Positions 1-64,000 of a DNA stretch of 64,000 bases are shown here, in pieces. Origin of the DNA: Actinobacteria bacterium IMCC19121 (GTDB lineage Bacteria; Actinomycetota; Actinomycetes; Nanopelagicales; Nanopelagicaceae); the NCBI GenBank assembly GCA_002284895.1, contig CP015605.1, positions 434,001-498,000 on the forward strand, in the 5' to 3' direction. Made by a program: the position numbers and the translations under genes. How positions within the stretch are numbered: the first letter of the stretch is position 1; every line of letters begins with the position of its first letter. The notes beneath the pieces were generated by a model. It was not told the DNA's origin. It saw only the letters and a program-made list of their open reading frames with translations, and did no database searches.

Positions 1-911
1 CTGGCGCTGTCGCAACAGTTACAGCAACACTGGCTAAGCCAGTTATTGCTGCTGGTTCAACTGCTACAGCAGGAGTAATCACAATAGTTGCTAAGGATGC
101 AAACGGAAACGGAGTATCTGGAACAACGCTTTATGCAGTTTCATCAGGTTCATCAATTGTTAGTACATCTGTTACAACTGGCTCAGCTGGTGCGGCTTCA
201 ATTAGCCTCGTCGGTAAGGTAGCTGGAACTAACACTGTAACTATTCAGAACGTTGCAGCTGGATCAACTGCTACTATTTCAGCAGCAGCTCTTTCAGTAC
301 GCGTTGGTTCAAATGTTGAATCTTCAGTAACAATGAAACTTGACAAGGAAACATATGCTCCAGGTGATCAAGCTACTGTAACTGTAACTATCAAGGATGC
401 AGCTGGAAATGCTGTTGTTGATGGTACATACGCTGCATTCGCAGCAGATGTAACAAGTACTCGCGCAATGTCTGCTGGTACATTGCCTACAGCTTCAATC
501 ACTGTTGGATCAACAGTAGGTGTAAAGACCTACGTAGTTAACGTTCCTAACTCAGAAGGTGCTTTCACAATCTCAGCACTTCCTGGAGCAGGAATGTTAG
601 GAGCAGGTTCTGCAGTTGCAATCTCAGCAACAGCAACTGTTACACCTTCAGCAGCAACTACTGCAGCAAATGAGGTAGCGCAAGCTGCAGCAGATGCAGC
701 AGCAGAAGCAACTGATGCAGCAAATGCAGCAACTGATGCAGCAAATGCAGCAGCAGAAGCAGCAGATGCAGCAACAGCAGCAGCACAAGATGCCGCTGAT
801 GCAGTTGCGGCTTTGAGTACTCAGGTTGCATCGCTAATCGCGGGTCTAAAGGCCCAATTGACGGCGTTAACAAACCTAGTAATCAAGATCCAGAAGAAGG
901 TAAAGGCTTAA
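1..911 (+). CDS. Secreted surface protein, Ig-like repeats and Ala-rich coiled coil (5' end outside window)
   Basis: The reading frame is open from base 3 without a plausible start, so this is the C-terminal ~303 residues of a longer protein. It is rich in Thr, Ser, Ala, Val and Gly and shows at least two bacterial Ig-like segments with the K-D-A-x-G-N strand signature (IVAKDANGNGV near the left edge, TIKDAAGNAVVDG about 100 residues later). The last ~80 residues are an Ala/Asp/Glu-rich heptad-like helix encoded by imperfect gca-rich repeats (about 660-800), ending in a basic tail IQKKVKA. This resembles S-layer-like proteins of freshwater actinobacteria, though no family can be named with certainty. 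It lacks the two-cysteine C-terminal module seen in the 23-46 kb proteins. A strong terminator follows directly. Confidence 0.75.
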   Translation, partial: GAVATVTATLAKPVIAAGSTATAGVITIVAKDANGNGVSGTTLYAVSSGSSIVSTSVTTGSAGAASISLVGKVAGTNTVTIQNVAAGSTATISAAALSVRVGSNVESSVTMKLDKETYAPGDQATVTVTIKDAAGNAVVDGTYAAFAADVTSTRAMSAGTLPTASITVGSTVGVKTYVVNVPNSEGAFTISALPGAGMLGAGSAVAISATATVTPSAATTAANEVAQAAADAAAEATDAANAATDAANAAAEAADAATAAAQDAADAVAALSTQVASLIAGLKAQLTALTNLVIKIQKKVKA

Positions 912-943
912 AGAGCCCCCTTTGATCTGATAAAGATCTAGAA

Positions 944-990
944 CCGAAACCCGGTTCCCTCTTCGGAGGGGGCCGGGTTTCGGCCTTTCT
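944..990 (+). terminator. Rho-independent terminator after the surface protein gene
   Basis: A perfect 11-bp stem (944-954 with 973-983) encloses a second 5-bp stem (957-961 with 966-970) closed by a C(TTCG)G tetraloop, followed by a short pyrimidine/T-rich tail. This is typical of a highly expressed gene. Confidence 0.9.
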
Positions 991-1004
991 AGGCAATAGT
1001 TAAG

Positions 1005-1010
1005 TAGGCT
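1005..1010 (+). promoter_or_regulatory. -10 hexamer TAGGCT, leaderless start
   Basis: TAGGCT lies 7 nt before the ATG at 1018 and there is no Shine-Dalgarno sequence, so a leaderless transcript is expected. Confidence 0.5.
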
Positions 1011-1017
1011 TGTCATT

Positions 1018-2706
1018 ATGTTGGAAACAAGAAGCAAGCAAATATTAGGCACCCTCATATTGGTTGCAGTAACTGCGATCACATTAGTTGTTGCGCCATA
1101 TACCTTGATAGACCCCATGGCCTTACCCAAATTAGTAGTTTTAGCATTTCTTGCAATAGTTACACTTTCTCTTATCGCTCCTGCATTAAAGAATTTGTTT
1201 AAATCAAATTACAAAACGTTAGCCATGATGAGTGCTTTATTTGTTTTTCAGATAGTTCTCGTGATGCTATTTTCAGGAGCAAATATCACCGCGCAGTTTC
1301 TTGGTACATACCAGCGTCAAACTGGCGCACTTACTTATATCTGCCTAGCACTCCTCATGCTTAGCGCATCATTCGTCTCCGATAGTGACTTTATAAAGAG
1401 ATTTATACGTATTACTTTAATAGTTGGCGTTATCCTAATTATCTATGGGAATTTTCAATATTTTGGGCTTGAACCCTTCCCATATGTTAATGCCTACACT
1501 GTAAATGCTCCGATTGGAACATTTGGTAATCCAAACTTTCAATCAGCTTTCATGGGCATGATTGCTGTTGTTTCTTTCACAATGGTGTTGAACAAGTCCT
1601 ATAAGAACTCAATGAGGGTTGTGCTGGCGCTTGCTGGCGTTGCTTCTTTGATTGTCGTTTATGAAACCCTATCAAAACAGGGTTTCTTAAACTTTACCGC
1701 AGGATTTGGTGCAGTAATCATTCTCTGGCTGTTTATGATAAAGCGGAAGTCTTTGGCATTAGCAGCTTCTTGTCTTGGTGCAATAGGAACGGTTTTTACT
1801 TTTCTAGGCTTAATTAACACTGGCCCCTTAGCAAGTTTTCTATTCAAAAGCTCACTTGAAGCACGAGGGTGTTATTGGCGCGCTGGGATGAAAATGGTAG
1901 TAGATCATCCATTTTTTGGGGTTGGAATGGATGGGTTTGGGAATTGGTTTGCACGCGTTCGACTAGCGGATTGTGCCGCTAAATTCTCTACTTGGTCGAA
2001 CTCTGCTCACAATGTCTTTTTAGACATTGGGAGTAGTGGGGGTTTTATCTTGTTGGCTATTTACCTCGCCATCTTTGTGTTAGTCGTTGTTTCAATCACT
2101 AGGATTGTCAATCGAAGCACCGGATTCGACGTCTACTTTGTAGCATTAGTTGGTGCATGGGTTGCATATCAAGCGCAGGCATTTATTAGTGTTAATCAAA
2201 TTGGATTAGCAATTTGGGCATGGGTTTTGTCAGGCCTAATTATTGGCTATGAGATAAATACGAGAGTGAAAGAAGCAGAGCAATCGGTGCCAGTAAAGGC
2301 CAAGCAACACTCTAAAAAAGGGAAGAGCCAAACCCAGTCTCTATCTTCAGGGGTTGTAATTTCTTTGTTTGTCGGGGTTTTAGTTGGAGTGATTGTTGCT
2401 GGACCAATGTATTTTTCTAACTCTCGCTTCTATGCAGCAATGAAAGCAAATAACTTTGCAGGCGTTGAATCGGCAGCTTATCTAAAACCCCAAGATGAGA
2501 GAAGATTGTTCATGCTGGCAGGTATTTACCGTAATGCCAAAATGGATGCCAAAGCAGTAGAGGTCTTAAGAGAATCAACAGTAACTTATCCAGATTCACT
2601 TGATATGTGGACTTTATGGTTAACGATTCCTACCGCTACACCAAGTGATATCGCCTACGCGAAGGCTCAATTGAAGCGTTTAGATCCATTTAAACCAGAT
2701 CTCTAG
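1018..2706 (+). CDS. O-antigen ligase/polymerase-like membrane protein (Wzy_C)
   Basis: A 562-residue polytopic membrane protein with about a dozen hydrophobic segments. The central part has the Wzy_C/O-antigen-ligase signature: R-G-C-Y-W-R-A-G ... DHPFFGVGMDGFGNWF, then a periplasmic loop with NSAHNVFLDIGSSGG (His near residue 331). That family joins or polymerises lipid-linked glycan units on the outer face of the membrane. A basic linker (~residues 425-440) and one more TM segment lead to a soluble ~75-residue C-terminal region that looks TPR-like. It stands first in a run of membrane proteins likely to act in surface polysaccharide assembly. The glycan is unknown; the ligase-fold call is good, the exact reaction is not. 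Confidence 0.8.
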   Translation: MLETRSKQILGTLILVAVTAITLVVAPYTLIDPMALPKLVVLAFLAIVTLSLIAPALKNLFKSNYKTLAMMSALFVFQIVLVMLFSGANITAQFLGTYQRQTGALTYICLALLMLSASFVSDSDFIKRFIRITLIVGVILIIYGNFQYFGLEPFPYVNAYTVNAPIGTFGNPNFQSAFMGMIAVVSFTMVLNKSYKNSMRVVLALAGVASLIVVYETLSKQGFLNFTAGFGAVIILWLFMIKRKSLALAASCLGAIGTVFTFLGLINTGPLASFLFKSSLEARGCYWRAGMKMVVDHPFFGVGMDGFGNWFARVRLADCAAKFSTWSNSAHNVFLDIGSSGGFILLAIYLAIFVLVVVSITRIVNRSTGFDVYFVALVGAWVAYQAQAFISVNQIGLAIWAWVLSGLIIGYEINTRVKEAEQSVPVKAKQHSKKGKSQTQSLSSGVVISLFVGVLVGVIVAGPMYFSNSRFYAAMKANNFAGVESAAYLKPQDERRLFMLAGIYRNAKMDAKAVEVLRESTVTYPDSLDMWTLWLTIPTATPSDIAYAKAQLKRLDPFKPDL

Positions 2707-2819
2707 GGAGTTTGGCCTAAAACATAAAAAGCAAGCAAGAATTAACCGGAGAATGCGGGTTTGCTTGTATTGGATTCGGTAATCTTTGCACGTAGGTAAT
2801 CCCTTTATTGGAGGCTGGA

Positions 2820-4871
2820 ATGCAGATCATTGTTGGGATGGCACTTGGCATCTTTGTTGCGCTGATTGTGGCTGGATTTCCAATTGCCTACATGGTGGCC
2901 AGCAGGATGAGCCAGGAAATATACCTACGCTTCCCGTTTCTATTAGGAGCCGCTCTACTATTTGGATTTTCTCTATCTGCCTTTTCAGCTGTTATTTCTT
3001 ATGGCACTTTAGGTATTGATACCTATCCTCTAGTTTTTGGCGCTTTCATCTTGCTGTCGTGGCTTCTTCTTGTACCCATGCTCAAGCGATGGAAGTTCAA
3101 GTTCTCAGTTAAGTTTCTAAAGTTAGATCTGCTTTTACTCACCCCAACGTTGTGGGCATTCTTTCTTGTGCGCAACTACTGGGTGAGTCTTACCGAACCA
3201 ATTGTTCGTGCTGGAATTGGACCTGACACAAGCCAAAACCTGATGGCGGCAATTAGTGCAAGAACTTTAGGGAGCACGTGGTCCGAGCAAGCTAGTAATG
3301 TCAAAGCAGTTCTTGGACAGAGTTCGCTTCGCGATAGCGTCTATGAAATGTTCCGTAATCCCTCCTTCAGAGATCAAGCAGGATTTGACTACCTTGTCCT
3401 TGGTTCACGGTGGGGATTATCAGTTCCTTATTCTCAAGTCATACGATTCTTTGGGCCACATGCAAGTCTGTGGGAGCCAGGAATTGTGTTGTTGGTTTCA
3501 TTACTCACCTTGGCCACAATGGCATTTGGTCTGTTTACAGTTTTCTCTAAGTCTTCAACTGCAGCAACGGTAACATCAATAATTTGTATTTCAAATGCGG
3601 CATTGATTGTGCAGTTCTTTAACGGCGGATTATCACAGGTGTGGTCACTAGCGGGCATTATGGGTATCTTTACCACTCTGGCCCTTGTGATTCTAAGAAG
3701 GAGATCAGAACAAAGCTTCTCCCTAAAAGTTGTTGGCCTGTTTGGTTTTGCTTCTTGGCTTATTCTTTATGCAACCTATGTGGATGCAGCAATCATTTTG
3801 GCTATGTTTATCGTCATTTCTATGCCTGTGTACTACTTCATTAACCGGGCAGTCTTTAACGATGTTTTGAAGGTCTTTGTCTTAAGTGGTTTGGCAGTTT
3901 TGGTAGCTGCCCCAGTCCTTACCTACGCAACAATCATCACCTTCGATTTGAGATTACAAGCAGCCCAAGGCACAGGAACAGCATCAACACTCTGGCCATT
4001 TCCTTCAGAATCACTTGGTTTTGTCGATGTCTTTAGTCAGACAAATGCGGTCAGATCTCCAGAAACTGGTTTAGTTGCCTTCGTCATCACTGCAAGTATT
4101 GTGTGGTTACTCGTCAAGAGAGTGACTAAACGTAATCTAGATGCAGATTTAGCAGCGCTTGGTATTACTGGACTTCTAACTATGTTAGTTGGATTTGTCT
4201 TGTCGTATGCAGGCAGATTACACACCCCATACATCTACTCCAAGATTTCAGTCTATGTAGCCCCAATAGTTGTAATTGCCTTTATTGCAATCCTGCAAGC
4301 AGCTAAACAAACAGGCTCTAAGAAATCTTCACATAAGCAAGGCAATGCTGGCAAAAATGCCTCTCTTGGTTATCAGAGCGTTTTAATCTCTCTAGCCATC
4401 GTCACGGCGGTTTCTAGCTTTAATGCCACGAATAATAATGCCAAGCAAAGTGGTGTTATTTCCTATTCATTTGCAGGCCTGATGCAAGATGAGCAAGCTC
4501 AAAAGGTTTTGTCAGAAAATAACTATTTGGTTACATACATCGCAGATGCTAACTACCTAGGCATCTTTGCTGATGTGCACTGGATATCAAAGGCACCTAA
4601 TGACATGATTCTTAAAGATCGCCTGGATGTCCCATTACGCGTTCTTTGTTATTCCTATGATGGAAATTGTAAGCCGGCAACTCCTCGCATCTCTGATCCA
4701 GTATTGGAAAAATACGGCCTTATTCAATATGAGAGTCCTTATACAACCCGAGAGTTTGCAGCTTTCACACCACGTGAGCGTTATGCAGCCAATTTCAATG
4801 CCACTGGGCAAGCACCATTTGAGATCCCTGAAAGATTCATTGGAGGAAATCCTTATTACAACCAAAACTAA
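2820..4871 (+). CDS. Large polytopic membrane protein, GT-C-like
   Basis: A 683-residue protein with many membrane segments and an extracytoplasmic C-terminal region. An in-frame TTG lies at 2808, but GGAGG at 2810-2814 sits 5 nt before ATG 2820, so the ATG is preferred. The first large loop has G-P-D-T-S-Q-N-L-M-A-A (Asp near residue 136) followed by a T-L-G. A comparable Asp ... TLG stretch occurs in the protein at 14118. Acidic residues in the first external loop are typical of GT-C glycosyltransferases using polyprenyl-linked sugars. Assignment to GT-C is inference, as no family could be named. It lies about 110 nt after the O-antigen-ligase-like gene and overlaps the next gene. Confidence 0.65.
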   Translation: MQIIVGMALGIFVALIVAGFPIAYMVASRMSQEIYLRFPFLLGAALLFGFSLSAFSAVISYGTLGIDTYPLVFGAFILLSWLLLVPMLKRWKFKFSVKFLKLDLLLLTPTLWAFFLVRNYWVSLTEPIVRAGIGPDTSQNLMAAISARTLGSTWSEQASNVKAVLGQSSLRDSVYEMFRNPSFRDQAGFDYLVLGSRWGLSVPYSQVIRFFGPHASLWEPGIVLLVSLLTLATMAFGLFTVFSKSSTAATVTSIICISNAALIVQFFNGGLSQVWSLAGIMGIFTTLALVILRRRSEQSFSLKVVGLFGFASWLILYATYVDAAIILAMFIVISMPVYYFINRAVFNDVLKVFVLSGLAVLVAAPVLTYATIITFDLRLQAAQGTGTASTLWPFPSESLGFVDVFSQTNAVRSPETGLVAFVITASIVWLLVKRVTKRNLDADLAALGITGLLTMLVGFVLSYAGRLHTPYIYSKISVYVAPIVVIAFIAILQAAKQTGSKKSSHKQGNAGKNASLGYQSVLISLAIVTAVSSFNATNNNAKQSGVISYSFAGLMQDEQAQKVLSENNYLVTYIADANYLGIFADVHWISKAPNDMILKDRLDVPLRVLCYSYDGNCKPATPRISDPVLEKYGLIQYESPYTTREFAAFTPRERYAANFNATGQAPFEIPERFIGGNPYYNQN

Positions 4872-6810
4872 GCGCGGTGCTGGATATGTCGCGAAAAATC
4901 TAACAATAGGTGATTTCTTCATACAGGCCGTTGGAGCTGTTGCACTCTTTGCTGTTACTGCCTGGGTAGTTACAGGACTATCAACTAGAACTGAAAGCTC
5001 AGATAAATTGACCTATGTTTTCTCTGGAATAGGTGCAATGGCTTTTGGTTTGTATTTCCTCAAGAACAGACCACCTGCCGGTGTCCAAACCGCTCTGAGT
5101 TTTCTGGCTATTGCCACTGTTCTAACTGGAATCGGAATCGTTGAACACAAAGAGATGTCCAAAGAACACCCTATGGGCTTTGGCTGGGCAGTACTTGCAC
5201 TTACTTTCTTCTTACTGCCACTAGTGCATTACTTATTAAGTAAACAAAAATTGAGTTCGTGGATCAAAATTGCTACCTGGCTGCCGGCCATCTTTGTTCT
5301 CTACTGTGTGGTGCTAGCGTTTTGGCAGACTCGAACAACATTAATCGAATCTGGTCACTCAGAGTATGTGCTGAATGAAATTTGGAGCCCAGCTGCTGGA
5401 TATAACTCATATCAAAGCTTTGTGCCCCAGTACACCTTCTTACTCGGTTGGCTGGTTAAGCCAATCTTGGTATCGATGGGTGCAATAAGCGGTACTAATT
5501 TCTTAGTTTTATTACTGACTGCTTTTGGCTTTGCATGCATCGGACTCATGACCTGGCTCTCGCGCCGTGCTTGGCCTGAACTACCATGGCCGCTTTTGTT
5601 ATTTGCAATTCTCTCCTTCTGCACCCCAACACCTGGATGGAACCGCATAAGTTTCATTGGCCCAGCTAGCACATTGCTTTCAGGCCCAGCCCTTCGCGTT
5701 TTTGGCGGCATGATTGTTGGAGCAATAACCATCGTTGTGGCCCTCAAAGTGCTCAATGGAAAAGCTCCTAAATGGCAGTTATTAATGCCTGGTGTGGCCT
5801 CTGCTTTTGTGGTGTGGAACAACTTAGATTTTGGTTTAGCTGCAACAGTTGCATCATTTATTGTCTTTGCAGCAGCAGGTGCCGTGAGTGAAAAGGGCAA
5901 GTTAGCCTTTCTTTGGCATGCTGCAGGTGGCTTAATTGGTCATGTTGGCATCTATGCATACTTGGCATCCCAAGGCGCAGTGCCTGATTGGTCGCTCTTT
6001 GGTTGGTTTGCCCGCCAATTTGGTGGTGGCTTTGGATCAGTGCTCATTGAAATGCCTGGTCCTGTAAACCTGGATTTCCCATTAATGATGGGAACAGCAG
6101 CAACTGGATTCTATTTCCTACTTAAGTATGCAAATAAATCTGAAGATGTGCTCACAAACTCACGAAACAATGTTTCGACGCTCACAGCGTTTTACTTTGG
6201 TTCATTTTGTACCTTTGCACTGCCTTACTACGTGAACCGTTCATATCACGCTGGACAGATGTCTATTCTCTATATTCCATTAGCTGTTGCATTAATTGCG
6301 ATCATTGGTCTGGTCAAGAGAAACTCATCTGCAGCTAATGGAAAGCAAATGGTTGGCTATTTTCCTACATTGATCTTGGCATTTATGATGGCAACAGTGT
6401 TCTTGATTCCAAACCCAACTATGGAACTCAGTAGAATTCAAGGTGGTAATCCCAACGGAACCTTCCCTCGGCCTCCTTTGGTTGCAGCAATCGACATGAT
6501 GCCAGCTGCTCAAAAGTATGCTGCTGCTAACAATCTCTCAGTTGGCTTCTATGGTGAGGGCGGTAATTTTGTTCATGCGCTCAATGGCATGGCATCTGCC
6601 AACATCTTTAACTCTCCTCTAGATATGTTCCAGAGCAACGCTTCAGTCCAACTCTCCTGCAAGCATCTTTTAGATTCAAAACTGCAGCTACTTGTGATGA
6701 CCGAGTCGGCCCGACAAACCTTTGCCTGGAAAGATGGCTCACTGTGTGAAGGACTCTTTGTGCAAGAAGATGTCCCTGGCGTTGGAATCCTGGGTGTGAG
6801 AAAGAAATAG
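4855..6810 (+). CDS. Large polytopic membrane protein, GT-C-like, probable ATT start
   Basis: About 651 residues with a dozen or more TM segments, then an extracytoplasmic C-terminal region. The frame is open further upstream, with an ATG at 4627, but that part is merely a shifted reading of the preceding gene. The first protein-like residues start around 4855. There is no ATG, GTG or TTG there; a good ribosome site TGGAGG (4841-4846) is placed 8 nt before an ATT codon (4855), inside the last codons of the previous gene. The next in-frame ATG would remove the first TM helix. Function is probably in surface glycan synthesis, by its neighbours and topology; no catalytic motif is certain. Confidence 0.6.
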   Translation: MTTKTKRGAGYVAKNLTIGDFFIQAVGAVALFAVTAWVVTGLSTRTESSDKLTYVFSGIGAMAFGLYFLKNRPPAGVQTALSFLAIATVLTGIGIVEHKEMSKEHPMGFGWAVLALTFFLLPLVHYLLSKQKLSSWIKIATWLPAIFVLYCVVLAFWQTRTTLIESGHSEYVLNEIWSPAAGYNSYQSFVPQYTFLLGWLVKPILVSMGAISGTNFLVLLLTAFGFACIGLMTWLSRRAWPELPWPLLLFAILSFCTPTPGWNRISFIGPASTLLSGPALRVFGGMIVGAITIVVALKVLNGKAPKWQLLMPGVASAFVVWNNLDFGLAATVASFIVFAAAGAVSEKGKLAFLWHAAGGLIGHVGIYAYLASQGAVPDWSLFGWFARQFGGGFGSVLIEMPGPVNLDFPLMMGTAATGFYFLLKYANKSEDVLTNSRNNVSTLTAFYFGSFCTFALPYYVNRSYHAGQMSILYIPLAVALIAIIGLVKRNSSAANGKQMVGYFPTLILAFMMATVFLIPNPTMELSRIQGGNPNGTFPRPPLVAAIDMMPAAQKYAAANNLSVGFYGEGGNFVHALNGMASANIFNSPLDMFQSNASVQLSCKHLLDSKLQLLVMTESARQTFAWKDGSLCEGLFVQEDVPGVGILGVRKK

Positions 6811-6882
6811 ATCACTCTGGCACGTGGTAGATATGCGGGTTATAGGTAGTGAGTCATAACCTCTGCCGGCACACCGCTATCC

Positions 6883-6899
6883 CTCAGGTGGTTCTCAGG
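6883..6899 (+). promoter_or_regulatory. Direct repeat CTCAGG-N5-CTCAGG (possible response-regulator site)
   Basis: Two CTCAGG units with an 11-bp period lie just before the ferric-reductase-like gene. The same arrangement of CTCAG units precedes the FMN-binding gene at 8932. One helical turn between direct repeats is typical of OmpR/PhoB-type regulators. A -10-like TCTAAT (6909-6914) follows, 6 nt before the ATG. Confidence 0.45.
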
Positions 6900-6920
6900 T
6901 TTATGGGCTCTAATTAAGCC

Positions 6921-8273
6921 ATGACTCAGCCGACCCGCATTTATAAGCACTCATCGGTTGGCACTGACTGGGCCGCACTTCTTCTCGGCGCAGGTCTTGG
7001 TTTAACTCTGGCGCTGCAGTTAACGACTGTGCGCAAAAGTGATTTCACTTCCCTGTATGCATCCATAGCATCTTTCTCACGGCTATCAGCGTTAGTAGGC
7101 ACATATCTAGCAATTGTTGGCATCTTTTTAGTGGCACGTATTCCGTGGGTGGAGCGGGGAGTGGGCCATGATCGATTGGTTACTTGGCACCGCAACTTAG
7201 GTCCGTGGTCACTCTATGGCATCGGTGCACATGTTTTATTTATTATTTTATCTTTTGCAGGACAAGATTCAATCCCGCTCTATAAAGAATTGTGGCGCAT
7301 GCTCAATCAATTTGAGTGGATGTGGTTTGCCCTGGCTGGGTTTATCTTAATGATTTTAGCTGGTGTTACCTCTTACAAAAAAGCTAGAGCAAAGATGAGC
7401 TATGAGACGTGGTGGATTATCCATGTTTACACATACATCGCTGTTGCCGCATCCTTTATGCACCAAGTGGTTAATGGTCAGATGTTTATTGGTCATCCAC
7501 TCAACCGTGCTTACTGGACTGCTTTGTATGTCTTGATGGCATGTGCCATTGTGTATTGGCGCATTGGTGTGCCACTGGTGAGATCACTTAAAGTAAACCT
7601 GAAGGTTGAAAAGGTAATAGTGGAAGGTCCTGGAGTTATCTCAGTAATCATGAAGGGCCGTAATCTTCACAAGCTGGGCGCCCAAGGTGGTCAGTTCTTT
7701 GGGTGGCGCTTTTTAGCACGTGGGCACTTCTTAATGTCACATCCCTACTCTTTATCTGCTGCTCCTACCGAGCATCTGATGCGCATTACTGTTAAGGATT
7801 TAGGCGATCACTCACGCTCACTTGCCTTTATGAAGCCTGGCACACGCGTATTTGTTGAAGGTCCTTATGGTGCTTTCACTGCAGGGCGCTCAACGCGCCC
7901 CCATGTGGTTTTAGTAGGTGGTGGTGTGGGAATTACGCCTATTAGAGCGATTATGGAAGAGCTAAGTGGCGGCGTGCAGATGGATGTAATTTTTAGAGCA
8001 TCTAAAGAAGAAGATTTAGTACTAAGAGATGAGTTGGATTACTTAGCCTTTAACAGTGGTGGATCTATTCGTATTCACTATCTTGTGGGACCAAGAAAGA
8101 ACCATCCAATGGATGCACGTTCAATGAAGCGCTTAGTGCCACAGTTTGCTGATTCTGATGTTTATATCTGTGGCCCAGAGCCGTTGGTGAGCGCAGTGAG
8201 AAGTGCCTTTGAAGATGTGGGTGGGCCTAAAAACAGATTCCATGACGAGGCCTTTGCTTTCCACCGCGAATAA
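6921..8273 (+). CDS. Ferric-reductase-like flavocytochrome (haem b membrane domain plus FAD/NAD(P) domain)
   Basis: 450 residues. The N-terminal half has about six TM helices with two pairs of histidines, H90/H104 and H168/H181, spaced 13-14 residues apart as in bis-haem ferric reductase/NOX-type cores. The C-terminal half is a ferredoxin-reductase module: H-P-Y-S-L-S-A-A for FAD binding, a glycine-rich V-G-G-G-V-G-I-T-P for NAD(P)H and a C-G-P-E near the end. It would pass electrons from cytosolic NAD(P)H across the membrane. The FMN-binding protein and ApbE encoded downstream suggest a covalently flavinylated extracytoplasmic acceptor. It begins at a likely leaderless ATG. Confidence 0.88.
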   Translation: MTQPTRIYKHSSVGTDWAALLLGAGLGLTLALQLTTVRKSDFTSLYASIASFSRLSALVGTYLAIVGIFLVARIPWVERGVGHDRLVTWHRNLGPWSLYGIGAHVLFIILSFAGQDSIPLYKELWRMLNQFEWMWFALAGFILMILAGVTSYKKARAKMSYETWWIIHVYTYIAVAASFMHQVVNGQMFIGHPLNRAYWTALYVLMACAIVYWRIGVPLVRSLKVNLKVEKVIVEGPGVISVIMKGRNLHKLGAQGGQFFGWRFLARGHFLMSHPYSLSAAPTEHLMRITVKDLGDHSRSLAFMKPGTRVFVEGPYGAFTAGRSTRPHVVLVGGGVGITPIRAIMEELSGGVQMDVIFRASKEEDLVLRDELDYLAFNSGGSIRIHYLVGPRKNHPMDARSMKRLVPQFADSDVYICGPEPLVSAVRSAFEDVGGPKNRFHDEAFAFHRE

Positions 8274-8342
8274 TTCAAGCACTTATCCACAGAACACCTT
8301 TTAATTATGGGGTACACAATTATCGCTGTCGGTGGTAGCCTT

Positions 8343-8348
8343 TAGATT
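8343..8348 (+). promoter_or_regulatory. -10 hexamer TAGATT, leaderless start
   Basis: TAGATT lies 6 nt before the ATG at 8355, giving the toxin-like/RHH pair its own promoter separate from the flavocytochrome gene. Confidence 0.45.
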
Positions 8349-8354
8349 GCCGAA

Positions 8355-8609
8355 ATGGAAATTCGGTTTGCACAATCGGCGCGAAAGCACCGCATTGGTA
8401 AGGCTCGAGTGAATTATGTGATGGAAAATAACTCCTACACAGTCATTAGTAGCCAAGATAGCGAAAAGATTCAATGGGTATGGATTGCAAAGGATGATCG
8501 AGGGCTTGAGCTAGAGATAGTTGCGGTGGTTCTTGAACAATACTTGCTAATAACCCACGTTATGCCCACTAGTTTGAGGAGGAGGAAAAAGAATTGGCAA
8601 CAAAAGTGA
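8355..8609 (+). CDS. Small toxin-like protein paired with an RHH regulator
   Basis: 84 residues, basic at both ends, with the core S-A-R-K-H-R-I-G-K-A-R and later D-D-R-G-L-E-L-E-I-V-A-V followed by HVMP. I know this pattern from small actinobacterial proteins encoded next to ribbon-helix-helix proteins; a BrnT or DUF4258-like RNase toxin fold is possible but not proven. Its 3' end overlaps the next gene by 16 nt, the usual arrangement of a type II toxin-antitoxin pair with the toxin first. No catalytic residue can be named safely. Confidence 0.55.
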   Translation: MEIRFAQSARKHRIGKARVNYVMENNSYTVISSQDSEKIQWVWIAKDDRGLELEIVAVVLEQYLLITHVMPTSLRRRKKNWQQK

Positions 8610-8896
8610 AGCGCAAGTACACGGTGGGCCCTGGTGTTGATCTCAGGCGCGAAGTAGTTCGCCTCAAGGATGGCACGCGCCTGACCAATACCCTGGCCGC
8701 AAAGATGGCAAAAGATGCAATCAAGCAAGCAGTGGGTAGGCCTTCATTGACTGCCAAATCAGTTGAGTCTCCACAAATTAAAGTCAGAGTGCCGGTCAAA
8801 CTAAAAAAAGCTCTGGATAAAGAGGCAAAGCGCCGGGGAGAAACTAATTCAGCGATTGTGCGAGAAGCATTAGAGAAATATCTCAAGAGCGCCTAA
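8594..8896 (+). CDS. Ribbon-helix-helix (CopG/Arc-type) antitoxin-like protein
   Basis: 100 residues. The C-terminal ~45 have the RHH pattern: a strand I-K-V-R-V-P, then helix K-K-A-L-D-K-E-A-K-R-R-G-E-T, then N-S-A-I-V-R-E-A-L-E-K-Y. The start is a TTG at 8594 with GGAGG at 8581-8585, 8 nt away and inside the preceding gene, so the two are translationally coupled. It probably binds DNA to repress its own operon and neutralises the upstream protein. This is inferred from fold and layout. Confidence 0.65.
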   Translation: MATKVKRKYTVGPGVDLRREVVRLKDGTRLTNTLAAKMAKDAIKQAVGRPSLTAKSVESPQIKVRVPVKLKKALDKEAKRRGETNSAIVREALEKYLKSA

Positions 8897-8931
8897 CTAG
8901 GGATATTTTCATTGCAGGCTCTCTGCCTGTT

Positions 8932-8947
8932 CTCAGAAACTCCTCAG
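8932..8947 (+). promoter_or_regulatory. Direct repeat CTCAG-N6-CTCAG before the FMN-binding gene
   Basis: TCTCAG and CCTCAG repeat with an 11-bp period, matching the site at 6883. A/T-rich -10-like hexamers (TATAGA-type, ~8958-8975) follow. The shared site suggests that the flavocytochrome gene and the FMN-binding/ApbE pair respond to one regulator. Confidence 0.45.
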
Positions 8948-9008
8948 ATAAATGCGGTTATATAGACCATATAGAACCTTTCAAGGGATTCGAGATTGAG
9001 GGTATGAG

Positions 9009-9629
9009 ATGAAGCGGGCGTTACTGATTGCAGGAGGGGCCTTAGGTGGCCTTGGCGCAGTCATGGCTATTACACCGCCCCAATTCTCATCTACTGAATC
9101 TTTAGCCCTGGGTGGCGGTGTAATGGGTGGATCAACACCAACTGCAGTTGCTACAGCTACGGCAACAGATTCACCAACACCTACTGCAACTAAAACTAAA
9201 GCAACAAGTACAGCAACCAAGAAAGCTACTGCCAGTAAATCTGCAACTCCTGCAGCTACTGCTAGTAGTAATTCAAACTCTGGCGCAGTTGCAACAGCTG
9301 ATCCAACACCTAGTGCTACAAAGACAACTGCAGCACCAGCTCCTGCTTCTAAAGGTGTGACAGGTACTTTTACTGGTCCAACAGTGAATGTGAACTACGG
9401 AAACGTTCAAGTACAGATCACGGTTAAAGACGGCAAGATTGTTGATGCAACTGCCCTTCAAGCACCTAGTGGGCGCAATGATCGTTGGACAAATATGGCT
9501 TTGCCAATTTTGAAGAAGCAGACTTTGGCTGCGCAAAGTGCCAATATTCAAGGCGCATCAGGTGCTTCTTATACTTCTTACGGTTGGTATACATCCCTGC
9601 AAGGAGCGCTAGCTAAAGCTGGTTTGTAA
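9009..9629 (+). CDS. Secreted FMN-binding domain protein (covalent flavin carrier)
   Basis: 206 residues. An N-terminal hydrophobic signal/anchor (residues ~3-22) is followed by a ~90-residue Thr/Ala/Lys/Pro linker and a C-terminal FMN-binding domain of ~90 residues. The domain ends in S-G-A-S-Y-T-S-Y-G-W-Y, the ApbE flavinylation motif. The acceptor hydroxyl would be Ser187, where most proteins have Thr. ApbE, encoded 21 nt downstream, would attach FMN there. The protein likely takes electrons from the flavocytochrome encoded at 6921 outside the membrane. GAGGG lies upstream of the ATG. Confidence 0.88.
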   Translation: MKRALLIAGGALGGLGAVMAITPPQFSSTESLALGGGVMGGSTPTAVATATATDSPTPTATKTKATSTATKKATASKSATPAATASSNSNSGAVATADPTPSATKTTAAPAPASKGVTGTFTGPTVNVNYGNVQVQITVKDGKIVDATALQAPSGRNDRWTNMALPILKKQTLAAQSANIQGASGASYTSYGWYTSLQGALAKAGL

Positions 9630-9638
9630 GGTATTAGG

Positions 9639-9644
9639 TAGGCT
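9639..9644 (+). promoter_or_regulatory. -10 hexamer TAGGCT before apbE
   Basis: TAGGCT lies 6 nt before the ATG at 9651, between the FMN-binding gene and apbE. It suggests an additional internal leaderless promoter. Confidence 0.4.
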
Positions 9645-9650
9645 CACACA

Positions 9651-10403
9651 ATGAATCACCTTCGCAAGCAGTTCCCTGTGTGGGGAACGATTGTGGATGT
9701 GGATATTGCATCATCTGTTGTCAGTGAAGATGGTTTAAATCAGGGGATGCAACAAGTCATTGATTTTTGCACGCAAGTAGATTCTGACTTCTCTACCTAC
9801 ATCGACACCTCTTGGGTCACACGCCTTCGCACAAACCACATTGAAATCTCTTCGTGCCCACCATTAGTGCAAGAAGTTTGGGAATTGTGTTTACAAGCAA
9901 AGCATTTAACTGATGGTGCCTTTGATCCTTGGGCAGTTGAGGGTGGTTTTGATCCATCTGGGTTAGTTAAAGGCTGGGCTGCAGATAAGTGTGCAGACTT
10001 ATTACTCTCTTTAGGTATTGAACACGTGCAAGTAAATGCTGCTGGTGATTTAGCACTACGTGGTGGTTTTTACGATGGTGTGGTTAAGCCGTGGAGGATT
10101 GGGGTTGTTAATCCAGAAAATCGTGCTCAAGTGGTAGAGGTTTTTGAGATTTTCGATGGTGCAATTGCAACATCAGGAACATATGAGCGCGGAGCGCATA
10201 TCAATGATCCCTACACCGGCCTTATTGCAATAGGTGCAAAATCTGCAACGGTCGTTGGTCCACTGGGTTGGCTCTGTGATGCTCTGGCAACTGCATTGAT
10301 GGTTGCTGGCGCCGATGGGGCTAAGTACTTTGCTCAGCCTGAATTAGATGGCTATAAGCCTTTTGTTATTAATCGACATGAAAATACTTCGTGGAGCATC
10401 TAA
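9651..10403 (+). CDS. apbE: FAD:protein FMN transferase ApbE
   Basis: 250 residues, somewhat short for the family. Family motifs are in order: D-S-D-F-S-T-Y near residue 45, G-A-F-D-P-W, D-P-S-G-L-V-K-G-W-A-A-D-K, N-A-A-G-D-L, then A-T-S-G-T-Y-E-R with H-I-N-D-P-Y-T-G. ApbE uses FAD and Mg2+ to attach FMN by a phosphoester bond to Thr/Ser of a target motif; the obvious target is the preceding gene product. No clear signal peptide is visible, so the side of the membrane on which it acts is uncertain. Confidence 0.9.
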   Translation: MNHLRKQFPVWGTIVDVDIASSVVSEDGLNQGMQQVIDFCTQVDSDFSTYIDTSWVTRLRTNHIEISSCPPLVQEVWELCLQAKHLTDGAFDPWAVEGGFDPSGLVKGWAADKCADLLLSLGIEHVQVNAAGDLALRGGFYDGVVKPWRIGVVNPENRAQVVEVFEIFDGAIATSGTYERGAHINDPYTGLIAIGAKSATVVGPLGWLCDALATALMVAGADGAKYFAQPELDGYKPFVINRHENTSWSI

Positions 10404-10404
10404 A

Positions 10405-13035
10405 GTGAGCCTCGTGAAAAAGCGCTTATCTATATTTGTAGCCCTCCTTGTAGGTTTTGTTGGTCTGGACCTTACTCCTGCGCTAGCCGTTGATGAACGC
10501 GTAATTGATGTTGTCGCAGTTACATGGGCCGGCGCCGCAGCTCCTGCTGGTGGTGTGAATGAAGTAGCTAAGGTAATTAACACAGAAGTAAATGCTGATT
10601 GGAAAAAGTTCACCACTCTCTATGGTGATGCCAAAGATCGCCCAATTTCATTTGTGAGTGGAAAGATTTTAACTGAACCTATTTCTCTTATATCTAAGAT
10701 GGCCTGTTCTGGTTACGCAGCAGCTGACTTTCTTACATCCATTAGACCTGAGGCATATAAGCGCTTGGGAATTAGTGATTACACCAATCGCTACCTAGTT
10801 GTTATTGCACCTAAAGCGGGCTGTGTATGGTCAGGCAGAGCGGCATTAGGTGGGCCTAAGAGTGTTTCTGGAACTTTAATTCTCCAGGATTCAGCGTCTG
10901 GTTATGTTATTACTCACGAGCTTGGACATACTTTTGGTTTGGGTCACAGCAACTTCTTGCGCTGCGATAACGCTGCAAATGATGGTGCTTGGTCTGATAC
11001 CTGCAAAGCTGTTGAGTACGGTGGAACTATCGATGTGATGGGAAATGTTGATACAACATCTCCCCTCAACACTTACCACCAATGGCGTATGGGGTATTTA
11101 GATGATTCACAGATAAAACAAGTCTGGCAATCAGAGGTTGTAAATCTTGCACCTAGTGATTTTGCCAATGGCATTAGAGCTATTTACATACGAGATGGTA
11201 AAGCTGCTTACTGGGTTGAATATCGCAGAAAGCTAGAGGGAGTTGGCTATAAGCCAGGGTTAGCTATTTTTCGCCTAGATCCACCCCCTATTACCTCTGT
11301 AGTTTCCCCTAACCCAGAAGATGCTGCGGCAGAAGAGTTTGGTATGGCGCTGGGCACAGATGTGTGGATGCTCAATTTAGATTCCTACCAATACCGCGAC
11401 GCTCGCGCCATTGGTGGATCAATGACAGCACTAACAGCTACAACGTATTCAGGCAATGTTTCATTGAGCGCAGTTGCATCTGAAACTGGGGCAGTTGTAA
11501 CAATTAAGAAAAAGACAGATAACGTCGCACCACCTGTTCCACCAGTAGTTGCTGTTGATCAGTGGCGCTCCCCAAATATGACGATTCTTAAAGCCGGATA
11601 TGAAGATGCTGACACAGCAATTGTTGGCTTTGAAGCCCAAATTGATAGCGCAGTACAAAGCATTAAAGCATCAGATATCGATGGATGGGTGCCAACATAT
11701 CTCAACCCATTCATTGCACCGAAGACACTTTATTTGCGTGATTTGCCTGAAGGTTCATATAACTTTGCACTACGTGCGATAGATATTTTAGGAAATAAGA
11801 GCCAGTGGTCACCCACCCAGAAAGTATTTATTGACCGAGGCCGCCCAGTTGTTACCAATGACTTTGTTTTAACTGCTGTAAATAGCAATGAACTTTCCTT
11901 GCAGTGGAAGGGTGCAACCGATCCCGGAAGTGGAATTTGCCAAGTAGATGTGGTGGATGAAGATGGCTTAGTTATTCAATCCTCTTCAGTAAAAAACGCG
12001 CCAGTATTTAAAGTAGCTGGTGGAACGACTTTGAGCGGTACTGCCCAAGTTTTTGACTGTATTGGCAATGGAATGAAGGGTGATGTGAGCATCTCCACCT
12101 CATTTGTCAGTGGAGATAAAAGTGCGAAGACCGGTAAATGGAGCCCAGCAGGTGCTGCTTATGGGGCAGGTGCAATTAAGTGCATAGGCAAGTGCACGGC
12201 ATCGCTAAGTGTTGCAGGCAAGAATAATGTTCTAGTCGGAGCAGGTGCTGCAAGCATTGCTATTGGAAATAAAGCAGTTGCAACGATTGCAGATAGTAAA
12301 ACGGCAAAAATGCGCATTGGTGCCAGCATCGATGCTGGGGCAACTAAGAAAGTTGTAAGAATCAGCGGAAGCAATTTTGTCCTCATTGGGCTTTCATCTT
12401 TTTCAACAACAATTGGTACTTTTAAAGAGTTTGATAGAAGCCCTGAAGTAAGTGATCCTTCATTAACTGACAGTAAGCAGAGCGCGTTGTCTAAGTTTGG
12501 ATTTCGTGCAAGTGATTTTAGCCAGGAGTGGACCGTGCTTCCTATGGTTGGTGGAACCACAACAGATGACCCAACTCTAGATTTGTGTAACGGTGTTTTT
12601 CTCTCTGAAAAAGAGCGAGTTGAACGCCGCCAAATCTCAGCTACAAAATTGGGAAGCACATTCACATTTCTCTCTTCAGAAGTAGTTCGTTATTCATCCG
12701 CAGCTGCAGCAACAGCAGCACAAAAAGAGCTTTTGAAAGTCTTTACCGATTGTCAGACAAACAAAGGCTATAAAGATGCAACAGGTGCTCTAGTTCCTTA
12801 TGAGTTTAAAACACTCAATAACATTCCAGCTGGAGTTGTGAGTGAATCAAATCGAGTATTTGTTTATACGAATATTGATACAGGCACAAAAGCCAGAACT
12901 CTCTTGGGCTTCTATCAATTTAGTGGTGAAATGTTTACAGGCCTCTATGTGTTAAATACAGCGGGCTTTAGTGATGCACAGGTGGAAAAGTGGCTAAAAG
13001 TGGCCGCCACGATGGCCTCACGCCTTAAGGGATAA
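10405..13035 (+). CDS. Secreted multidomain metzincin metalloprotease (gametolysin/M11-like)
   Basis: 876 residues from a GTG one base after the apbE stop, with GGAGC 7 nt upstream. An in-frame ATG at 10348 would overlap apbE by 56 nt and spoil the signal peptide. The signal peptide ends in P-A-L-A. The catalytic site H171-E-L-G-H175-T-F-G-L-G-H181 is the metzincin zinc motif, and E-Y-G-G-T-I-D-V-M-G supplies the Met-turn, closest to M11 peptidases. A fibronectin III-like domain (~390-490), a beta-rich region with a Cys pair, and a ~200-residue C-terminal domain (resembling extracellular sensor domains of actinobacteria) follow. Substrate is unknown; cell-surface or environmental proteins are likely. 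Confidence 0.8.
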   Translation: MSLVKKRLSIFVALLVGFVGLDLTPALAVDERVIDVVAVTWAGAAAPAGGVNEVAKVINTEVNADWKKFTTLYGDAKDRPISFVSGKILTEPISLISKMACSGYAAADFLTSIRPEAYKRLGISDYTNRYLVVIAPKAGCVWSGRAALGGPKSVSGTLILQDSASGYVITHELGHTFGLGHSNFLRCDNAANDGAWSDTCKAVEYGGTIDVMGNVDTTSPLNTYHQWRMGYLDDSQIKQVWQSEVVNLAPSDFANGIRAIYIRDGKAAYWVEYRRKLEGVGYKPGLAIFRLDPPPITSVVSPNPEDAAAEEFGMALGTDVWMLNLDSYQYRDARAIGGSMTALTATTYSGNVSLSAVASETGAVVTIKKKTDNVAPPVPPVVAVDQWRSPNMTILKAGYEDADTAIVGFEAQIDSAVQSIKASDIDGWVPTYLNPFIAPKTLYLRDLPEGSYNFALRAIDILGNKSQWSPTQKVFIDRGRPVVTNDFVLTAVNSNELSLQWKGATDPGSGICQVDVVDEDGLVIQSSSVKNAPVFKVAGGTTLSGTAQVFDCIGNGMKGDVSISTSFVSGDKSAKTGKWSPAGAAYGAGAIKCIGKCTASLSVAGKNNVLVGAGAASIAIGNKAVATIADSKTAKMRIGASIDAGATKKVVRISGSNFVLIGLSSFSTTIGTFKEFDRSPEVSDPSLTDSKQSALSKFGFRASDFSQEWTVLPMVGGTTTDDPTLDLCNGVFLSEKERVERRQISATKLGSTFTFLSSEVVRYSSAAAATAAQKELLKVFTDCQTNKGYKDATGALVPYEFKTLNNIPAGVVSESNRVFVYTNIDTGTKARTLLGFYQFSGEMFTGLYVLNTAGFSDAQVEKWLKVAATMASRLKG

Positions 13036-13046
13036 AACCCCCGACA

Positions 13047-13052
13047 TATACT
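13047..13052 (+). promoter_or_regulatory. -10 hexamer TATACT, leaderless start
   Basis: TATACT is separated by 7 nt from the GTG at 13060. There is no ribosome-binding site, which supports the GTG start. Confidence 0.5.
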
Positions 13053-13059
13053 CAGCCCC

Positions 13060-14109
13060 GTGAGTATCACCTCAATACAGTTCGTTATTTTGGGCATCTC
13101 TGCCTTTGTTTTGGCAGGTTTTCTAACATGGCCAGTTCGAGCTTTAGCAGTCAAATTGAGTGTGATGGATCTGCCAAATATGGAACGCAAGACTCAGAAG
13201 GAGCCTGTTCCATATTTAGGTGGTGTGGCAATTGCACTGAGTGTCATTGCCGTGACCTATGGAGCAATTCTTTATTCCGATTACACAAAAGTAACTTTCC
13301 CCTTAGTTACTTACGCTCTTTTACCAGCAGCGGTATTGGGTTTGATGGGATTAATTGATGACATTAAAGGTTTACCAGCTCTACCTAGATTGATTGCGCA
13401 AACCGTAGTTGCAATCCTTGTGGCAATCTTTCTACTTAATCGAGACCTTAAAGCATTCTCATTTGGTAATCAATTAGCTAACGACATTGTTGTTGTAGTC
13501 TGGATTGTTGCAATATGTAACTCCATCAACTTCTTTGATAATTTAGATGGTGGGGCTGCTGGAACTGTTGCAGTTTCAACTTTTGGAATAAGTTTGATTG
13601 CAGCTAATCAGGGCCAAGAACTCATCACTGCACTCTCAGTTGTTACGTGCGGAGCAACAGTTGGCTTTTTGCTCTGGAATAAATCTCCAGCCAAGATCTA
13701 TATGGGAGATGCAGGAGCACTCTTTCTTGGCGTCTTAGTTGCTGTCTTAACTATTCGCCTTAACCCTGGAATTGCTCCCCAATTTAATTCAATTGCAATT
13801 TTGCCAATGTTGTTAGCAGTTCCTATTTTGGATACGTGCATTGCAGTCTTTTCACGCCTTCGCCGGGGGATATCCCCATTTACTGGTGGAAAAGATCACT
13901 TATCCCATCGCCTGATGCGAAAGGGATTGAGCAAGCACAACACTGCTTTTTGCCTATGGGGTATGCAGGCTAGCTTTGTTGCTCTTGCATTAATTGTTTA
14001 TCAATTCAGCAACACCCTTGGTACACCAGGCGTAGTTCTAGCTGGGGTGTATTGGCTGGGTGCTTTTGTGTGGTTCTGGCGTATTCCATCGACTGACGAG
14101 ATTCAATAA
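13060..14109 (+). CDS. Polyprenyl-phosphate sugar-1-phosphate transferase (WecA/TagO/MraY family)
   Basis: 349 residues with about ten TM helices. Family motifs are present: the Asp-rich cytoplasmic loop L-I-D-D-I-K-G (D100/D101), N-F-F-D-N-L-D-G (D160, D163), and K-S-P-A-K-I-Y-M-G-D-A-G. These enzymes move a HexNAc-1-phosphate from UDP-sugar to undecaprenyl (or decaprenyl) phosphate and start synthesis of a lipid-linked glycan such as arabinogalactan linker or O-antigen-like polymers. It precedes a GT-C-like membrane protein by 8 nt, probably one operon. MraY is less likely given the lack of division-cluster neighbours. Confidence 0.85.
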   Translation: MSITSIQFVILGISAFVLAGFLTWPVRALAVKLSVMDLPNMERKTQKEPVPYLGGVAIALSVIAVTYGAILYSDYTKVTFPLVTYALLPAAVLGLMGLIDDIKGLPALPRLIAQTVVAILVAIFLLNRDLKAFSFGNQLANDIVVVVWIVAICNSINFFDNLDGGAAGTVAVSTFGISLIAANQGQELITALSVVTCGATVGFLLWNKSPAKIYMGDAGALFLGVLVAVLTIRLNPGIAPQFNSIAILPMLLAVPILDTCIAVFSRLRRGISPFTGGKDHLSHRLMRKGLSKHNTAFCLWGMQASFVALALIVYQFSNTLGTPGVVLAGVYWLGAFVWFWRIPSTDEIQ

Positions 14110-14117
14110 AGAATGTA

Positions 14118-16343
14118 ATGAAAAATACTGAGAGCACTAAATCAATCTACAGAAAAATTAGGATAGAAAATTCAAAGTTTTCAGTACTAAAGATACTCTT
14201 CTATACAATTGGAATCCAGATTAGCCTTGTAGTTATTATAGCAACCTCTGGAGTTTCGTATGCTAAATCTGCACTACTTTGCATTGCTCTAGTAATTCAA
14301 TGGTTTCCTGGTGCAATTATTTGGGCATGGTCAAACAAGAATCGTATAAATTCTGTATCCGAACTCGTTGGTATGGGGTTAGCAATAGGTACATTACTGG
14401 CTCTTTTATCTTCCCAACTTTTTCGAACTTCAAATTTGGATAGATTTGGTTGGGCCATTCCCTCGCTTACAGTCGGTATTTTCTATCTTTGGCTGAAAAC
14501 TAAAAACAAGAAAATCTTTTATGTTCCAATCGCCAAACTTGACCGGAGACAAATTTTCATAACAATTGTTCCAACTCTTTCACTAGTGATGTTACAACTA
14601 TCCACTTACTGGCGCTGGAATCCTATAGCTTGGATAGGTTGGTGGAAGTTTCAAACCGATGTCCCATATTTTGAATCGTATTCTAATTCACTTGCAACCC
14701 TGGGAACAACACAGAATTTCATCAATTCTGAATTCTTGGTCCGATACCACTGGTTTGCTTATGCGTGGGTTGGGTCTTTAGGAAACTCACTAAATTTAGA
14801 TCCATTAATCGTGCTTACTCGGATATTGCCGTTAGTAGCTTTTTGCATGGCCGCAACAATTTCCTATGCCTGGGCAAAGGATTACTCAAAGAAGTTTTTA
14901 ACACCAGCAGTCTGTGCCTTAATTGTGGTTATTGGACCGGGATTATCAATTGGATCATTTGTGATGCTCAGATCCCCTTCACAAGCCATCGCCGGATGCT
15001 GGTGTTTGGCTTTTTCGTTATTGTTTCTAAGAGTTATTGATGGTCGAATAACTGGGATTACCCCCTATTTTGTGCTTGCCCTGCTTGCCGCAGGAGTTGT
15101 AGGGGGTAAGGGGAGTAATTTAGCGGTAATCGGTGTGGGTGTTCTAAGCATTCTTTTACAATCATTACGACAAATTCAAACCTCAAAGATACGGGTCTAT
15201 ATTTCATGCAGTGTATCCCTTGTCATCTTTGTGGGAATTTATGAAAAATTCATTGCATCTTCTGAAACTCGCCCCCTGAATTTTGGAGTTTACTTAGGCT
15301 GGCCGAGTCTATTTCTAACAATAGCCCCATTCGTGATCGGGATTTATGGACTCCTCAAATTTAAGAATTCGACTGAACGACCGCTCTTGATATATTCACT
15401 TTCGTTACTTATCTCTGGGTCTCTTTTGTCACTTTTTACTTATCATCCTGCTGGTAATCAATTATATTTTATACTAACTGCAGCCTTAGTCTGTGTAGTA
15501 CCGAGTTTGATTGGTCTTGAAAAAATAGTATCTAACTCAACGAAAGTGCTTTTGCAGGATTTAGAATTATCTAGAATTAGGCATTTAAAAGTAGCTGTAT
15601 TTGCAATAATTCTCATAGGTGGCTTATTCGCCTCATTGATTTGGGCTAACTCAGAGAATATGACTGGGAATCTGGGCAAAATTTATAGAGCAATTGCGCC
15701 ACTACCAATCATTTTATCTACTTTCTCTATTTGCCTACTTGTGACAATAGTCTATAGAAACAATCAAAAGAGATTCTTCCAGAGAATTGAACTTTTACTC
15801 GTTTCATTACTAGTTGCATCCATGATTGCGTCAGTTTTGGGTATTTTGCAATCAATCCAGAATGGGCCTATGTATTCCAGAAGTTCAGGTTTAGTAGGGT
15901 TTGGTAAGAGCACAAGTGTTAGACCAGGATCAATCTCATTCAACTATGTAAAAGCAGGGAAATGGGTCCAGGAGAATATAGAGAATCAAAATCTCTTCTT
16001 TACTAATCGACAATGCTTAGATGCTAAGTCAACCTATTCTGATTGTGATGGGTATTGGTATTCTGCAAGTGCATTCAGCAAGCATCAATTCCTAATTGAA
16101 GGTGCTGCAATGACCAATTTAGAGGACAAGGGCATGTCAATAATGTCGACCAAACAAGCCCTGTCCTACCGTTTTTCAATAGCCCCGAACACGGAAGATC
16201 TTAAAACTCTTTGGGAAAGTAATGTTCGTTGGGGGTGGATTGATCGACAAGTATCAAATATTTCAGACTGGAAGGGATTGGCGAGAGAAATTTACTCCAA
16301 CGGTGACGTTTCAATAATTGAATTGAAGGATCCAACAAAATAA
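14118..16343 (+). CDS. Large polytopic membrane protein, GT-C-like glycosyltransferase candidate
   Basis: 741 residues, more A/T-rich than its neighbours. Around 14 hydrophobic segments are followed by a ~150-residue soluble C-terminal part. The first long external loop carries Q-T-D-V-P-Y-F-E-S with D181, followed by S-L-A-T-L-G, the same spacing as D136...TLG in the protein at 2820. This is consistent with a GT-C catalytic acidic residue. Eight nt separate it from the WecA-like gene, so it may extend or modify that lipid-linked glycan. Family assignment is inferred only. The A/T-rich composition and lack of an obvious SD suggest a horizontally acquired glycan gene. Confidence 0.6.
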   Translation: MKNTESTKSIYRKIRIENSKFSVLKILFYTIGIQISLVVIIATSGVSYAKSALLCIALVIQWFPGAIIWAWSNKNRINSVSELVGMGLAIGTLLALLSSQLFRTSNLDRFGWAIPSLTVGIFYLWLKTKNKKIFYVPIAKLDRRQIFITIVPTLSLVMLQLSTYWRWNPIAWIGWWKFQTDVPYFESYSNSLATLGTTQNFINSEFLVRYHWFAYAWVGSLGNSLNLDPLIVLTRILPLVAFCMAATISYAWAKDYSKKFLTPAVCALIVVIGPGLSIGSFVMLRSPSQAIAGCWCLAFSLLFLRVIDGRITGITPYFVLALLAAGVVGGKGSNLAVIGVGVLSILLQSLRQIQTSKIRVYISCSVSLVIFVGIYEKFIASSETRPLNFGVYLGWPSLFLTIAPFVIGIYGLLKFKNSTERPLLIYSLSLLISGSLLSLFTYHPAGNQLYFILTAALVCVVPSLIGLEKIVSNSTKVLLQDLELSRIRHLKVAVFAIILIGGLFASLIWANSENMTGNLGKIYRAIAPLPIILSTFSICLLVTIVYRNNQKRFFQRIELLLVSLLVASMIASVLGILQSIQNGPMYSRSSGLVGFGKSTSVRPGSISFNYVKAGKWVQENIENQNLFFTNRQCLDAKSTYSDCDGYWYSASAFSKHQFLIEGAAMTNLEDKGMSIMSTKQALSYRFSIAPNTEDLKTLWESNVRWGWIDRQVSNISDWKGLAREIYSNGDVSIIELKDPTK

Positions 16344-16369
16344 AGTCGAATTATGTATTGTGGACGTAT

Positions 16370-17296
16370 TCACTTCGTAGCATCTAGTTTTTCAATCTCA
16401 TCTTTTTGTAACTCCACAACCTGAATAATCTCTTCCACCTGCTCTACGGTTCTAGCCGATGCAATAGGGACACTCACTGTTGGTTGGGCGCGTAGCCAGG
16501 CAAGTGCAACGGCTGAAAGTGAAACGTTGTGGCTCTTTGCAACTTCATCCATAACGCTTAGAACTGAGTAATTTTCATCAGTTGCATACTCACGAGCACC
16601 TGCTGCCCGCTTTGAATCTACCTCTGTCACACCCTGGCGGTATTTGCCGGTGAGAAATCCCCTGGCAATGCCATAGAAAGGAATGTTGGAGATTCCAAGA
16701 TCTGAAACTGCTTGTGACATTTCACCTTCGTAGGTTTTTCTATCAACAAGGTTATAGAGATCTTGGGCAGCAACGTATGCAGGGATGTTGTTATCTTCAC
16801 TGAACTTAATTGATTCACGCAGGCGTGCTGGTGTGAAGTTAGAGGCGGCGATGTAGCGGACTTTGCCTTGTGCGATGAGTTGGGCGTATGCGCCCAGAGT
16901 TTCTTCTAGTGAAACTGTTTCATCATCTGAATGGCTGTAATAAAGATCGATGTAATCAGTTTGCAGACGGTTTAATGATTCTTCACAGGCTGCAAAGATG
17001 TTTTTAGCTGATAGGCCTGGGCGTGTATCCATCTTTGAGACTTTGGTAGCAATAACCATTGATTTGCGGTTGTTGCGCTTTTTCATCCACGATCCAATAA
17101 CAGTTTCGGATTCACCACCCACGTGTCCTTCAACCCACTGGTTATACATATCGGCAGTGTCGATGAAGTTACCGGCATGTGCGCTATAGGCATCCATCAC
17201 TGCATGGGACTGGGCCTCATCGGCATTGGAGCCAAAGATGTTGCTCCCAAGGCATAGAGGATGAACTACGAGGTCAGTTTCAGGGATAGTGATCAT
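16370..17296 (-). CDS. Aldo/keto reductase
   Basis: 308 residues from an ATG at 17296. A longer reading to 17323 begins with an unlikely Cys-rich stretch. TIM-barrel AKR features are visible: N-F-I-D-T-A-D-M-Y with catalytic Asp/Tyr, A-T-K-V Lys, and Y-Y-S-H-S-D-D with the active-site His. A-A-S-N-F follows, and V-P-I-A-S-A-R-T near the C-terminus binds NADPH. It reduces an aldehyde or ketone, substrate unknown, with similarity to the YajO/YghZ-like group. The start has a leaderless-type -10 (TACTGT) and is divergent from the UPF0303 gene with only 27 bp between starts. Confidence 0.88.
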   Translation of the reverse strand: MITIPETDLVVHPLCLGSNIFGSNADEAQSHAVMDAYSAHAGNFIDTADMYNQWVEGHVGGESETVIGSWMKKRNNRKSMVIATKVSKMDTRPGLSAKNIFAACEESLNRLQTDYIDLYYSHSDDETVSLEETLGAYAQLIAQGKVRYIAASNFTPARLRESIKFSEDNNIPAYVAAQDLYNLVDRKTYEGEMSQAVSDLGISNIPFYGIARGFLTGKYRQGVTEVDSKRAAGAREYATDENYSVLSVMDEVAKSHNVSLSAVALAWLRAQPTVSVPIASARTVEQVEEIIQVVELQKDEIEKLDATK

Positions 17297-17302
17297 GCAC
17301 GC

Positions 17303-17317
17303 ACAGTAAGGCACAAT
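17303..17317. promoter_or_regulatory. Interleaved divergent leaderless promoters
   Basis: On the minus strand TACTGT (17303-17308) lies 6 nt before the reductase ATG. On the plus strand CACAAT (17312-17317) lies 6 nt before ATG 17324. Each promoter's -35 region falls inside the other gene's start, so the two probably compete. Confidence 0.4.
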
Positions 17318-17323
17318 TGGCAC

Positions 17324-17815
17324 ATGGTCGAAACAACAGGCGGGTTCACAAGTGCAGGGTTGGCTCTAGAGGCTAAAACCTTAGAACTACCGTCTCTGTC
17401 CCAAAAAGAGGCGATAGAAATTGGCGAGATTGCAGTGGATCTTGCTTTTGAGCGGTCCGTGCCAATAGCAGTTGAAGTGCGATTAAAAGAGTGGGTTGTC
17501 TTTCACGCGTCCTTACCTGGTTCGGCTCCTAAAAATGATGCATGGATCACGCGCAAAGCCCGCGTTGTATTAGCGACCGGTAACTCAACAATGTTTGAAA
17601 GAGTTTTAGCTGAAGAACAAGGCATTGATTGGTATGCAGTTAAAGGATTACCAGAAGAAACACACGCTATTCATGGTGGTGGCCTGCCACTTAACGTTGC
17701 AGGTTTTGGTTGCATGGGGATTTTGTTGATTAGTGGTTTGCCACAAGTGCAAGATCACTTGTTAGGCGTTGAAGTACTCACTGAGTTTTTAGCTCGCAAA
17801 GGCGAATTGCCGTGA
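17324..17815 (+). CDS. UPF0303 / haem-degrading-domain-like (GlcG-type) protein
   Basis: 163 residues. The start at 17324 (MVETTGG) is preferred over an upstream in-frame codon lying in the divergent gene. The sequence matches the UPF0303 pattern: V-D-L-A-F-E-R-S-V-P-I-A-V-E-V, then G-S-A-P-K-N-D-A-W-I-T-R-K, H-G-G-G-L-P-L near the C-terminus and I-S-G-L-P-Q-V-Q-D-H. The biochemical role is not established; the fold resembles HbpS/GlcG. The stop overlaps the GTG of the following kinase by 4 nt (GTGA), so it belongs with the sugar kinase and epimerase. Confidence 0.8.
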   Translation: MVETTGGFTSAGLALEAKTLELPSLSQKEAIEIGEIAVDLAFERSVPIAVEVRLKEWVVFHASLPGSAPKNDAWITRKARVVLATGNSTMFERVLAEEQGIDWYAVKGLPEETHAIHGGGLPLNVAGFGCMGILLISGLPQVQDHLLGVEVLTEFLARKGELP

Positions 17816-18714
17816 GCATCTGGGTGTGTGGTGAAGTATTAATTGATATTTTGCCAACAGGTTCAGTTGTCGGCGGTGGACCAGCAAATACAGCCAAAGC
17901 ACTCGCGCGCTTAAGTTATGAGGTTGATTTTATTGATGGTATTTCAACTGATGCCTATGGAGCCAGTGCACGTAAAGAATTAAGCAGAGATGGTGTGGGT
18001 TTAGGACTATCTCTTTCCAGTGATAAACCCACCTGCACAGCAACTGTTACTTTAGATTCAAAAGGCTCTGCTTCATATGAGTTTCTTATCGATGGCACCG
18101 CAACTTTTGACTTCAACTCTTCTTGGCTGCCTGATCCTGAGCGCTTAAAGCCCTCTGTATTACACATAGGCACTCTTGTAACAATCATTGAGCCTGGAGC
18201 AAGCGTTTTATTTGATTGGGCGCTAAAGGTGGGCGAATTTGCACCGATTGTTTTTGATCCCAACGTCAGAGCTTCTGTGATGGGTGATAGAGCTAAATAC
18301 GCTGCTGCAGTGGAGAAATGGGTCTCTATCTCTTCGGTTGTCAAAGTTAGTGATGATGACATCACTTGGCTTTATCCAAGCGAATCTTTAGATGTTGTTG
18401 CCCATCGCTGGATTGAGGCAGGAGTGAGCTGCGTGGTTATTACACGCGGTGCCAAAGGACTTATTGGCTTCACAGCTTCAGGCATGGAAGAAGTAGATGG
18501 CGTGAAGGTCGATGTGGTGGACACTGTGGGAGCAGGCGATACCGTTGGCGCAATTGTTGTTGAAGGCATTATTAAGCACTCAGTGCATGGCTTGCAGGGT
18601 CAAGTATTAAATGCCGTATTACACAAAGCAGCAATTGCTGCTGGTATTACTTGCTCACGTGCTGGTGCACAACCTCCACGAGCGCACGAACTTATAGATG
18701 CAATGGAGAAGTAA
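17812..18714 (+). CDS. PfkB-family sugar kinase (fructokinase-like)
   Basis: 300 residues, ribokinase fold. G-G-G-P-A-N-T-A-K-A-L-A-R-L near the N-terminus binds the sugar. D-T-V-G-A-G-D-T-V-G-A holds the anion hole and catalytic base (D243). F-D-P-N-V-R is also typical of fructokinases. It phosphorylates a hexose or related sugar with ATP in the cytoplasm. It starts inside the UPF0303 stop codon and ends exactly at the start of the epimerase gene, so co-translation is likely. Fructose is the best guess for substrate, not proven. Confidence 0.85.
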   Translation: MSIWVCGEVLIDILPTGSVVGGGPANTAKALARLSYEVDFIDGISTDAYGASARKELSRDGVGLGLSLSSDKPTCTATVTLDSKGSASYEFLIDGTATFDFNSSWLPDPERLKPSVLHIGTLVTIIEPGASVLFDWALKVGEFAPIVFDPNVRASVMGDRAKYAAAVEKWVSISSVVKVSDDDITWLYPSESLDVVAHRWIEAGVSCVVITRGAKGLIGFTASGMEEVDGVKVDVVDTVGAGDTVGAIVVEGIIKHSVHGLQGQVLNAVLHKAAIAAGITCSRAGAQPPRAHELIDAMEK

Positions 18715-19482
18715 ATGGAATTTATTGATGATGCAGAGTTTCAGATTGCAATTGATAATGACAATGGTGCACGTATTACTTCATTGAAGTGGCGGGACAA
18801 TGAGTTTGCTGTGCCATTTAGAGGACAAGTTCATACATCTGGTTGGTATGCGATGGCGCCGTGGGCTGGGCGCATTAATGAAGGTTTGATTAAAGATGCA
18901 AGCGGACAAGAGTTTCAACTACCAGCAACAATTGATCCACCCCATGCGCTGCATGGGTTTGGCTTGATTTCTTCTTGGCAAGAGATTGGTCCTGGTAGAT
19001 CACTACTTCATCTGCCTGCACCATATAACGGTGCAACCGTTGAGCAATCTATTGAGGTTTTAGATGATGCAGTGCGCTGGTCACTTGAATATGAACCTAA
19101 CGGTTGCGAACTACCTGCTTGGATGGGTTTTCATCCATGGTTTGCTCGTGATTTAGATCGCGGTGGTAGTGCAGAAATTGAGTTTGAAGCACGAGAGATG
19201 CTTATTCGTGGCAGTGATGGAATTCCAACGGGAGAGCGAAGTGCACCAATGCCACAGCCTTGGGATGATGCTTTTACTGGCATTAAAGGCACGCCTGCAG
19301 TTGTTTGGGAAGATGTGGCACGTATTTCTATTGAGTGCGATGCACCTTGGTGGGTTGTTTATACAGAAGATAGTGAAGGTGTGTGTTTAGAGCCCCAGAC
19401 CGCACCTCCTGATGCGCAAAACCTAGGTATTAGTGGTGAGAACTACATCGAAGCTTTATTTGTTTTTGAATCACTTGAATAG
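18715..19482 (+). CDS. Aldose 1-epimerase family protein
   Basis: 255 residues, beginning on the base after the kinase stop. It has the galactose-mutarotase pattern: G-A-R-I-T-S-L-K-W near the N-terminus, W-A-G-R-I, H-A-L-H-G-F-G, a G-F-H-P-W-F around residue 140, and C-L-E-P-Q-T near the end with the catalytic Glu. It interconverts alpha and beta sugar anomers. The protein is shorter than classical GalM (about 340), which is common among actinobacterial homologues. It acts with the adjacent kinase in sugar uptake metabolism. Confidence 0.85.
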   Translation: MEFIDDAEFQIAIDNDNGARITSLKWRDNEFAVPFRGQVHTSGWYAMAPWAGRINEGLIKDASGQEFQLPATIDPPHALHGFGLISSWQEIGPGRSLLHLPAPYNGATVEQSIEVLDDAVRWSLEYEPNGCELPAWMGFHPWFARDLDRGGSAEIEFEAREMLIRGSDGIPTGERSAPMPQPWDDAFTGIKGTPAVVWEDVARISIECDAPWWVVYTEDSEGVCLEPQTAPPDAQNLGISGENYIEALFVFESLE

Positions 19483-19485
19483 ACT
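19480..19485 (+). promoter_or_regulatory. -10 hexamer TAGACT overlapping the epimerase stop codon
   Basis: TAGACT lies 6 nt before ATG 19492, and its TAG is the stop codon of the upstream gene. The same trick recurs at 55102 and 58047. Confidence 0.45.
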
Positions 19486-19491
19486 ACATAC

Positions 19492-20841
19492 ATGATTAAT
19501 CGTGATCGTTTAGCTACTTTGCGTGCAAAAGAAGATACACGCTTTCTTGCACTGCACCCAAAATCAGGAGAGATGTTTAAAGAGGGACAAAAGAACATGC
19601 CTGGTGGAGTGCCAATGTCATGGATGGCTAAGTGGCCAGGTGCATACCCAGTCTTTGTAAAGGAAGCTAAGGGAGCACGATTTAGTGATGTGGATGGCAA
19701 TACTTATATTGATTTTTGTTTAGGTGATACAGGATCAATGACTGGGCACTCACCTGATGCAACAGTTGCAGCTATCCGTGAACAAGTAGGCAAAGGCATT
19801 ACAGCAATGCTTCCAACACAAGATGCTGCCATTGTCTCGGCCGAATTAGCTAAGCGCTTTGGTTTACCGCTCTGGCAGTTCACCGTCTCTGCAACTGATG
19901 CTAACCGTCACGTGATCCGCTATAGCCGCATGATTACGCAGCGCTCAAAAATTATTGTTATTGATCGTTGTTATCACGGCTCTGTTGATGAAACCTTTGC
20001 AACACTAGATTCTGCCGGCAACACAGTTGCCCGTGAGGGAAACATCGGAGCACCCGTTTCACTGGATCAAACAACTCGGGTTGTGGAGTTCAATGACATT
20101 GCAGGAATGGAAAAAGCTTTAGCTCACGGTGATGTTGCAGCTATCTTGATGGAACCTGCAATGACGAATGTGGGAATTGTTTTGCCACAGGCTGGTTATT
20201 TAGAGGCTGTGCAAGAGCTAGCTAAGAAATACGGCACCATCTTGATTATTGATGAGACACATACTATTTCCGTGGGCCCTGGTGGAATGACGGCAGATAG
20301 AGGGCTAAAGCCCGACTTTTTAACGATCGGTAAAGCAATTGCAGGTGGCATACCAACTGGAGTTTTTGGAATGACCCACAAAATCGCTGATGACATCAAG
20401 CGCATGGTCGAGCTTGAAATCATTGATACTGGTGGCATTGGTGGAACCTTGGCTGGTAATGCTCTTTCTCTTGCTTCTATGCGAGCCACTTTAAGTGAAG
20501 TTCTCACTCAAAAGAACTTTGATCACATGATCTCACTTGGCACACGCTGGTCTGATGGCGTGGACGCTTCTATAAAAGAGTTTGATTTGCCATGGACCTG
20601 TAATCGCTTAGGTGCTCGTGGTGAATACATGTTTGGCAAAACTGCCCCTATAACTGGGGCTGATGCTAATAACGCTGGAGATTTTGAACTAGAGCAATAC
20701 ATTCACTTGCGCATGCTCAATGATGGCTTTTTAATCACGCCTTTCCATAACATGGCGCTGATGTGTCCAGACACAACGGCAGCAGATGTTGATGCCCATA
20801 CAAAGGCATTTAGAACTATGTGCCAAGAACTTGTGCAATAG
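19492..20841 (+). CDS. Class III PLP aminotransferase (glutamate-1-semialdehyde aminomutase-like)
   Basis: 449 residues. It shows M-P-G-G-V-P-M-S-W near the N-terminus, D-V-D-G-N-T-Y-I-D-F, Y-H-G-S, I-I-D-E-T-H with the PLP-ring Asp, and the Schiff-base lysine K281 in I-G-K-A-I-A-G-G. HemL proteins are close relatives, but the context is sugar metabolism rather than haem synthesis. The N-terminal insertion and L-I-T-P-F-H-N-M ending match transaminases of unknown substrate. The start is leaderless-like. Annotate as aminotransferase; hemL function is doubtful. Confidence 0.85.
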   Translation: MINRDRLATLRAKEDTRFLALHPKSGEMFKEGQKNMPGGVPMSWMAKWPGAYPVFVKEAKGARFSDVDGNTYIDFCLGDTGSMTGHSPDATVAAIREQVGKGITAMLPTQDAAIVSAELAKRFGLPLWQFTVSATDANRHVIRYSRMITQRSKIIVIDRCYHGSVDETFATLDSAGNTVAREGNIGAPVSLDQTTRVVEFNDIAGMEKALAHGDVAAILMEPAMTNVGIVLPQAGYLEAVQELAKKYGTILIIDETHTISVGPGGMTADRGLKPDFLTIGKAIAGGIPTGVFGMTHKIADDIKRMVELEIIDTGGIGGTLAGNALSLASMRATLSEVLTQKNFDHMISLGTRWSDGVDASIKEFDLPWTCNRLGARGEYMFGKTAPITGADANNAGDFELEQYIHLRMLNDGFLITPFHNMALMCPDTTAADVDAHTKAFRTMCQELVQ

Positions 20842-21063
20842 GGCTATTAAAGGGCCGTAAAGCCGGAACCTTAGGCGGCTGACAATGAGTGGCTCATGTA
20901 CTCAAAAATTCTGGTGAGAGTGTGGCAGGAAAACCTCGTCACGCAGGAGTCAAAAAATAGGAAAGACTCTACTATTGTTTCAGGAACTGCTCGATTGGCT
21001 AAATCTTAGTTTGAAGAGATGAGTCGACTTCGTAGTCTCCTGGATTTTTGAGGGGGTTTCATT
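20842..21063 (+). other. Intergenic region, no gene seen
   Basis: 222 nt between the aminotransferase and the acyltransferase. A weak hairpin (AGCCG ... CGGCT, ~20870-20885) follows the aminotransferase. The rest shows no SRP RNA, tmRNA or riboswitch core I could recognise. A purine-rich GAGGGGG at 21050-21056 is the likely ribosome site of the next gene. Confidence 0.4.
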
Positions 21064-23001
21064 ATTAGCAAAGCAAAATACCGGAGAGACATCCAAGTTC
21101 TCAGAGGTCTAGCCGTGCTTGCAGTAGTCCTATTCCATGCCAAGCAGAGCTTCGTAAGTGGCTACCTTGGAGTGGATGTTTTCTTTGTGATCTCTGGCTT
21201 TGTTGTTACACCCTTAATCTTGCGAATATTTGCCGACCAAGCCAACGGTGAGACCCGGCTATCTAATCTGAGAGATTTTTACAAAAGGCGATTCTTCCGT
21301 CTTGCACCTGCCTTGGCAGTAACTCTAGCTATTTCAGCCACATTAATCTTTTTGCTTGGACCAATCACTGATCATCAAAGGTTTGCCCGACAGGGCATAG
21401 CAACAAGTCTAATTCTAGGCAATGTCGGTGCCTATGAATATTCAGGCGATTATTTCTCTCCAAATCCAAACCCACTGGTTCATACTTGGTCGCTCTCCGT
21501 AGAAGAGCAGATCTATATTTTTTTACCTCTCATTTTGATGCTAATACTTCACAACCGTAGAAGTCTAAAGAAAATCACCGCAGTTGTGTTCGGAGTTACA
21601 TCAGCGCTGAGTTTTGTATCATTTCTAACTCCGACAATTTTAGAGCCTCTATACTCTCGAACAGGCATTGAGCTAGCTTCTCAGTTTTCGTTTTACTCGC
21701 CGATAGACAGGATCTGGCAATTTACACTTGGAGGCCTTGTATTTCTCTTGCTAGACCGGTATGAAAATCGAATAAGAAAAATTCCAAAAAGTATTCATTT
21801 ACTCACCGTACTTACTTTTGTCTTGATCTTATTCGGTCCCATTGCCATTAACCTTAAGGCCAGCTCAATACTCGCTAGTTTGTTTGCAGTGAGTATAATT
21901 TTTTTTAAGTCTCTCGACGTTCTTCCTAATTTTCTGATTAAGAATCTTGAATGGGTTGGTGATCGATCCTACTCGATTTACCTGGTCCATATGCCACTGT
22001 TGTATCTTGGAAAGTACTCATCGGCGACTCTTATTGGGAATGGTGAAAATCGCATCATTCAATCAGCGATAGCTGTACTAATCTCAATATTGCTTGGGGC
22101 TTTGAGCTATTCAAAAATAGAAAATAGATTTCGAGATAAAGGTAAGAGTAACGCCAGTGGTATCAAAACTATCTCGGCCGCCATGGCGCTAACCCTCGTG
22201 CTTCCCCTGCTCCTTTTCATATCTATGAATTTCGGCCAAAAAGCGGGATATTGGGGACTGGATAGAAACATTCAGAAACCGACTTATGCAGGAGAAATAG
22301 ATCCCAATTGTTTGAGGGATTCAAACATTGGTCCGCCATGTACTTATACAACTACAGGCGCTACCAAGACGGCACTTTTGATAGGTGATTCACACGCAGG
22401 TCACATTTCACAGGCGTTTGTTGATGCTGCACAGAGTGCAAATTGGACTGCTGTCGTTTGGGCGCATGGCGGTTGCCATGTCCAGTTTCAAAAAAGTATT
22501 CTTGCTCATGTAACAGATAACTGCATTGCAATAAACAACCAAATGAAATCATGGGTTTTGAAGAATAAACCAGCAGCAATAATTGTCTCACAATATGTGC
22601 ACTCTGATTCGTCTCAAAGCGATTTAAGAAATGCTCTCTCCACTCTTCGCTCGGTGGCCCCAAATATATTACTAATTGAAAACAACCCCGTATTCCCTGA
22701 CAGGAATGATTTTATGGTCTCGCGCCCAATAATCATGGCACCGTATAAACCACCTAAGCAATTTGCGCAGTTTATGATGAAAATAGACGATAAAGACGCA
22801 TCCAACCAGTTGGCCAGATGGGCGAGAAGTAATGAAATTTCTACTATGAATTTCGATGCAATTTTTTGCAAGAGAGGAATCTGTAAAAGGTGGTCAGATG
22901 CAGGATGGTTATATTTGGACGATAATCATTTTTCTGTTGCTGGTGCAGAATTAACAATTCCTAAACTTGTTGATTTCCTAAAAGGTGTTAATAATTCCTA
23001 A
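21064..23001 (+). CDS. OafA-type membrane acyltransferase with C-terminal SGNH domain, probable ATT start
   Basis: About 645 residues. Residues 1-350 form the acyltransferase-3 membrane domain, with Y-R-R-D-I-Q-V-L-R-G-L-A-V, catalytic His in L-F-H-A, and F-Y-K-R-R-F-F-R-L. The C-terminal domain is SGNH-like, with G-D-S-H-A (nucleophile) and D-D-N-H-F-S (catalytic Asp/His). Such proteins O-acetylate surface glycans. The first conventional start, GTG 21115, lies after the conserved YRRDIQVLRGLA segment. The frame opens only after a TGA at 21049, and GAGGGGG (21050-21056) is 7 nt before an ATT at 21064. ATT initiation is therefore the best reading; a truncated gene is the alternative. Confidence 0.8.
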   Translation: MSKAKYRRDIQVLRGLAVLAVVLFHAKQSFVSGYLGVDVFFVISGFVVTPLILRIFADQANGETRLSNLRDFYKRRFFRLAPALAVTLAISATLIFLLGPITDHQRFARQGIATSLILGNVGAYEYSGDYFSPNPNPLVHTWSLSVEEQIYIFLPLILMLILHNRRSLKKITAVVFGVTSALSFVSFLTPTILEPLYSRTGIELASQFSFYSPIDRIWQFTLGGLVFLLLDRYENRIRKIPKSIHLLTVLTFVLILFGPIAINLKASSILASLFAVSIIFFKSLDVLPNFLIKNLEWVGDRSYSIYLVHMPLLYLGKYSSATLIGNGENRIIQSAIAVLISILLGALSYSKIENRFRDKGKSNASGIKTISAAMALTLVLPLLLFISMNFGQKAGYWGLDRNIQKPTYAGEIDPNCLRDSNIGPPCTYTTTGATKTALLIGDSHAGHISQAFVDAAQSANWTAVVWAHGGCHVQFQKSILAHVTDNCIAINNQMKSWVLKNKPAAIIVSQYVHSDSSQSDLRNALSTLRSVAPNILLIENNPVFPDRNDFMVSRPIIMAPYKPPKQFAQFMMKIDDKDASNQLARWARSNEISTMNFDAIFCKRGICKRWSDAGWLYLDDNHFSVAGAELTIPKLVDFLKGVNNS

Positions 23002-23358
23002 ACTTGTCAATCTCCTGAACGCTTTTGTTACACGCTCCATTATCCCGTATCCAGACTTGTAATCGAAAATTGTCTGCCTTATAATTAGTCATCGCGACCC
23101 ATCATCACTCACTAACAGAAATATTGAGAGATATCATGGATCATTAATTTAGAAAGTATTAATGAATCTAGATGTTTAGGTAGTTAAGGATCGAAAAAAG
23201 GCGCAGTTCATCAGCTAATACGAGAAATACATTTATAGTAGTTGATGGCAGAAATAATCAATCAAGATGACTTTGAATTCTTAGTCGGTTAGTGAAGAAA
23301 AAAGTTTCATTCTTTGGACACAGAGGTTGAGCTCTCAGAGTTAATCTCCACTCCCAAG
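23002..23358. other. 357-bp region without an intact gene; possible motif vestige
   Basis: A/T-rich and without a credible ORF. Around 23300-23330, the minus strand reads A-Q-P-L-C-P-K in one frame, resembling the KPVCPKG core of the neighbouring protein family. It may be a decayed 3' end, but the match is short. No convincing terminator is seen for either flanking gene. Confidence 0.3.
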
Positions 23359-25137
23359 CTATTTCTTCTTATAACCCTTTGGACACACAGGCTTAAGAGC
23401 AGTTACCTTCTTGACAACTTTGCCCTTCACGCACGTGATGGTCATCTTCTTGGCTGCTACTGGTTTAAGGATTGGAGCTGGTGCAGCAACTTCTACCGGT
23501 GTTGGTGCTGGTTCTGGAGTAGCAACCACCGTTGGCGCCGGTGTTGGTGTTGGCACAGGAGCTGGCGCTTCTTGAGTCAACTTCACACGAACTGTTGGTG
23601 ACGAGTATGTGTAACCAGCTGCTGAAAGATAGAGCCAACCGTTTTTCTCAGTAACTGCAGTTGTAGCAACTTGTGAAGTACCATCGGAAGAAACGATGCT
23701 GACTGTTGCCGAAATTGGTGCTTTTGAGAAGCCATAGAGACATCTAGCAGCCTCTGAACTTAATACCAGATTGTAGTTTCCGACGTTGAGCTTGCCATTC
23801 TCGTCAAAGTGAGGAGAAGAGACTTTGTAATCAAGTGATTGGGCCTCTTTGTTAAACACTGGAGGGGAAGAGATATACATATTTGCATTGGTTGTAACAA
23901 TGCCATTTAGGCTCTTGTTATCTGATAAACATGCTGAGGTTCCCGAACTCCAAATTTCTTGAGCACTAAGAGTTCTAGCGATCCACATAGATTTACTGCC
24001 AACTGCTTTATCTTTAGCGACCTCGAGCCACCAGAGATATTCTTTAAATGCACTCTCATCATATTGATCAAAGGCCTGCAGGAGTTGAACGCTATCTCGC
24101 CCTTTTCCAAGCTTGTCGTCATAGAGGAAGTCTCCGCCCCAATCCTTCATTGCATAGAGGTAATCGTAGAGACCCTTTGGCATATCCGAATTCTTAACCC
24201 AAGCATTCAAGACTGGAACTGACACAGGACCGCCCTCTACAGAAAAGATTTGTCGTCCAGCTGAATCAGTTGAGATTTTGATTGTTGGATCTAAGAGTCG
24301 ACCATGCATAAAACTAGTGAGCTGAATGCTTGTTCTAATCTCTAATCTGTAACGAACTGCTGTTGGAAGTGGCCAAGCTAATCCGCATTCACCTGTTGTC
24401 CCATCATGTGCACCAATCACAAAGCAACCCATGGTTGGTGAATTTGCGTACCAGGCCTTTCCTGATGAATCTGCTTTTCCAGCTCTTATGCGAATATCTG
24501 GATAGGAAGGGTTCTTATCAACTGACATTGCAAATATTCCTGAATTGAATTGATGAGGATAAAGAAAGGTTTTACCCCCTTCATAACCACCTGGATGGAA
24601 GTACTCAGCAAAAACTAGGAACTTATCGCCGCCTTGATGTGTGATTCCATCAAATGTCCATATAGACGGCAGGCCACCATCTGGAATCTTCACACTCGGG
24701 TCGCCCTTAAAAGTAAAGTCAGATTTCTCAGGGAAATTCACAACGAACTTTCCTGGAATCTCTTTTCCATCTTTGATTGCAGTCACACCGATAATGCAAT
24801 TTGAATCAGCTTCAGTTTTACAAACATCTAATACTGCGTCATACCAAACGTTATCGGCATTTGCACATTTTGGATCTGCGTATGTTTGACACGTAAATGC
24901 CTCTTTTTGTACCCAAGCGCCATTTTTTTGTTCGTAGTACATACCAATCATCCGTGATTGGCGTCCTGTAATACGTCCTGCATCTTCAACTAAAATTCCG
25001 GTGTAACCACCAACGTTTTTAACGGCTGGTCCCTGATCCCAAAACTGCTCGATCGGCTTGTTATCGGCTGCTGCAAAGTTTGGGGCAAGCAAGGCAAAGG
25101 AAAGCAAGGCCATTAAGAGAATCCTAGATTTACGCAT
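23359..25137 (-). CDS. Secreted protein with two-Cys C-terminal module (family member A)
   Basis: 592 residues from ATG 25137; AGGGGAG lies 6 nt upstream, whereas the longer reading to 25185 precedes the signal peptide. The signal peptide is M-R-K-S-R-I-L-L ... N-F-A-A-A. The mature part has a Cys pair C-K-T-E-A-D-S-N-C-I, then T-S-F-M-H-G-R-L-L-D-P-T-I-K, and A-A-R-C-L-Y-G-F-S-K-A-P in a beta-rich C-terminal domain. A Pro/Thr/Ala linker leads to the final ~30 residues: T-I-T-C-V-K-G ... K-P-V-C-P-K-G-Y-K-K-K. No enzyme motif is visible. It is very close to the next gene, including the 5' leader, so the two are recent duplicates. Probably an envelope-associated protein; function unknown. Confidence 0.8.
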   Translation of the reverse strand: MRKSRILLMALLSFALLAPNFAAADNKPIEQFWDQGPAVKNVGGYTGILVEDAGRITGRQSRMIGMYYEQKNGAWVQKEAFTCQTYADPKCANADNVWYDAVLDVCKTEADSNCIIGVTAIKDGKEIPGKFVVNFPEKSDFTFKGDPSVKIPDGGLPSIWTFDGITHQGGDKFLVFAEYFHPGGYEGGKTFLYPHQFNSGIFAMSVDKNPSYPDIRIRAGKADSSGKAWYANSPTMGCFVIGAHDGTTGECGLAWPLPTAVRYRLEIRTSIQLTSFMHGRLLDPTIKISTDSAGRQIFSVEGGPVSVPVLNAWVKNSDMPKGLYDYLYAMKDWGGDFLYDDKLGKGRDSVQLLQAFDQYDESAFKEYLWWLEVAKDKAVGSKSMWIARTLSAQEIWSSGTSACLSDNKSLNGIVTTNANMYISSPPVFNKEAQSLDYKVSSPHFDENGKLNVGNYNLVLSSEAARCLYGFSKAPISATVSIVSSDGTSQVATTAVTEKNGWLYLSAAGYTYSSPTVRVKLTQEAPAPVPTPTPAPTVVATPEPAPTPVEVAAPAPILKPVAAKKMTITCVKGKVVKKVTALKPVCPKGYKKK

Positions 25138-25299
25138 TGCAGCTCCCCTGCTCGATGTAAGACTCAAAGATATCGAGAGGTTCACCGCAAGACCAGGGTT
25201 TATTTATGCGTGAGAATGAAAGTAATTTTGCCTGAGCCCTTTATTAGGGGCGCAGACGGGATAGGCACAGGGCCGGTCTAAGCCCATATCTAACCCAAG

Positions 25300-27075
25300 C
25301 TATTTCTTCTTATAACCCTTTGGACACACAGGCTTAACTGCAGTTACCTTCTTTACTACTTTGCCCTTGATACAAGAAATGGTTGTTTTCTTAATGGGCG
25401 CTGTAGTTACTGTCGGTGTTGGCGTAGGTGTTGCAGTTGCTGTCGGTGTTGGCTCTGGAGTTGGGGTAGGAGTGGGAGTAGGAGTTGGAGCAGGTGCTTC
25501 TTGAGTCAACTTCACACGAACCGTTGGAGATGAATAAGTAAAACCATTAGCTGAAAGATAGAGCCAACCGTTCTTTTCAGTCACAGCAGTTGTTGCAACT
25601 TGAGAAGAACCATCAGATGAAACAATACTGACAGTTGCTGATACTGGAGCTTTAGTAAATCCATAGATGCAGCGCGCTGCATCTGAGTTTAGGATCAAGT
25701 AGTAGTTACCAACATTGAGCTTTCCTGCCTCATTAAAGTGAGGAGACGAGACTTTGTAATCGAGAGATTGGGTCTCTTTGTTAAATGTTGGGGGAGAAGA
25801 GATATACATGCCCGCGTTAGTTGTGACAATGCCCGTCAGGTCTTTAGTACTATTTAAGCAAGAGCGTATTTGATCTCCTGCGCTCCAGATCTCATTTTCA
25901 CTTAGTGTGCGGGCAATCCACATCGTTCTATCGCCCACAGATTTATCTTTAGCAACATCTAGCCACCACAAATACTCTTTAAAGGTCTCTGCGTTGTATT
26001 GGTCAAAGTGCTGCAATAACTGCACGTTGTCACGGCTACTTCCTTTGCCATCGGTGTATACAAAGACCCCGCCCCAGTTAGGCATTGCATACAGGTAGTC
26101 ATAGAGAGCTTTTGGCATCTCTGAGTTCTTAACCCAGGTGTTTACAACAGGCACAGAGACTGAACCAGCTTCAATAGTGAAAAGCTGGTTGCCATTGCCC
26201 TCATTTGAGATTTTGATTGTTGGGTCAAGTAGACGTCCATGCATAAAACTACTGAGAGGAATAGAAGTTCTAATCTCTAAACGGAATCGAACATCTTTAG
26301 GTAATGGCCAGCTCATGGCGCACTCACCTTTATCACCGGTTGCTTGGCATCCATAGTTAGTGCCATCCCACCATGCAGCCTTACCAACTGCATCGGCTTT
26401 ACCTGCTCTGATGCTAAAGGTTGGATAGTCAGGTCCTGCAGGGTTTTTCTCTTTAGTTATTGCAAATATTCCCACATCAAATTTTTGTGGGGCAAAGTTA
26501 GTTATCTTGCTATCCCCGCGTCCAGCACCACCAAGGAAGTAACGTGGATAGACCATGAACTTATCCCCGCCTTGATGGGTGATGCCATCAAAAGTCCACA
26601 GAGATGGCAAGCCACCATCTGGGATATTGAGAGCAGCATTTCCTTTAAAGTTGTATTCATTCTTAGACGGATAACTCTCGGCAAACTTTCCTGTTATCTC
26701 TTTGCCATCTTTAATAGCAGTGACTGCAACAATGCAGTTTGTTTGGACTGTGGATGAGCAGGGCTCCAAGATTGCGTCATACCAAATGTTTTCAGCGTTA
26801 GCGCAGTTGGGATCTGAGTAAGACTTACAAGTAAATGCCTCTTTTTGAACCCAGTTGCCATCTTTTTTCTCAAAGTAGAAACCCACCATGTTGGATTGAC
26901 GTGCTGTGAGCTCAAAAGCATCTTCAACAAGAACGCCGGTGTAGCCACCGACGTTTTTAACTGCAGGTCCTTGATCCCAGAACTGCTCTATTGGCTTGTT
27001 ATCAGCTGATGCAAAGTTTGGGGCAAGCAGGGCAAAGGAAAGGACTGCCATTAATAGAACCCGAGATTTACGCAT
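25300..27075 (-). CDS. Secreted protein with two-Cys C-terminal module (family member B)
   Basis: 591 residues from ATG 27075, same AGGGGAG spacing and signal peptide as the downstream paralogue. Similarity runs the full length: F-W-D-Q-G-P-A-V-K-N-V-G-G-Y-T-G, C-S-S-T-V-Q-T-N-C-I, S-F-M-H-G-R-L-L-D-P-T-I-K, A-A-R-C-I-Y-G-F-T-K-A-P. The linker is a Thr-Pro repeat, prone to slippage at the DNA level. The end is T-I-S-C-I-K-G ... K-P-V-C-P-K-G-Y-K-K-K. About 160 nt separate it from member A, with no strong terminator, so both could be on one transcript or have separate promoters (a GCATAAATA-type element precedes both). Function unknown. Confidence 0.8.
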   Translation of the reverse strand: MRKSRVLLMAVLSFALLAPNFASADNKPIEQFWDQGPAVKNVGGYTGVLVEDAFELTARQSNMVGFYFEKKDGNWVQKEAFTCKSYSDPNCANAENIWYDAILEPCSSTVQTNCIVAVTAIKDGKEITGKFAESYPSKNEYNFKGNAALNIPDGGLPSLWTFDGITHQGGDKFMVYPRYFLGGAGRGDSKITNFAPQKFDVGIFAITKEKNPAGPDYPTFSIRAGKADAVGKAAWWDGTNYGCQATGDKGECAMSWPLPKDVRFRLEIRTSIPLSSFMHGRLLDPTIKISNEGNGNQLFTIEAGSVSVPVVNTWVKNSEMPKALYDYLYAMPNWGGVFVYTDGKGSSRDNVQLLQHFDQYNAETFKEYLWWLDVAKDKSVGDRTMWIARTLSENEIWSAGDQIRSCLNSTKDLTGIVTTNAGMYISSPPTFNKETQSLDYKVSSPHFNEAGKLNVGNYYLILNSDAARCIYGFTKAPVSATVSIVSSDGSSQVATTAVTEKNGWLYLSANGFTYSSPTVRVKLTQEAPAPTPTPTPTPTPEPTPTATATPTPTPTVTTAPIKKTTISCIKGKVVKKVTAVKPVCPKGYKKK

Positions 27076-27198
27076 TGCAGCTCCCCTGCCAGATGTAAGA
27101 CACAAAGATATCGAGGGGTTCACCGCATCGCCAAGGTCTATTTATGCATGGCGGCGCATTAACTTTGCCAATTAGCCGGAGTTTTTGGCTAAAGAAGC

Positions 27199-27399
27199 CC
27201 AACTCCAGAACCAACACCAACACCAACGGTGGTTGCTACTCCAGAACCAACACCAACACCGGTAGAAGTTGCTGCACCAGCTCCAATCCTTAAACCAGTA
27301 GCAGCCAAGAAGATGACCATCACGTATGTGAAGGGTAAAGCTACAAAGTAGATCACTGCGATTAAGCCAATCTGTCCGGCTGGCTATAAAAAGAAGTAG
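27199..27399 (+). pseudogene. Decayed 3' end of a two-Cys-module secreted protein gene
   Basis: Read on the plus strand, this gives a Pro-Thr linker (P-T-P-E-P-T-P-T-P), V-E-V-A-A-P-A-P-I-L-K-P and then the C-terminal module. It is almost identical to the end of member A, which is on the other strand. The first Cys is now Tyr (ACG TAT) and a TAG interrupts the module at 27349-27351. The second half, K-P-I-C-P-A-G-Y-K-K-K and its stop, is intact. No upstream part of the gene remains. It lies 116 nt before tRNA-Lys. Confidence 0.8.
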
Positions 27400-27514
27400 C
27401 AGCAGGATTTGCGCCTAAAGGCGCATGCTCTTAGATTGATAATTTGGATAACCACGCTCATGATGACCTAAGATGAGCCAGTTAAATGAGTTGCACATTC
27501 TTGATTAACAAGTG

Positions 27515-27587
27515 GGGCCTATAGCTCAGTCGGTAGAGCAACGGACTTTTAATCCGTGGGTCGACGGTTCGAGCCCGTCTGGGCCCA
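27515..27587 (+). tRNA. tRNA-Lys (anticodon TTT)
   Basis: A 73-nt cloverleaf. The acceptor arm GGGCCTA pairs with TGGGCCC, the D arm is GCTC...GAGC, and the anticodon stem ACGGA/TCCGT has loop CTTTTAA. The T arm GACGG-TTCGAGC-CCGTC is complete. CCA is not encoded. The gene sits in the middle of the secreted-protein island, between a pseudogene fragment and a convergent gene. Confidence 0.97.
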
Positions 27588-27601
27588 CATCTGTTCCCAG
27601 A

Positions 27602-28819
27602 TTATTTCTTTGCATAACCCTTTGGACACACGGGCTTCACTCCCGTTACCTTCTTAACAACCTTGCCTTTAACACAGGTAATTGTTGTTTTCTTTATTGG
27701 GGTAACAGTGGGTGTTGGTGAAGGAGTTGCAACCGCCGTTGGAGTTGCAACCGCCGTTGGTGTTGGGCTCGGAGTAGGCGTAGGAGCCTCTGCTTTCAAA
27801 ATTACTTTAGGTGATGAGAAGTGAAAGCCTGCAGCAGAAAAGAAGATTTGCCCATTGGATTTTCTAACATCTGTGCTGATCACACTTGCTGTGCCATCTT
27901 CATAGAGCACCTGCACACTCAGGGCAGGTGATTTTGTAAGAGTATTAGTTGGGTATTTGCAATCTAAGAACTTCTCACTTGCCCAGAGTTTAAAGAAACC
28001 AGTGTTAAGTGTGCCATCAGCTTTTTTGTGAGGGGCAAAGATAGAAAACTCTAAACTCTCAGAAGCTGCGTTCCAGATGGGATCACCTGTTGCATTGGTG
28101 TTGTGAGATTGCACGGTATATCCAGCATCAGCACACACAGGACGCCAGTAGCCTCTTGTTAGATCACTATCAGCATGGTGGATATAGAAGGCTAGAAGTG
28201 GTGTGTCAATATCTGCTTGGGCAGCAAAAATCTTTTTCTCTGGCGAATCCAACCAACCGCTTGAGTAGTCAGATATCTGAGTTGCATAGCCTGCAAGTGT
28301 CCAACGGTGACCACCTGGAATGACTTCATCCAAGAAATCAGCTTCATTGGCTTTCAATTGAATATTCATTGGCTTGAGCCAACTTGTTCTAATCTTGAGC
28401 CGTATTTTCGTATTTAGTAAATCTGCATAGTTTCCCTGCACGCGAAGTGCTGCGCCTCGAAGATTTGAAGCCTTATCAATGATGTGGGTGGGGGTTTCTA
28501 GGTCAACAAGAAGATTGTAAGAAGTTGAGCCTACGAGCCACTGAGATTGGAACTGCTTCCTTAGATTTCCTGATTCATCAGTTGATTCAGGATTAGTGAT
28601 CAGTGAGTTAAAAGTGGCTTTTGCAAAATCGCCACCACGCTTGGCAAATTCAACAGATTCGATGCAATCCAATTCAGTTGCGCTTCTGCAATTACCTAAT
28701 GAATAGATGGCAGGAAGGGTGAGGTCCTTTACCCAGCTCTCATCTGCAGCATGCAGGGCTTGGGGTTGGATGGTTAATGCAATCAATGAGGCGATAAGTA
28801 GCAACACCCTTTTACGCAT
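27602..28819 (-). CDS. Secreted protein with two-Cys C-terminal module (family member C)
   Basis: 405 residues from ATG 28819, preceded at 6 nt by TACAAT, so leaderless. Signal peptide M-R-K-R-V-L-L-L ... A-L-H-A. The N-terminal Cys pair is N-C-R-S-A-T-E-L-D-C-I-E-S-V, the same pattern as other members. It is shorter than A and B because the middle domain is reduced. The C-terminal beta domain has F-L-D-C-K-Y-P-T-N-T-L-T-K-S-P, then a linker with Pro/Thr/Ala repeats and the module T-I-T-C-V-K-G ... K-P-V-C-P-K-G-Y-A-K-K. It is divergent from the sigma factor gene with a 50-bp shared promoter region, which suggests control by that sigma factor. Function unknown. Confidence 0.78.
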   Translation of the reverse strand: MRKRVLLLIASLIALTIQPQALHAADESWVKDLTLPAIYSLGNCRSATELDCIESVEFAKRGGDFAKATFNSLITNPESTDESGNLRKQFQSQWLVGSTSYNLLVDLETPTHIIDKASNLRGAALRVQGNYADLLNTKIRLKIRTSWLKPMNIQLKANEADFLDEVIPGGHRWTLAGYATQISDYSSGWLDSPEKKIFAAQADIDTPLLAFYIHHADSDLTRGYWRPVCADAGYTVQSHNTNATGDPIWNAASESLEFSIFAPHKKADGTLNTGFFKLWASEKFLDCKYPTNTLTKSPALSVQVLYEDGTASVISTDVRKSNGQIFFSAAGFHFSSPKVILKAEAPTPTPSPTPTAVATPTAVATPSPTPTVTPIKKTTITCVKGKVVKKVTGVKPVCPKGYAKK

Positions 28820-28825
28820 GCGGCA

Positions 28826-28863
28826 ATTGTAAGGGTTGTAATGCAAAGGGGTGGGGTTAGGCT
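28826..28863. promoter_or_regulatory. Divergent promoters of member C and the ECF sigma gene
   Basis: Minus strand: TACAAT at 28826-28831, 6 nt from ATG 28819. Plus strand: TAGGCT at 28858-28863, 6 nt from ATG 28870, with a possible -35 TTGTAA at 28836-28841 (16-bp spacer). The two promoters share about 38 bp. Confidence 0.5.
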
Positions 28864-28869
28864 ACCCCC

Positions 28870-29475
28870 ATGACCAAAGCATCGGCCCAGGTGGAGTTCA
28901 CCTTATGGCTAACGCAGCGACAGAGCATGTTGATACGTGCTGCGCGCACTATCTGTTTTGATGCACAAAATGCTGAAGATGTTTTGCAAGAAGCACTCAT
29001 GGATGTCTTTGAGCGCTGGGACAAAGTAAGCAAACATGAAAACCCCGAGGCCTATGTCATCCGTGTAATGGTTTCAAAGCACATAGACATGCGACGCAAG
29101 TGGGCAAGACGCCGAGATGAAAAAGAAGTCAGCTTTGATTTACCCGAAGAAGTACTACAAATTGCAGATCAATCAGATGATGTATTGCAGCGTTTATTAG
29201 TGCAATCTGCGCTCAAATCTTTAAGTGCAATGCAAAGAGCAGTTTTAGTGCTGACGTATGAATATGGGTTTGTTTTGCGTGAGGTGGCAGAAGTATTAGA
29301 GATTCCAACTGGTACAGCTGCCTCTCACCTTGCCCGAGGCAAGGCTGCAGTTGCTGCCCACATTGGTCTGATGCCAGAGTTAGAGAAGTCTTTTAAGAAG
29401 GGTGTGACAAGCTCTTCTCCAAAGGCAGAGTTAGAAAATGAAGTAGTAACTGCAGAGGTGGTGGACAATGAGTGA
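28870..29475 (+). CDS. ECF RNA polymerase sigma factor (SigE-like)
   Basis: 201 residues. Region 2 (residues ~10-80) has C-F-D-A-Q-N-A-E-D-V-L-Q-E-A-L-M-D-V-F and the region 2.4-like Y-V-I-R-V-M-V. Region 4 (~115-165) has A-M-Q-R-A-V-L-V-L-T-Y, then a helix-turn-helix L-R-E-V-A-E-V-L-E-I-P-T-G-T-A-A-S-H-L-A-R-G. A ~35-residue C-terminal extension follows. It directs polymerase to a small regulon. The next gene overlaps by 8 nt and encodes a membrane protein suited to be its anti-sigma factor. The surrounding secreted-protein genes are the obvious candidate targets. Confidence 0.9.
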   Translation: MTKASAQVEFTLWLTQRQSMLIRAARTICFDAQNAEDVLQEALMDVFERWDKVSKHENPEAYVIRVMVSKHIDMRRKWARRRDEKEVSFDLPEEVLQIADQSDDVLQRLLVQSALKSLSAMQRAVLVLTYEYGFVLREVAEVLEIPTGTAASHLARGKAAVAAHIGLMPELEKSFKKGVTSSSPKAELENEVVTAEVVDNE

Positions 29476-30172
29476 TGTTGAGCCATTAATCCGCCGCGAA
29501 CTGCAGTGGATGGCACTTGGGACGCTAGAGGATAAAGATCTAGCATCAATAATTATTGCTAAGTCACGGCGCAGGAGGCTGCGCCGATTGGCTTCAATGT
29601 TGATCTTTGGGCTCTCTATTTCGGTTATTTCAATTCAAGGCTATGTCCTTGCTAATAATCTTCTTAATCCTGAGAGCACCACTACTTCTACTACATCTTC
29701 TGACACCTATGAGAACTCCTCAGTTGAGCCTACGAGTGAACCTGTGGCACCAACCCAAAATTCTTCACCTACTGGTGCACAAATCAGGGGAGTTATTTCG
29801 GATTACCCAGTAACGTGGGAAGAATCCATCGGAGACTTGAGCGCAATTTCTAAAGCAGCTGGGCTTGGGGACACTCTGGGGGGTTTAACTGCGCAAGGGT
29901 TATATGTAACATGGAGTAAATGCCGTGTTGGGGTATGCCCAACGACCTGGACCTTAAGTGCTAGAAACAAGACGGAGGACATAATTTTCGTGGCACCTTC
30001 ACTGATGGTTTATGTGGACCACTCTCCACTTGTGAGTTCTTCACGCCCACTTTCTGTTATTCCAGGGGGCAATGTCAACCTAGTCTTTACTTTCCCAGAG
30101 CTTAAGGACATGACAAATGTCGATGATAAGGCAACATGGCAATGGAACTGGTTCTTAACGGTGGCCCGATGA
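29468..30172 (+). CDS. Single-pass membrane protein, putative anti-sigma factor
   Basis: 234 residues: ~45 cytosolic residues with R-R-R-R-L-R-R at the membrane, one TM segment (~45-67), a Ser/Thr/Pro-rich stretch, then an extracytoplasmic beta-rich domain with C-R-V-G-V-C. No zinc-binding HxxxCxxC anti-sigma motif is seen, so this is called by position and topology only. The start overlaps the sigma gene by 8 nt, and the stop overlaps the next start (ATGA). Signals sensed outside by the C-terminal domain could release the sigma factor. Confidence 0.6.
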   Translation: MSDVEPLIRRELQWMALGTLEDKDLASIIIAKSRRRRLRRLASMLIFGLSISVISIQGYVLANNLLNPESTTTSTTSSDTYENSSVEPTSEPVAPTQNSSPTGAQIRGVISDYPVTWEESIGDLSAISKAAGLGDTLGGLTAQGLYVTWSKCRVGVCPTTWTLSARNKTEDIIFVAPSLMVYVDHSPLVSSSRPLSVIPGGNVNLVFTFPELKDMTNVDDKATWQWNWFLTVAR

Positions 30173-31458
30173 AAAACACACGACTCACTCTTCGCTCGAT
30201 TTTTGTTGCACTGACTTTAATTGCCCAATTAGTAATTGGCACACATGCAGCCCAAGCCGAGGTGGTCTTACCTAAAGGCTCTTGGCTCAACTGCGCCAGT
30301 GCATCTGATACCTATTGCATTGATTCTGTTTCAGTAATTCCAACCACTGGCAAAATGTTGGCTCTCACCTGGACAACTTCAGGATCAAATGATGCTGCCG
30401 CTAACCCCGCAATTGCCTCTGGCAAAGCCTTACCTGGACGCTGGACTAGCTCTTCTTGGTCATCTCTTGGTTTAGGCACTGCTGGTTATGATGGAATTTA
30501 TATTGATGCAAAAGCTGCAAATGAATTTGTGCCTTGGGTCTATGTGGATGCACAACCAACCCTGTCTAGTTCAGGTGGAGTGAAGTTAGCTGCTCGAGCT
30601 TCTAATCTTAATTTCGCTGCAGATCTTGACCAAGCTGTGACAATCTCTATAAAACTACGTTTAGGTGATTTCCAAAGTGGTGTGACATTTGGCGTGGGAA
30701 GTGATGTTTCAGTAGACACGAGCGTTACTGGTGGTGTTACAACTATGGTCATTGAAGGAAACCCAGTTCTTGTGCCACTAGCTAAATCAAGTAAAGATTG
30801 CGTGGGCAATACTGGAGTCTCTGCTGCATTAATTCGCCAGTTCCAAACTGTTATTGTTCCTCAAAATGATCCACTTGGATTTACCGTCGCAGGTACAAGC
30901 GGCAAGCTCTATATTGGCTCCAATGGTCTGTGCAAGCTCTCCACACCAACGTGGAACGCTGAAACAAAGCGCTTTAAATACACCGCTAGCGCTCCGCGCT
31001 TATCCCCAGATGGATCAACAGTAAATAAAGGTTTCTATCGCGCCATCATCCCAATTGCTGATGCCAAGCTTTTCTGGGGTCTTACCAATCCCAACGATGC
31101 TGCTAAAGCTCTCGTTGTTTCAATCATTACGGCAGAGGCTGGATCCAAGGTTGCTTTAAGTTCAATTTCGGTCAATAAGACCAATATCGTCATCGATGTT
31201 TCTAACTTTGATTTCCCAGATCCTTCCCTCGATATAGCCCTAAACCCGAACTACACCGGGAGCAGTGCGGCCACAGAGGCAAACCAAAATAGCTCTGGGC
31301 CAGCGGCCACCGGCACATCCCAAACCGCGGCCAACAACCAGGTTGTGACGGCGGCCAAGGCTAAAACGACCACAATCACCTGCGTGAAGGGCAAAACCAC
31401 CAGAAAAGTCACCGCGGTCAAGCCTGTGTGCCCAAAGGGATTTACTCAAAAGAAATAA
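30169..31458 (+). CDS. Secreted protein with two-Cys C-terminal module (family member D)
   Basis: 429 residues from ATG 30169, which shares ATGA with the anti-sigma-like stop; the ATG at 30136 lies in the previous gene and before the signal peptide. Signal peptide ends H-A-A-Q-A. The Cys pair is N-C-A-S-A-S-D-T-Y-C-I-D-S-V. The middle domain (R-W-T-S-S-S-W-S-S-L-G-L-G-T-A-G-Y-D-G) resembles member E rather than A/B. An Ala/Thr/Asn linker precedes T-I-T-C-V-K-G ... K-P-V-C-P-K-G-F. Translational coupling to the sigma/anti-sigma pair makes it part of that operon; it could be the periplasmic partner that the anti-sigma factor monitors. That role is conjecture. Confidence 0.8.
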   Translation: MKNTRLTLRSIFVALTLIAQLVIGTHAAQAEVVLPKGSWLNCASASDTYCIDSVSVIPTTGKMLALTWTTSGSNDAAANPAIASGKALPGRWTSSSWSSLGLGTAGYDGIYIDAKAANEFVPWVYVDAQPTLSSSGGVKLAARASNLNFAADLDQAVTISIKLRLGDFQSGVTFGVGSDVSVDTSVTGGVTTMVIEGNPVLVPLAKSSKDCVGNTGVSAALIRQFQTVIVPQNDPLGFTVAGTSGKLYIGSNGLCKLSTPTWNAETKRFKYTASAPRLSPDGSTVNKGFYRAIIPIADAKLFWGLTNPNDAAKALVVSIITAEAGSKVALSSISVNKTNIVIDVSNFDFPDPSLDIALNPNYTGSSAATEANQNSSGPAATGTSQTAANNQVVTAAKAKTTTITCVKGKTTRKVTAVKPVCPKGFTQKK

Positions 31459-31549
31459 AACCACCCCGATCTGCATAATTTGGGGGCTGTTCTGCGGTGG
31501 AACTCATAAGTAAACTCGGCCAAAAGCCATATCGCTCCTGGGGGTAAAA

Positions 31550-33532
31550 ATGAAGAAGTTCACAGTAAGCCGCGTAGTAGTAGCGGTTGCAGCATTGGCA
31601 ATGTTGGCCAATGGCATTGCACCATCTAGCGCGGCAACTCTGCGCGTTCCTAAGACAGCATTTCCTGCTTGCGCAGTTCAAAATGGTGTTTATTGCATTG
31701 AGTCAGTCACAGTAACGACTGCTCAAGGAAAAGTTGTTCCTTTGCAGTGGGTTGCAAATGGAGTTGCAGTTCCTGGACAAAGTGCCACTAATGGCATTTC
31801 CTTTGCACCAATTGCAAAGGTAGTAAAGGGAATTGTTAAAGAAAATGGTTGGTGGACTACTCAGTATCAGAGAGAAGCTCTAGCGGCCGACACAACAGTA
31901 TTTGCTGACATTTCATCTTTGGTTGGCACAGCAGAGTTCCCTGAAATTGGCGCTCGCTATGACTCAGCAACTAAGACTTATGACATTACTAAGCCAGTTG
32001 AAGCATTTTCCGCAATCATCGATTGCTGGGATTCAAAGACTAATACTTCATCAAAGCAAGCATTTAGTAGCTGTTATAAAGGCGCAGTTGCAGCTGTTAA
32101 TGAGGCAGAAGTTAAGTTCATCTTTAACTACTCATCAGCAGCTCTTGCTGCAGCTGCAGCTAAAGATCTAGATGCTGCAACTTGGGTTGACCTCAAGGAT
32201 CTAGCAGCTCAAGGTCAACAGCCAGCAGTTAATGCTCGCTACGATGCAACTAAGAAAACTTTTGACAAGTTGATACCTTTGTACACTCCAGTGTGGGTTA
32301 CAAATAATTCATTAATCAATGGCTGGGATGTTGCTGGTACTCCTGCAACGCTTCCAACAATTGTTCCAGTGGCTCCAGCTCCTACAGAATCTGCATCAGC
32401 AGGCTCAGTGGCCGCAGCACCTGCACCTGTAGATCCAAATGCTGCTCCAGCAACTGCTGTAGCTGGTGCAACATCTGCACCAGATGCACAAGGCGTTGTA
32501 CCTGCTCCACTTGCACCAAATGAGCAGACTGCAGTGATGCCACCAGTAGAAGCTGGCCGCGCCCTTACAGGCCGCTGGACTTCACCACTGTGGAACACAC
32601 TTGGTCTAGGTTCAATTGGTTATGACGGATTATTTGTTGATGCCAAGGCAGCTAACGAATTCGTTAACCACGTATTTATCGATGTTGTTCCAACTTTGAC
32701 ATCAGCAGAGAACAAAGTAACTCTTGCTGGTCAACCAGGAAACAAGATATATGCAGTCAGCCTTGATTCAGACATCGTTATCTCAGTAAAGGTTCGCACC
32801 GGTGATATCAAGACTGGTGTAACTGTTGCTGTGGGTGTTGATACAACTGTCACATCAACTGTTGGACAAGAGTTCACAACTTTGACTGTTGAAGGAACCG
32901 CAGTTTCAGTTCCTCTAGCTAAGACTTCAGCTGATTGCGCAGGCGAAACTGGAGTTGCAAAGGCGATGGTGCGTCAGTTCCAAACACTGATCATCGCCCA
33001 AAATGACACATCAGGCTTTGGTGTTGAGGGAACATCGGGCAATATGTATGTTGGATCAAACGGTGTCTGCTCATTGAGCACACCAACATGGGATCCAGTT
33101 GCGAAGTCATTTAGCTGGACTACTGCAGCTCCACACTTTGCACCTGATGGAACAACCGTCAACCGTGGTTTCTATAAGGCTGTTATTCCTTTCAAGGATG
33201 CAGCTCTTCTATGGGGACTAACAAATCCAGCAGATGCTGCAACAGCATTGACAGTCTCTATTGCAACTGAGGCCGGGGGTTCTTCAGCAGCAATTGCAGT
33301 CGTTTCTGCAAAGAATGGAAATATCATCATCGATGTTTCTGGTTTCGAGTACTCAAAGCCACGTCTAACAATCATGATGAAGAAGGGTTACAAAGCTTCT
33401 AACAAGAAGATTTCATCCCTTGCAGCACCTAAGTACACAATCACTTGTGCACGCGGTGCCTCAACTAAGAAGGTAGAGGGAACCAAGCCTGTATGTCCTA
33501 AGGGATATAAGGCAGTTGGCCCTCGCTTCTAA
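31550..33532 (+). CDS. Secreted protein with two-Cys C-terminal module (family member E)
   Basis: 660 residues. GGGGG is 6 nt before the ATG. Signal peptide ends P-S-S-A-A. Cys pair A-C-A-V-Q-N-G-V-Y-C-I-E-S-V. Two related segments with A-R-Y-D-x-x-T-K-x-x-D (residues ~140 and ~230) look like an internal duplication. A Pro/Ala linker then leads to a domain homologous to the middle of member D (R-W-T-S-P-L-W-N-T-L-G-L-G-S-I-G-Y-D-G). The module is T-I-T-C-A-R-G ... K-P-V-C-P-K-G-Y with a longer tail (KAVGPRF). The codon pattern (many GTT, GCA, AAG) suggests strong expression. A good terminator follows. Function unknown. Confidence 0.8.
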   Translation: MKKFTVSRVVVAVAALAMLANGIAPSSAATLRVPKTAFPACAVQNGVYCIESVTVTTAQGKVVPLQWVANGVAVPGQSATNGISFAPIAKVVKGIVKENGWWTTQYQREALAADTTVFADISSLVGTAEFPEIGARYDSATKTYDITKPVEAFSAIIDCWDSKTNTSSKQAFSSCYKGAVAAVNEAEVKFIFNYSSAALAAAAAKDLDAATWVDLKDLAAQGQQPAVNARYDATKKTFDKLIPLYTPVWVTNNSLINGWDVAGTPATLPTIVPVAPAPTESASAGSVAAAPAPVDPNAAPATAVAGATSAPDAQGVVPAPLAPNEQTAVMPPVEAGRALTGRWTSPLWNTLGLGSIGYDGLFVDAKAANEFVNHVFIDVVPTLTSAENKVTLAGQPGNKIYAVSLDSDIVISVKVRTGDIKTGVTVAVGVDTTVTSTVGQEFTTLTVEGTAVSVPLAKTSADCAGETGVAKAMVRQFQTLIIAQNDTSGFGVEGTSGNMYVGSNGVCSLSTPTWDPVAKSFSWTTAAPHFAPDGTTVNRGFYKAVIPFKDAALLWGLTNPADAATALTVSIATEAGGSSAAIAVVSAKNGNIIIDVSGFEYSKPRLTIMMKKGYKASNKKISSLAAPKYTITCARGASTKKVEGTKPVCPKGYKAVGPRF

Positions 33533-33544
33533 GTAGATAAGTAA

Positions 33545-33590
33545 GTGCGGGCCGCTCCTAAGAACTCTTTAGGAGCGGTTCGCACTATCT
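33545..33590 (+). terminator. Hairpin terminator after member E
   Basis: GTGCG...CGCAC encloses an inner stem of about ten pairs (CCGCTCCTAA with TTAGGAGCGG). The 3' side lacks a long T run, so it may be a weak or bidirectional terminator. Confidence 0.65.
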
Positions 33591-33626
33591 AATTTCACGT
33601 GCAGTTCATACAAGGTGAGGGAGAAC

Positions 33627-35402
33627 ATGAAGCGCTTTACTAAGCTTTTTGTAGCGCTGTTCTTGGTTTTTGCTGTAACAGCACCAATTACAACCGGAGC
33701 CCTTGCCAGCACTGGCGAACTTGGCCCAACATGGCCAATTCCTGATGACGGCGAACTCGGCCAACACATATTTAGCTTTACCGATTTGTATGGAGAGTCA
33801 TCTTCAAATCTTTACACCAAGAACTACAAGCCTCGCCAAACCGAAAAACCAACCTGCACATCTGTGTTAGATCCAATCTGTGCTGATGGATATGGCTATG
33901 AAGCAATTTTGCCTCAGTGCACAAGTGATTCGGATATCAATTGCATTGCAGATTTTGGTATTACTGATGCATCAGCAAATTTCATCAGTGCGAAATTTAG
34001 TCGCTACTTCCCACTCAAAGCCTTGAACGCCTTTGAAGGCTCACCTGCCCTTGGAGTTCCAACTGGTGCAACGGGAAGTGTGTATTCACTGCCGGAGGCA
34101 GAGTTTGGGGCAAGTAATCTTTATTTTGTTCGTGTGTTTACTCGCGGCGGGGGAAATGCTCAAGGTCGAGCAAAGTTAAGCTCTTTAGATATTCAGGTGT
34201 ATCCAGTTAATTACAAAGATGGCTTTTGGGGTGACAATGCAAAAGACGCGGGCTTGCAATCATTTACTGACAGAACACAAACCACACCCGGTTGGGGCTT
34301 TGCAGCTCCAGGACCTACGAACGGTGCTTTTTGTGTTGCTAACTCTGTAACTGAGAAGAAGTGTTTGCAACGTTATGAATTCCCAGCCAATAAGCGCTAT
34401 TTCCTCAAGCTTCGAATGAGCGAAATTCCTTCTGGCTGGCTGCATGGAAGAGTGGCTAAGCAAGAAATTACAGTTACTAAAAGTGGAGATAGCTCAACCT
34501 TGTTGATTCAAGGTGAACCGGTATCTGTTCCTGCCGTTTATAAGATGTATAAATGGAATGAAATGCCAGCAGGATTGCAATCTCAATATGATGCAAAGAC
34601 TGGCTACTACATCAATGATCCAGTCAGAAATAATCCAGATTCTTCTGGACCTGGCGGCAGAAGCGGGCCTAACGTTGATCCGCTTAAGCGCAACGTGGTC
34701 ATTCAGCCTGATGCCTGGAGCCCTTTGGGCATGGAACAACTGAAACTACTTCTACCTTTTGTTAATGATCAAGCCTCTGCAGTCCTTTCTAGTTGGACCA
34801 TTAGAACTTTATCTGAAGGCGAAATGTCTGGTTCTAACCAGTGCTTTAATGACACATCGAAGATAACAGGCATGGTTGCTACGAATGCGACAAACTACTC
34901 AGCAGGTCCACCTGTCTTTGATACTGCTTCTCAATCTCTGATCTATAAAGTATCTGCGCCTCACTTAACAGATAAGAAAGTTGTCTTTGAGGGAACGTAT
35001 GACTTAAGCATTCCTTCAGATGTTGCACGTTGTATTTATAAGTTCTCTAACGCACCCATTAAGGCTGAAATCTCAATCGTCGCCCCAGATGGCACAGCTA
35101 AAGCGGCAACCACCACTTTGATTGAGCGAAATGGCTGGCTGCGCTTTTCTGCAAATGGCTTCACTTTCTCTTCTCCTATTATTCAAGTGAAGATGTTCCA
35201 GGATGCACCAGCGCCAACTCCAACGCCTACTCCTACTGCCACACCAACTCCAGAACCAACACCAACACCAACTATTGTCATTACGCCAACACCTAAACCA
35301 ACAGTTGCTAAGAAGATCACCATTACTTGCGTTAAAGGCAAGCTCGTTAAGAAAGTAACTGCAGTAAAGCCAGTTTGCCCAACTGGTTATAAGAAGAAAT
35401 AA
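33627..35402 (+). CDS. Secreted protein with two-Cys C-terminal module (family member F)
   Basis: 591 residues from ATG 33627, with GAGGGAG just upstream. Signal peptide M-K-R-F-T-K-L ... G-A-L-A. Full-length relative of A/B: Cys pair Q-C-T-S-D-S-D-I-N-C-I-A-D-F, then S-G-W-L-H-G-R-V-A-K-Q-E-I-T, V-A-R-C-I-Y-K-F-S-N-A-P. A Pro-Thr linker precedes T-I-T-C-V-K-G ... K-P-V-C-P-T-G-Y-K-K-K. It begins a three-gene run (19-nt and 4-nt gaps) with member G and a small secreted protein. Function unknown; no enzyme motif. Confidence 0.8.
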   Translation: MKRFTKLFVALFLVFAVTAPITTGALASTGELGPTWPIPDDGELGQHIFSFTDLYGESSSNLYTKNYKPRQTEKPTCTSVLDPICADGYGYEAILPQCTSDSDINCIADFGITDASANFISAKFSRYFPLKALNAFEGSPALGVPTGATGSVYSLPEAEFGASNLYFVRVFTRGGGNAQGRAKLSSLDIQVYPVNYKDGFWGDNAKDAGLQSFTDRTQTTPGWGFAAPGPTNGAFCVANSVTEKKCLQRYEFPANKRYFLKLRMSEIPSGWLHGRVAKQEITVTKSGDSSTLLIQGEPVSVPAVYKMYKWNEMPAGLQSQYDAKTGYYINDPVRNNPDSSGPGGRSGPNVDPLKRNVVIQPDAWSPLGMEQLKLLLPFVNDQASAVLSSWTIRTLSEGEMSGSNQCFNDTSKITGMVATNATNYSAGPPVFDTASQSLIYKVSAPHLTDKKVVFEGTYDLSIPSDVARCIYKFSNAPIKAEISIVAPDGTAKAATTTLIERNGWLRFSANGFTFSSPIIQVKMFQDAPAPTPTPTPTATPTPEPTPTPTIVITPTPKPTVAKKITITCVKGKLVKKVTAVKPVCPTGYKKK

Positions 35403-35421
35403 TAGAAATGGACGGTGCACA

Positions 35422-37299
35422 GTGAAGTCCCGTAACAACCTCATAGTTGTTTTCCTTTTAATGATTTCTCTTATTGTGCCCTCGATTTCAACTTTTGCTG
35501 CTGACTACCCAGAAGGCGTGCCTGCACCTAATCGTGATTGCGGTCCTACTGCGGGTGGAACAACTAAAGATTCAATTACCGGCAAAGAATTGATTTGCAA
35601 AGCCAATGGAACTAAAAACACATGGCAAAACGCTGATGGAACAGTAGTTCCAGAGACGATTGCCCCAGTTCCTGGCGGTATTGATCAGGCTAAAGAGACT
35701 GCCCCAGTTGGTGAAAATGATGAGCAGTGGATTGCTCCAGATCCAACCTCTGCCAACACAATTGGTTATGTTGCCAATGAAAACCTTTTCTTTAAGCACC
35801 AGCAATCATCTTTTGCCTCTTTTACGCAGACTTCTTCAGGCACCATTACAGCCGTTGAGCTCTGTAAAGATGCTAGTTGTGCTTATAACTCAGTTCAAAG
35901 ATTTGATGCGGTTTTGCCACAGTGCGGCAGCGTTGCTACTAACTGCATTAGTGAAGTCTTTGCCAAAGATGAAGCCGGTAAAGCAGTTAGCGTCAAAGTC
36001 ATTGGCGCATACCCAGAGCTCACACCTGATGTCTTTACTGGTGATGCATCAATTGACCTGCCTTCGGGCTCTGTGCCACTACTAGTTGAGATCGCCTCCA
36101 AGCCTCACGCTGGTGGAACTACTTATATGGTGCGTGCAATTGTTAACGGGTTTAGAGACAAGAGTAAGAATCAGACAAAGTTTGTAATTGAAAACTTTGA
36201 CACACAGATCTATGCCGTCAAAATCGTTTCAGGCAAGTTTGCTACAAATTCAATGTCAGCAGATGTCACTCGCTATAACAAGGGTGATCGACCTTATGAC
36301 AACCCAGGAAGTAGAGCTGCAGAGATTTGTGCAGCTTCATCTGATACTAAGTGCGCATTGAGTTATCCACTGCCAGAAAACCTGTCATTAGGTGTTGAGA
36401 TCAAATTCTCTGCAGGTGTTTCAGGCTGGTTGCGTGGGCGCGTGAAGAAGCCAGCAGTAACAATTACTGGCGATGCAGCAACTGGACAAACTCTTCGCAT
36501 GGAGGGCTTTGCCATCCATGTTCCATCTATCTATAAGTGGATTCCAAAATCACCACTCCCTGCATCCCTTGCAACTTTCTATAAAGATGGGTTGCCACCC
36601 ACAGGCCAGCACTTTGTATTAAGTGGAAGTGATGGAACTAAGCCTGAAAACATGATTACCCAATATGGCGGAGCTGGCTTTAAAGATAAGTACCAATGGG
36701 ATGAATTCCTTGCTTGGCTGCCAGTTGTGGGCGATAAAGCAACGGTTAACCCAACTTTCTGGAACATGGGAACCATGTCTAATTGGGATGATCAAGCAAA
36801 CAAGAACAATCCTTGCTTCACATCTGCAACAAATCTTGTGGGCATTGTTACAACCAATGCCACACAGTTCCTAGAAGGACCACCAGATTTCATTGCCTCT
36901 ACTGGCACCTTGGATTACCAAGTAGCTGCGCCTCACTTCACACCAACAGGGGCAGTATTTGCAGGAACCTATGACTTAGTTATGTCATCTGCCGTTGCAC
37001 GCTGTCTCTATAAGTTCAGCGCTGCCCCGGTTAAGGCAACAGTTTCTATTGCAGGTGATTCAGCTAGCCAAGTTGTTACAACTTTCTTAAGTGAATCAGC
37101 TGGCTGGTTACGTCTTGGTGCTTATGGTTTTTCTTTCTCTAACCCAACAATTAAGGTGAAGTTGACTCAAGATGCCGCGGCAAGCACACCTGTAACAGCT
37201 GCAGCTAAAAAGATCACTATTACTTGTGTGAAGGGCAAAACAGTTAAGAAAGTGACTGCCCTTAAGCCAACCTGTCCTGCCGGATATAAGAGGAAATAA
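35422..37299 (+). CDS. Secreted protein with two-Cys C-terminal module (family member G)
   Basis: 625 residues, GTG start. Signal peptide ends S-T-F-A-A. An extra N-terminal piece (~25-75) with C-G-P-T-A-G-G-T-T and L-I-C-K-A-N-G-T-K-N-T-W-Q precedes the family core: Q-C-G-S-V-A-T-N-C-I-S-E-V, G-W-L-R-G-R-V-K-K-P-A-V-T-I, V-A-R-C-L-Y-K-F-S-A-A-P. A short linker, lacking the long Pro-Thr repeat of F, leads to T-I-T-C-V-K-G ... K-P-T-C-P-A-G-Y-K-R-K. It follows F by 19 nt, so cotranscription is likely. Function unknown. Confidence 0.8.
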   Translation: MKSRNNLIVVFLLMISLIVPSISTFAADYPEGVPAPNRDCGPTAGGTTKDSITGKELICKANGTKNTWQNADGTVVPETIAPVPGGIDQAKETAPVGENDEQWIAPDPTSANTIGYVANENLFFKHQQSSFASFTQTSSGTITAVELCKDASCAYNSVQRFDAVLPQCGSVATNCISEVFAKDEAGKAVSVKVIGAYPELTPDVFTGDASIDLPSGSVPLLVEIASKPHAGGTTYMVRAIVNGFRDKSKNQTKFVIENFDTQIYAVKIVSGKFATNSMSADVTRYNKGDRPYDNPGSRAAEICAASSDTKCALSYPLPENLSLGVEIKFSAGVSGWLRGRVKKPAVTITGDAATGQTLRMEGFAIHVPSIYKWIPKSPLPASLATFYKDGLPPTGQHFVLSGSDGTKPENMITQYGGAGFKDKYQWDEFLAWLPVVGDKATVNPTFWNMGTMSNWDDQANKNNPCFTSATNLVGIVTTNATQFLEGPPDFIASTGTLDYQVAAPHFTPTGAVFAGTYDLVMSSAVARCLYKFSAAPVKATVSIAGDSASQVVTTFLSESAGWLRLGAYGFSFSNPTIKVKLTQDAAASTPVTAAAKKITITCVKGKTVKKVTALKPTCPAGYKRK

Positions 37300-37303
37300 A
37301 TCT

Positions 37304-37537
37304 ATGAAGAAACTACTATCAGTAATATTAGTGATAGCACTTTCTAGCTTTGTAATCTCAGCCAATGCTGCAGTACCAGATGAGGAATGGCGCCAGTCAC
37401 CACCTCCAACATCTGATGCATCATGGGGAATTCTGGCTCAAGGAATTACTCAGACTTACACAATGTTTGCGCATCCTCAATTAATGAGCTTTAAAGCAGA
37501 TAAGTATGAAATTGGCAGTGGACACTGTAAGTTATAA
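37304..37537 (+). CDS. Small secreted protein, possibly truncated family member
   Basis: 77 residues; ATG 4 nt after the member G stop. Signal peptide M-K-K-L-L-S-V-I-L ... I-S-A-N-A, then a ~50-residue mature region with W-R-Q-S-P-P-P-T and one Cys near the end. It has neither the two-Cys module nor the family core. Its position at the end of the F-G operon suggests a broken paralogue that lost its 3' part, but I saw no family continuation in the 100 nt downstream. It could also be a genuine short peptide. Confidence 0.5.
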   Translation: MKKLLSVILVIALSSFVISANAAVPDEEWRQSPPPTSDASWGILAQGITQTYTMFAHPQLMSFKADKYEIGSGHCKL

Positions 37538-37645
37538 AAAGTCAATGAGCACGAATTTGATGTTGATGGGCTCATAAAGGCATTTAGGACTATATGTTTT
37601 AGAATGACCCAGGTCTAAATCGAACTGTAAAGGGTACCCTTAGAC

Positions 37646-38113
37646 ATGAGTAACTTTCAGGGACAGATACTTGACCCTGAACTCGGGGAAAAAAATCAAA
37701 AATCTAGAAACAAAGGAATGATTTTTTCAGTCATTTCACTACTGCTAGTCATCGCAAGCTTCTTCACAGGACTCCTGATTTCTAACTCAAAAATTGATGC
37801 GAGTTGGAAACAACCTAGTTTTAAGGCTGTTGAAGTCAATAAAAATTTCCAATTCTCAACTTCAGGCACCAGTGCGTGTGATCCAACTGCCATGGATGGA
37901 TGTGTCGCCTTTAGGTTTGTCTCAAAATATGACTGCCAACAAGTATCTGGTTTAGTTGCCTTGGTTGACTCAGCAGGCAACACCATTGCATCACTCTCTG
38001 CCGCTAATTCAAATATCTCTCAAGGCGTTCCATTTGAAATTAAGTTCAATCTGGCGGCAAATAGTGATGAAGTGGTCGATACGAACCTTTTAGACTTGAA
38101 ATGTTTTAGGTGA
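37646..38113 (+). CDS. Single-pass membrane protein of unknown function
   Basis: 155 residues. A charged N-terminal cytosolic part (~30 residues) is followed by one TM segment (I-F-S-V-I-S-L-L-L-V-I-A-S-F-F-T-G-L-L-I) and a ~105-residue extracytoplasmic domain with four Cys (D-P-T-A-M-D-G-C-V, Y-D-C-Q-Q, L-K-C-F). The layout resembles small extracellular beta-sandwich proteins such as FxLYD, but no family is certain. It is 10 nt from the DUF4282-like gene and shares the direction of the giant repeat protein beyond. Confidence 0.5.
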   Translation: MSNFQGQILDPELGEKNQKSRNKGMIFSVISLLLVIASFFTGLLISNSKIDASWKQPSFKAVEVNKNFQFSTSGTSACDPTAMDGCVAFRFVSKYDCQQVSGLVALVDSAGNTIASLSAANSNISQGVPFEIKFNLAANSDEVVDTNLLDLKCFR

Positions 38114-38123
38114 GAACCAGGTT

Positions 38124-38948
38124 ATGACAATGAGAAAAACACTTTCAGAGTTGATGGATTGGAATCATGAGTCTGTAAAAGGCTCTGACTATGCAAAAAT
38201 TGGCTATCTCATTCACATCTTCTTTACATCAGTTGCTGCAATTGCTAGCGCCTTTTATGTTGGCAGCTCATCCACCCTCTCAGGCTCACAAAAAGCTTTA
38301 CTTGGCCTCTTGATCCTCATTGTGGGGCTAGCACTCACGGTATTTGGGCGCATCGTGCTGGAGTTGTTTAGGACTGTCTTTAAAGTTGAACGCCAACTCA
38401 ATGTGCTTCAAGATCTCAATCGTCAAAATCGTATTCGTCCTAATCTTGAGCTCATAGAGTCTCAGCTGAGAGAGATAAGTGCGCGCAATAACGAAGTGAT
38501 TTTGCATCCACTTCTGCTGCAAATTGAGCGCCACCTTGCTACTCCTAAGGAGCTCGCACCACAGGAAAATCTCTTACCTGCCCTAGAGCGCATTAATGAG
38601 CAGTTAGAAGCCACGCGGCTTGATTATTCGAGGGCAACCCTTGATTCCACCCTTCGCAACATTGAGCAAAATATAGACAATTTGAGCGAAAAAACCAGCA
38701 ATAAAGAGGTCATTGCCAATATAGATGAGCTCAAAATGCAGTTACTTCATCAATCAAGCCAAGTTCCAGATTCTTCCTTGCAGCAAACTTTAGAGGCAAT
38801 TGAGAAATATCTGGCGGGGATTTCAAGTAAGAGTAAAGCTCAAGAGCCGGTGAAAAAAGTAACCAAAAAGTCAGTGGCAAAGCAAAGCAGGAAAACCAAA
38901 AGCCTTACTAATAAAGTAAAAGGGAAATCATTTCCTAAGAGTAAATAG
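38124..38948 (+). CDS. DUF4282-like membrane protein with coiled-coil tail
   Basis: 274 residues. Two TM helices lie in the first ~85 residues, ending in G-R-I-V-L-E-L-F-R-T-V-F-K-V, which matches the DUF4282 signature (R-x3-E-L-x3-F). A ~150-residue heptad-containing region (Q-L-R-E-I-S-A-R-N, L-E-R-I-N-E-Q-L, T-L-R-N-I-E-Q-N-I) is followed by a Lys-rich tail. The biochemical role of this family is unknown. It precedes the giant repeat protein by 40 nt, possibly as an accessory membrane partner. Confidence 0.65.
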   Translation: MTMRKTLSELMDWNHESVKGSDYAKIGYLIHIFFTSVAAIASAFYVGSSSTLSGSQKALLGLLILIVGLALTVFGRIVLELFRTVFKVERQLNVLQDLNRQNRIRPNLELIESQLREISARNNEVILHPLLLQIERHLATPKELAPQENLLPALERINEQLEATRLDYSRATLDSTLRNIEQNIDNLSEKTSNKEVIANIDELKMQLLHQSSQVPDSSLQQTLEAIEKYLAGISSKSKAQEPVKKVTKKSVAKQSRKTKSLTNKVKGKSFPKSK

Positions 38949-38988
38949 AAGAGAATTTAGTTTGATTACGACTTGGAGAGTGTCGTGA

Positions 38989-41900
38989 ATGGCTGAAAAA
39001 CTTGATCGGCTAATCGAGTCTTCGCCATTTCATAATGCGTCAAGAAAAATGGCACGGATATTAGTTTTAACTTTATTGATTTCGATTTTCTCTCCGCTTA
39101 ACATTGATAAGTCAGAAGCTGTTCTTCCTGCTTGCACACCAGATCGAACTGCCACATATTTGGGAAATACATATCTTGAGTTCACAACAGTAACTTCCGG
39201 TTGCACTTGGACCACCCCAGCAGGGATTTCTTCTCTTTCAGAAGTGATAATAGTTGGCGGCGGCGGCGGCGGTGGTGGTGGTGGTTCTTGGGCTGGTGGA
39301 GCAGGAGCAGGAGCAGTAATTCGATTAACATCTGTCTCTGTTGCATCATCCGTTGATATTTCGGTTGGCGGCGGCGGCGCAGTCGGTGCTACTTCCTCTA
39401 CTTGCACACTAAGTATCGGTGCAAATGGAAGTAATTCTTCTTTTGGATCATCAATCGCCTTTAGTGGCGGTGGTGGTGGTCCCGATCAACAAGCAACCTG
39501 TAGTAATAATTACCCAAAGACTCCTGTTTATTATGCAGGTGCAAACGGCGGAAGCGGTGGCGGCGGCGGAGAGGCAGGCAACGGTCAAACAGTTAACAGC
39601 ACTTCATCATCGACTGCTTCCACGTCGTCACCTGCGGGCCTCGGAAATTCGGGTGGAACATATGTTTATTCGGGGGCTGGTGGATACAGAGGTGGCACGG
39701 GAGGTGGTGGTGCAGGTGGTGCAGGTGGCTCTTTAAGTGTTACGGCTGGATCAGGTCCTGGTGGCGCTGGCGGTGCAGGAATTTCCTATAGCGTGCTCAC
39801 AGAAAATCGCTCAGCTGTCGCATCTCCAACACAGAATTCAACACTTGGAGTACTTGTTGGATCAACTTACTTTGTTGCGGGCGGAGGGTCTGGATCTCAA
39901 TCAGTAGCCACCTTTGGTTCATTTGCCGCAGGCGGAACAGGCGGCGGCGGAACGGGGACGAATAGGTTTTCAAATAGTGTTATGGCTGCTTGCACCCCCG
40001 GCGTAGCCAAAACAGGCGGTGGTGGTGGCGCGGGGTGTGCGGGTGGTTCTGGATTTGTGTTGGTTGTTTATTCAACTCCAACAACCCCGTCATACACTTC
40101 ACTTTCACCAACCTCAGGAACAACTGCGGGTGGAACCTCCGTAACTATCACGGGAACTAATCTTTCTAGTGCAACCTCGGTAACGGTAGGTGGTAGTACA
40201 GCAACCATAAATAGCAATTCTTCTACTGCGATCACCATAACAACACCAGCTGGTAGCGCTGGTGCTAAAGATGTGGTGATTACAACAGCCGGTGGTTCTG
40301 TGACTGCTGGCAGCGCATTTACTTATGCAGTCCCGGCTCCGTCATACACTTCACTTTCACCAACCTCAGGAACAACTGCGGGTGGAACCTCCGTAACTAT
40401 CACGGGAACTAATCTTTCTAGTGCAACCTCGGTAACGGTAGGTGGTAGTACAGCAACCATAAATAGCAATTCTTCTACTGCGATCACCATAACAACACCA
40501 TCTGGTAGCGCTGGTGCTAAAGATGTGGTGATTACAACAGCGGGTGGTTCTGTGACTGCTGGCAGCGCATTTACATATGTCGTCCCGGCCCCCACATATA
40601 CCTTACTTTCGCCGACTTCGGGAACTACTGCGGGTGGAACCTCTGTCACCATCGTCGGAACTAATCTTTCTAGTGCAACCTCGGTAACGGTAGGTGGTAG
40701 CACAGCAATTATTAATAGCAATTCTGCTACTGCGATCACCATAACAACGCCATCTGGCAGCGCTGGTGCTAAAGATGTGGTGATTACAACAGCCGGTGGT
40801 TCTGTGACTGCTGGGAGCGCATTTACTTATCTTTCTCCAGGCCTTACGCCAATCTTTGATGCGCCTACGCGAACATCTGGTGGATTTAGCGTTTCAATAA
40901 CAAATTTTGACGCAACTTATACATGGACGAATCTAACGGTGAGTGCAGGTTCAGTAGCAGTCACTTCTACCGAGGGCACAACACGAGTGATCACAGTTAC
41001 TGGCCTAACTTCAGGTCAGTCAGCAACTGTTACTCAAGTGACAACAAAGACAGGGTTTACAAATGCAAGTGCAAACGTTTCAGGAACAGCTCTCACTACC
41101 CAAAGCATCACCTGGTCTCCCACTACATCACTCTCAACAACGGACTCTCCTGCGACCCCTTCTACTTTGGCAAGTAGCCTTGGATCTGTAGCAATATCCT
41201 ATTCATTAGTAAATGCAGGAACCACTGGTTGCACCATAGATTCATCGACAGCAGTAATTACATTTAATGCTCCAGGTAGTTGTGTTGTTAGAGCGTCAAC
41301 AAATGCAACAGCAACATACACAGCAGGAAATACCGACGTTACATTCGTTATCAGCCAGGCAACAAGATTAATTACCGTTACCCAAACATCAAATGGATCT
41401 ATTTCGCCAACAACTACCACTCTTAACTATGGTGCTGACCAACTTTTTACCTTCACACCAAATACAGGATATTCAGTAGCAACAATAACTGTCGACGGTT
41501 CGTTGCTTTCGGGTGCTGCCCTGGAGGCTGCAATTGCAACTGGGTACACCTTTACAAATGTGACCTCAGCGCGAAGTATCACTGCAACCTATAGCGCCAA
41601 TTCCTACTCCATCACCTATAAAGCTGGCACTAATGGCTCCGGTTCAGATTTAACTCAGAGCTTCACATTTGGCGCTAGTGCAACATTAAAGGATTCAACA
41701 GCTGCCCTTACACGAACTGGTTATGCAATCGCAGGATGGTCAACGACAGATGGCTCTGCACAGACACATGCCTTAAGCGCTTCCTATTCATCTGCATCCA
41801 ATTTGATTCTCTATCCAGTATGGAGTGCTAATACTTACACGATTACCTATAAAGCTGGCACTAGTGGCAGTGGCGCAGATTTAACTCAGAGTTTTAGCTT

Positions 41901-44900
41901 TGGAAGCAATCCAACATTAAAGGATGCAACAGCTGCTCTGGCTAGGACTGGTTATGCAATCGCAGGATGGTCAACAACAGATGGATCTGCACAGACACAT
42001 GCCTTAAGCGCTTCCTACTTAACTGCTGACAATCTGATTCTTTATCCAGTATGGAGTGTTAATTCCTACTCCATCACCTATAAAGCTGGCACTAATGGCT
42101 CCGGTTCAGATTTAACTCAGAGCTTCACATTTGGCGCTAGTGCAACATTAAAGGATTCAACAGCTGCCCTTACACGAACTGGTTATGCAATCGCAGGATG
42201 GTCAACAACAGATGACGCGGCTCAGACACATGCCTTAAGCGCTTCCTATTCATCTGCAGCCAATTTGATTCTCTATCCAGTATGGAGTGCTAATACCTAC
42301 TCCATTACCTATAAAGCTGGCACTAATGGCACCGGAACAGATTTAACTCAGAGCTTTACATTTGGAAGCAATCCAACATTAAAGGATGCAACAGCTGCCC
42401 TTACTCGAACTGGTTATGCAATCGCAGGATGGTCAACAACAGATGGCGCTGCTCAGACACATGCTTTAAGCGCTTCCTATTCATCTGCAGCCAATTTGAT
42501 TCTCTATCCAGTATGGAGCGCTAATACCTACACGATTACCTATAAAGCTGGCACTAATGGCAGCGGCGCAGATTTAACTCAGAGCTTTACCTTTGGAAGC
42601 AATCCAACATTAAAGGATGCAACAGCTGCTCTGACGCGAACTGGTTATGCAATCGCAGGATGGTCAACAACAGATGGCGCGGCTCAGACACATGCCTTAA
42701 GCGCTTCCTACTTAACTGCTGACAATCTGATTCTTTATCCAGTATGGAGTGTTAATTCCTACTCCATTACTTATAAAGCTGGCACAAATGGAACCGGAAC
42801 AGATCTGACACAGAGCTTCACATATGGCGCTAGCGCAACATTAAAGGATGCAACAGCTGCCCTTACACGAACTGGTTATGCAATCGCAGGATGGTCAACA
42901 ACAGATGGCGCTGTTCAGACACATGCTTTAAGTGCTTCCTATTCATCTGCAGCCAATTTGATTCTCTATCCAGTATGGAGCGCTAATACCTACTCCATTA
43001 CCTATAAAGCTGGCACTAATGGCAGCGGCGCAGATTTAACTCAGAGCTTTACCTTTGGAAGTAATCCTGCGCTTAAAGATGCAACAGCTGCCCTTACACG
43101 AACTGGTTATGCAATCGCAGGATGGTCAACAACAGATGGCGCTGTCCAGACACATGCTTTAAGTGCTTCCTACTTAACTGCTGACAATCTGATTCTTTAT
43201 CCAGTATGGAGTGCTAATATTTACATAATCACCTTTAACGCCAATGGAACAACTGGTGGAACTACTCCAAGTATTGCCTATGGATCTAATGCGCTCTCTT
43301 CTGCTCCCGGACTAAATAGAAGTGATTACTCATTAGCGGGTTGGTCAGAGACTACATCGGGCAGTGTTCTTGCCTCTTGGAGTGTTACTGGCACTAAGAC
43401 TTTATATGCCATTTGGACACCTGCATTTGTTGTCACCTTTGTGAGTGATGGAAGCCCTGTTGCATCACTAACTTACACAACAACTGCGCTAGCAAAACCA
43501 ACTGATCCCACTAAGACTGGTTATGGCTTTACTACCTGGAAAGATGCATCTAACAACACCATCTCGTGGCCCTACACACCCACGACCTCCATCACATTAA
43601 CTGCTTACTGGTTGATTAACAGCTATGTCATCATCATTACTCAAAGCGCTAACGGATCTATATCACCCACATCTGCAACTCTTGAGCACGGGGCCAGCCA
43701 ACTCTTCACATTTACTCCTGCAACTGGTTACTCAGTTGCAACTATTACTATCGATGGCAGCGCACTCTCTGGATCAGCTCTTACAACTGCGATCACATCG
43801 GGTTACACATTTACCAGTATCAGCGCTGCACACAGTGTCGGCGCAACCTATGTGATCCTCTCTTACGTAATCACCTATAAAGCGGGCACAAACGGAATCG
43901 GAACAGATCTGACACAGAGCTTCACATATAGCGCCACTGCGAGCTTGAAGGATGCAACTGCGGCCCTGACTAGGACTGGTTACTCCATCACAGGATGGTC
44001 AACGACAGATGCAAGTGCACAGACACATGCTTTAAACGCTTCCTACTCAACTAATGCCAACTTGATTCTCTATCCCGTATGGAACATAAACACTTATAGA
44101 GTAACTTTCGATTCGCCTAAAGCAACTGTCACAGAACTTATTGTTGACTACATCTACGCGAGCCCTGCGCTTACTTTGCCTAGCCGGACACGCGCAAATT
44201 ATGTGCTTCAAGGATGGTATTCAGCTGCAACTGGAGGAACAAAAATTGGAATTGCCACTGCAAGTTATACACCGACCGACTCCATCACCCTATATGCGCA
44301 GTGGGTTCAAGAAACTTTAAATGGTATTGAAGCTTCAAAACTTACATTTGCTGGAGATATACGTGCCTCTGCAACACAAGCTCGCACACTAGTAGCAGAG
44401 ACTGCGTCTAGTTCAGTATCAGTCCGCGTTCCTGCAGGGGCATTACCTGAAGGAACTTTTGTTGAGGTTTATTCACTGAGCACGGATGAATACTCACGAG
44501 GTCCCGTGGGAATTCAAGGTGATTACATTGTCAATCTAATTGTTGCTTGGCACACCATTGATGAGTTAGTTCCTGCCGCAACTACACCAATAATCATGAC
44601 GGTCAGGAATGCAACAATAAAACAGGGCGCTAATGTATACGCAATTCAAGGCTCTGTCGTGAAGAAATTAGCTACAGCAACTGCTGATGGCGAAGTAGTG
44701 ATCCTTATCAGTGAAGATCCCATCATCACGATTACAAACCCAGTTGTTTCAACTTCTGGCGGTGGTGGTGGTTCTGGCGGTGGTGGTGGTTCTGGCGGCG
44801 GTGGTGGTGGTGCACCTTCAGCTGGTGGTGGCGCACCTTCAGGTGGTGGTGTTGTGGCAGCTGTTAGTACCCCGAAAACAACTGCAATCAATCTGCAGCT

Positions 44901-45759
44901 AGTTGATCCTCTTGAGCCAACAAAGGCCTATAACAAATCTGCATGCGTGGATATCTATACCCACACAACAACTCCTCAATTACTGGGTTCTGCTTGCTCA
45001 ACTCCTGACGGTCAAGTAAGTATCTCGGTCATGGATTCCAAGATTTCACTGCGTGTTTATAATGTTGGAAGTGGAAGTGTTTATAGAGAATATGACGGAG
45101 TTGTACAAAACGATGTAGTTACAATTGAATATTCAAAGTATTTCCCCGGCACTAGCCGCTGGATAGTGAATGTTTCAACCGTTAATTCTATTACCTCGCC
45201 TGCTATTGATATAAAAAATGTTGAAGATGCACAAACTCAAGCAAATAAAATCATCGAAGAGGCAAAGAAACAGGCTGCACAAATTCTAGAAGAAGCTAAG
45301 AGTGAAATTAAGACAGTAACTGAGACCGAGACAGCCAAAATTTTAGATGCTGCAACAGCAACGGCGGCAAAAATTCTAGAAGATGCCAACGCTCAGGCCG
45401 CTAAAGTTCTAGCTGAGTTGAAGGCTGCTGCTGCCACCCCTAAGCCAACCGCTAAACCGAGCCCAACTCCAACACCAAAGGCACCTGCCGCCACTCCAAA
45501 GCCAACTCCAACTCCGGTGAAGGCTGTGCCAAAAGCCTTAACAATTTCTTGCAAGAAGGGAAGTCTTGTTAAGAGCGTTACAAGCACATCACCAAAGTGT
45601 CCAAGTGGCTATACGCAGATCAAGGAAACAATTGCAACACCTTCCCCAATAAAAGTGGTTGAAAAGCCGGAGACCATCACGTGTGTTAAGGGTGCGCTCT
45701 CACGTAAAGTAACTGGAATAAAGCCTGTTTGTCCTACAGGCTTTAGAAAAAAGGCTTAA
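38989..45759 (+). CDS. Giant secreted repeat protein with doubled two-Cys C-terminal module (family member H)
   Basis: 2256 residues, ATG with GGAGAG 8 nt upstream. An N-terminal signal segment (~22-45, ending K-S-E-A) leads to a Gly-rich domain (~75-365), three IPT/TIG repeats (~368-620), a Ser/Thr-rich domain with a Gly-Ser-Ile-Ser bacterial repeat, then seven near-identical InlB/Flg_new-type repeats (77 residues each, Y-K-A-G-T-N-G ... L-I-L-Y-P-V-W-S) plus four diverged copies. A beta-domain, poly-Gly linker, an Ala/Glu coiled coil (~2085-2145) and a Pro-Thr linker follow. It ends with two copies of the module (C-K-K-G ... P-K-C-P-S-G-Y and C-V-K-G ... P-V-C-P-T-G-F). Probable cell-surface adhesin or stalk, inferred. 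Confidence 0.85.
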   Translation: MAEKLDRLIESSPFHNASRKMARILVLTLLISIFSPLNIDKSEAVLPACTPDRTATYLGNTYLEFTTVTSGCTWTTPAGISSLSEVIIVGGGGGGGGGGSWAGGAGAGAVIRLTSVSVASSVDISVGGGGAVGATSSTCTLSIGANGSNSSFGSSIAFSGGGGGPDQQATCSNNYPKTPVYYAGANGGSGGGGGEAGNGQTVNSTSSSTASTSSPAGLGNSGGTYVYSGAGGYRGGTGGGGAGGAGGSLSVTAGSGPGGAGGAGISYSVLTENRSAVASPTQNSTLGVLVGSTYFVAGGGSGSQSVATFGSFAAGGTGGGGTGTNRFSNSVMAACTPGVAKTGGGGGAGCAGGSGFVLVVYSTPTTPSYTSLSPTSGTTAGGTSVTITGTNLSSATSVTVGGSTATINSNSSTAITITTPAGSAGAKDVVITTAGGSVTAGSAFTYAVPAPSYTSLSPTSGTTAGGTSVTITGTNLSSATSVTVGGSTATINSNSSTAITITTPSGSAGAKDVVITTAGGSVTAGSAFTYVVPAPTYTLLSPTSGTTAGGTSVTIVGTNLSSATSVTVGGSTAIINSNSATAITITTPSGSAGAKDVVITTAGGSVTAGSAFTYLSPGLTPIFDAPTRTSGGFSVSITNFDATYTWTNLTVSAGSVAVTSTEGTTRVITVTGLTSGQSATVTQVTTKTGFTNASANVSGTALTTQSITWSPTTSLSTTDSPATPSTLASSLGSVAISYSLVNAGTTGCTIDSSTAVITFNAPGSCVVRASTNATATYTAGNTDVTFVISQATRLITVTQTSNGSISPTTTTLNYGADQLFTFTPNTGYSVATITVDGSLLSGAALEAAIATGYTFTNVTSARSITATYSANSYSITYKAGTNGSGSDLTQSFTFGASATLKDSTAALTRTGYAIAGWSTTDGSAQTHALSASYSSASNLILYPVWSANTYTITYKAGTSGSGADLTQSFSFGSNPTLKDATAALARTGYAIAGWSTTDGSAQTHALSASYLTADNLILYPVWSVNSYSITYKAGTNGSGSDLTQSFTFGASATLKDSTAALTRTGYAIAGWSTTDDAAQTHALSASYSSAANLILYPVWSANTYSITYKAGTNGTGTDLTQSFTFGSNPTLKDATAALTRTGYAIAGWSTTDGAAQTHALSASYSSAANLILYPVWSANTYTITYKAGTNGSGADLTQSFTFGSNPTLKDATAALTRTGYAIAGWSTTDGAAQTHALSASYLTADNLILYPVWSVNSYSITYKAGTNGTGTDLTQSFTYGASATLKDATAALTRTGYAIAGWSTTDGAVQTHALSASYSSAANLILYPVWSANTYSITYKAGTNGSGADLTQSFTFGSNPALKDATAALTRTGYAIAGWSTTDGAVQTHALSASYLTADNLILYPVWSANIYIITFNANGTTGGTTPSIAYGSNALSSAPGLNRSDYSLAGWSETTSGSVLASWSVTGTKTLYAIWTPAFVVTFVSDGSPVASLTYTTTALAKPTDPTKTGYGFTTWKDASNNTISWPYTPTTSITLTAYWLINSYVIIITQSANGSISPTSATLEHGASQLFTFTPATGYSVATITIDGSALSGSALTTAITSGYTFTSISAAHSVGATYVILSYVITYKAGTNGIGTDLTQSFTYSATASLKDATAALTRTGYSITGWSTTDASAQTHALNASYSTNANLILYPVWNINTYRVTFDSPKATVTELIVDYIYASPALTLPSRTRANYVLQGWYSAATGGTKIGIATASYTPTDSITLYAQWVQETLNGIEASKLTFAGDIRASATQARTLVAETASSSVSVRVPAGALPEGTFVEVYSLSTDEYSRGPVGIQGDYIVNLIVAWHTIDELVPAATTPIIMTVRNATIKQGANVYAIQGSVVKKLATATADGEVVILISEDPIITITNPVVSTSGGGGGSGGGGGSGGGGGGAPSAGGGAPSGGGVVAAVSTPKTTAINLQLVDPLEPTKAYNKSACVDIYTHTTTPQLLGSACSTPDGQVSISVMDSKISLRVYNVGSGSVYREYDGVVQNDVVTIEYSKYFPGTSRWIVNVSTVNSITSPAIDIKNVEDAQTQANKIIEEAKKQAAQILEEAKSEIKTVTETETAKILDAATATAAKILEDANAQAAKVLAELKAAAATPKPTAKPSPTPTPKAPAATPKPTPTPVKAVPKALTISCKKGSLVKSVTSTSPKCPSGYTQIKETIATPSPIKVVEKPETITCVKGALSRKVTGIKPVCPTGFRKKA
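40090..40845 (+). repeat. Three tandem IPT/TIG-coding repeats, period 252 bp
   Basis: The units begin at 40090, 40342 and 40594 with an exact 252-bp (84-codon) period. The first two are almost identical in DNA; the third is diverged mostly at synonymous sites. Each encodes one IPT/TIG Ig-like domain with S-P-T-S-G-T-T-A-G-G and T-I-T-x-G-T-N-L. Confidence 0.9.
41605..43221 (+). repeat. Seven tandem InlB-type (Flg_new) coding repeats, period 231 bp
   Basis: The AAA of Y-K-A-G recurs at 41620, 41851, 42082, 42313, 42544, 42775 and 43006, an exact 231-bp period. The DNA is near identical with small block differences (for example GAC-AAT versus GCC-AAT before L-I-L-Y-P), suggesting recent expansion or gene conversion. 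A diverged copy recurs at about 43870. Confidence 0.95.
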
Positions 45760-45778
45760 CTAATTGCGCTCTCGCTGT

Positions 45779-45784
45779 TAACCT
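45779..45784 (+). promoter_or_regulatory. -10 hexamer TAACCT, leaderless start
   Basis: TAACCT lies 7 nt before ATG 45792 with no ribosome site. It separates this gene from the repeat-protein gene. Confidence 0.45.
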
Positions 45785-45791
45785 GCCTCAC

Positions 45792-46994
45792 ATGACATAC
45801 GACGTCCACAAGATCCGCTCCCACTTTCCTTCACTCAACACTGGCCTTGCATTTTTTTGTGGCCCTGGAGGATCTCAAGTTCCGATGGTCGTTGGAGCAG
45901 CAATTGCTCACGCCATTACTAAGCCGATCTCTAATAGAAACACGAATACAGAGAGTGAAAAGAACGCAGAAGAGTATGTGCTGGGCTTTAGGCAAGCAGT
46001 CGGTGATCTCATCGATGTTGATCCACGTGGTGTTGTTTATGGACGCTCATGGACTCAGCTCACTTATGACTTCTCAAGAACGCTCGCAAAAAACTGGGGA
46101 CCAGGAGATGAAGTTGTTGTCTCTCGCTTAGATCATGATTCAAATGTTCGTCCATGGATTCAAGCGGCAGAGGCTGTTGGGGCAACCATTCGTTGGGCAG
46201 AGCTAGATACTAAGACAACAGAGATTAGTGTGGCCGCAGTTGAAGCGGTTTTATCCTCTAAGACAAAGCTTGTTGCAATAACAGGTGCTGGAAACACAAT
46301 CGGTACTCGACCTGATCTAAAGGCAATTGGGGCTGCCGTGCACAAGGTGGGTGCACTGTTTTATGTGGATGGCGTGCACTTAACACCACATGCAGCTATT
46401 AGCGTTAAAGATATTGGCGCTGATTTCTTTGGTTTCTCTTTCTATAAGTTAATGGGACCACACTGCGCCGCCCTTGCAGCATCCCCAGCACTCCTTGAGA
46501 CCTTATCTAATGACAAGTTATTACCCGCCACCAATATCGTCCCAGAGCGCTTTGAGTTCGGCACATTGCCCTATGAGCTCATGGCTGGATGTATTGCAGC
46601 AGTTAATTTCATTGCAGAGATGGCTCCAGGTAATGGTGTTACACGGCGTGAAAAGATCGTTAACTCAATGAACGCGCTAGAAAAGTACGAAGATGAATTA
46701 CTGGAATATCTAGAGAGCTCTGTTGCCGCGCTACCTGGAGTAACGTTGTATGGAAAAGCTAAGCACCGCACACCAACAATCTATTTCTCTTTTGCAGGAC
46801 ATAACAGCGCTGACATCTATAAAGCTATGGCGCAAAAAAGCGTGACTCTTCCTGCCTCTAACTTCTATGCCCTAGAGGTCTCACGCGCCCTTGGCTTAGG
46901 TGATGCTGGCGCGTTGCGCGCGGGCCTAGCGCCGTATTCAACGAGAGATGATGTGGACCGCCTCATTGCAGGCTTAAAAGAGCTCACTGCATAG
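45792..46994 (+). CDS. Cysteine desulfurase-like PLP enzyme (aminotransferase class V)
   Basis: 400 residues. Class V fold with N-T-N-T-E-S-E-K ... R-S-W-T-Q-L-T near the N-terminus, S-R-L-D-H-D-S-N-V-R, the PLP-contacting V-D-G-V-H-L-T-P-H, and Schiff-base K219 in F-G-F-S-F-Y-K-L-M-G-P-H. This combination matches the cysteine-desulfurase-like subfamily rather than true SufS/IscS. No active-site Cys loop of the SufS type is evident. The reaction is uncertain: a PLP-dependent lyase or transaminase acting on a small amino acid. No Fe-S genes lie beside it. Confidence 0.85.
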   Translation: MTYDVHKIRSHFPSLNTGLAFFCGPGGSQVPMVVGAAIAHAITKPISNRNTNTESEKNAEEYVLGFRQAVGDLIDVDPRGVVYGRSWTQLTYDFSRTLAKNWGPGDEVVVSRLDHDSNVRPWIQAAEAVGATIRWAELDTKTTEISVAAVEAVLSSKTKLVAITGAGNTIGTRPDLKAIGAAVHKVGALFYVDGVHLTPHAAISVKDIGADFFGFSFYKLMGPHCAALAASPALLETLSNDKLLPATNIVPERFEFGTLPYELMAGCIAAVNFIAEMAPGNGVTRREKIVNSMNALEKYEDELLEYLESSVAALPGVTLYGKAKHRTPTIYFSFAGHNSADIYKAMAQKSVTLPASNFYALEVSRALGLGDAGALRAGLAPYSTRDDVDRLIAGLKELTA

Positions 46995-47096
46995 GTTTTT
47001 CACAAACAACCCACAAGATTGCCAGGGCTTTAACACAGAGTTTTGTTCTATTTTTTACCTATCCGCAAGAGGTTGTGGAAGAGATGAGGAGATTTC

Positions 47097-47462
47097 ATGA
47101 TCAATTTAAAGCGCATCGTTGCAGTGGCAACTACTGCAGGACTCTTTGCACTTGCGGGTGTCACGGGGGCACAAGCTGCTGAATCAACTACACCAGTAGT
47201 TAAGAAAGTAGCGTTAACACCAGAACAAAAAGCAGCATTCGATGCAGCACGTGCAGCATTTAAATCTGCACAAACAGCACGTCAAGCTGCAATAGCAACT
47301 GCAAAGCCAGCGATTGAATCCGCAAGAGCTAGCTTTGAAGCTGCACGTTCTGCTGCAACAACACCAGAGGCCAAGAAAGCTGCACGTGATGCTTTCAAAG
47401 CCGCGGTGGCAACTGCTAGAGCAGGTATTCCTGCCAAGCCAGTGAAACCAGCTCGTCCTTAA
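47097..47462 (+). CDS. Small secreted Ala/Lys-rich protein
   Basis: 121 residues. A signal peptide (M-I-N-L-K-R-I-V ... G-A-Q-A-A) is followed by an Ala/Lys/Arg-rich helical region with repeating A-A-F-x-A-A-R-A and A-A-R-S-A motifs, probably a single long amphipathic helix. The end is Pro/Lys-rich. GAGGAG lies upstream of the ATG and a strong terminator follows, so it is a monocistronic and probably well expressed gene. The family is unknown; a role in the envelope is likely. Confidence 0.75.
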   Translation: MINLKRIVAVATTAGLFALAGVTGAQAAESTTPVVKKVALTPEQKAAFDAARAAFKSAQTARQAAIATAKPAIESARASFEAARSAATTPEAKKAARDAFKAAVATARAGIPAKPVKPARP

Positions 47463-47482
47463 AAAGAGTTGAGAAAGTAAAA

Positions 47483-47515
47483 AAGGAGCCAGTTCCCCTG
47501 GCTCCTTTTTTCTTT
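47483..47515 (+). terminator. Rho-independent terminator
   Basis: A 10-bp perfect stem (AAGGAGCCAG with CTGGCTCCTT) with a 5-nt loop, followed by a T run. Confidence 0.93.
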
Positions 47516-47655
47516 TCAAATTGAACGGCCCAAGCGATATAGCTAATAGCCAGTGATCTCTCTTGGGCCCTGCGTAAAGAATAATCCGCAAAGTTTGAAA
47601 AAGCAAGTGTTGATAACTTTTTTCTCATGTCAGTCGTGTGTTCAACAATCACGGA

Positions 47656-48156
47656 ATGGAAAAATCTAAGAACCTTTTTGAAGCACAGCTTCGAATGTAT
47701 GCAACTCTCTATTTCATTATTGGATTAATTGAAACTGAGTTACGCAGGCGCATCATGATTGCTCTTAGTAGTCTTGCAGCAGAAAAAGGTTACAGAGAGT
47801 GGCTCGATGTTGTACCAAAGAGTTTTGGAAACCTTCGTAGTTTGAGAGTGGCCTATAGAAATAATCAGTATTCCTGGGATGGCGTAGAAGAGTTCCTAAC
47901 CTTTAGCTTTTGGAGACATCTTTTTGATGGAAGCAATTTCACCCTTTTATGGATTCCAGAGCTCTATACGGTTTTTCCAGCACTAGAAAAGCCAAAAAGC
48001 TGGAAGAGTTTTGCCCAAGTTGGAAACCATATGGCGCGAGCGAATGGCATCCGTAACATGGTTGCTCACTACAGTTTTCGCGAAGTTTCAGATTTTCAGA
48101 GAGATAAAGAAGTTTTAATCTGGATTATTCGAAAAATGGGTGGAGTAAGTCTTTAG
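47656..48156 (+). CDS. HEPN-like (Abi-type) protein
   Basis: 166 residues from ATG 47656, preceded at 6 nt by AACAAT; a GTG at 47638 is a possible earlier start. Helical, with the HEPN-type R-N-x3-H (R133-N-M-V-A-H138) near the C-terminus and a W-R-H-L-F motif in the middle, as in Abi_2/HEPN proteins. HEPN proteins are often metal-independent RNases in defence or toxin systems. No nucleotidyltransferase (MNT) partner or antitoxin is adjacent, so a lone role is uncertain. It is convergent with the MshD gene (a 4-nt overlap). Confidence 0.6.
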   Translation: MEKSKNLFEAQLRMYATLYFIIGLIETELRRRIMIALSSLAAEKGYREWLDVVPKSFGNLRSLRVAYRNNQYSWDGVEEFLTFSFWRHLFDGSNFTLLWIPELYTVFPALEKPKSWKSFAQVGNHMARANGIRNMVAHYSFREVSDFQRDKEVLIWIIRKMGGVSL

Positions 48157-48629
48157 TTAAACCCTAATGTCTGATAGAGCTTTAAACCTTTTTCATTATC
48201 AGCATCGACATATAACATCGCATGCTTTAAACCCTTAGTAACAAAGTAGTTAATAGCCTCTACGGAGAGTGCCCGTGCAATGCCGCGGCCATGATGGGCT
48301 GGGGCTGTGCCAACAACATAGAGCTCACCGACTGGATCTTGATTGACTAGATCTTGGTGAATCTTGGTCCAGACAAAGCCTTCTATTACTCCTTTTTCGG
48401 TTGCAAGAAAGAAACCTTGAGGATCAAACCAGCCTTCGGCAATTCTGTTATCTAGATCTGCCATTGCCCAATTACCTTGATCTGGGTGGTGGGCAAAGAC
48501 TTGGTTGTTTAAATCCAGCCATTGTTGTTTATGGATAGAGGTATCAAAGGTTTCGATGGTGTAGTCGTGAGTTGCTTGAGGTAGTGAATCGCTAGTGAGA
48601 TCGCGATGGAGTTTTAGAATATGACGCAT
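48153..48629 (-). CDS. mshD: MshD-like mycothiol synthase, single GNAT domain
   Basis: 158 residues. Matches the C-terminal, catalytic half of MshD: N-N-Q-V-F-A-H-H-P-D-Q-G-N-W, W-F-D-P-Q-G-F-F, E-L-Y-V-V-G-T-A-P, acetyl-CoA loop H-H-G-R-G-I-A, and L-Y-V-D-A-D-N-E-K-G-L-K-L-Y. MshD acetylates Cys-GlcN-Ins with acetyl-CoA in the last step of mycothiol synthesis. Typical MshD is about 300 residues with two GNAT domains; the N-terminal one is absent here. It lies 3 nt downstream of the glnR-like gene. Gene order and motifs support the call; activity of the short form is unknown. Confidence 0.8.
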   Translation of the reverse strand: MRHILKLHRDLTSDSLPQATHDYTIETFDTSIHKQQWLDLNNQVFAHHPDQGNWAMADLDNRIAEGWFDPQGFFLATEKGVIEGFVWTKIHQDLVNQDPVGELYVVGTAPAHHGRGIARALSVEAINYFVTKGLKHAMLYVDADNEKGLKLYQTLGFN

Positions 48630-48632
48630 AGT

Positions 48633-49313
48633 TTATGCATCGACAGTGAAGCGATATCCCACATTTCTAACAGTTCCAATGATTGCTTCAAACTCAGGAC
48701 CTAGCTTTGAGCGCAGGCGTCGGATGTGAACATCAACTGTGCGTGTGCCACCGAAGTAGTCATAACCCCAGATCTCTTGCAAGAGTTGAGCCCGCGTGAA
48801 GACACGGCCTGGGTGCTGAGCTAAATACTTAAGTAGTTCAAACTCTTTAAAAGTTAAATCTAGAACTTCACCCTTAAGGCGGGCGGTGTATGTGGATTCA
48901 TCAATTGAAACATCACCGCTTCTAATCTCACCACTTTGAGGGTCGTTGTGAAGATCAGAGGCAGCTTGCTTGCCTAAAACAATACGGATACGAGCATCTA
49001 CTTCAGCAGGTCCTGCTGTATCGAGCATGACATCGTCAATGCCCCAGTCAGCATTAAATGCAGAGAGGCCACCTTCAGTAGTAATTGCAATGATGGGGCA
49101 TCCAATACCAGTTGTTGTAATGAGCTTTGTTAAAGACTTTGCAGCCGGTAGTTCACGGCGAGCATCGATGAGTAGAACATCTACTTCTGGTGCATCTACT
49201 AGAACAGATGCTTCTGCAGGCAAGATGCGAACAGTGTGCTGGAGCAAACCAAGTGCCGGTAAAACTTCAGCACTAGCACCATGAGTGTTCGTAAGTAGCA
49301 GAACCTTGGCCAT
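48633..49313 (-). CDS. glnR: GlnR-type orphan response regulator
   Basis: 226 residues. The receiver half has the GlnR pattern: [42 protein letters not shown]. The C-terminal half is an OmpR winged helix ([22 protein letters not shown]). In actinobacteria it controls nitrogen assimilation genes. No kinase is nearby, as expected for GlnR. The ATG is preceded at 6 nt by TAGTCT. Confidence 0.9.
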
Positions 49314-49318
49314 TGGTA

Positions 49319-49325
49319 CAGACTA
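49319..49325. promoter_or_regulatory. Overlapping divergent -10 hexamers of glnR and the thioredoxin gene
   Basis: On the minus strand TAGTCT occupies 49320-49325, 6 nt from the glnR ATG. On the plus strand CAGACT occupies 49319-49324, 6 nt from GTG 49331. The two hexamers share five base pairs, so polymerase can serve only one at a time. Confidence 0.45.
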
Positions 49326-49330
49326 CCCTC

Positions 49331-49738
49331 GTGAAATCGTTGCTTCCAATCGTGATTGTGCTGGCCCTTGCTAGCGCATATGGCTTTTGGTATCAGCGCT
49401 CGCGGGGCGTAATAAAGGCTAAAGAGCGGGCCGTTGTGATTACTGCCCAGATGATTGGCGCACCCCTTGGCTCTAGAGCCAGCCTTGTTCAGTTCTCTTC
49501 AGCCTTTTGCACACCATGCCGGGCAACCAGAGCGTTACTAGAAAACGTTGTTGAAGATCTAGAGGATGTTGTGCACATAGATATAGATGCCGAAGATCAT
49601 TTAGAGCTAGTGCGTCAGCTAAATATCTTGAGCACACCCACCACTCTGATTCTTGATTCCAAAGGACATGAAGTGGGGCGAGCTGTGGGAGCACCTAAGC
49701 GTGAACAAGTCCTTAATGCCCTTGCTGCTATTAGATAG
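49331..49738 (+). CDS. Membrane-anchored thioredoxin-fold protein
   Basis: 135 residues from GTG 49331; a TTG at 49313 overlaps the divergent start. One N-terminal TM segment (~3-18) is followed by a thioredoxin fold with redox C60-T-P-C63, and a cis-Pro-type T-P-T-T-L. CTPC differs from the standard CGPC. If the N-terminus is an anchor, the domain lies outside the membrane. It faces the downstream leader-type peptide and DUF4395 gene; thioredoxin and DUF4395 genes are often neighbours in actinobacteria. Confidence 0.8.
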   Translation: MKSLLPIVIVLALASAYGFWYQRSRGVIKAKERAVVITAQMIGAPLGSRASLVQFSSAFCTPCRATRALLENVVEDLEDVVHIDIDAEDHLELVRQLNILSTPTTLILDSKGHEVGRAVGAPKREQVLNALAAIR

Positions 49739-49782
49739 TTTGTGCAAATAACTCGCAACTCGCGTTTCTGATTTAGCTTCTT

Positions 49783-49788
49783 TATTAT
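49783..49788 (+). promoter_or_regulatory. -10 hexamer TATTAT, leaderless start of a short peptide
   Basis: TATTAT lies exactly 7 nt before ATG 49796, with no Shine-Dalgarno. Confidence 0.5.
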
Positions 49789-49795
49789 TTGCCAC

Positions 49796-49873
49796 ATGTC
49801 ATTAGCCAGCTTCTTCACCAAGCGCCGTGTCGTTGATTACGGTCGCCTGGCTGGTTCTTTGTGCCGAATGTAA
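49796..49873 (+). CDS. 25-residue leader-type peptide ending in -SLCRM
   Basis: M-S-L-A-S-F-F-T-K-R-R-V-V-D-Y-G-R-L ... S-L-C-R-M. Short peptides of the T-K-R-R-x-V-D-x(2-3)-R-V ... L-C-R type are known upstream of sulfur-metabolism genes in actinobacteria and are annotated as putative leader peptides. Here it precedes DUF4395 by 49 nt. The stop overlaps an 8-bp hairpin, so translation could influence the mRNA structure. An attenuation role is inferred. It is too short for ordinary gene callers. Confidence 0.65.
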   Translation: MSLASFFTKRRVVDYGRLAGSLCRM

Positions 49874-49894
49874 TTGTTTTTCATTTAAACAATT
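49872..49894 (+). promoter_or_regulatory. Hairpin overlapping the leader peptide stop codon
   Basis: AATTGTTT pairs perfectly with AAACAATT across a 7-nt loop. A ribosome at the leader stop would cover the left arm. Confidence 0.5.
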
Positions 49895-49922
49895 AACTAT
49901 TCGTCTACCAAGGAGATAAGAA

Positions 49923-50375
49923 ATGACACAAGTAAAAACCCAAGTAAACCCATCCACAGTAATTGATGCTCGTGGAGCACGCTTTAGTGCAGCGATTACA
50001 ACAGCGGTTCTAGCGACCGCCTTAGCAACGTCTAACCTCTGGGTTATTGTTGCTCAGGCAATTGTTTTTGCAATCGGTGCCTTTCGTGGTCCACAGTTCA
50101 CACCGTATGCGCTGATCTTTAAGAATATTGTTAAGCTACGTTTAAAGAGTGCGGTTGTAACAGAAGATGTGCGCCCACCTCAGTTTGCACAAAGTGTGGG
50201 TCTGTTATTTGCACTCGCTGCAATCGCTGGATCAATCACCGGAATCTCTGGACTCTTTGTAGTTGCAGTTTCATTTGCACTTGCAGCGGCCTTCCTTAAC
50301 GCTGCATTTAACTTCTGCCTGGGTTGCGAGATGTATTTACTGCTACTTCGCGCAAGAAAACCACAAGCTTCTTAA
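49923..50375 (+). CDS. DUF4395 membrane protein
   Basis: 150 residues, about four TM helices. DUF4395 features are visible: I-D-A-R-G-A-R-F-S-A-A near the N-terminus, R-G-P-Q-F-T-P-Y, R-P-P-Q-F-A-Q-S-V-G, and F-N-F-C-L-G-C-E-M-Y near the C-terminus with the paired Cys. The function is unknown but the family is linked to thioredoxin and sulfurtransferase genes, consistent with a redox or sulfur role. AAGGAG precedes the ATG. Confidence 0.85.
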   Translation: MTQVKTQVNPSTVIDARGARFSAAITTAVLATALATSNLWVIVAQAIVFAIGAFRGPQFTPYALIFKNIVKLRLKSAVVTEDVRPPQFAQSVGLLFALAAIAGSITGISGLFVVAVSFALAAAFLNAAFNFCLGCEMYLLLLRARKPQAS

Positions 50376-50402
50376 CGTCTCTAGCGTTAAGCCTTCGAAA
50401 GA

Positions 50403-50461
50403 TACTTTGGCGCACCTGGGTGCAGTTACCGGGGGGTTTTTACGCCCAGGTGCGCAAAGTA
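50403..50461 (+). promoter_or_regulatory. Long inverted repeat between DUF4395 and the Fur gene
   Basis: TACTTTGGCGCACCTGGG (50403-50420) is the reverse complement of the right arm 50445-50461, with one bulged G. The loop of 24 nt contains GGGGGGTTTTT. It could be a terminator, a regulator site or a mobile repeat. It ends 25 nt before the Fur start. Confidence 0.55.
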
Positions 50462-50486
50462 ATCTAAGACAAAGTAAGGTATGCAC

Positions 50487-50891
50487 ATGGCTGATAAGCA
50501 CGAACTGCGCGATAAGGGATTACGTTTAACACCACAACGTGAACTAGTCCTTGCTGCTGTGCGCGCACTTGGGCATTCAACGCCTGAAGAAGTGGCAGAG
50601 AAGGTTCGCCTGACACATCCAGGAATTAATCTTTCAACGGTCTATCGCAACCTAGAAACTCTAGAAAATGTTGGTTTAGTTCAACATACCCACCTAGGCC
50701 ATGGCGGTGCCACCTATCACGCAGCTGAAGAGCTGACCCATCTGCACTTAGTGTGTGGAAAGTGTGAGGCTGTCGGAGATGCACCATTAGATGTTGCTTC
50801 TACTTTTGTTAATGCACTCTCAGATGATTATGGCTTTAAGACAGATGTTTCACACTTTGCAATCTATGGAACCTGTTCTAACTGTCAATGA
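50487..50891 (+). CDS. Fur-family transcriptional regulator
   Basis: 134 residues from ATG 50487; TAAGG is 7 nt upstream (an ATG at 50481 is too close to it). Winged helix with T-P-Q-R-E-L-V-L-A-A-V and S-T-V-Y-R-N-L-E-T-L, a metal-binding H-L-H-L-V-C-G-K-C, and a second Cys pair (T-C-S-N-C-Q) for structural zinc. The sensed metal (Fe, Zn, Ni) cannot be told from the sequence. The stop overlaps the next start by ATGA. Confidence 0.88.
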   Translation: MADKHELRDKGLRLTPQRELVLAAVRALGHSTPEEVAEKVRLTHPGINLSTVYRNLETLENVGLVQHTHLGHGGATYHAAEELTHLHLVCGKCEAVGDAPLDVASTFVNALSDDYGFKTDVSHFAIYGTCSNCQ

Positions 50892-51787
50892 GTGCGGTAT
50901 TAGTTGAAGATGGTCCTGATAAAGGCGCAATTTGGCATTTTGGTGAACCAGTAAAAGAACAAAGAGCAATCGAAGCTGGCACAGCCTGGGCAGATCTTTC
51001 ACATCTTTCAGTTATTGCAGTAAGTGGCGAGGATCGCCTGAAGTGGTTGCATGATTTAACAACACAGTTTCTAACCGACCTTAAGGCTGGCATCTGGAAG
51101 CCTGCAATGATTTTAGATCCACAAGGTCACGTTGAGTATCAATTCAACTTAGTTGATGATGGAACGACTACTTTTCTTATCCTCGATGCCAGCTATGCAC
51201 AGACTTTGATTGCATATTTGAGCAAGATGAAGTTCATGCTCAAAGTTGATGTGCGGGATGCTACAAGTGATTTTGCTGTGCTGCGCGCCCCGGGTGTGAC
51301 AACAGATATCGGTGGACCTTTTGCATTAGTGCCACGAGGAGAAGTTGGGCAGATGGCACAGGCATTTAACGCAGTGGCAACTCAAGTCGGCACATGGGCA
51401 CTTGATGCTGAGCGCGTTGCTGCAGGACGCCCACGTATTGGTTTTGAAACTGATCACAAAACTATTCCGAATGAGATCGGTGTCTTAAATGGCGCCGTGC
51501 ATATGAATAAGGGTTGCTATCGCGGGCAAGAAACTGTTGCCAAGATATTTAACTTAGGTAATCCGCCTCGCAGATTAACCATGCTCCACCTAGATGGCAG
51601 TGATGTGGGCTTTCCTGCAACAGGGACAAAGATTGAAAATAATGGTGTGGTTGTTGGTTTTATTGGCACCGTGGCAAGGCATCATGAACTGGGCACTATT
51701 GCCCTTGCTATCGTGAAGCGAAATACACCACTGGATGCCACGCTAAGCGTTGATGGAATTGCAGCAGCGCAGCAACCTATTGTTTAA
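50888..51787 (+). CDS. ygfZ: YgfZ/GcvT-like folate-binding Fe-S assembly protein
   Basis: 299 residues. The GcvT fold is supported by D-R-L-K-W-L-H-D-L-T-T-Q near residue 48, and the YgfZ signature K-G-C-Y-R-G-Q-E around Cys210. YgfZ uses tetrahydrofolate and helps assemble or repair Fe-S proteins such as MiaB. ATGA overlap with fur suggests co-translation and a shared metal or oxidative-stress context. Confidence 0.88.
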   Translation: MSAVLVEDGPDKGAIWHFGEPVKEQRAIEAGTAWADLSHLSVIAVSGEDRLKWLHDLTTQFLTDLKAGIWKPAMILDPQGHVEYQFNLVDDGTTTFLILDASYAQTLIAYLSKMKFMLKVDVRDATSDFAVLRAPGVTTDIGGPFALVPRGEVGQMAQAFNAVATQVGTWALDAERVAAGRPRIGFETDHKTIPNEIGVLNGAVHMNKGCYRGQETVAKIFNLGNPPRRLTMLHLDGSDVGFPATGTKIENNGVVVGFIGTVARHHELGTIALAIVKRNTPLDATLSVDGIAAAQQPIV

Positions 51788-51791
51788 CCGC

Positions 51792-51797
51792 TACGAT
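51792..51797 (+). promoter_or_regulatory. -10 hexamer TACGAT, leaderless start of a small ORF
   Basis: TACGAT lies 7 nt before GTG 51805. Confidence 0.45.
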
Positions 51798-51804
51798 TTA
51801 GCGC

Positions 51805-51933
51805 GTGGAGCTTCTTACCTCAGTAATCCTTGGCTTAGTGGCCATCGCTTTCGGTATTGCGCTCATCTTTTACGCATTTCGCGGACGTCAATCACAAGCC
51901 AGACGCTCGCCCAAATTTAGAGGACGTCCATAA
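51805..51933 (+). CDS. Small single-pass membrane protein
   Basis: 42 residues from GTG: M-E-L-L-T-S-V-I-L-G-L-V-A-I-A-F-G, a single TM helix, then a basic Arg-rich tail (F-R-G-R-Q-S-Q-A-R-R-S ... R-G-R-P). The stop TAA directly precedes the nitrobindin ATG. It has its own leaderless-type promoter. Unknown function; could aid membrane recruitment or insertion. Confidence 0.6.
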   Translation: MELLTSVILGLVAIAFGIALIFYAFRGRQSQARRSPKFRGRP

Positions 51934-52434
51934 ATGGTTTTCACAATCCCTGAAGGATTGCACCCAGATTTAAATCCACTTGCTTGGCTGGTTGGCACAT
52001 GGCGCGGTAAGGGCCGCGGTGAGTATCCCAACATTGAAGGCTTTGAGTTTGCCCATGAAGTTGTTTTTAATCATGATGGACGCAATTTTCTTAATTACTT
52101 CTCGCGCTCATGGATATTAGATGCCGATGGTGAGATCGTGCGCCCAGGTGCATCTGAAGTGGGTTTTTGGCGCGTGCAACCTAACAATGTTTTAGAGGTT
52201 TTGATTTCACATTCGACAGGAATTACTGAAGGTTGGGTGGGAACTTTTGATGGTCCCAAGATTCAATTAGTAATGGATCAGGGTTATTCCGCGCCTTCTG
52301 CCAAGATTGTTACAGCAGGTGTTCGCCTGTATGGTCTTGTTGCTGGTGAACTCTTTTATGCCTATGACATGGCAGCAGAGGGACAAGAGTTACAAGCACA
52401 TGTGTGGTCATCTCTGCCACGTTCAGCCGAATGA
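51934..52434 (+). CDS. Nitrobindin/FABP-family haem protein (DUF1794)
   Basis: 166 residues. The beta-barrel family signature G-T-W-R-G-K-G-R-G is at residues ~24-32. The conserved C-terminal H-V-W-S-S-L supplies the proximal haem His. Such proteins bind ferric haem and isomerise peroxynitrite to nitrate. Placement between the small membrane protein and asparaginase forms a compact operon, with the next start overlapping its stop. Confidence 0.88.
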   Translation: MVFTIPEGLHPDLNPLAWLVGTWRGKGRGEYPNIEGFEFAHEVVFNHDGRNFLNYFSRSWILDADGEIVRPGASEVGFWRVQPNNVLEVLISHSTGITEGWVGTFDGPKIQLVMDQGYSAPSAKIVTAGVRLYGLVAGELFYAYDMAAEGQELQAHVWSSLPRSAE

Positions 52435-53345
52435 TGTTAGGTGAAGTCCTAGCCGAAGTAACACGAGGCGGGAAAGTGGAATCTGTTCATGCAGGCCACG
52501 TTGTTGTTTTAAATGCCGATGGTTCTATTGCTTTTCAAAAAGGTGATGCCACTCTGCCTATGTATTCACGCTCTTCACTTAAATCTATTCAAGCATCAGC
52601 GATGGTGCGCGCAGGCCTTGATTTAGAACCACGTTTATTAGCACTCGTTTGCGCTTCCCATGCTGGCACACAGATTCACCAAAGCGGAGCGCTGGCCATA
52701 TTGGCAAAGGCTGATTTAGATGAGCATTCATTGCAGTGTGTGATGGATCGGCCATTAGATGAAGAACTGCGAAGAACATCTCAACCCACACGACTTGCCA
52801 TGAACTGCAGCGGTAAGCATTCAGGAATGATTCTGACGTGTCATATCAATGGCTGGCCTATTGATTCTTATTTGAGCCCAGAGCATCCATTACAAAAAGC
52901 TATTGCTGCAGAAGTAGAAATGATGAGTGGTGAAAGAATTAGTAACACAACCGTTGATGGTTGCGGGGCACCGCTATTTATGTTCTCTTTGCTTGGTTTG
53001 GCTCGAGCAGTGAGAGCGTTAACTATTTCAACTGATCCTGTGCACCAAAGTGTTGCGGCAGCTTGCAGAGAGTTTCCAGAAATGGTGTCAGGTCAAGGCC
53101 GTCTTGCAACTCGGATGATGCAAAATATTGAAGGTCTGTTTATGAAAGATGGCGCAGAAGGTTTCAATGTTGCATCAATGCCAGATGGGCGCACATTAGC
53201 CATCAAGATCAGTGATGGAACTTCGCGGGCATTGCCTGCAGTTACTGCAGCTGCGCTAAAGATTCTTGGCGTGGAAGCGGGCGAGATGGAAGAAAGTACA
53301 TACGGTGGAGGCAAGAGCGTGGGGAGCATTCGCGCAACCTTCTAA
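52431..53345 (+). CDS. L-asparaginase (AnsA/asparaginase II family)
   Basis: 304 residues from ATG 52431, overlapping the nitrobindin stop (ATGATG). The thermolabile Rhizobium-type asparaginase family is shown by E-V-T-R-G-G-K-V-E-S-V-H, Y-S-R-S-S-L-K-S-I-Q-A, C-A-S-H-A-G, N-C-S-G-K-H-S-G-M and D-G-C-G-A-P. It hydrolyses L-asparagine to aspartate and ammonia. It is unrelated to the E. coli-type enzyme. No signal peptide, so cytoplasmic. Confidence 0.88.
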   Translation: MMLGEVLAEVTRGGKVESVHAGHVVVLNADGSIAFQKGDATLPMYSRSSLKSIQASAMVRAGLDLEPRLLALVCASHAGTQIHQSGALAILAKADLDEHSLQCVMDRPLDEELRRTSQPTRLAMNCSGKHSGMILTCHINGWPIDSYLSPEHPLQKAIAAEVEMMSGERISNTTVDGCGAPLFMFSLLGLARAVRALTISTDPVHQSVAAACREFPEMVSGQGRLATRMMQNIEGLFMKDGAEGFNVASMPDGRTLAIKISDGTSRALPAVTAAALKILGVEAGEMEESTYGGGKSVGSIRATF

Positions 53346-53352
53346 TTGCCCG

Positions 53353-53358
53353 TACCCT
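53353..53358 (+). promoter_or_regulatory. -10 hexamer TACCCT, leaderless start of mshA
   Basis: TACCCT lies 6 nt before ATG 53365, without a ribosome site. Confidence 0.45.
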
Positions 53359-53364
53359 TGAACA

Positions 53365-54621
53365 ATGAACGGGCGCATTGCAACCTTGATGGTGCACACA
53401 TCACCTCTGGATCAACCAGGTATTGGTGATGCTGGTGGCATGAACATCTATGTTGTTGAAGCTGCCCAGCGTATGGCTGCTATGGGTGTGGAAGTAGATA
53501 TCTTCACTCGCAGAACTAATCCTGAACAAGGCGAGATTGTTGAAATCTCTAAGGGCGTGCGCGTTCGCCACTTTGATTGTGGTCACGGCGCACTGACTAA
53601 AGAACAACTACCTGCTCACATCCAAGGTTTATCTAAAGAGTTTTTACGTATTGCAAAGAGTGAAAACTATGACGTTATCCATTCTCACTATTGGATCTCT
53701 GGCAAAGTAGCGATGGCTGCATCTAAAGAGCTAGGTATTCCAATTGTGCACACCATGCACACAATGGCGCGAGTAAAGAATTTGAACTTAGCTGAAGGTG
53801 AAAGCCCAGAGCCAATGATTCGTGTGCAGGGTGAGACTCAAGTAGTTGCAGCAGCCCAAGCTCTTATTGCAAACACTGACGCTGAAGCTGCCAGCCTTGT
53901 TTCTCTCTATGATGCTTGTCCAGATATCGTCCATGTTGTTACACCGGGAGTTGATCTCTACACATTCACCCCAGGAGATGGAAAAGCGGCAGCCCGTGAG
54001 TTTGTTGGAATAGATGCAGATGCTTTAGTTGTGAGCTTTGTTGGTCGCATTCAGCCACATAAGGGTCCTGAAGTATTAATCCGTGCAACATCTGAACTCG
54101 TTAAGCACTCACCACATCTTCGCCCCAAATTAGTTGTCAACATTATTGGCGGTGCCTCTGGTGCTAATGGTGAAGAAGTAGAGCGTTTGCAGGAGTTAAC
54201 AACATGGCTTGGCATTGATGATGTTGTGAGGTTCATGCCTCCCACACCACGTGCTGATCTGCCACAGTGGTATCGCGCCGCAGATTTAGTATGCGTTCCT
54301 AGTTATTCAGAAAGCTTTGGCTTAGTTGCACTTGAAGCACAGGCCTGTGGCACACCTGTTGTTGCAACAGCAGTGGGCGGCCTTCGCACCGCAGTGGCCG
54401 ATGGTATTTCAGGTGTTTTAGTTGATGGCCATGATGCAAAAGCCTGGTCTTCAGTTATTGCGCGTCTTTTACTTGAACCACAGCGCCGCGTGCTTTTATC
54501 TATGGGTGCCATTGAGCATGCATCTCACTTTGGTTGGGACACAACGGCCCGTGGCACATTAGATATCTATGACCTTGTTATCACTGAAAATAACGCAGCG
54601 CGCAAAATCGCAGGAGAGTAA
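53365..54621 (+). CDS. mshA: D-inositol-3-phosphate glycosyltransferase MshA
   Basis: 418 residues, GT4/GT-B fold. The MshA hallmarks are: H-T-S-P-L-D-Q-P-G-I-G-D-A-G-G-M-N-I-Y, H-S-H-Y-W-I-S-G, H-T-M-H-T-M-A-R-V-K-N, and S-Y-S-E-S-F-G-L-V-A-L-E-A-Q-A-C-G-T-P. It joins UDP-GlcNAc to 1L-myo-inositol-1-phosphate, the first step of mycothiol synthesis. The YbjN gene begins on the base after its stop. Together with the MshD-like gene at 48153 it shows that mycothiol is made. Confidence 0.95.
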   Translation: MNGRIATLMVHTSPLDQPGIGDAGGMNIYVVEAAQRMAAMGVEVDIFTRRTNPEQGEIVEISKGVRVRHFDCGHGALTKEQLPAHIQGLSKEFLRIAKSENYDVIHSHYWISGKVAMAASKELGIPIVHTMHTMARVKNLNLAEGESPEPMIRVQGETQVVAAAQALIANTDAEAASLVSLYDACPDIVHVVTPGVDLYTFTPGDGKAAAREFVGIDADALVVSFVGRIQPHKGPEVLIRATSELVKHSPHLRPKLVVNIIGGASGANGEEVERLQELTTWLGIDDVVRFMPPTPRADLPQWYRAADLVCVPSYSESFGLVALEAQACGTPVVATAVGGLRTAVADGISGVLVDGHDAKAWSSVIARLLLEPQRRVLLSMGAIEHASHFGWDTTARGTLDIYDLVITENNAARKIAGE

Positions 54622-55104
54622 ATGGCTGCGATCGACCCACGCTTTACTATCGAAGAGTTCCTTGATTCTCACGATTTAGAGTATGAGCGCAAAGATGCGA
54701 ACACTTTCCTGGTTACTTTGCCAGGGGAGAAGAAATTACAGACTCACCTAGCACTCATTGTTGGTGATCACTCTTTAAGTATTAACGCCTTTGTTATCCG
54801 AAAGCCTGATGATAATGAGGCGGCCGTGCATGCATGGTGCATGGCAAAGAATGCATCCCTCTATGGAATTGCTTTTGCTATCAATGAAGTGCGAGATATT
54901 TTCCTTGTGGGGCGCTTGCCACTCTCTGCCGTTACTGATCGAGAGATTGATCGTTTAGTGGGATCCGTGCTTCAAATCTCTGATTCATCATTTAATCCCT
55001 TGATTGAACTTGGATTTGCTAATGCAATTCGCCGTGAGTGGGCTTGGCGCGTTTCACGCGGGGAGTCACTGGCCAATTTAGATGCTTTCAAACATTTGGT
55101 TTAG
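54622..55104 (+). CDS. YbjN-domain protein
   Basis: 160 residues. The YbjN fold is supported by the N-terminal I-E-E-F-L-D-S-H-D-L-E-Y, a central W-C-M-A-K-N-A-S-L-Y-G-I-A-F-A and a C-terminal R-E-W-A-W-R. In actinobacteria this gene usually sits between mshA and the phosphoglycerate mutase, as here. The family may act as a chaperone-like or sensory protein; exact role unknown. Confidence 0.8.
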   Translation: MAAIDPRFTIEEFLDSHDLEYERKDANTFLVTLPGEKKLQTHLALIVGDHSLSINAFVIRKPDDNEAAVHAWCMAKNASLYGIAFAINEVRDIFLVGRLPLSAVTDREIDRLVGSVLQISDSSFNPLIELGFANAIRREWAWRVSRGESLANLDAFKHLV

Positions 55105-55107
55105 GAT
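55102..55107 (+). promoter_or_regulatory. -10 hexamer TAGGAT overlapping the YbjN stop codon
   Basis: TAG (55102-55104) is the stop codon and the first half of TAGGAT, which lies 6 nt before ATG 55114. A GATGAGG also overlaps here, so both leaderless and SD-led initiation are possible. Confidence 0.35.
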
Positions 55108-55113
55108 GAGGCT

Positions 55114-55857
55114 ATGAGCAGCTACGAATTAATCCTTTTGCGCCACGGAGAATCAGAGTGGAATGCCAAGAATCTCTTTACAGGTTGGGTCGATGTTCGC
55201 CTTTCTGCAAAGGGTGAAGATGAAGCCCGCCGTGGTGGTGCACTCCTTGCTGAGCGAGGATTGCTTCCAGATCTGCTTCACACATCATTACTACGCCGTG
55301 CTATTCACACATCGCAATTAGCCTTAGATGCCTGTGATCGTCACTGGATTCCAGTTAAGCGCTCTTGGAGATTAAACGAGCGTCACTACGGAGCCCTTCA
55401 AGGAAAAGATAAAGCCCAAACTCTTGCTCAATATGGTGAAGAGCAGTTCCAGCTATGGCGCCGCTCTTTTGATGTGCCACCACCTGCTATTGATGACAAT
55501 GATGAGTTTTCACAGGCAAAAGATGCGCGCTATGCCGATATCAGCGCCCCAAAAACTGAGTGCCTCAAAGATGTTATTTTGCGCATGTTGCCCTACTGGC
55601 ATGAATCAATTGTTCCTGATTTAAAGGCCGGTAAGCGAGTGCTTGTGACCGCCCATGGAAACTCACTGCGCGCACTTGTTAAGCACCTGGATGGAATTAG
55701 TGATGCTGATATTGCAGGACTCAACATCCCAACAGGAATTCCGCTCCTATACACACTCAATGCTGATCTAACGCCAAGTGTTAAGGGCGGAGAGTATTTA
55801 GATCCTGCGGCAGCAATTGATGCTATTGCAGCCATTGCTAATCAGGGAAAGAAGTAA
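55114..55857 (+). CDS. gpmA: 2,3-bisphosphoglycerate-dependent phosphoglycerate mutase
   Basis: 247 residues. [10 protein letters not shown] with phospho-acceptor His11, then [18 protein letters not shown] and T-A-H-G-N-S-L-R-A with the second catalytic His. Converts 3-phosphoglycerate to 2-phosphoglycerate in glycolysis. Convergent with the lipoprotein gene, with a 4-nt gap. Confidence 0.95.
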
Positions 55858-55861
55858 GTTT

Positions 55862-56338
55862 TTAAGCTGTGATACCAGCGTATGTATCGCGCTGGTCACG
55901 AATAATTGCTTGCACAGTTACTTGTCCAGCGCGGGCAAAGAACATTGTTACTTGAACACTTTGTCCAGCTTTTGCACCTAGGACTGGAACAACAGCCTTT
56001 GCATTTGCACTTGGACCTTCAAAGATAACCGGTATGTTTTTATCTAAAGAATTAGTACCAGTCACAGTTGCAACTTGGCCATTAATAGCCAAGCCCAGTA
56101 GCGCATCTTCTTGATCCATTGAATTAACAAGAGTTCCCACTAATACGCCAGCGCCTTCGGCAGTTTCAACAACAAGGAGATTGACTACTTTGATGTTATT
56201 GCCATCAGTTGTGATTGCGGTGTCAATGCCATCTGTTACTTGCTTGATATGTCGCGTTGATGCGTTTAATCCAGCCCCACATCCACTTAGTGAGACGGTT
56301 AATGTTGCAATTAACAATGTAGTTAGTACGCGACGCAT
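55862..56338 (-). CDS. LpqE-like lipoprotein
   Basis: 158 residues with a lipobox L-S-G-C (Cys20), then a beta-rich domain of the type found in mycobacterial LpqE (N-L-L-V-V-E near residue 52; copper-chaperone-like folds are related). In Mycobacterium lpqE lies divergently next to carD, as here, which supports the call. A GACAAT hexamer is 7 nt before the ATG. Function unclear, possibly metal binding; no His/Met cluster is obvious. Confidence 0.75.
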   Translation of the reverse strand: MRRVLTTLLIATLTVSLSGCGAGLNASTRHIKQVTDGIDTAITTDGNNIKVVNLLVVETAEGAGVLVGTLVNSMDQEDALLGLAINGQVATVTGTNSLDKNIPVIFEGPSANAKAVVPVLGAKAGQSVQVTMFFARAGQVTVQAIIRDQRDTYAGITA

Positions 56339-56415
56339 AGGCGCAATTGTCTCACATCAAATAAGCAGTGTTTCACGCTGGTTATAGCCAGGTTTTCTCA
56401 TTGCGATATTGCTGG

Positions 56416-56421
56416 TAGAAT
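56416..56421 (+). promoter_or_regulatory. -10 element TAGAAT of carD
   Basis: TAGAAT lies about 24 nt before the carD ATG, giving a short leader that contains GAAGGG as the ribosome site. Confidence 0.45.
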
Positions 56422-56445
56422 TGACCCTCTAGCGAAGGGCATCAC

Positions 56446-56928
56446 ATGACATTTAAGGTCGGCGAAACCGTTGTTTATCCTCATCACGGGGCTGCATTAA
56501 TCGAAGCTATTGAAACTCGCGTGATCAAGGGTGAAGAAAAGACCTACCTAGTGTTAAAAGTTGCTCAAGGCGATTTAACCGTTCGAGTTCCTGCAGAAAA
56601 TGTGGATCTTGTCGGCGTTCGCGATGTCGTTGATTCTGCTGGCCTAGACCGTGTCTTTAACGTGTTGCGCCAGCCATACACAGAAGAGCCAACAAACTGG
56701 TCACGTCGTTACAAGGCAAACCTAGAAAAGCTCGCCTCAGGTGATGTTATTAAGGTTGCTGAAGTTGTTCGCGATTTGTATCGCCGCGACTTAGACCGTG
56801 GTCTATCAGCTGGTGAAAAGCGCATGCTCGCCAAGGCGAAGCAGATCCTTATCTCAGAGCTAGCTCTTGCAGAGCGCACTGATGAAGAAAAGGCTGCAGT
56901 AATCCTTGACGAGGTTCTCGCTTCTTAA
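56446..56928 (+). CDS. carD: CarD-family RNA polymerase-binding regulator
   Basis: 160 residues. The RNAP-interaction domain (1-60) starts with [15 protein letters not shown]. The C-terminal helical DNA-binding domain has the conserved W in [11 protein letters not shown] and [13 protein letters not shown]. CarD stabilises open complexes at rRNA and other promoters. It starts the carD-ispDF-cysS-rlmB array. Confidence 0.95.
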
Positions 56929-56930
56929 CA

Positions 56931-58049
56931 ATGTCTATTAGCGCCATCATCGCTGCCGCTGGCAGTGGTGAAAGATTTGGCGCAGGCATTCCTAAAGCTC
57001 TTATTCAATTAGCAGATCGCACTCTGCTAGAACATGCTGTTTCATCTCTGGCACCAGTTGCTGATCAAATTATTGTCACCGCCCCTGCCGGTTTTGAAAA
57101 ACAAATCAGCGAATTACTCGGTGATGGCATTGTTGTTGTTACAGGTGGTGCCACACGCTCTGCCAGTGTGAGAAACGGCCTGGCAGTTGCAACGGGTGAT
57201 TACGTTTTAGTTCACGATGCTGCCAGAGCACTTGCTAGTACTGATTTAGCAACCCGTGTGATTGCCCAACTACATAACGGTGAAGTGGCAGTAGTTCCAG
57301 CCTTGGCTGTTGTGGACACAATCAAAGTAACTAATAGCGATGGCTTTGTGGTTTCAACCCCTGATCGCGCAACGCTAGTGAGCATTCAAACCCCACAAGG
57401 TTTTAAAACTTCAGCCCTTCGCGATGCTCATGCATCAGGTAATGATGCAACAGATGATGCTGGGCTTATTGAGGCAGTGGGTGGAAAAGTTAAAGTAATC
57501 AGAGGTGAAGAGCGAGCAATAAAAATCACTACTCCTGCTGATTTAAATACAGCGCTTTCACACTTAGGTTTAGGTAAAGAGATTCGCAGCGGCATTGGAA
57601 CTGATGCACATGCATTTGGTGTGGGAAGGCAAATGTGGCTGGCAGGTTTGCACTGGCCAGATGAGCAAGGCGTTGAAGGACACTCAGATGGCGATGTTGC
57701 AGCTCATGCAATTTGTGATGCCCTCTTTGCTGCAACTTCTCTTGGGGATCTGGGAACTAACTTTGGAACTGATCGCCCTGAATATGCAGGTGCTTCTGGA
57801 ATGCGTTTGATGCAAGAGTGCGCAGCGCTAGTGAAAAAAGAAGGCTTTACTATTTCTAATGTGAGTGTGCAGATCATTGGTAATCGTCCAAAGATCGGTA
57901 AGCGCCGCGCTGAAGCTATTGCAGCGATTTCTTCTGCTCTGGGTTGCGTGCAGGTTTCAGTCTCTGCAACGACAACTGATGGCATGGGCTTAACTGGTGA
58001 AGGCAAAGGCATCGCTGCCATTGCAACTGCTCTGGTTTCTAAGCAGTAG
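56931..58049 (+). CDS. ispDF: Bifunctional IspD-IspF (MEP pathway)
   Basis: 372 residues. Residues ~1-215 are IspD ([19 protein letters not shown]); ~218-372 are IspF (G-I-G-T-D-A-H-A-F with metal-binding D-x-[11 protein letters not shown], and [10 protein letters not shown]). They catalyse steps 3 and 5 of the MEP isoprenoid pathway. In Mycobacterium and Streptomyces ispD and ispF are separate neighbouring genes; here they are one frame with a short linker. Two nt separate it from carD. Confidence 0.95.
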
Positions 58050-58052
58050 AAT
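58047..58052 (+). promoter_or_regulatory. -10 hexamer TAGAAT overlapping the ispDF stop codon
   Basis: The TAG stop of ispDF begins TAGAAT, which lies 6 nt before the cysS ATG. Confidence 0.45.
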
Positions 58053-58058
58053 TAGCAA

Positions 58059-59462
58059 ATGTCCGCACTCAATCTCTATGACACAGCAACTCGTGAAGTA
58101 GGCGTCTTTAAGCCACTAATCCCGGGTCACGTCTCTATCTATGTGTGCGGTGCAACTGTTCAATCACATCCACATATCGGCCATGTTCGTAGTGCAGTCA
58201 ACTTTGATATTTTGCGCCGCTGGCTAACCTGGTCTGGCTATGACGTTACTTTCATTAGAAACGTCACCGATATTGATGACAAGATTTTGCACAAAGCTGT
58301 TCACGAGAAATCACCTTGGTGGGCAGTTGCCATGAAGTATGAGCGCATCTTTACGCAAGCCTTTGCTTCCTTAAATGTTTTGCCACCCACTTATGAACCA
58401 CGGGCAACTGGGCATATCACCCAAATGGTGGAACTGATGCAAAAACTAATTGATAACGGGGCTGCCTATGCCCCAGGTAATGGTGATGTGTATTTAGAAG
58501 TGCGCAAACTTAAGCGCTATTTAACTCTTTCAGGTCAAAAGCTTGATGATCTACAACCAGCTGCAGATGCTGATGCTGCTAGTTCAGAAAAGAGAGACCC
58601 ACGCGATTTTGCACTCTGGAAAGCAGCAAAACCTGGAGATCCTTCATGGCCAACGCCATGGGGAGCAGGACGTCCTGGTTGGCACTTGGAATGTTCTGCA
58701 ATGGCGCACGCCTATCTTGGTGAGGCATTTGATATTCATGGCGGTGGCCTAGATTTAGTTTTCCCTCACCATGAAAATGAGATCGCTCAATCAGAGGCTG
58801 CTGGATATAAATTTGCTAACCGTTGGTTACATAACGCCTGGGTTACACAAGCTGGTGAAAAGATGAGTAAATCTCTCGGAAACACTTTGCAAGTGGAAAC
58901 TATTTTGCAGCGCGTTCGTGGAATCGAACTGCGTTGGTATTTAGGCAGCGCGCACTACCGATCAATGCTGGAGTACTCAGAGGCAGCCTTAGATGAATCA
59001 GCTGTGGCATTTCGTCGTATTGAAAACTTCTTAACTCGCTCAGTGGAACTTCTAGGAATTCAACCAGAACCAACAATTACCGATGCCTTTTGCGCGGCAA
59101 TGAATGATGATTTAGCTGTGCCAGCAGGTTTAGCTTCTATTTCAGAGAATCTACGTCTTGGAAATCAAGCAATTACTGATGGTGATAAAAAGGCAATCGC
59201 TAAGAACGCCAATGAAATCCGCGGTGCTCTGCAGATTTTGGGCTGTGATCCCTTTGATACTAATTACCCACAAAGCGCATCAGGAAATGTCAGCGCAGCA
59301 CTTGATGGTGTTATCCAGTTGGCGCTAAAAGAGCGCGCAGCTGCACGTGAGCGTAAGGATTTCGCCGCATCAGATGCCATCCGTGATGGACTACTCGCTT
59401 TAGGAATTACAATTGAGGACACAGCACAAGGGCCGCGTTGGTCAATGGAAGAAAAGAGTTAA
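58059..59462 (+). CDS. cysS: Cysteinyl-tRNA synthetase
   Basis: 467 residues, class I. HIGH at 39-42 (H-I-G-H), zinc-ligand Cys30 in Y-V-C-G, K-M-S-K-S at 268-272, G-W-H-L-E-C-S and F-P-H-H-E-N-E motifs. It charges tRNA-Cys. MshC, a CysS paralogue, is excluded because of its normal CysS length, the C-terminal DALR-like helices and its place before rlmB. Confidence 0.93.
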   Translation: MSALNLYDTATREVGVFKPLIPGHVSIYVCGATVQSHPHIGHVRSAVNFDILRRWLTWSGYDVTFIRNVTDIDDKILHKAVHEKSPWWAVAMKYERIFTQAFASLNVLPPTYEPRATGHITQMVELMQKLIDNGAAYAPGNGDVYLEVRKLKRYLTLSGQKLDDLQPAADADAASSEKRDPRDFALWKAAKPGDPSWPTPWGAGRPGWHLECSAMAHAYLGEAFDIHGGGLDLVFPHHENEIAQSEAAGYKFANRWLHNAWVTQAGEKMSKSLGNTLQVETILQRVRGIELRWYLGSAHYRSMLEYSEAALDESAVAFRRIENFLTRSVELLGIQPEPTITDAFCAAMNDDLAVPAGLASISENLRLGNQAITDGDKKAIAKNANEIRGALQILGCDPFDTNYPQSASGNVSAALDGVIQLALKERAAARERKDFAASDAIRDGLLALGITIEDTAQGPRWSMEEKS

Positions 59463-59464
59463 CC

Positions 59465-60457
59465 ATGGCCGGCAATTCATCACGCAAAGGCGCAATTCGC
59501 CAATCAAAAAAGGGTCCATCTGCAGGTACTGGTGGAAAGAATAAGAAGCGTTTAACCGGCAAAGGCCCAACTCCTAAAGCTGAAGATCGTCCTTATCACG
59601 CAGCTGCAAAGCGCAAGAAAGCTGCAGAGAAAAAGGCAACTCGTTCTCCTTCTACGCGTTCAACTTCTCCACGCGCAACAACGATGACTCGTTCTGCACC
59701 TTCACGTGCACCACGCGGTGATCGTCCAAGAGGTGAAATCGTTGCAGGTCGTAACGCAGTACTAGAGGCGTTGCGTGAAGCAGTTCCTGCCACAGAACTA
59801 TTAGTTGCTCGCAGCATTGATGTTGATGATCGTGTTGCAGAATCATTAAAGCTGGCACTTCACTTAGGTCTTCCAATTCGCGAAGCACATCGCGCTGAAG
59901 TTGAAGGAATCTCACCTAACAGCCAGGGAATAGTTTTAGCTATTAAGCCTTACCAATACTCATCATTTGAAGAAATCATGTCTCGTGCTAAAAATCCAGC
60001 ACTCGTTGTTGCACTTGATGGCGTTACAGATCCACGTAACTTAGGTGCCATAGTTCGAAGCGCTGCAGCTTTTGGCGCAGCAGGAGTGCTTATGACTGAG
60101 CGCCGCGCAGCTGCAATGACTGCATCTGCATGGAAGGCTTCAGCTGGAGCCGCTGCCCGTATGCCAATTGCACAGGTAACTAACCTTGCTCGCACTATTG
60201 ATGCAGCTAAGAAGTTGGGCCTCTTTGTTGTTGGATTAGATGGAGAATCAGAAGACACCATTGCTTCAATGAAGATTGCTGCAGAGCCAATCATGATTGT
60301 TGTTGGCAGTGAAGGAAAAGGCCTTGCTCGTTTAACTCGTGAAAAGTGCGATCTAGTTATTTCTATTCCAATCAGTGCTTCAACTGAATCTTTGAACGCT
60401 TCAGTTGCAACATCAATTGCGCTCTTCCACATAGATCAGGCACGCCGTAAGGGGTAA
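59465..60457 (+). CDS. rlmB: 23S rRNA (guanosine-2'-O-)-methyltransferase RlmB / TrmH-family
   Basis: 330 residues from ATG 59465. A Lys/Arg/Ser-rich disordered N-terminal extension (~85 residues) is followed by the substrate-binding domain (G-R-N-A-V-L-E-A-L) and the SPOUT domain with D-P-R-N-L-G-A-I-V-R-S-A, G-S-E-G-K-G-L and the knot motif I-P-I-S-A-S-T-E-S-L-N-A-S-V-A. Methylates 23S rRNA G2251-equivalent. It follows cysS by 2 nt. Confidence 0.92.
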   Translation: MAGNSSRKGAIRQSKKGPSAGTGGKNKKRLTGKGPTPKAEDRPYHAAAKRKKAAEKKATRSPSTRSTSPRATTMTRSAPSRAPRGDRPRGEIVAGRNAVLEALREAVPATELLVARSIDVDDRVAESLKLALHLGLPIREAHRAEVEGISPNSQGIVLAIKPYQYSSFEEIMSRAKNPALVVALDGVTDPRNLGAIVRSAAAFGAAGVLMTERRAAAMTASAWKASAGAAARMPIAQVTNLARTIDAAKKLGLFVVGLDGESEDTIASMKIAAEPIMIVVGSEGKGLARLTREKCDLVISIPISASTESLNASVATSIALFHIDQARRKG

Positions 60458-60461
60458 GTAC

Positions 60462-61247
60462 GTGATTTACACTCGTTTTATAGCACTCGGTGACTCCTAT
60501 ACCGAGGGCATGTCTGATGAGAAATTGCATGGCAACTACCGTGGTTGGGCAGATCGCGTTGCAGATGGCATGGCCAAAGCGCATCCAGATTTTAAATATG
60601 CCAACTTAGCTATTCGCGGCAAACTTGTTAGACAAGTTCTAGATGAGCAGATTGAAGCAGCGCTAGCCCAAGTAACTGGTCCCGAGACACTTATTTCTTT
60701 TCATGCTGGTGCAAATGATGTTATTAGACCTGGATATAAGGCCGAGATTGTTTTAAAACAATACGCCGATGCTGTTAGACGCCTTGCAGCATCAGGTGCA
60801 ACGATTTTGCTCTTCACAGTTTTAGAGCGCACAGGAAACACTGGACGTTCTGCAAAAATGTGGGAAGAGCGCTTTGGTGGGTTTAATCGAAATGTTCGCG
60901 CCGTTGCACAAGAAGTTGGCGCAATCATCGCTGATGCAAATGAAGAACCAGCATTTAGCGATAAAAGATTTTTGGCCTTTGATCGTTTGCACTTAAATGC
61001 AATGGGACATGAGCGTGTTGCAGATGCAGTACTTGAACTTCTAGAACTCCCATTTGATGCTGGCTGGCGTGAACCTCTGCCACCGGCAAAACCTGAACCT
61101 AAGATATTTAAAGTAGTAGTCAGTATTTTGTGGTTTATTACTTTTGCTCTGCCATGGATGTGGCGACGTGCACGCGGAAAATCATCAGGAGATGGTCGAA
61201 GCTGCAAATATCCAATTGCTATTGGTTGGCCATTGAATTTAGATTGA
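60462..61247 (+). CDS. SGNH/GDSL-type hydrolase
   Basis: 261 residues, GTG start just after rlmB. Blocks of the SGNH family are visible: G-D-S-Y-T-E-G (nucleophile Ser), a Gly in block II, G-A-N-D-V, and D-R-L-H-L-N-A-M-G-H for catalytic Asp/His. A hydrophobic segment near residues 215-230 and a basic end may anchor it to the membrane. Probable esterase or lipase, substrate unknown. The 3' end overlaps the convergent beta-galactosidase by 9 bp. Confidence 0.85.
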   Translation: MIYTRFIALGDSYTEGMSDEKLHGNYRGWADRVADGMAKAHPDFKYANLAIRGKLVRQVLDEQIEAALAQVTGPETLISFHAGANDVIRPGYKAEIVLKQYADAVRRLAASGATILLFTVLERTGNTGRSAKMWEERFGGFNRNVRAVAQEVGAIIADANEEPAFSDKRFLAFDRLHLNAMGHERVADAVLELLELPFDAGWREPLPPAKPEPKIFKVVVSILWFITFALPWMWRRARGKSSGDGRSCKYPIAIGWPLNLD

Positions 61248-64000
61248 AGTAAGCGTCCATTCCCAGGTGTGTAAGCCTGGTTTGATTTTGTATTTAGGCA
61301 AAGTATCTGGACCACATGATGACGTACCAACTCCGCGATGTGCTCCATCGATATGAACAACAACATTGCCACATGCTTTTACTTCAACATCATGGGTGGC
61401 ATCAGCTAAATCCATTGCTCTATTAGGGGTTACAGAGACTTGTAATGGCTTACCCAATTGGACTCGAACTCCATGCCCAGTTGCATCTGTTACTTCAAAC
61501 CAGCGCACAGCGTTATGTCCACCATTTTCTTGTGGCCTGACATATGGAATGTATTGTTTTGCAACACTAGAAACAAAGCGATGAATACGAGCAATCTTTC
61601 GATCTGGGTATGACTCATGGGGACCAGAACCAAACCAGGTCACATCAGTGAGCGCGCCATCTAATTCGAAGTTAATACCAACACGTGCAACATCCGTTAG
61701 GACTTTTGGCAAAGTCACAGACTCTTTGACTCTAAAGCCATCGGCCACAGGAGTAATAACTTGAACATGCTTAATGCTAATTCCAGTACTTGTCTGCCAA
61801 GTGTTTGTGATTTTAGTGCTGGTGCGATTTTGTGAAACAACACAGTCGGTGCGATCCATATCGCGCAAACCCCAGCGGTTCCATTTAGTGGCCATGTGTC
61901 CGATGCGATCGTTATCAGTTGGTGCGCGCCAAAGAGTTAGTGCCGGCGCAACAACACCACGCGGCAGAACAATCTGACCGTAGTCATCTAGAACATTTGT
62001 GTATTCATCAGAGGCTTTTGCACTCTTAATTGTTAGAGCTCGTGAAGGCAGAGCCATCTGATTCCAGCCAACTTCAGTAAATGCTGGTGCCCATGGCGTG
62101 CTATCGATATTGATGATGGTGAAAGTAATGAAGCGCTCACCTGGGCCATCGGCCTTCGCTAGATGCTTTGATGAAACTTTAAATGCAACAGTTTTACGTG
62201 GTGCAACCTTAGGTAGCTTTACTTTGCCGCTATCGATGATGAGGCCATCACGAGTAATGGTCCAGCTCACTTCATACTCACTTAAGTCTTTAAAGAAGTG
62301 CTTATTAAAGATTTTAAAAGAACCAGTTGATGCCCTTACTGCGCTGATGTTGGCAGGGGCGGCAATAGCTTTAAATTCAGCCATTGCAGGCTTAGCTGTG
62401 CGATCTGGGAAAACCATTCCATCGCAGCAGAAGTTGCCATCATGCTTCTTCTCACCGTAGTCGCCGCCATAAGCGTTGCGCTTTGAACCATCTGGCATTG
62501 TTTGTACTGGACCGTGATCCCAGAACTCCCAGATAAATCCACCTTGTAGACCTCTTGTTGTTTCAATAACTTCCCAGTACTCAGCCAATGTTCCATTGCT
62601 ATTGCCCATAGCGTGGGAGTACTCGCACATAATTAATGGACGATCTGCTTTTGCAGAGGTTGCATACTCTTTAATTGCAGTAATTGCTGGATACATCGGA
62701 CAAATAACATCAGTGAGTGAATGGGAACCCATCCAATTACCGCGGATGCCACCTTCATAGTGAAGTGGGCGTGATGGATCAAAGCTTCGAGCAAATGCTG
62801 CTGCTGCTTCATGGTTAGTTCCAGCACCTGATTCATTTCCAAGTGACCACATGATTGCTGCAGGGTGGTGAATGTCGCGCTGAATCATTCTGCCAACGCG
62901 ATCAACAAATGCAGTTAAGTACTTTGCATCATCACAGATAGATGCAATGAATGCGTGGGATTCAATATTTGCTTCACCTATGACATAGAAACCAAGCTCA
63001 TCACAGAGATCTAGGAAAGCTGCATCGTTGGGGTAGTGGGATGTGCGAACAGCGTTGAAGTTCCAGCGCTTGAGTTCAAGTAAATCTTCGCGCATATCTT
63101 CACGTGTAAGTGCGCGGCCTGTGTAACGGTTGAAATCGTGGCGGTTAACGCCATAGAACATTACTGGTTGACCATTAACTAAGAAGTCCTGGCCCTTAAC
63201 TTCAACTGATCTAAAGCCAATCTTTTGTTGTGAGACTTCAACGATGTTGCCATCAGGATCGATGAGTTCAACGTGGAGGGTGTAGAGATGAGGGGATTCT
63301 GCTGACCAGGCTTTAACTTTAGGAATGCGGGTATTTAGATGGATTTTGCCCGCTGGCCATGGCTCATTTTCTAAAATAGCTTTCTTGGCATCTTCTGGCA
63401 TATTGCCATTCCAAAACTTTCCATGGAAATACTCATCACTTCTAGCCTTTAATGATTCAGGGCGCTCAGTCCACTTTGGGGATTGGAAAACCTTTAGCGT
63501 TGATTCAAGATTTGCTGCTTTAACTTTTGGAAGCTCTTCGATGGATGCACGCAAGGTGTAGTTGTGCGTTGAGATGTTATCGATTGAGGCGATGTGCGCA
63601 CGGATATCAAGAGTTCCTGTGGTGCAATCTTTTTCAAGCCCGGCCGTTGTGTAGAAACGCTCAATGAAAACCTTATTAGTTGCAAAGAGTTTTACAGAAC
63701 GAGTAATTCCACCATGCCACCATTGGTCTTGGTCCTCAATGAAAGTTGCATCAGACCATTTTGTAACATCAATGCGCACAACATTCTTGCCACGCTTAAC
63801 AAAGCTTGTAACATCAAATTCTGCAGCAAGGCGGGAATCTTTTGTAAGACCCACTTCTACTCCGTTGATGAATACAACTGCTACGGATTCATAACCACCA
63901 AGGTGCAAAACAATGCGCTTGCCCATCCAGCCATCAGGTAGATCGAAATCTCTTTCATAGACACCATGTGGGTTTTGTTCTGGAACAAATGGTGGTTGTT
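61239..64000 (-). CDS. lacZ: LacZ-type beta-galactosidase (GH2), 5' end outside window
   Basis: The frame runs out of the right edge, and N-P-H-G-V-Y-E-R-D-F lies upstream of the first internal ATG, so at least 919 residues are visible and the start is missing. The GH2 sandwich domain is followed by the TIM barrel with N-R-H-D-F-N-R-Y-T-G-R, acid/base Glu in S-L-G-N-E-S-G (codon 62832-62834), nucleophile Glu in M-C-E-Y-S-H-A-M-G-N (codon 62622-62624), and the C-terminal lectin-like domain with L-W-R-A-P-T-D-N-D. No signal peptide can be judged. It hydrolyses beta-galactosides, probably from algal or plant saccharides. Confidence 0.93.
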   Translation of the reverse strand, partial: QPPFVPEQNPHGVYERDFDLPDGWMGKRIVLHLGGYESVAVVFINGVEVGLTKDSRLAAEFDVTSFVKRGKNVVRIDVTKWSDATFIEDQDQWWHGGITRSVKLFATNKVFIERFYTTAGLEKDCTTGTLDIRAHIASIDNISTHNYTLRASIEELPKVKAANLESTLKVFQSPKWTERPESLKARSDEYFHGKFWNGNMPEDAKKAILENEPWPAGKIHLNTRIPKVKAWSAESPHLYTLHVELIDPDGNIVEVSQQKIGFRSVEVKGQDFLVNGQPVMFYGVNRHDFNRYTGRALTREDMREDLLELKRWNFNAVRTSHYPNDAAFLDLCDELGFYVIGEANIESHAFIASICDDAKYLTAFVDRVGRMIQRDIHHPAAIMWSLGNESGAGTNHEAAAAFARSFDPSRPLHYEGGIRGNWMGSHSLTDVICPMYPAITAIKEYATSAKADRPLIMCEYSHAMGNSNGTLAEYWEVIETTRGLQGGFIWEFWDHGPVQTMPDGSKRNAYGGDYGEKKHDGNFCCDGMVFPDRTAKPAMAEFKAIAAPANISAVRASTGSFKIFNKHFFKDLSEYEVSWTITRDGLIIDSGKVKLPKVAPRKTVAFKVSSKHLAKADGPGERFITFTIINIDSTPWAPAFTEVGWNQMALPSRALTIKSAKASDEYTNVLDDYGQIVLPRGVVAPALTLWRAPTDNDRIGHMATKWNRWGLRDMDRTDCVVSQNRTSTKITNTWQTSTGISIKHVQVITPVADGFRVKESVTLPKVLTDVARVGINFELDGALTDVTWFGSGPHESYPDRKIARIHRFVSSVAKQYIPYVRPQENGGHNAVRWFEVTDATGHGVRVQLGKPLQVSVTPNRAMDLADATHDVEVKACGNVVVHIDGAHRGVGTSSCGPDTLPKYKIKPGLHTWEWTLTSI

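Follow-up and report, generated by a model that had tools for sequence, protein, structure and literature searches.

A portable two-cysteine module on secreted-looking proteins of freshwater actinobacteria: a candidate cationic envelope-retention hairpin

Why should otherwise different, secreted-looking proteins encoded side by side share one short segment with two cysteines, and what would that segment do for them? We addressed this question in a stretch of 64,000 nucleotides from Actinobacteria bacterium IMCC19121 (contig CP015605.1, positions 434,001 to 498,000; hereafter, the window). Freshwater actinobacteria of the acI group are among the most abundant cells of lakes and are hard to grow, and, to our knowledge, little is known about the making of their surface, the first thing that phages and grazers encounter.

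A gene island that shares one module

Upon six-frame translation of the window, we obtained nine matches to the module motif across eight open frames, which bears out an earlier note that had counted eight intact genes ending in the module and nine copies. Seven of these genes carry one C-terminal copy each, and the gene for a protein of 2256 aa carries two. The island is laid out as follows.

23359-25185, minus strand: secreted-looking protein A1 (core type A), C-terminal module at 23362-23442
25300-27123, minus strand: secreted-looking protein A2 (core type A), C-terminal module at 25303-25383
27310-27396, plus strand: decayed module copy with an internal stop and the first Cys replaced, resembling the A1 C-terminus
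27602-28846, minus strand: secreted-looking protein C, C-terminal module at 27605-27685
28870-29475, plus strand: ECF-type sigma factor (Pfam Sigma70_r2 and Sigma70_r4_2), gene order kept in relatives
29468-30172, plus strand: putative anti-sigma factor, overlapping the sigma gene, with one hydrophobic segment seen by eye
30136-31458, plus strand: secreted-looking protein B1 (core type B), C-terminal module at 31372-31455
31550-33532, plus strand: secreted-looking protein B2 (core type B), C-terminal module at 33437-33514, then a short tail
33615-35402, plus strand: secreted-looking protein A3 (core type A), C-terminal module at 35319-35399
35422-37299, plus strand: secreted-looking protein A4 (core type A), C-terminal module at 37216-37296
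38989-45759, plus strand: 2256-aa protein with Gly_rich_2, TIG and Flg_new repeats, modules at 45541-45621 and 45673-45756

The module is about 28 residues long, and its two Cys are separated by exactly 15 residues in 9/9 window copies, just as the earlier note had described; T-I, C, G, V, P, C-P and G are invariant across the nine. Searching the whole genome (1.51 Mb in one contig, nearly complete) with a degenerate DNA pattern for the module, we found 15 matches against none for the same pattern read backward, and a profile built from the nine copies recovered 18 places, the weakest at E 9.6e-10, indicating that the module is not a product of chance. In total, 14 proteins of the genome carry 17 intact copies between them, and the decayed copy comes in addition. 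The module corresponds to no named family, as had been claimed: at E <= 1, Pfam gave no match over the module in the eight window proteins and NCBIfam none near cut-off in the module region, and the weak NCBIfam matches that did occur, all far under cut-off, were centred on the Pro/Thr linker, with some extending into the module. Models of defence systems matched none of the eight proteins. Four module strings were not printed in the literature searched, where titles and the opening lines of abstracts were also silent on the module. A word search of the accessible part of PMC5301498 gave no match, and the accessible part of PMC6802176 contained whiB and none of the words trypsin, protease, peptidase, secreted and surface.

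The cores in front of the module are partly related to one another. Type-A cores hold additional conserved Cys, and protein C is related to type A across about 111 residues. Three related genomes carry a type-A gene near the orthologue of the window's aminotransferase gene, with 65-86% identity to A1/A2 and with differing neighbours, an arrangement suggestive of a single site occupied by a flexible island. Three side observations concern other proteins of this genome. A 386-aa protein (locus L146, 10559-11719, minus strand) has a divergent module-like stretch with shorter Cys spacing near its end, which may point to a wider superfamily. The N-terminal part of A4 (35422-37299) and a protein at another locus (L147, 2513-4450) share, by eye, another kind of Cys-pair motif close to the N-terminus, with a Trp after it, which resembles a rearrangement of the same strands. 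Elsewhere in the window, an 895-aa protein (10348-13035, plus strand) gave weak metallopeptidase matches under the cut-offs.

With the profile search confined to the organism's own phylum, the module was found in 172 of the 251 genomes sampled from the order (E <= 0.001), with up to 23 copies in one genome and a single copy in many, counts that are not independent events because the genomes of one order are related. The phylum sample contained it in 3/396 genomes, the source genome counted, and the class to which the two outside genomes belong contained it in 7/247, spread over four genera and two families. Within the genus sample, the DNA pattern matched 27/31 genomes, the source genome included, of which a few are chance matches, since the backward control also matched some of these genomes. 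Among the 80 loci returned are those of Candidatus Planktophila lacus MMS-21-148 and Actinobacteria bacterium IMCC26103, alongside many MAGs from lakes or reservoirs; we take the relatives Planktophila lacus and IMCC26103 to be acI freshwater actinobacteria, and some MAG titles (Bifidobacterium, Streptomyces, Chloroflexi) are probably misnamed. One recognisable tag, present in up to 23 copies per genome, marks candidate surface proteins of acI.

Position, cargo and predicted fold

We assembled a census of 156 distinct frames from the fetched loci, of which one, cut at its 3' side, was dropped, leaving 155. The last module lies within 7 residues of the frame end in 152 of them, a share that is biased upward because most loci were fetched via patterns and profiles from C-terminal copies. 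One copy is present in 151/155 frames and two to four in the other four. The Cys pair is conserved in 163/163 census copies, in a collection whose retrieval favoured conserved copies, with a spacing of 15 residues in 158 and 16 in five. A linker, Pro/Thr-rich or coiled, often precedes the module, and the last residue is K or R in 145/165 tails. This combination of a near-terminal position, a basic end and a preceding linker would fit a sorting signal at the C-terminus, recognised and cleaved by a dedicated enzyme and then attached to the envelope, similar to the LPXTG/sortase and PEP-CTERM/exosortase systems.

Several results, however, speak against such a signal. By a simple hydropathy rule, 0/165 tails have a membrane-like segment before the basic end. 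Profile PF04203 found no sortase in the source genome, with control matches in 3/14 named genomes; across the order, sortase occurs in 16/101 genomes and is absent in 85/101, the source genome among the latter, and the 16 sortase-bearing genomes have between 0 and 8 modules. The module also comes in arrays of two to five copies (five by eye); at a locus from the class of the two outside genomes (L161), tandem modules without linkers, five by eye and four by profile, follow a core whose end resembles that of type A. Furthermore, the module occurs at the other end of the protein. While 13 of the 14 module proteins of the source genome carry it C-terminally, one (L148, 4197-4850, minus strand) has it immediately after the signal peptide. 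In this protein and in its relatives from five further genomes (L215-L219), which were chosen because their DNA match read like a variant of it and which therefore give no rate, 6/6 members have the module at the mature start, followed by a Thr/Pro/Lys- or Ala-rich linker and then by another domain; the spacing between the Cys is 13 residues in two of the six. The N-terminal arrangement recurs at a locus from the same outside class (L160). This family shows that a C-terminal position is not obligatory for the module, and the expectation that it would always be C-terminal had to be abandoned. Together, the missing membrane segment, the tandem copies and the N-terminal family mark the module off from a classical sorting signal, and we consider a dedicated cut-and-join enzyme improbable; of the earlier likening to "a sorting or wall-binding signal", we retain the second half only, and that as a hypothesis.

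The proteins that carry the module look exported and are diverse. A simple signal-peptide rule was passed by 123 of the 127 full-length module frames, in line with the earlier description of secreted proteins, yet the rule is loose, as it was also passed by 190/396 other frames in the same loci (compared to 120/123 module frames there). Upon single-linkage clustering, 159 cargo regions fell into 31 clusters, the largest with 84 members and including types A and B, in support of the earlier claim of attachment to different domains. Among ten cargo representatives, Pfam clearly matched kelch, RCC1, laminin-G-like, periplasmic-binding and Ig-like domains and weakly matched trypsin, GH43 and one low-complexity family, with two left without a match; the trypsin match is clear in other members.

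AlphaFold2 predicted a hairpin for the module on two different cargos. For A1, modelled from 52 alignment rows with a mean pLDDT of 83.8, residues 581-607 are predicted to form a hairpin plus a third, short strand, and their block means are 90-93. For a phage protein of another cargo cluster, modelled from 7 rows, the mean pLDDT was 43.8 and the module hairpin reached 81-87. The Cys-bearing hairpin for which the earlier note had proposed a structure prediction is thus a confident model on both proteins. Every scored copy of the module has a positive net charge (+2 to +10, mean +7.9). A charge-rich tail that aids export or stability, and that has no specific target, would account for the lysine-rich end and for the many cargos, but it would leave unexplained a conservation that exceeds the needs of charge (the invariant T-I, C, G, V, P, C-P and G) as well as a hairpin predicted on two different cargos, and we think this reading unlikely. 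Hairpins are able to pair with each other, and a homotypic cross-linker, in which modules assemble with one another into a protein coat, through exchange of disulfides or pairing of strands, and require no wall ligand, would suit the strict Cys pair and the genomes with many copies, up to 23. The uniformly positive charge disfavours self-association, however, and many genomes have just a single copy; a cross-linking coat hence appears to us a rather unlikely, if slightly more attractive, alternative.

Other structural comparisons named no relative. One match of the module to a solved-structure sequence (E 0.66 over 11 residues) was taken as chance, and the one Foldseek match of the A1 model at E <= 0.001 (E 1.6e-4, TM 0.14) was taken as noise. 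VIA-align with the same model gave 3wno as its best row (Z 4.5, rmsd 4.0, 97 residues within 426-537), too weak for naming a fold, and a library of viral structures gave no match to the model at E <= 0.001.

Overall, we favour, with moderate confidence, the reading of the module as a position-independent, cationic and probably disulfide-bonded surface-retention module. It would be a small autonomous fold, a two-strand beta hairpin with a short closing strand and a net charge of about +8, whose two Cys probably form one disulfide. Exported proteins would carry it mostly C-terminally, and N-terminally in one family, and it would hold them non-covalently on the cell envelope, where its ligand would most likely be an anionic polymer of the wall or else the surface of the membrane, and avidity would rise with tandem copies. 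Against this reading, a search for VKOR as a disulfide-forming partner gave no match in this genome (0/1), with control matches in 3/14 named genomes. On this retention reading, the module offers a handle on what holds proteins to a cell that has no sortase.

The sigma factor locus and a promoter-like motif

The gene next to the sigma factor gene, for which Pfam gave no match, putatively encodes its anti-sigma factor, judging from its position and one hydrophobic segment. We collected 16 sigma loci, of which three (L162, L171 and L172) end at a contig edge and four (L174-L177) are of lower identity. In all nine that remain, which have a close sigma orthologue and come from eight genomes (two are from G006), the sigma gene is followed by the putative anti-sigma gene and then by a type-B module gene. 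The four lower-identity loci have no adjoining type-B gene, and one of them (L177) has another module gene nearby.

A block of the form GCATAA-N16-CGGT is common to regions upstream of module genes. In the window it occurs three times.

25184-25209, minus strand: promoter-like motif before A1
27122-27147, minus strand: promoter-like motif before A2
31473-31498, plus strand: promoter-like motif before B2

These three matches, each before a module gene, compare with 0.27 expected, and 1 of 100 shuffles reached three. The open-frame starts of A1 (23359-25185) and A2 (25300-27123) are probably 16 codons too early; the real starts are probably the ATGs at about 25137 and about 27075 (both on the minus strand), before the signal peptides, and we prefer these later starts because they fit the promoter-like motif better. 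Across the whole genome, spacers of 15-17 gave eight matches versus four for the reversed pattern, and at spacer 16, four of the five matches lie before module genes. Of the 34 distinct N16 sites in the fetched loci, 27 precede module genes (24 scored by script and three, in the cut loci of A1, A2 and B2, by hand), a proportion that is partly circular, because some of those upstream stretches are where the motif was noticed and because module genes were the centre of most fetched loci, and that gives no fair rate, since module genes abound in the loci and the loci are partly related. The controls in the same loci preceded module genes in 0/5 (N15/N17) and 0/2 (reversed motif) cases. As a side observation, the motif also stands before the sigma homologue itself at two of the lower-identity loci (L174, 3784-3809, and L175, 504-529, both plus strand), as in self-regulation.

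Genomes with an orthologue of the sigma factor are rich in modules: the median is 9 (n=37) versus 1 in genomes that lack it (n=208), among related genomes, and at least 7 modules were found in 27/37 versus 16/208. Six genomes at 53-57% sigma identity were left out of this comparison and two partial matches (G486, G638) counted as positive; the comparison assumes that both scans drew the same 251 genomes, which the shared handles fit. As 16/208 sigma-less genomes hold at least 7 modules and the motif precedes just 26 of 157 module genes, general control does not lie with the sigma factor. We infer that the sigma factor reads GCATAA-N16-CGGT and suggest that, where the sigma/anti-sigma pair is present, it would switch on some of the module proteins via such promoters, which would make part of the coat inducible. 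The module thereby points to a possible inducible regulon. Considering all evidence, a portable cationic hairpin for envelope retention, partly inducible through the sigma factor, is the explanation that we find best, and we place it somewhat above even chance.

Phage-borne copies and known anchoring systems

Two scans of viral contigs, where "viral" is the collection's own label except where phage-type genes were checked, yielded 21 module loci on 18 contigs (for example, L029 3402-5090, L034 4086-5090 and L031 3861-5090); one of the 18, L194, has a partial match only. The module proteins that these contigs encode look exported. A trypsin-like protease with a module is present on nine viral contigs, five recognised by Pfam and four by similarity, and the residues at the catalytic His, Asp and Ser positions are invariant in 12 aligned protease members, eight of them from viral contigs. 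Eight viral contigs encode a module protein of 562 to 568 aa that is directly preceded by a terminase-like gene in 8/8 cases, named terminase by PHROGs in L029 and L193. Other phage-type genes are an endolysin (L183, L184), a tail fibre (L191) and a WhiB-like gene (L034). A relative of the cargo of the 562-aa protein occurs in some host genomes, e.g., G014 and G442. The eight phage module proteins compared with PHROG families gave no match, and the module consensus had none among annotated phage and plasmid records. The phage proteases may act on the host surface. We tentatively propose, as a speculation more doubtful than not, that the module is a surface-display address label, widespread in one order of very abundant freshwater bacteria, that phages took over, exporting during infection tagged trypsin-like proteases that stick to the host envelope and trim host surface proteins, for instance blocking competing phages. 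The phage-borne copies make such an unusual manipulation of the host surface testable.

The known systems to which the module can be compared differ in how far the likeness goes. One comparison is with the sorting signals of the LPXTG/sortase and PEP-CTERM/exosortase systems (PMC1569441). Like the module, both are C-terminal homology regions with a basic end on otherwise different exported proteins. Unlike LPXTG signals, the module has no membrane segment, is found at either end and in tandem copies, and occurs in a source genome that has no sortase; unlike PEP-CTERM, it has no membrane helix between motif and basic end (0/165 tails). Tachyplesin is a beta-hairpin cationic peptide that is small, disulfide-held and highly positive. 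The module resembles it as a small high-charge hairpin, but differs in being a domain of larger proteins.

Repeats of the CWB2 type are thought to bind an anionic wall polymer. They are an example of the non-covalent wall-binding repeats of Gram-positive bacteria (PMC4973711). For CWB2, SLH, LysM and other wall-binding domains, the module region of the eight window proteins gave no Pfam match and no NCBIfam match near cut-off (E <= 1), and the module differs from CWB2-type repeats in matching no curated family, in its size of about 28 residues with one Cys pair, and in that single copies are the rule (151/155 frames). It resembles them in occurring on different secreted proteins, single or in tandem, and it has the portability of non-covalent wall-binding modules: it sits on different proteins, at either end, and can be repeated.
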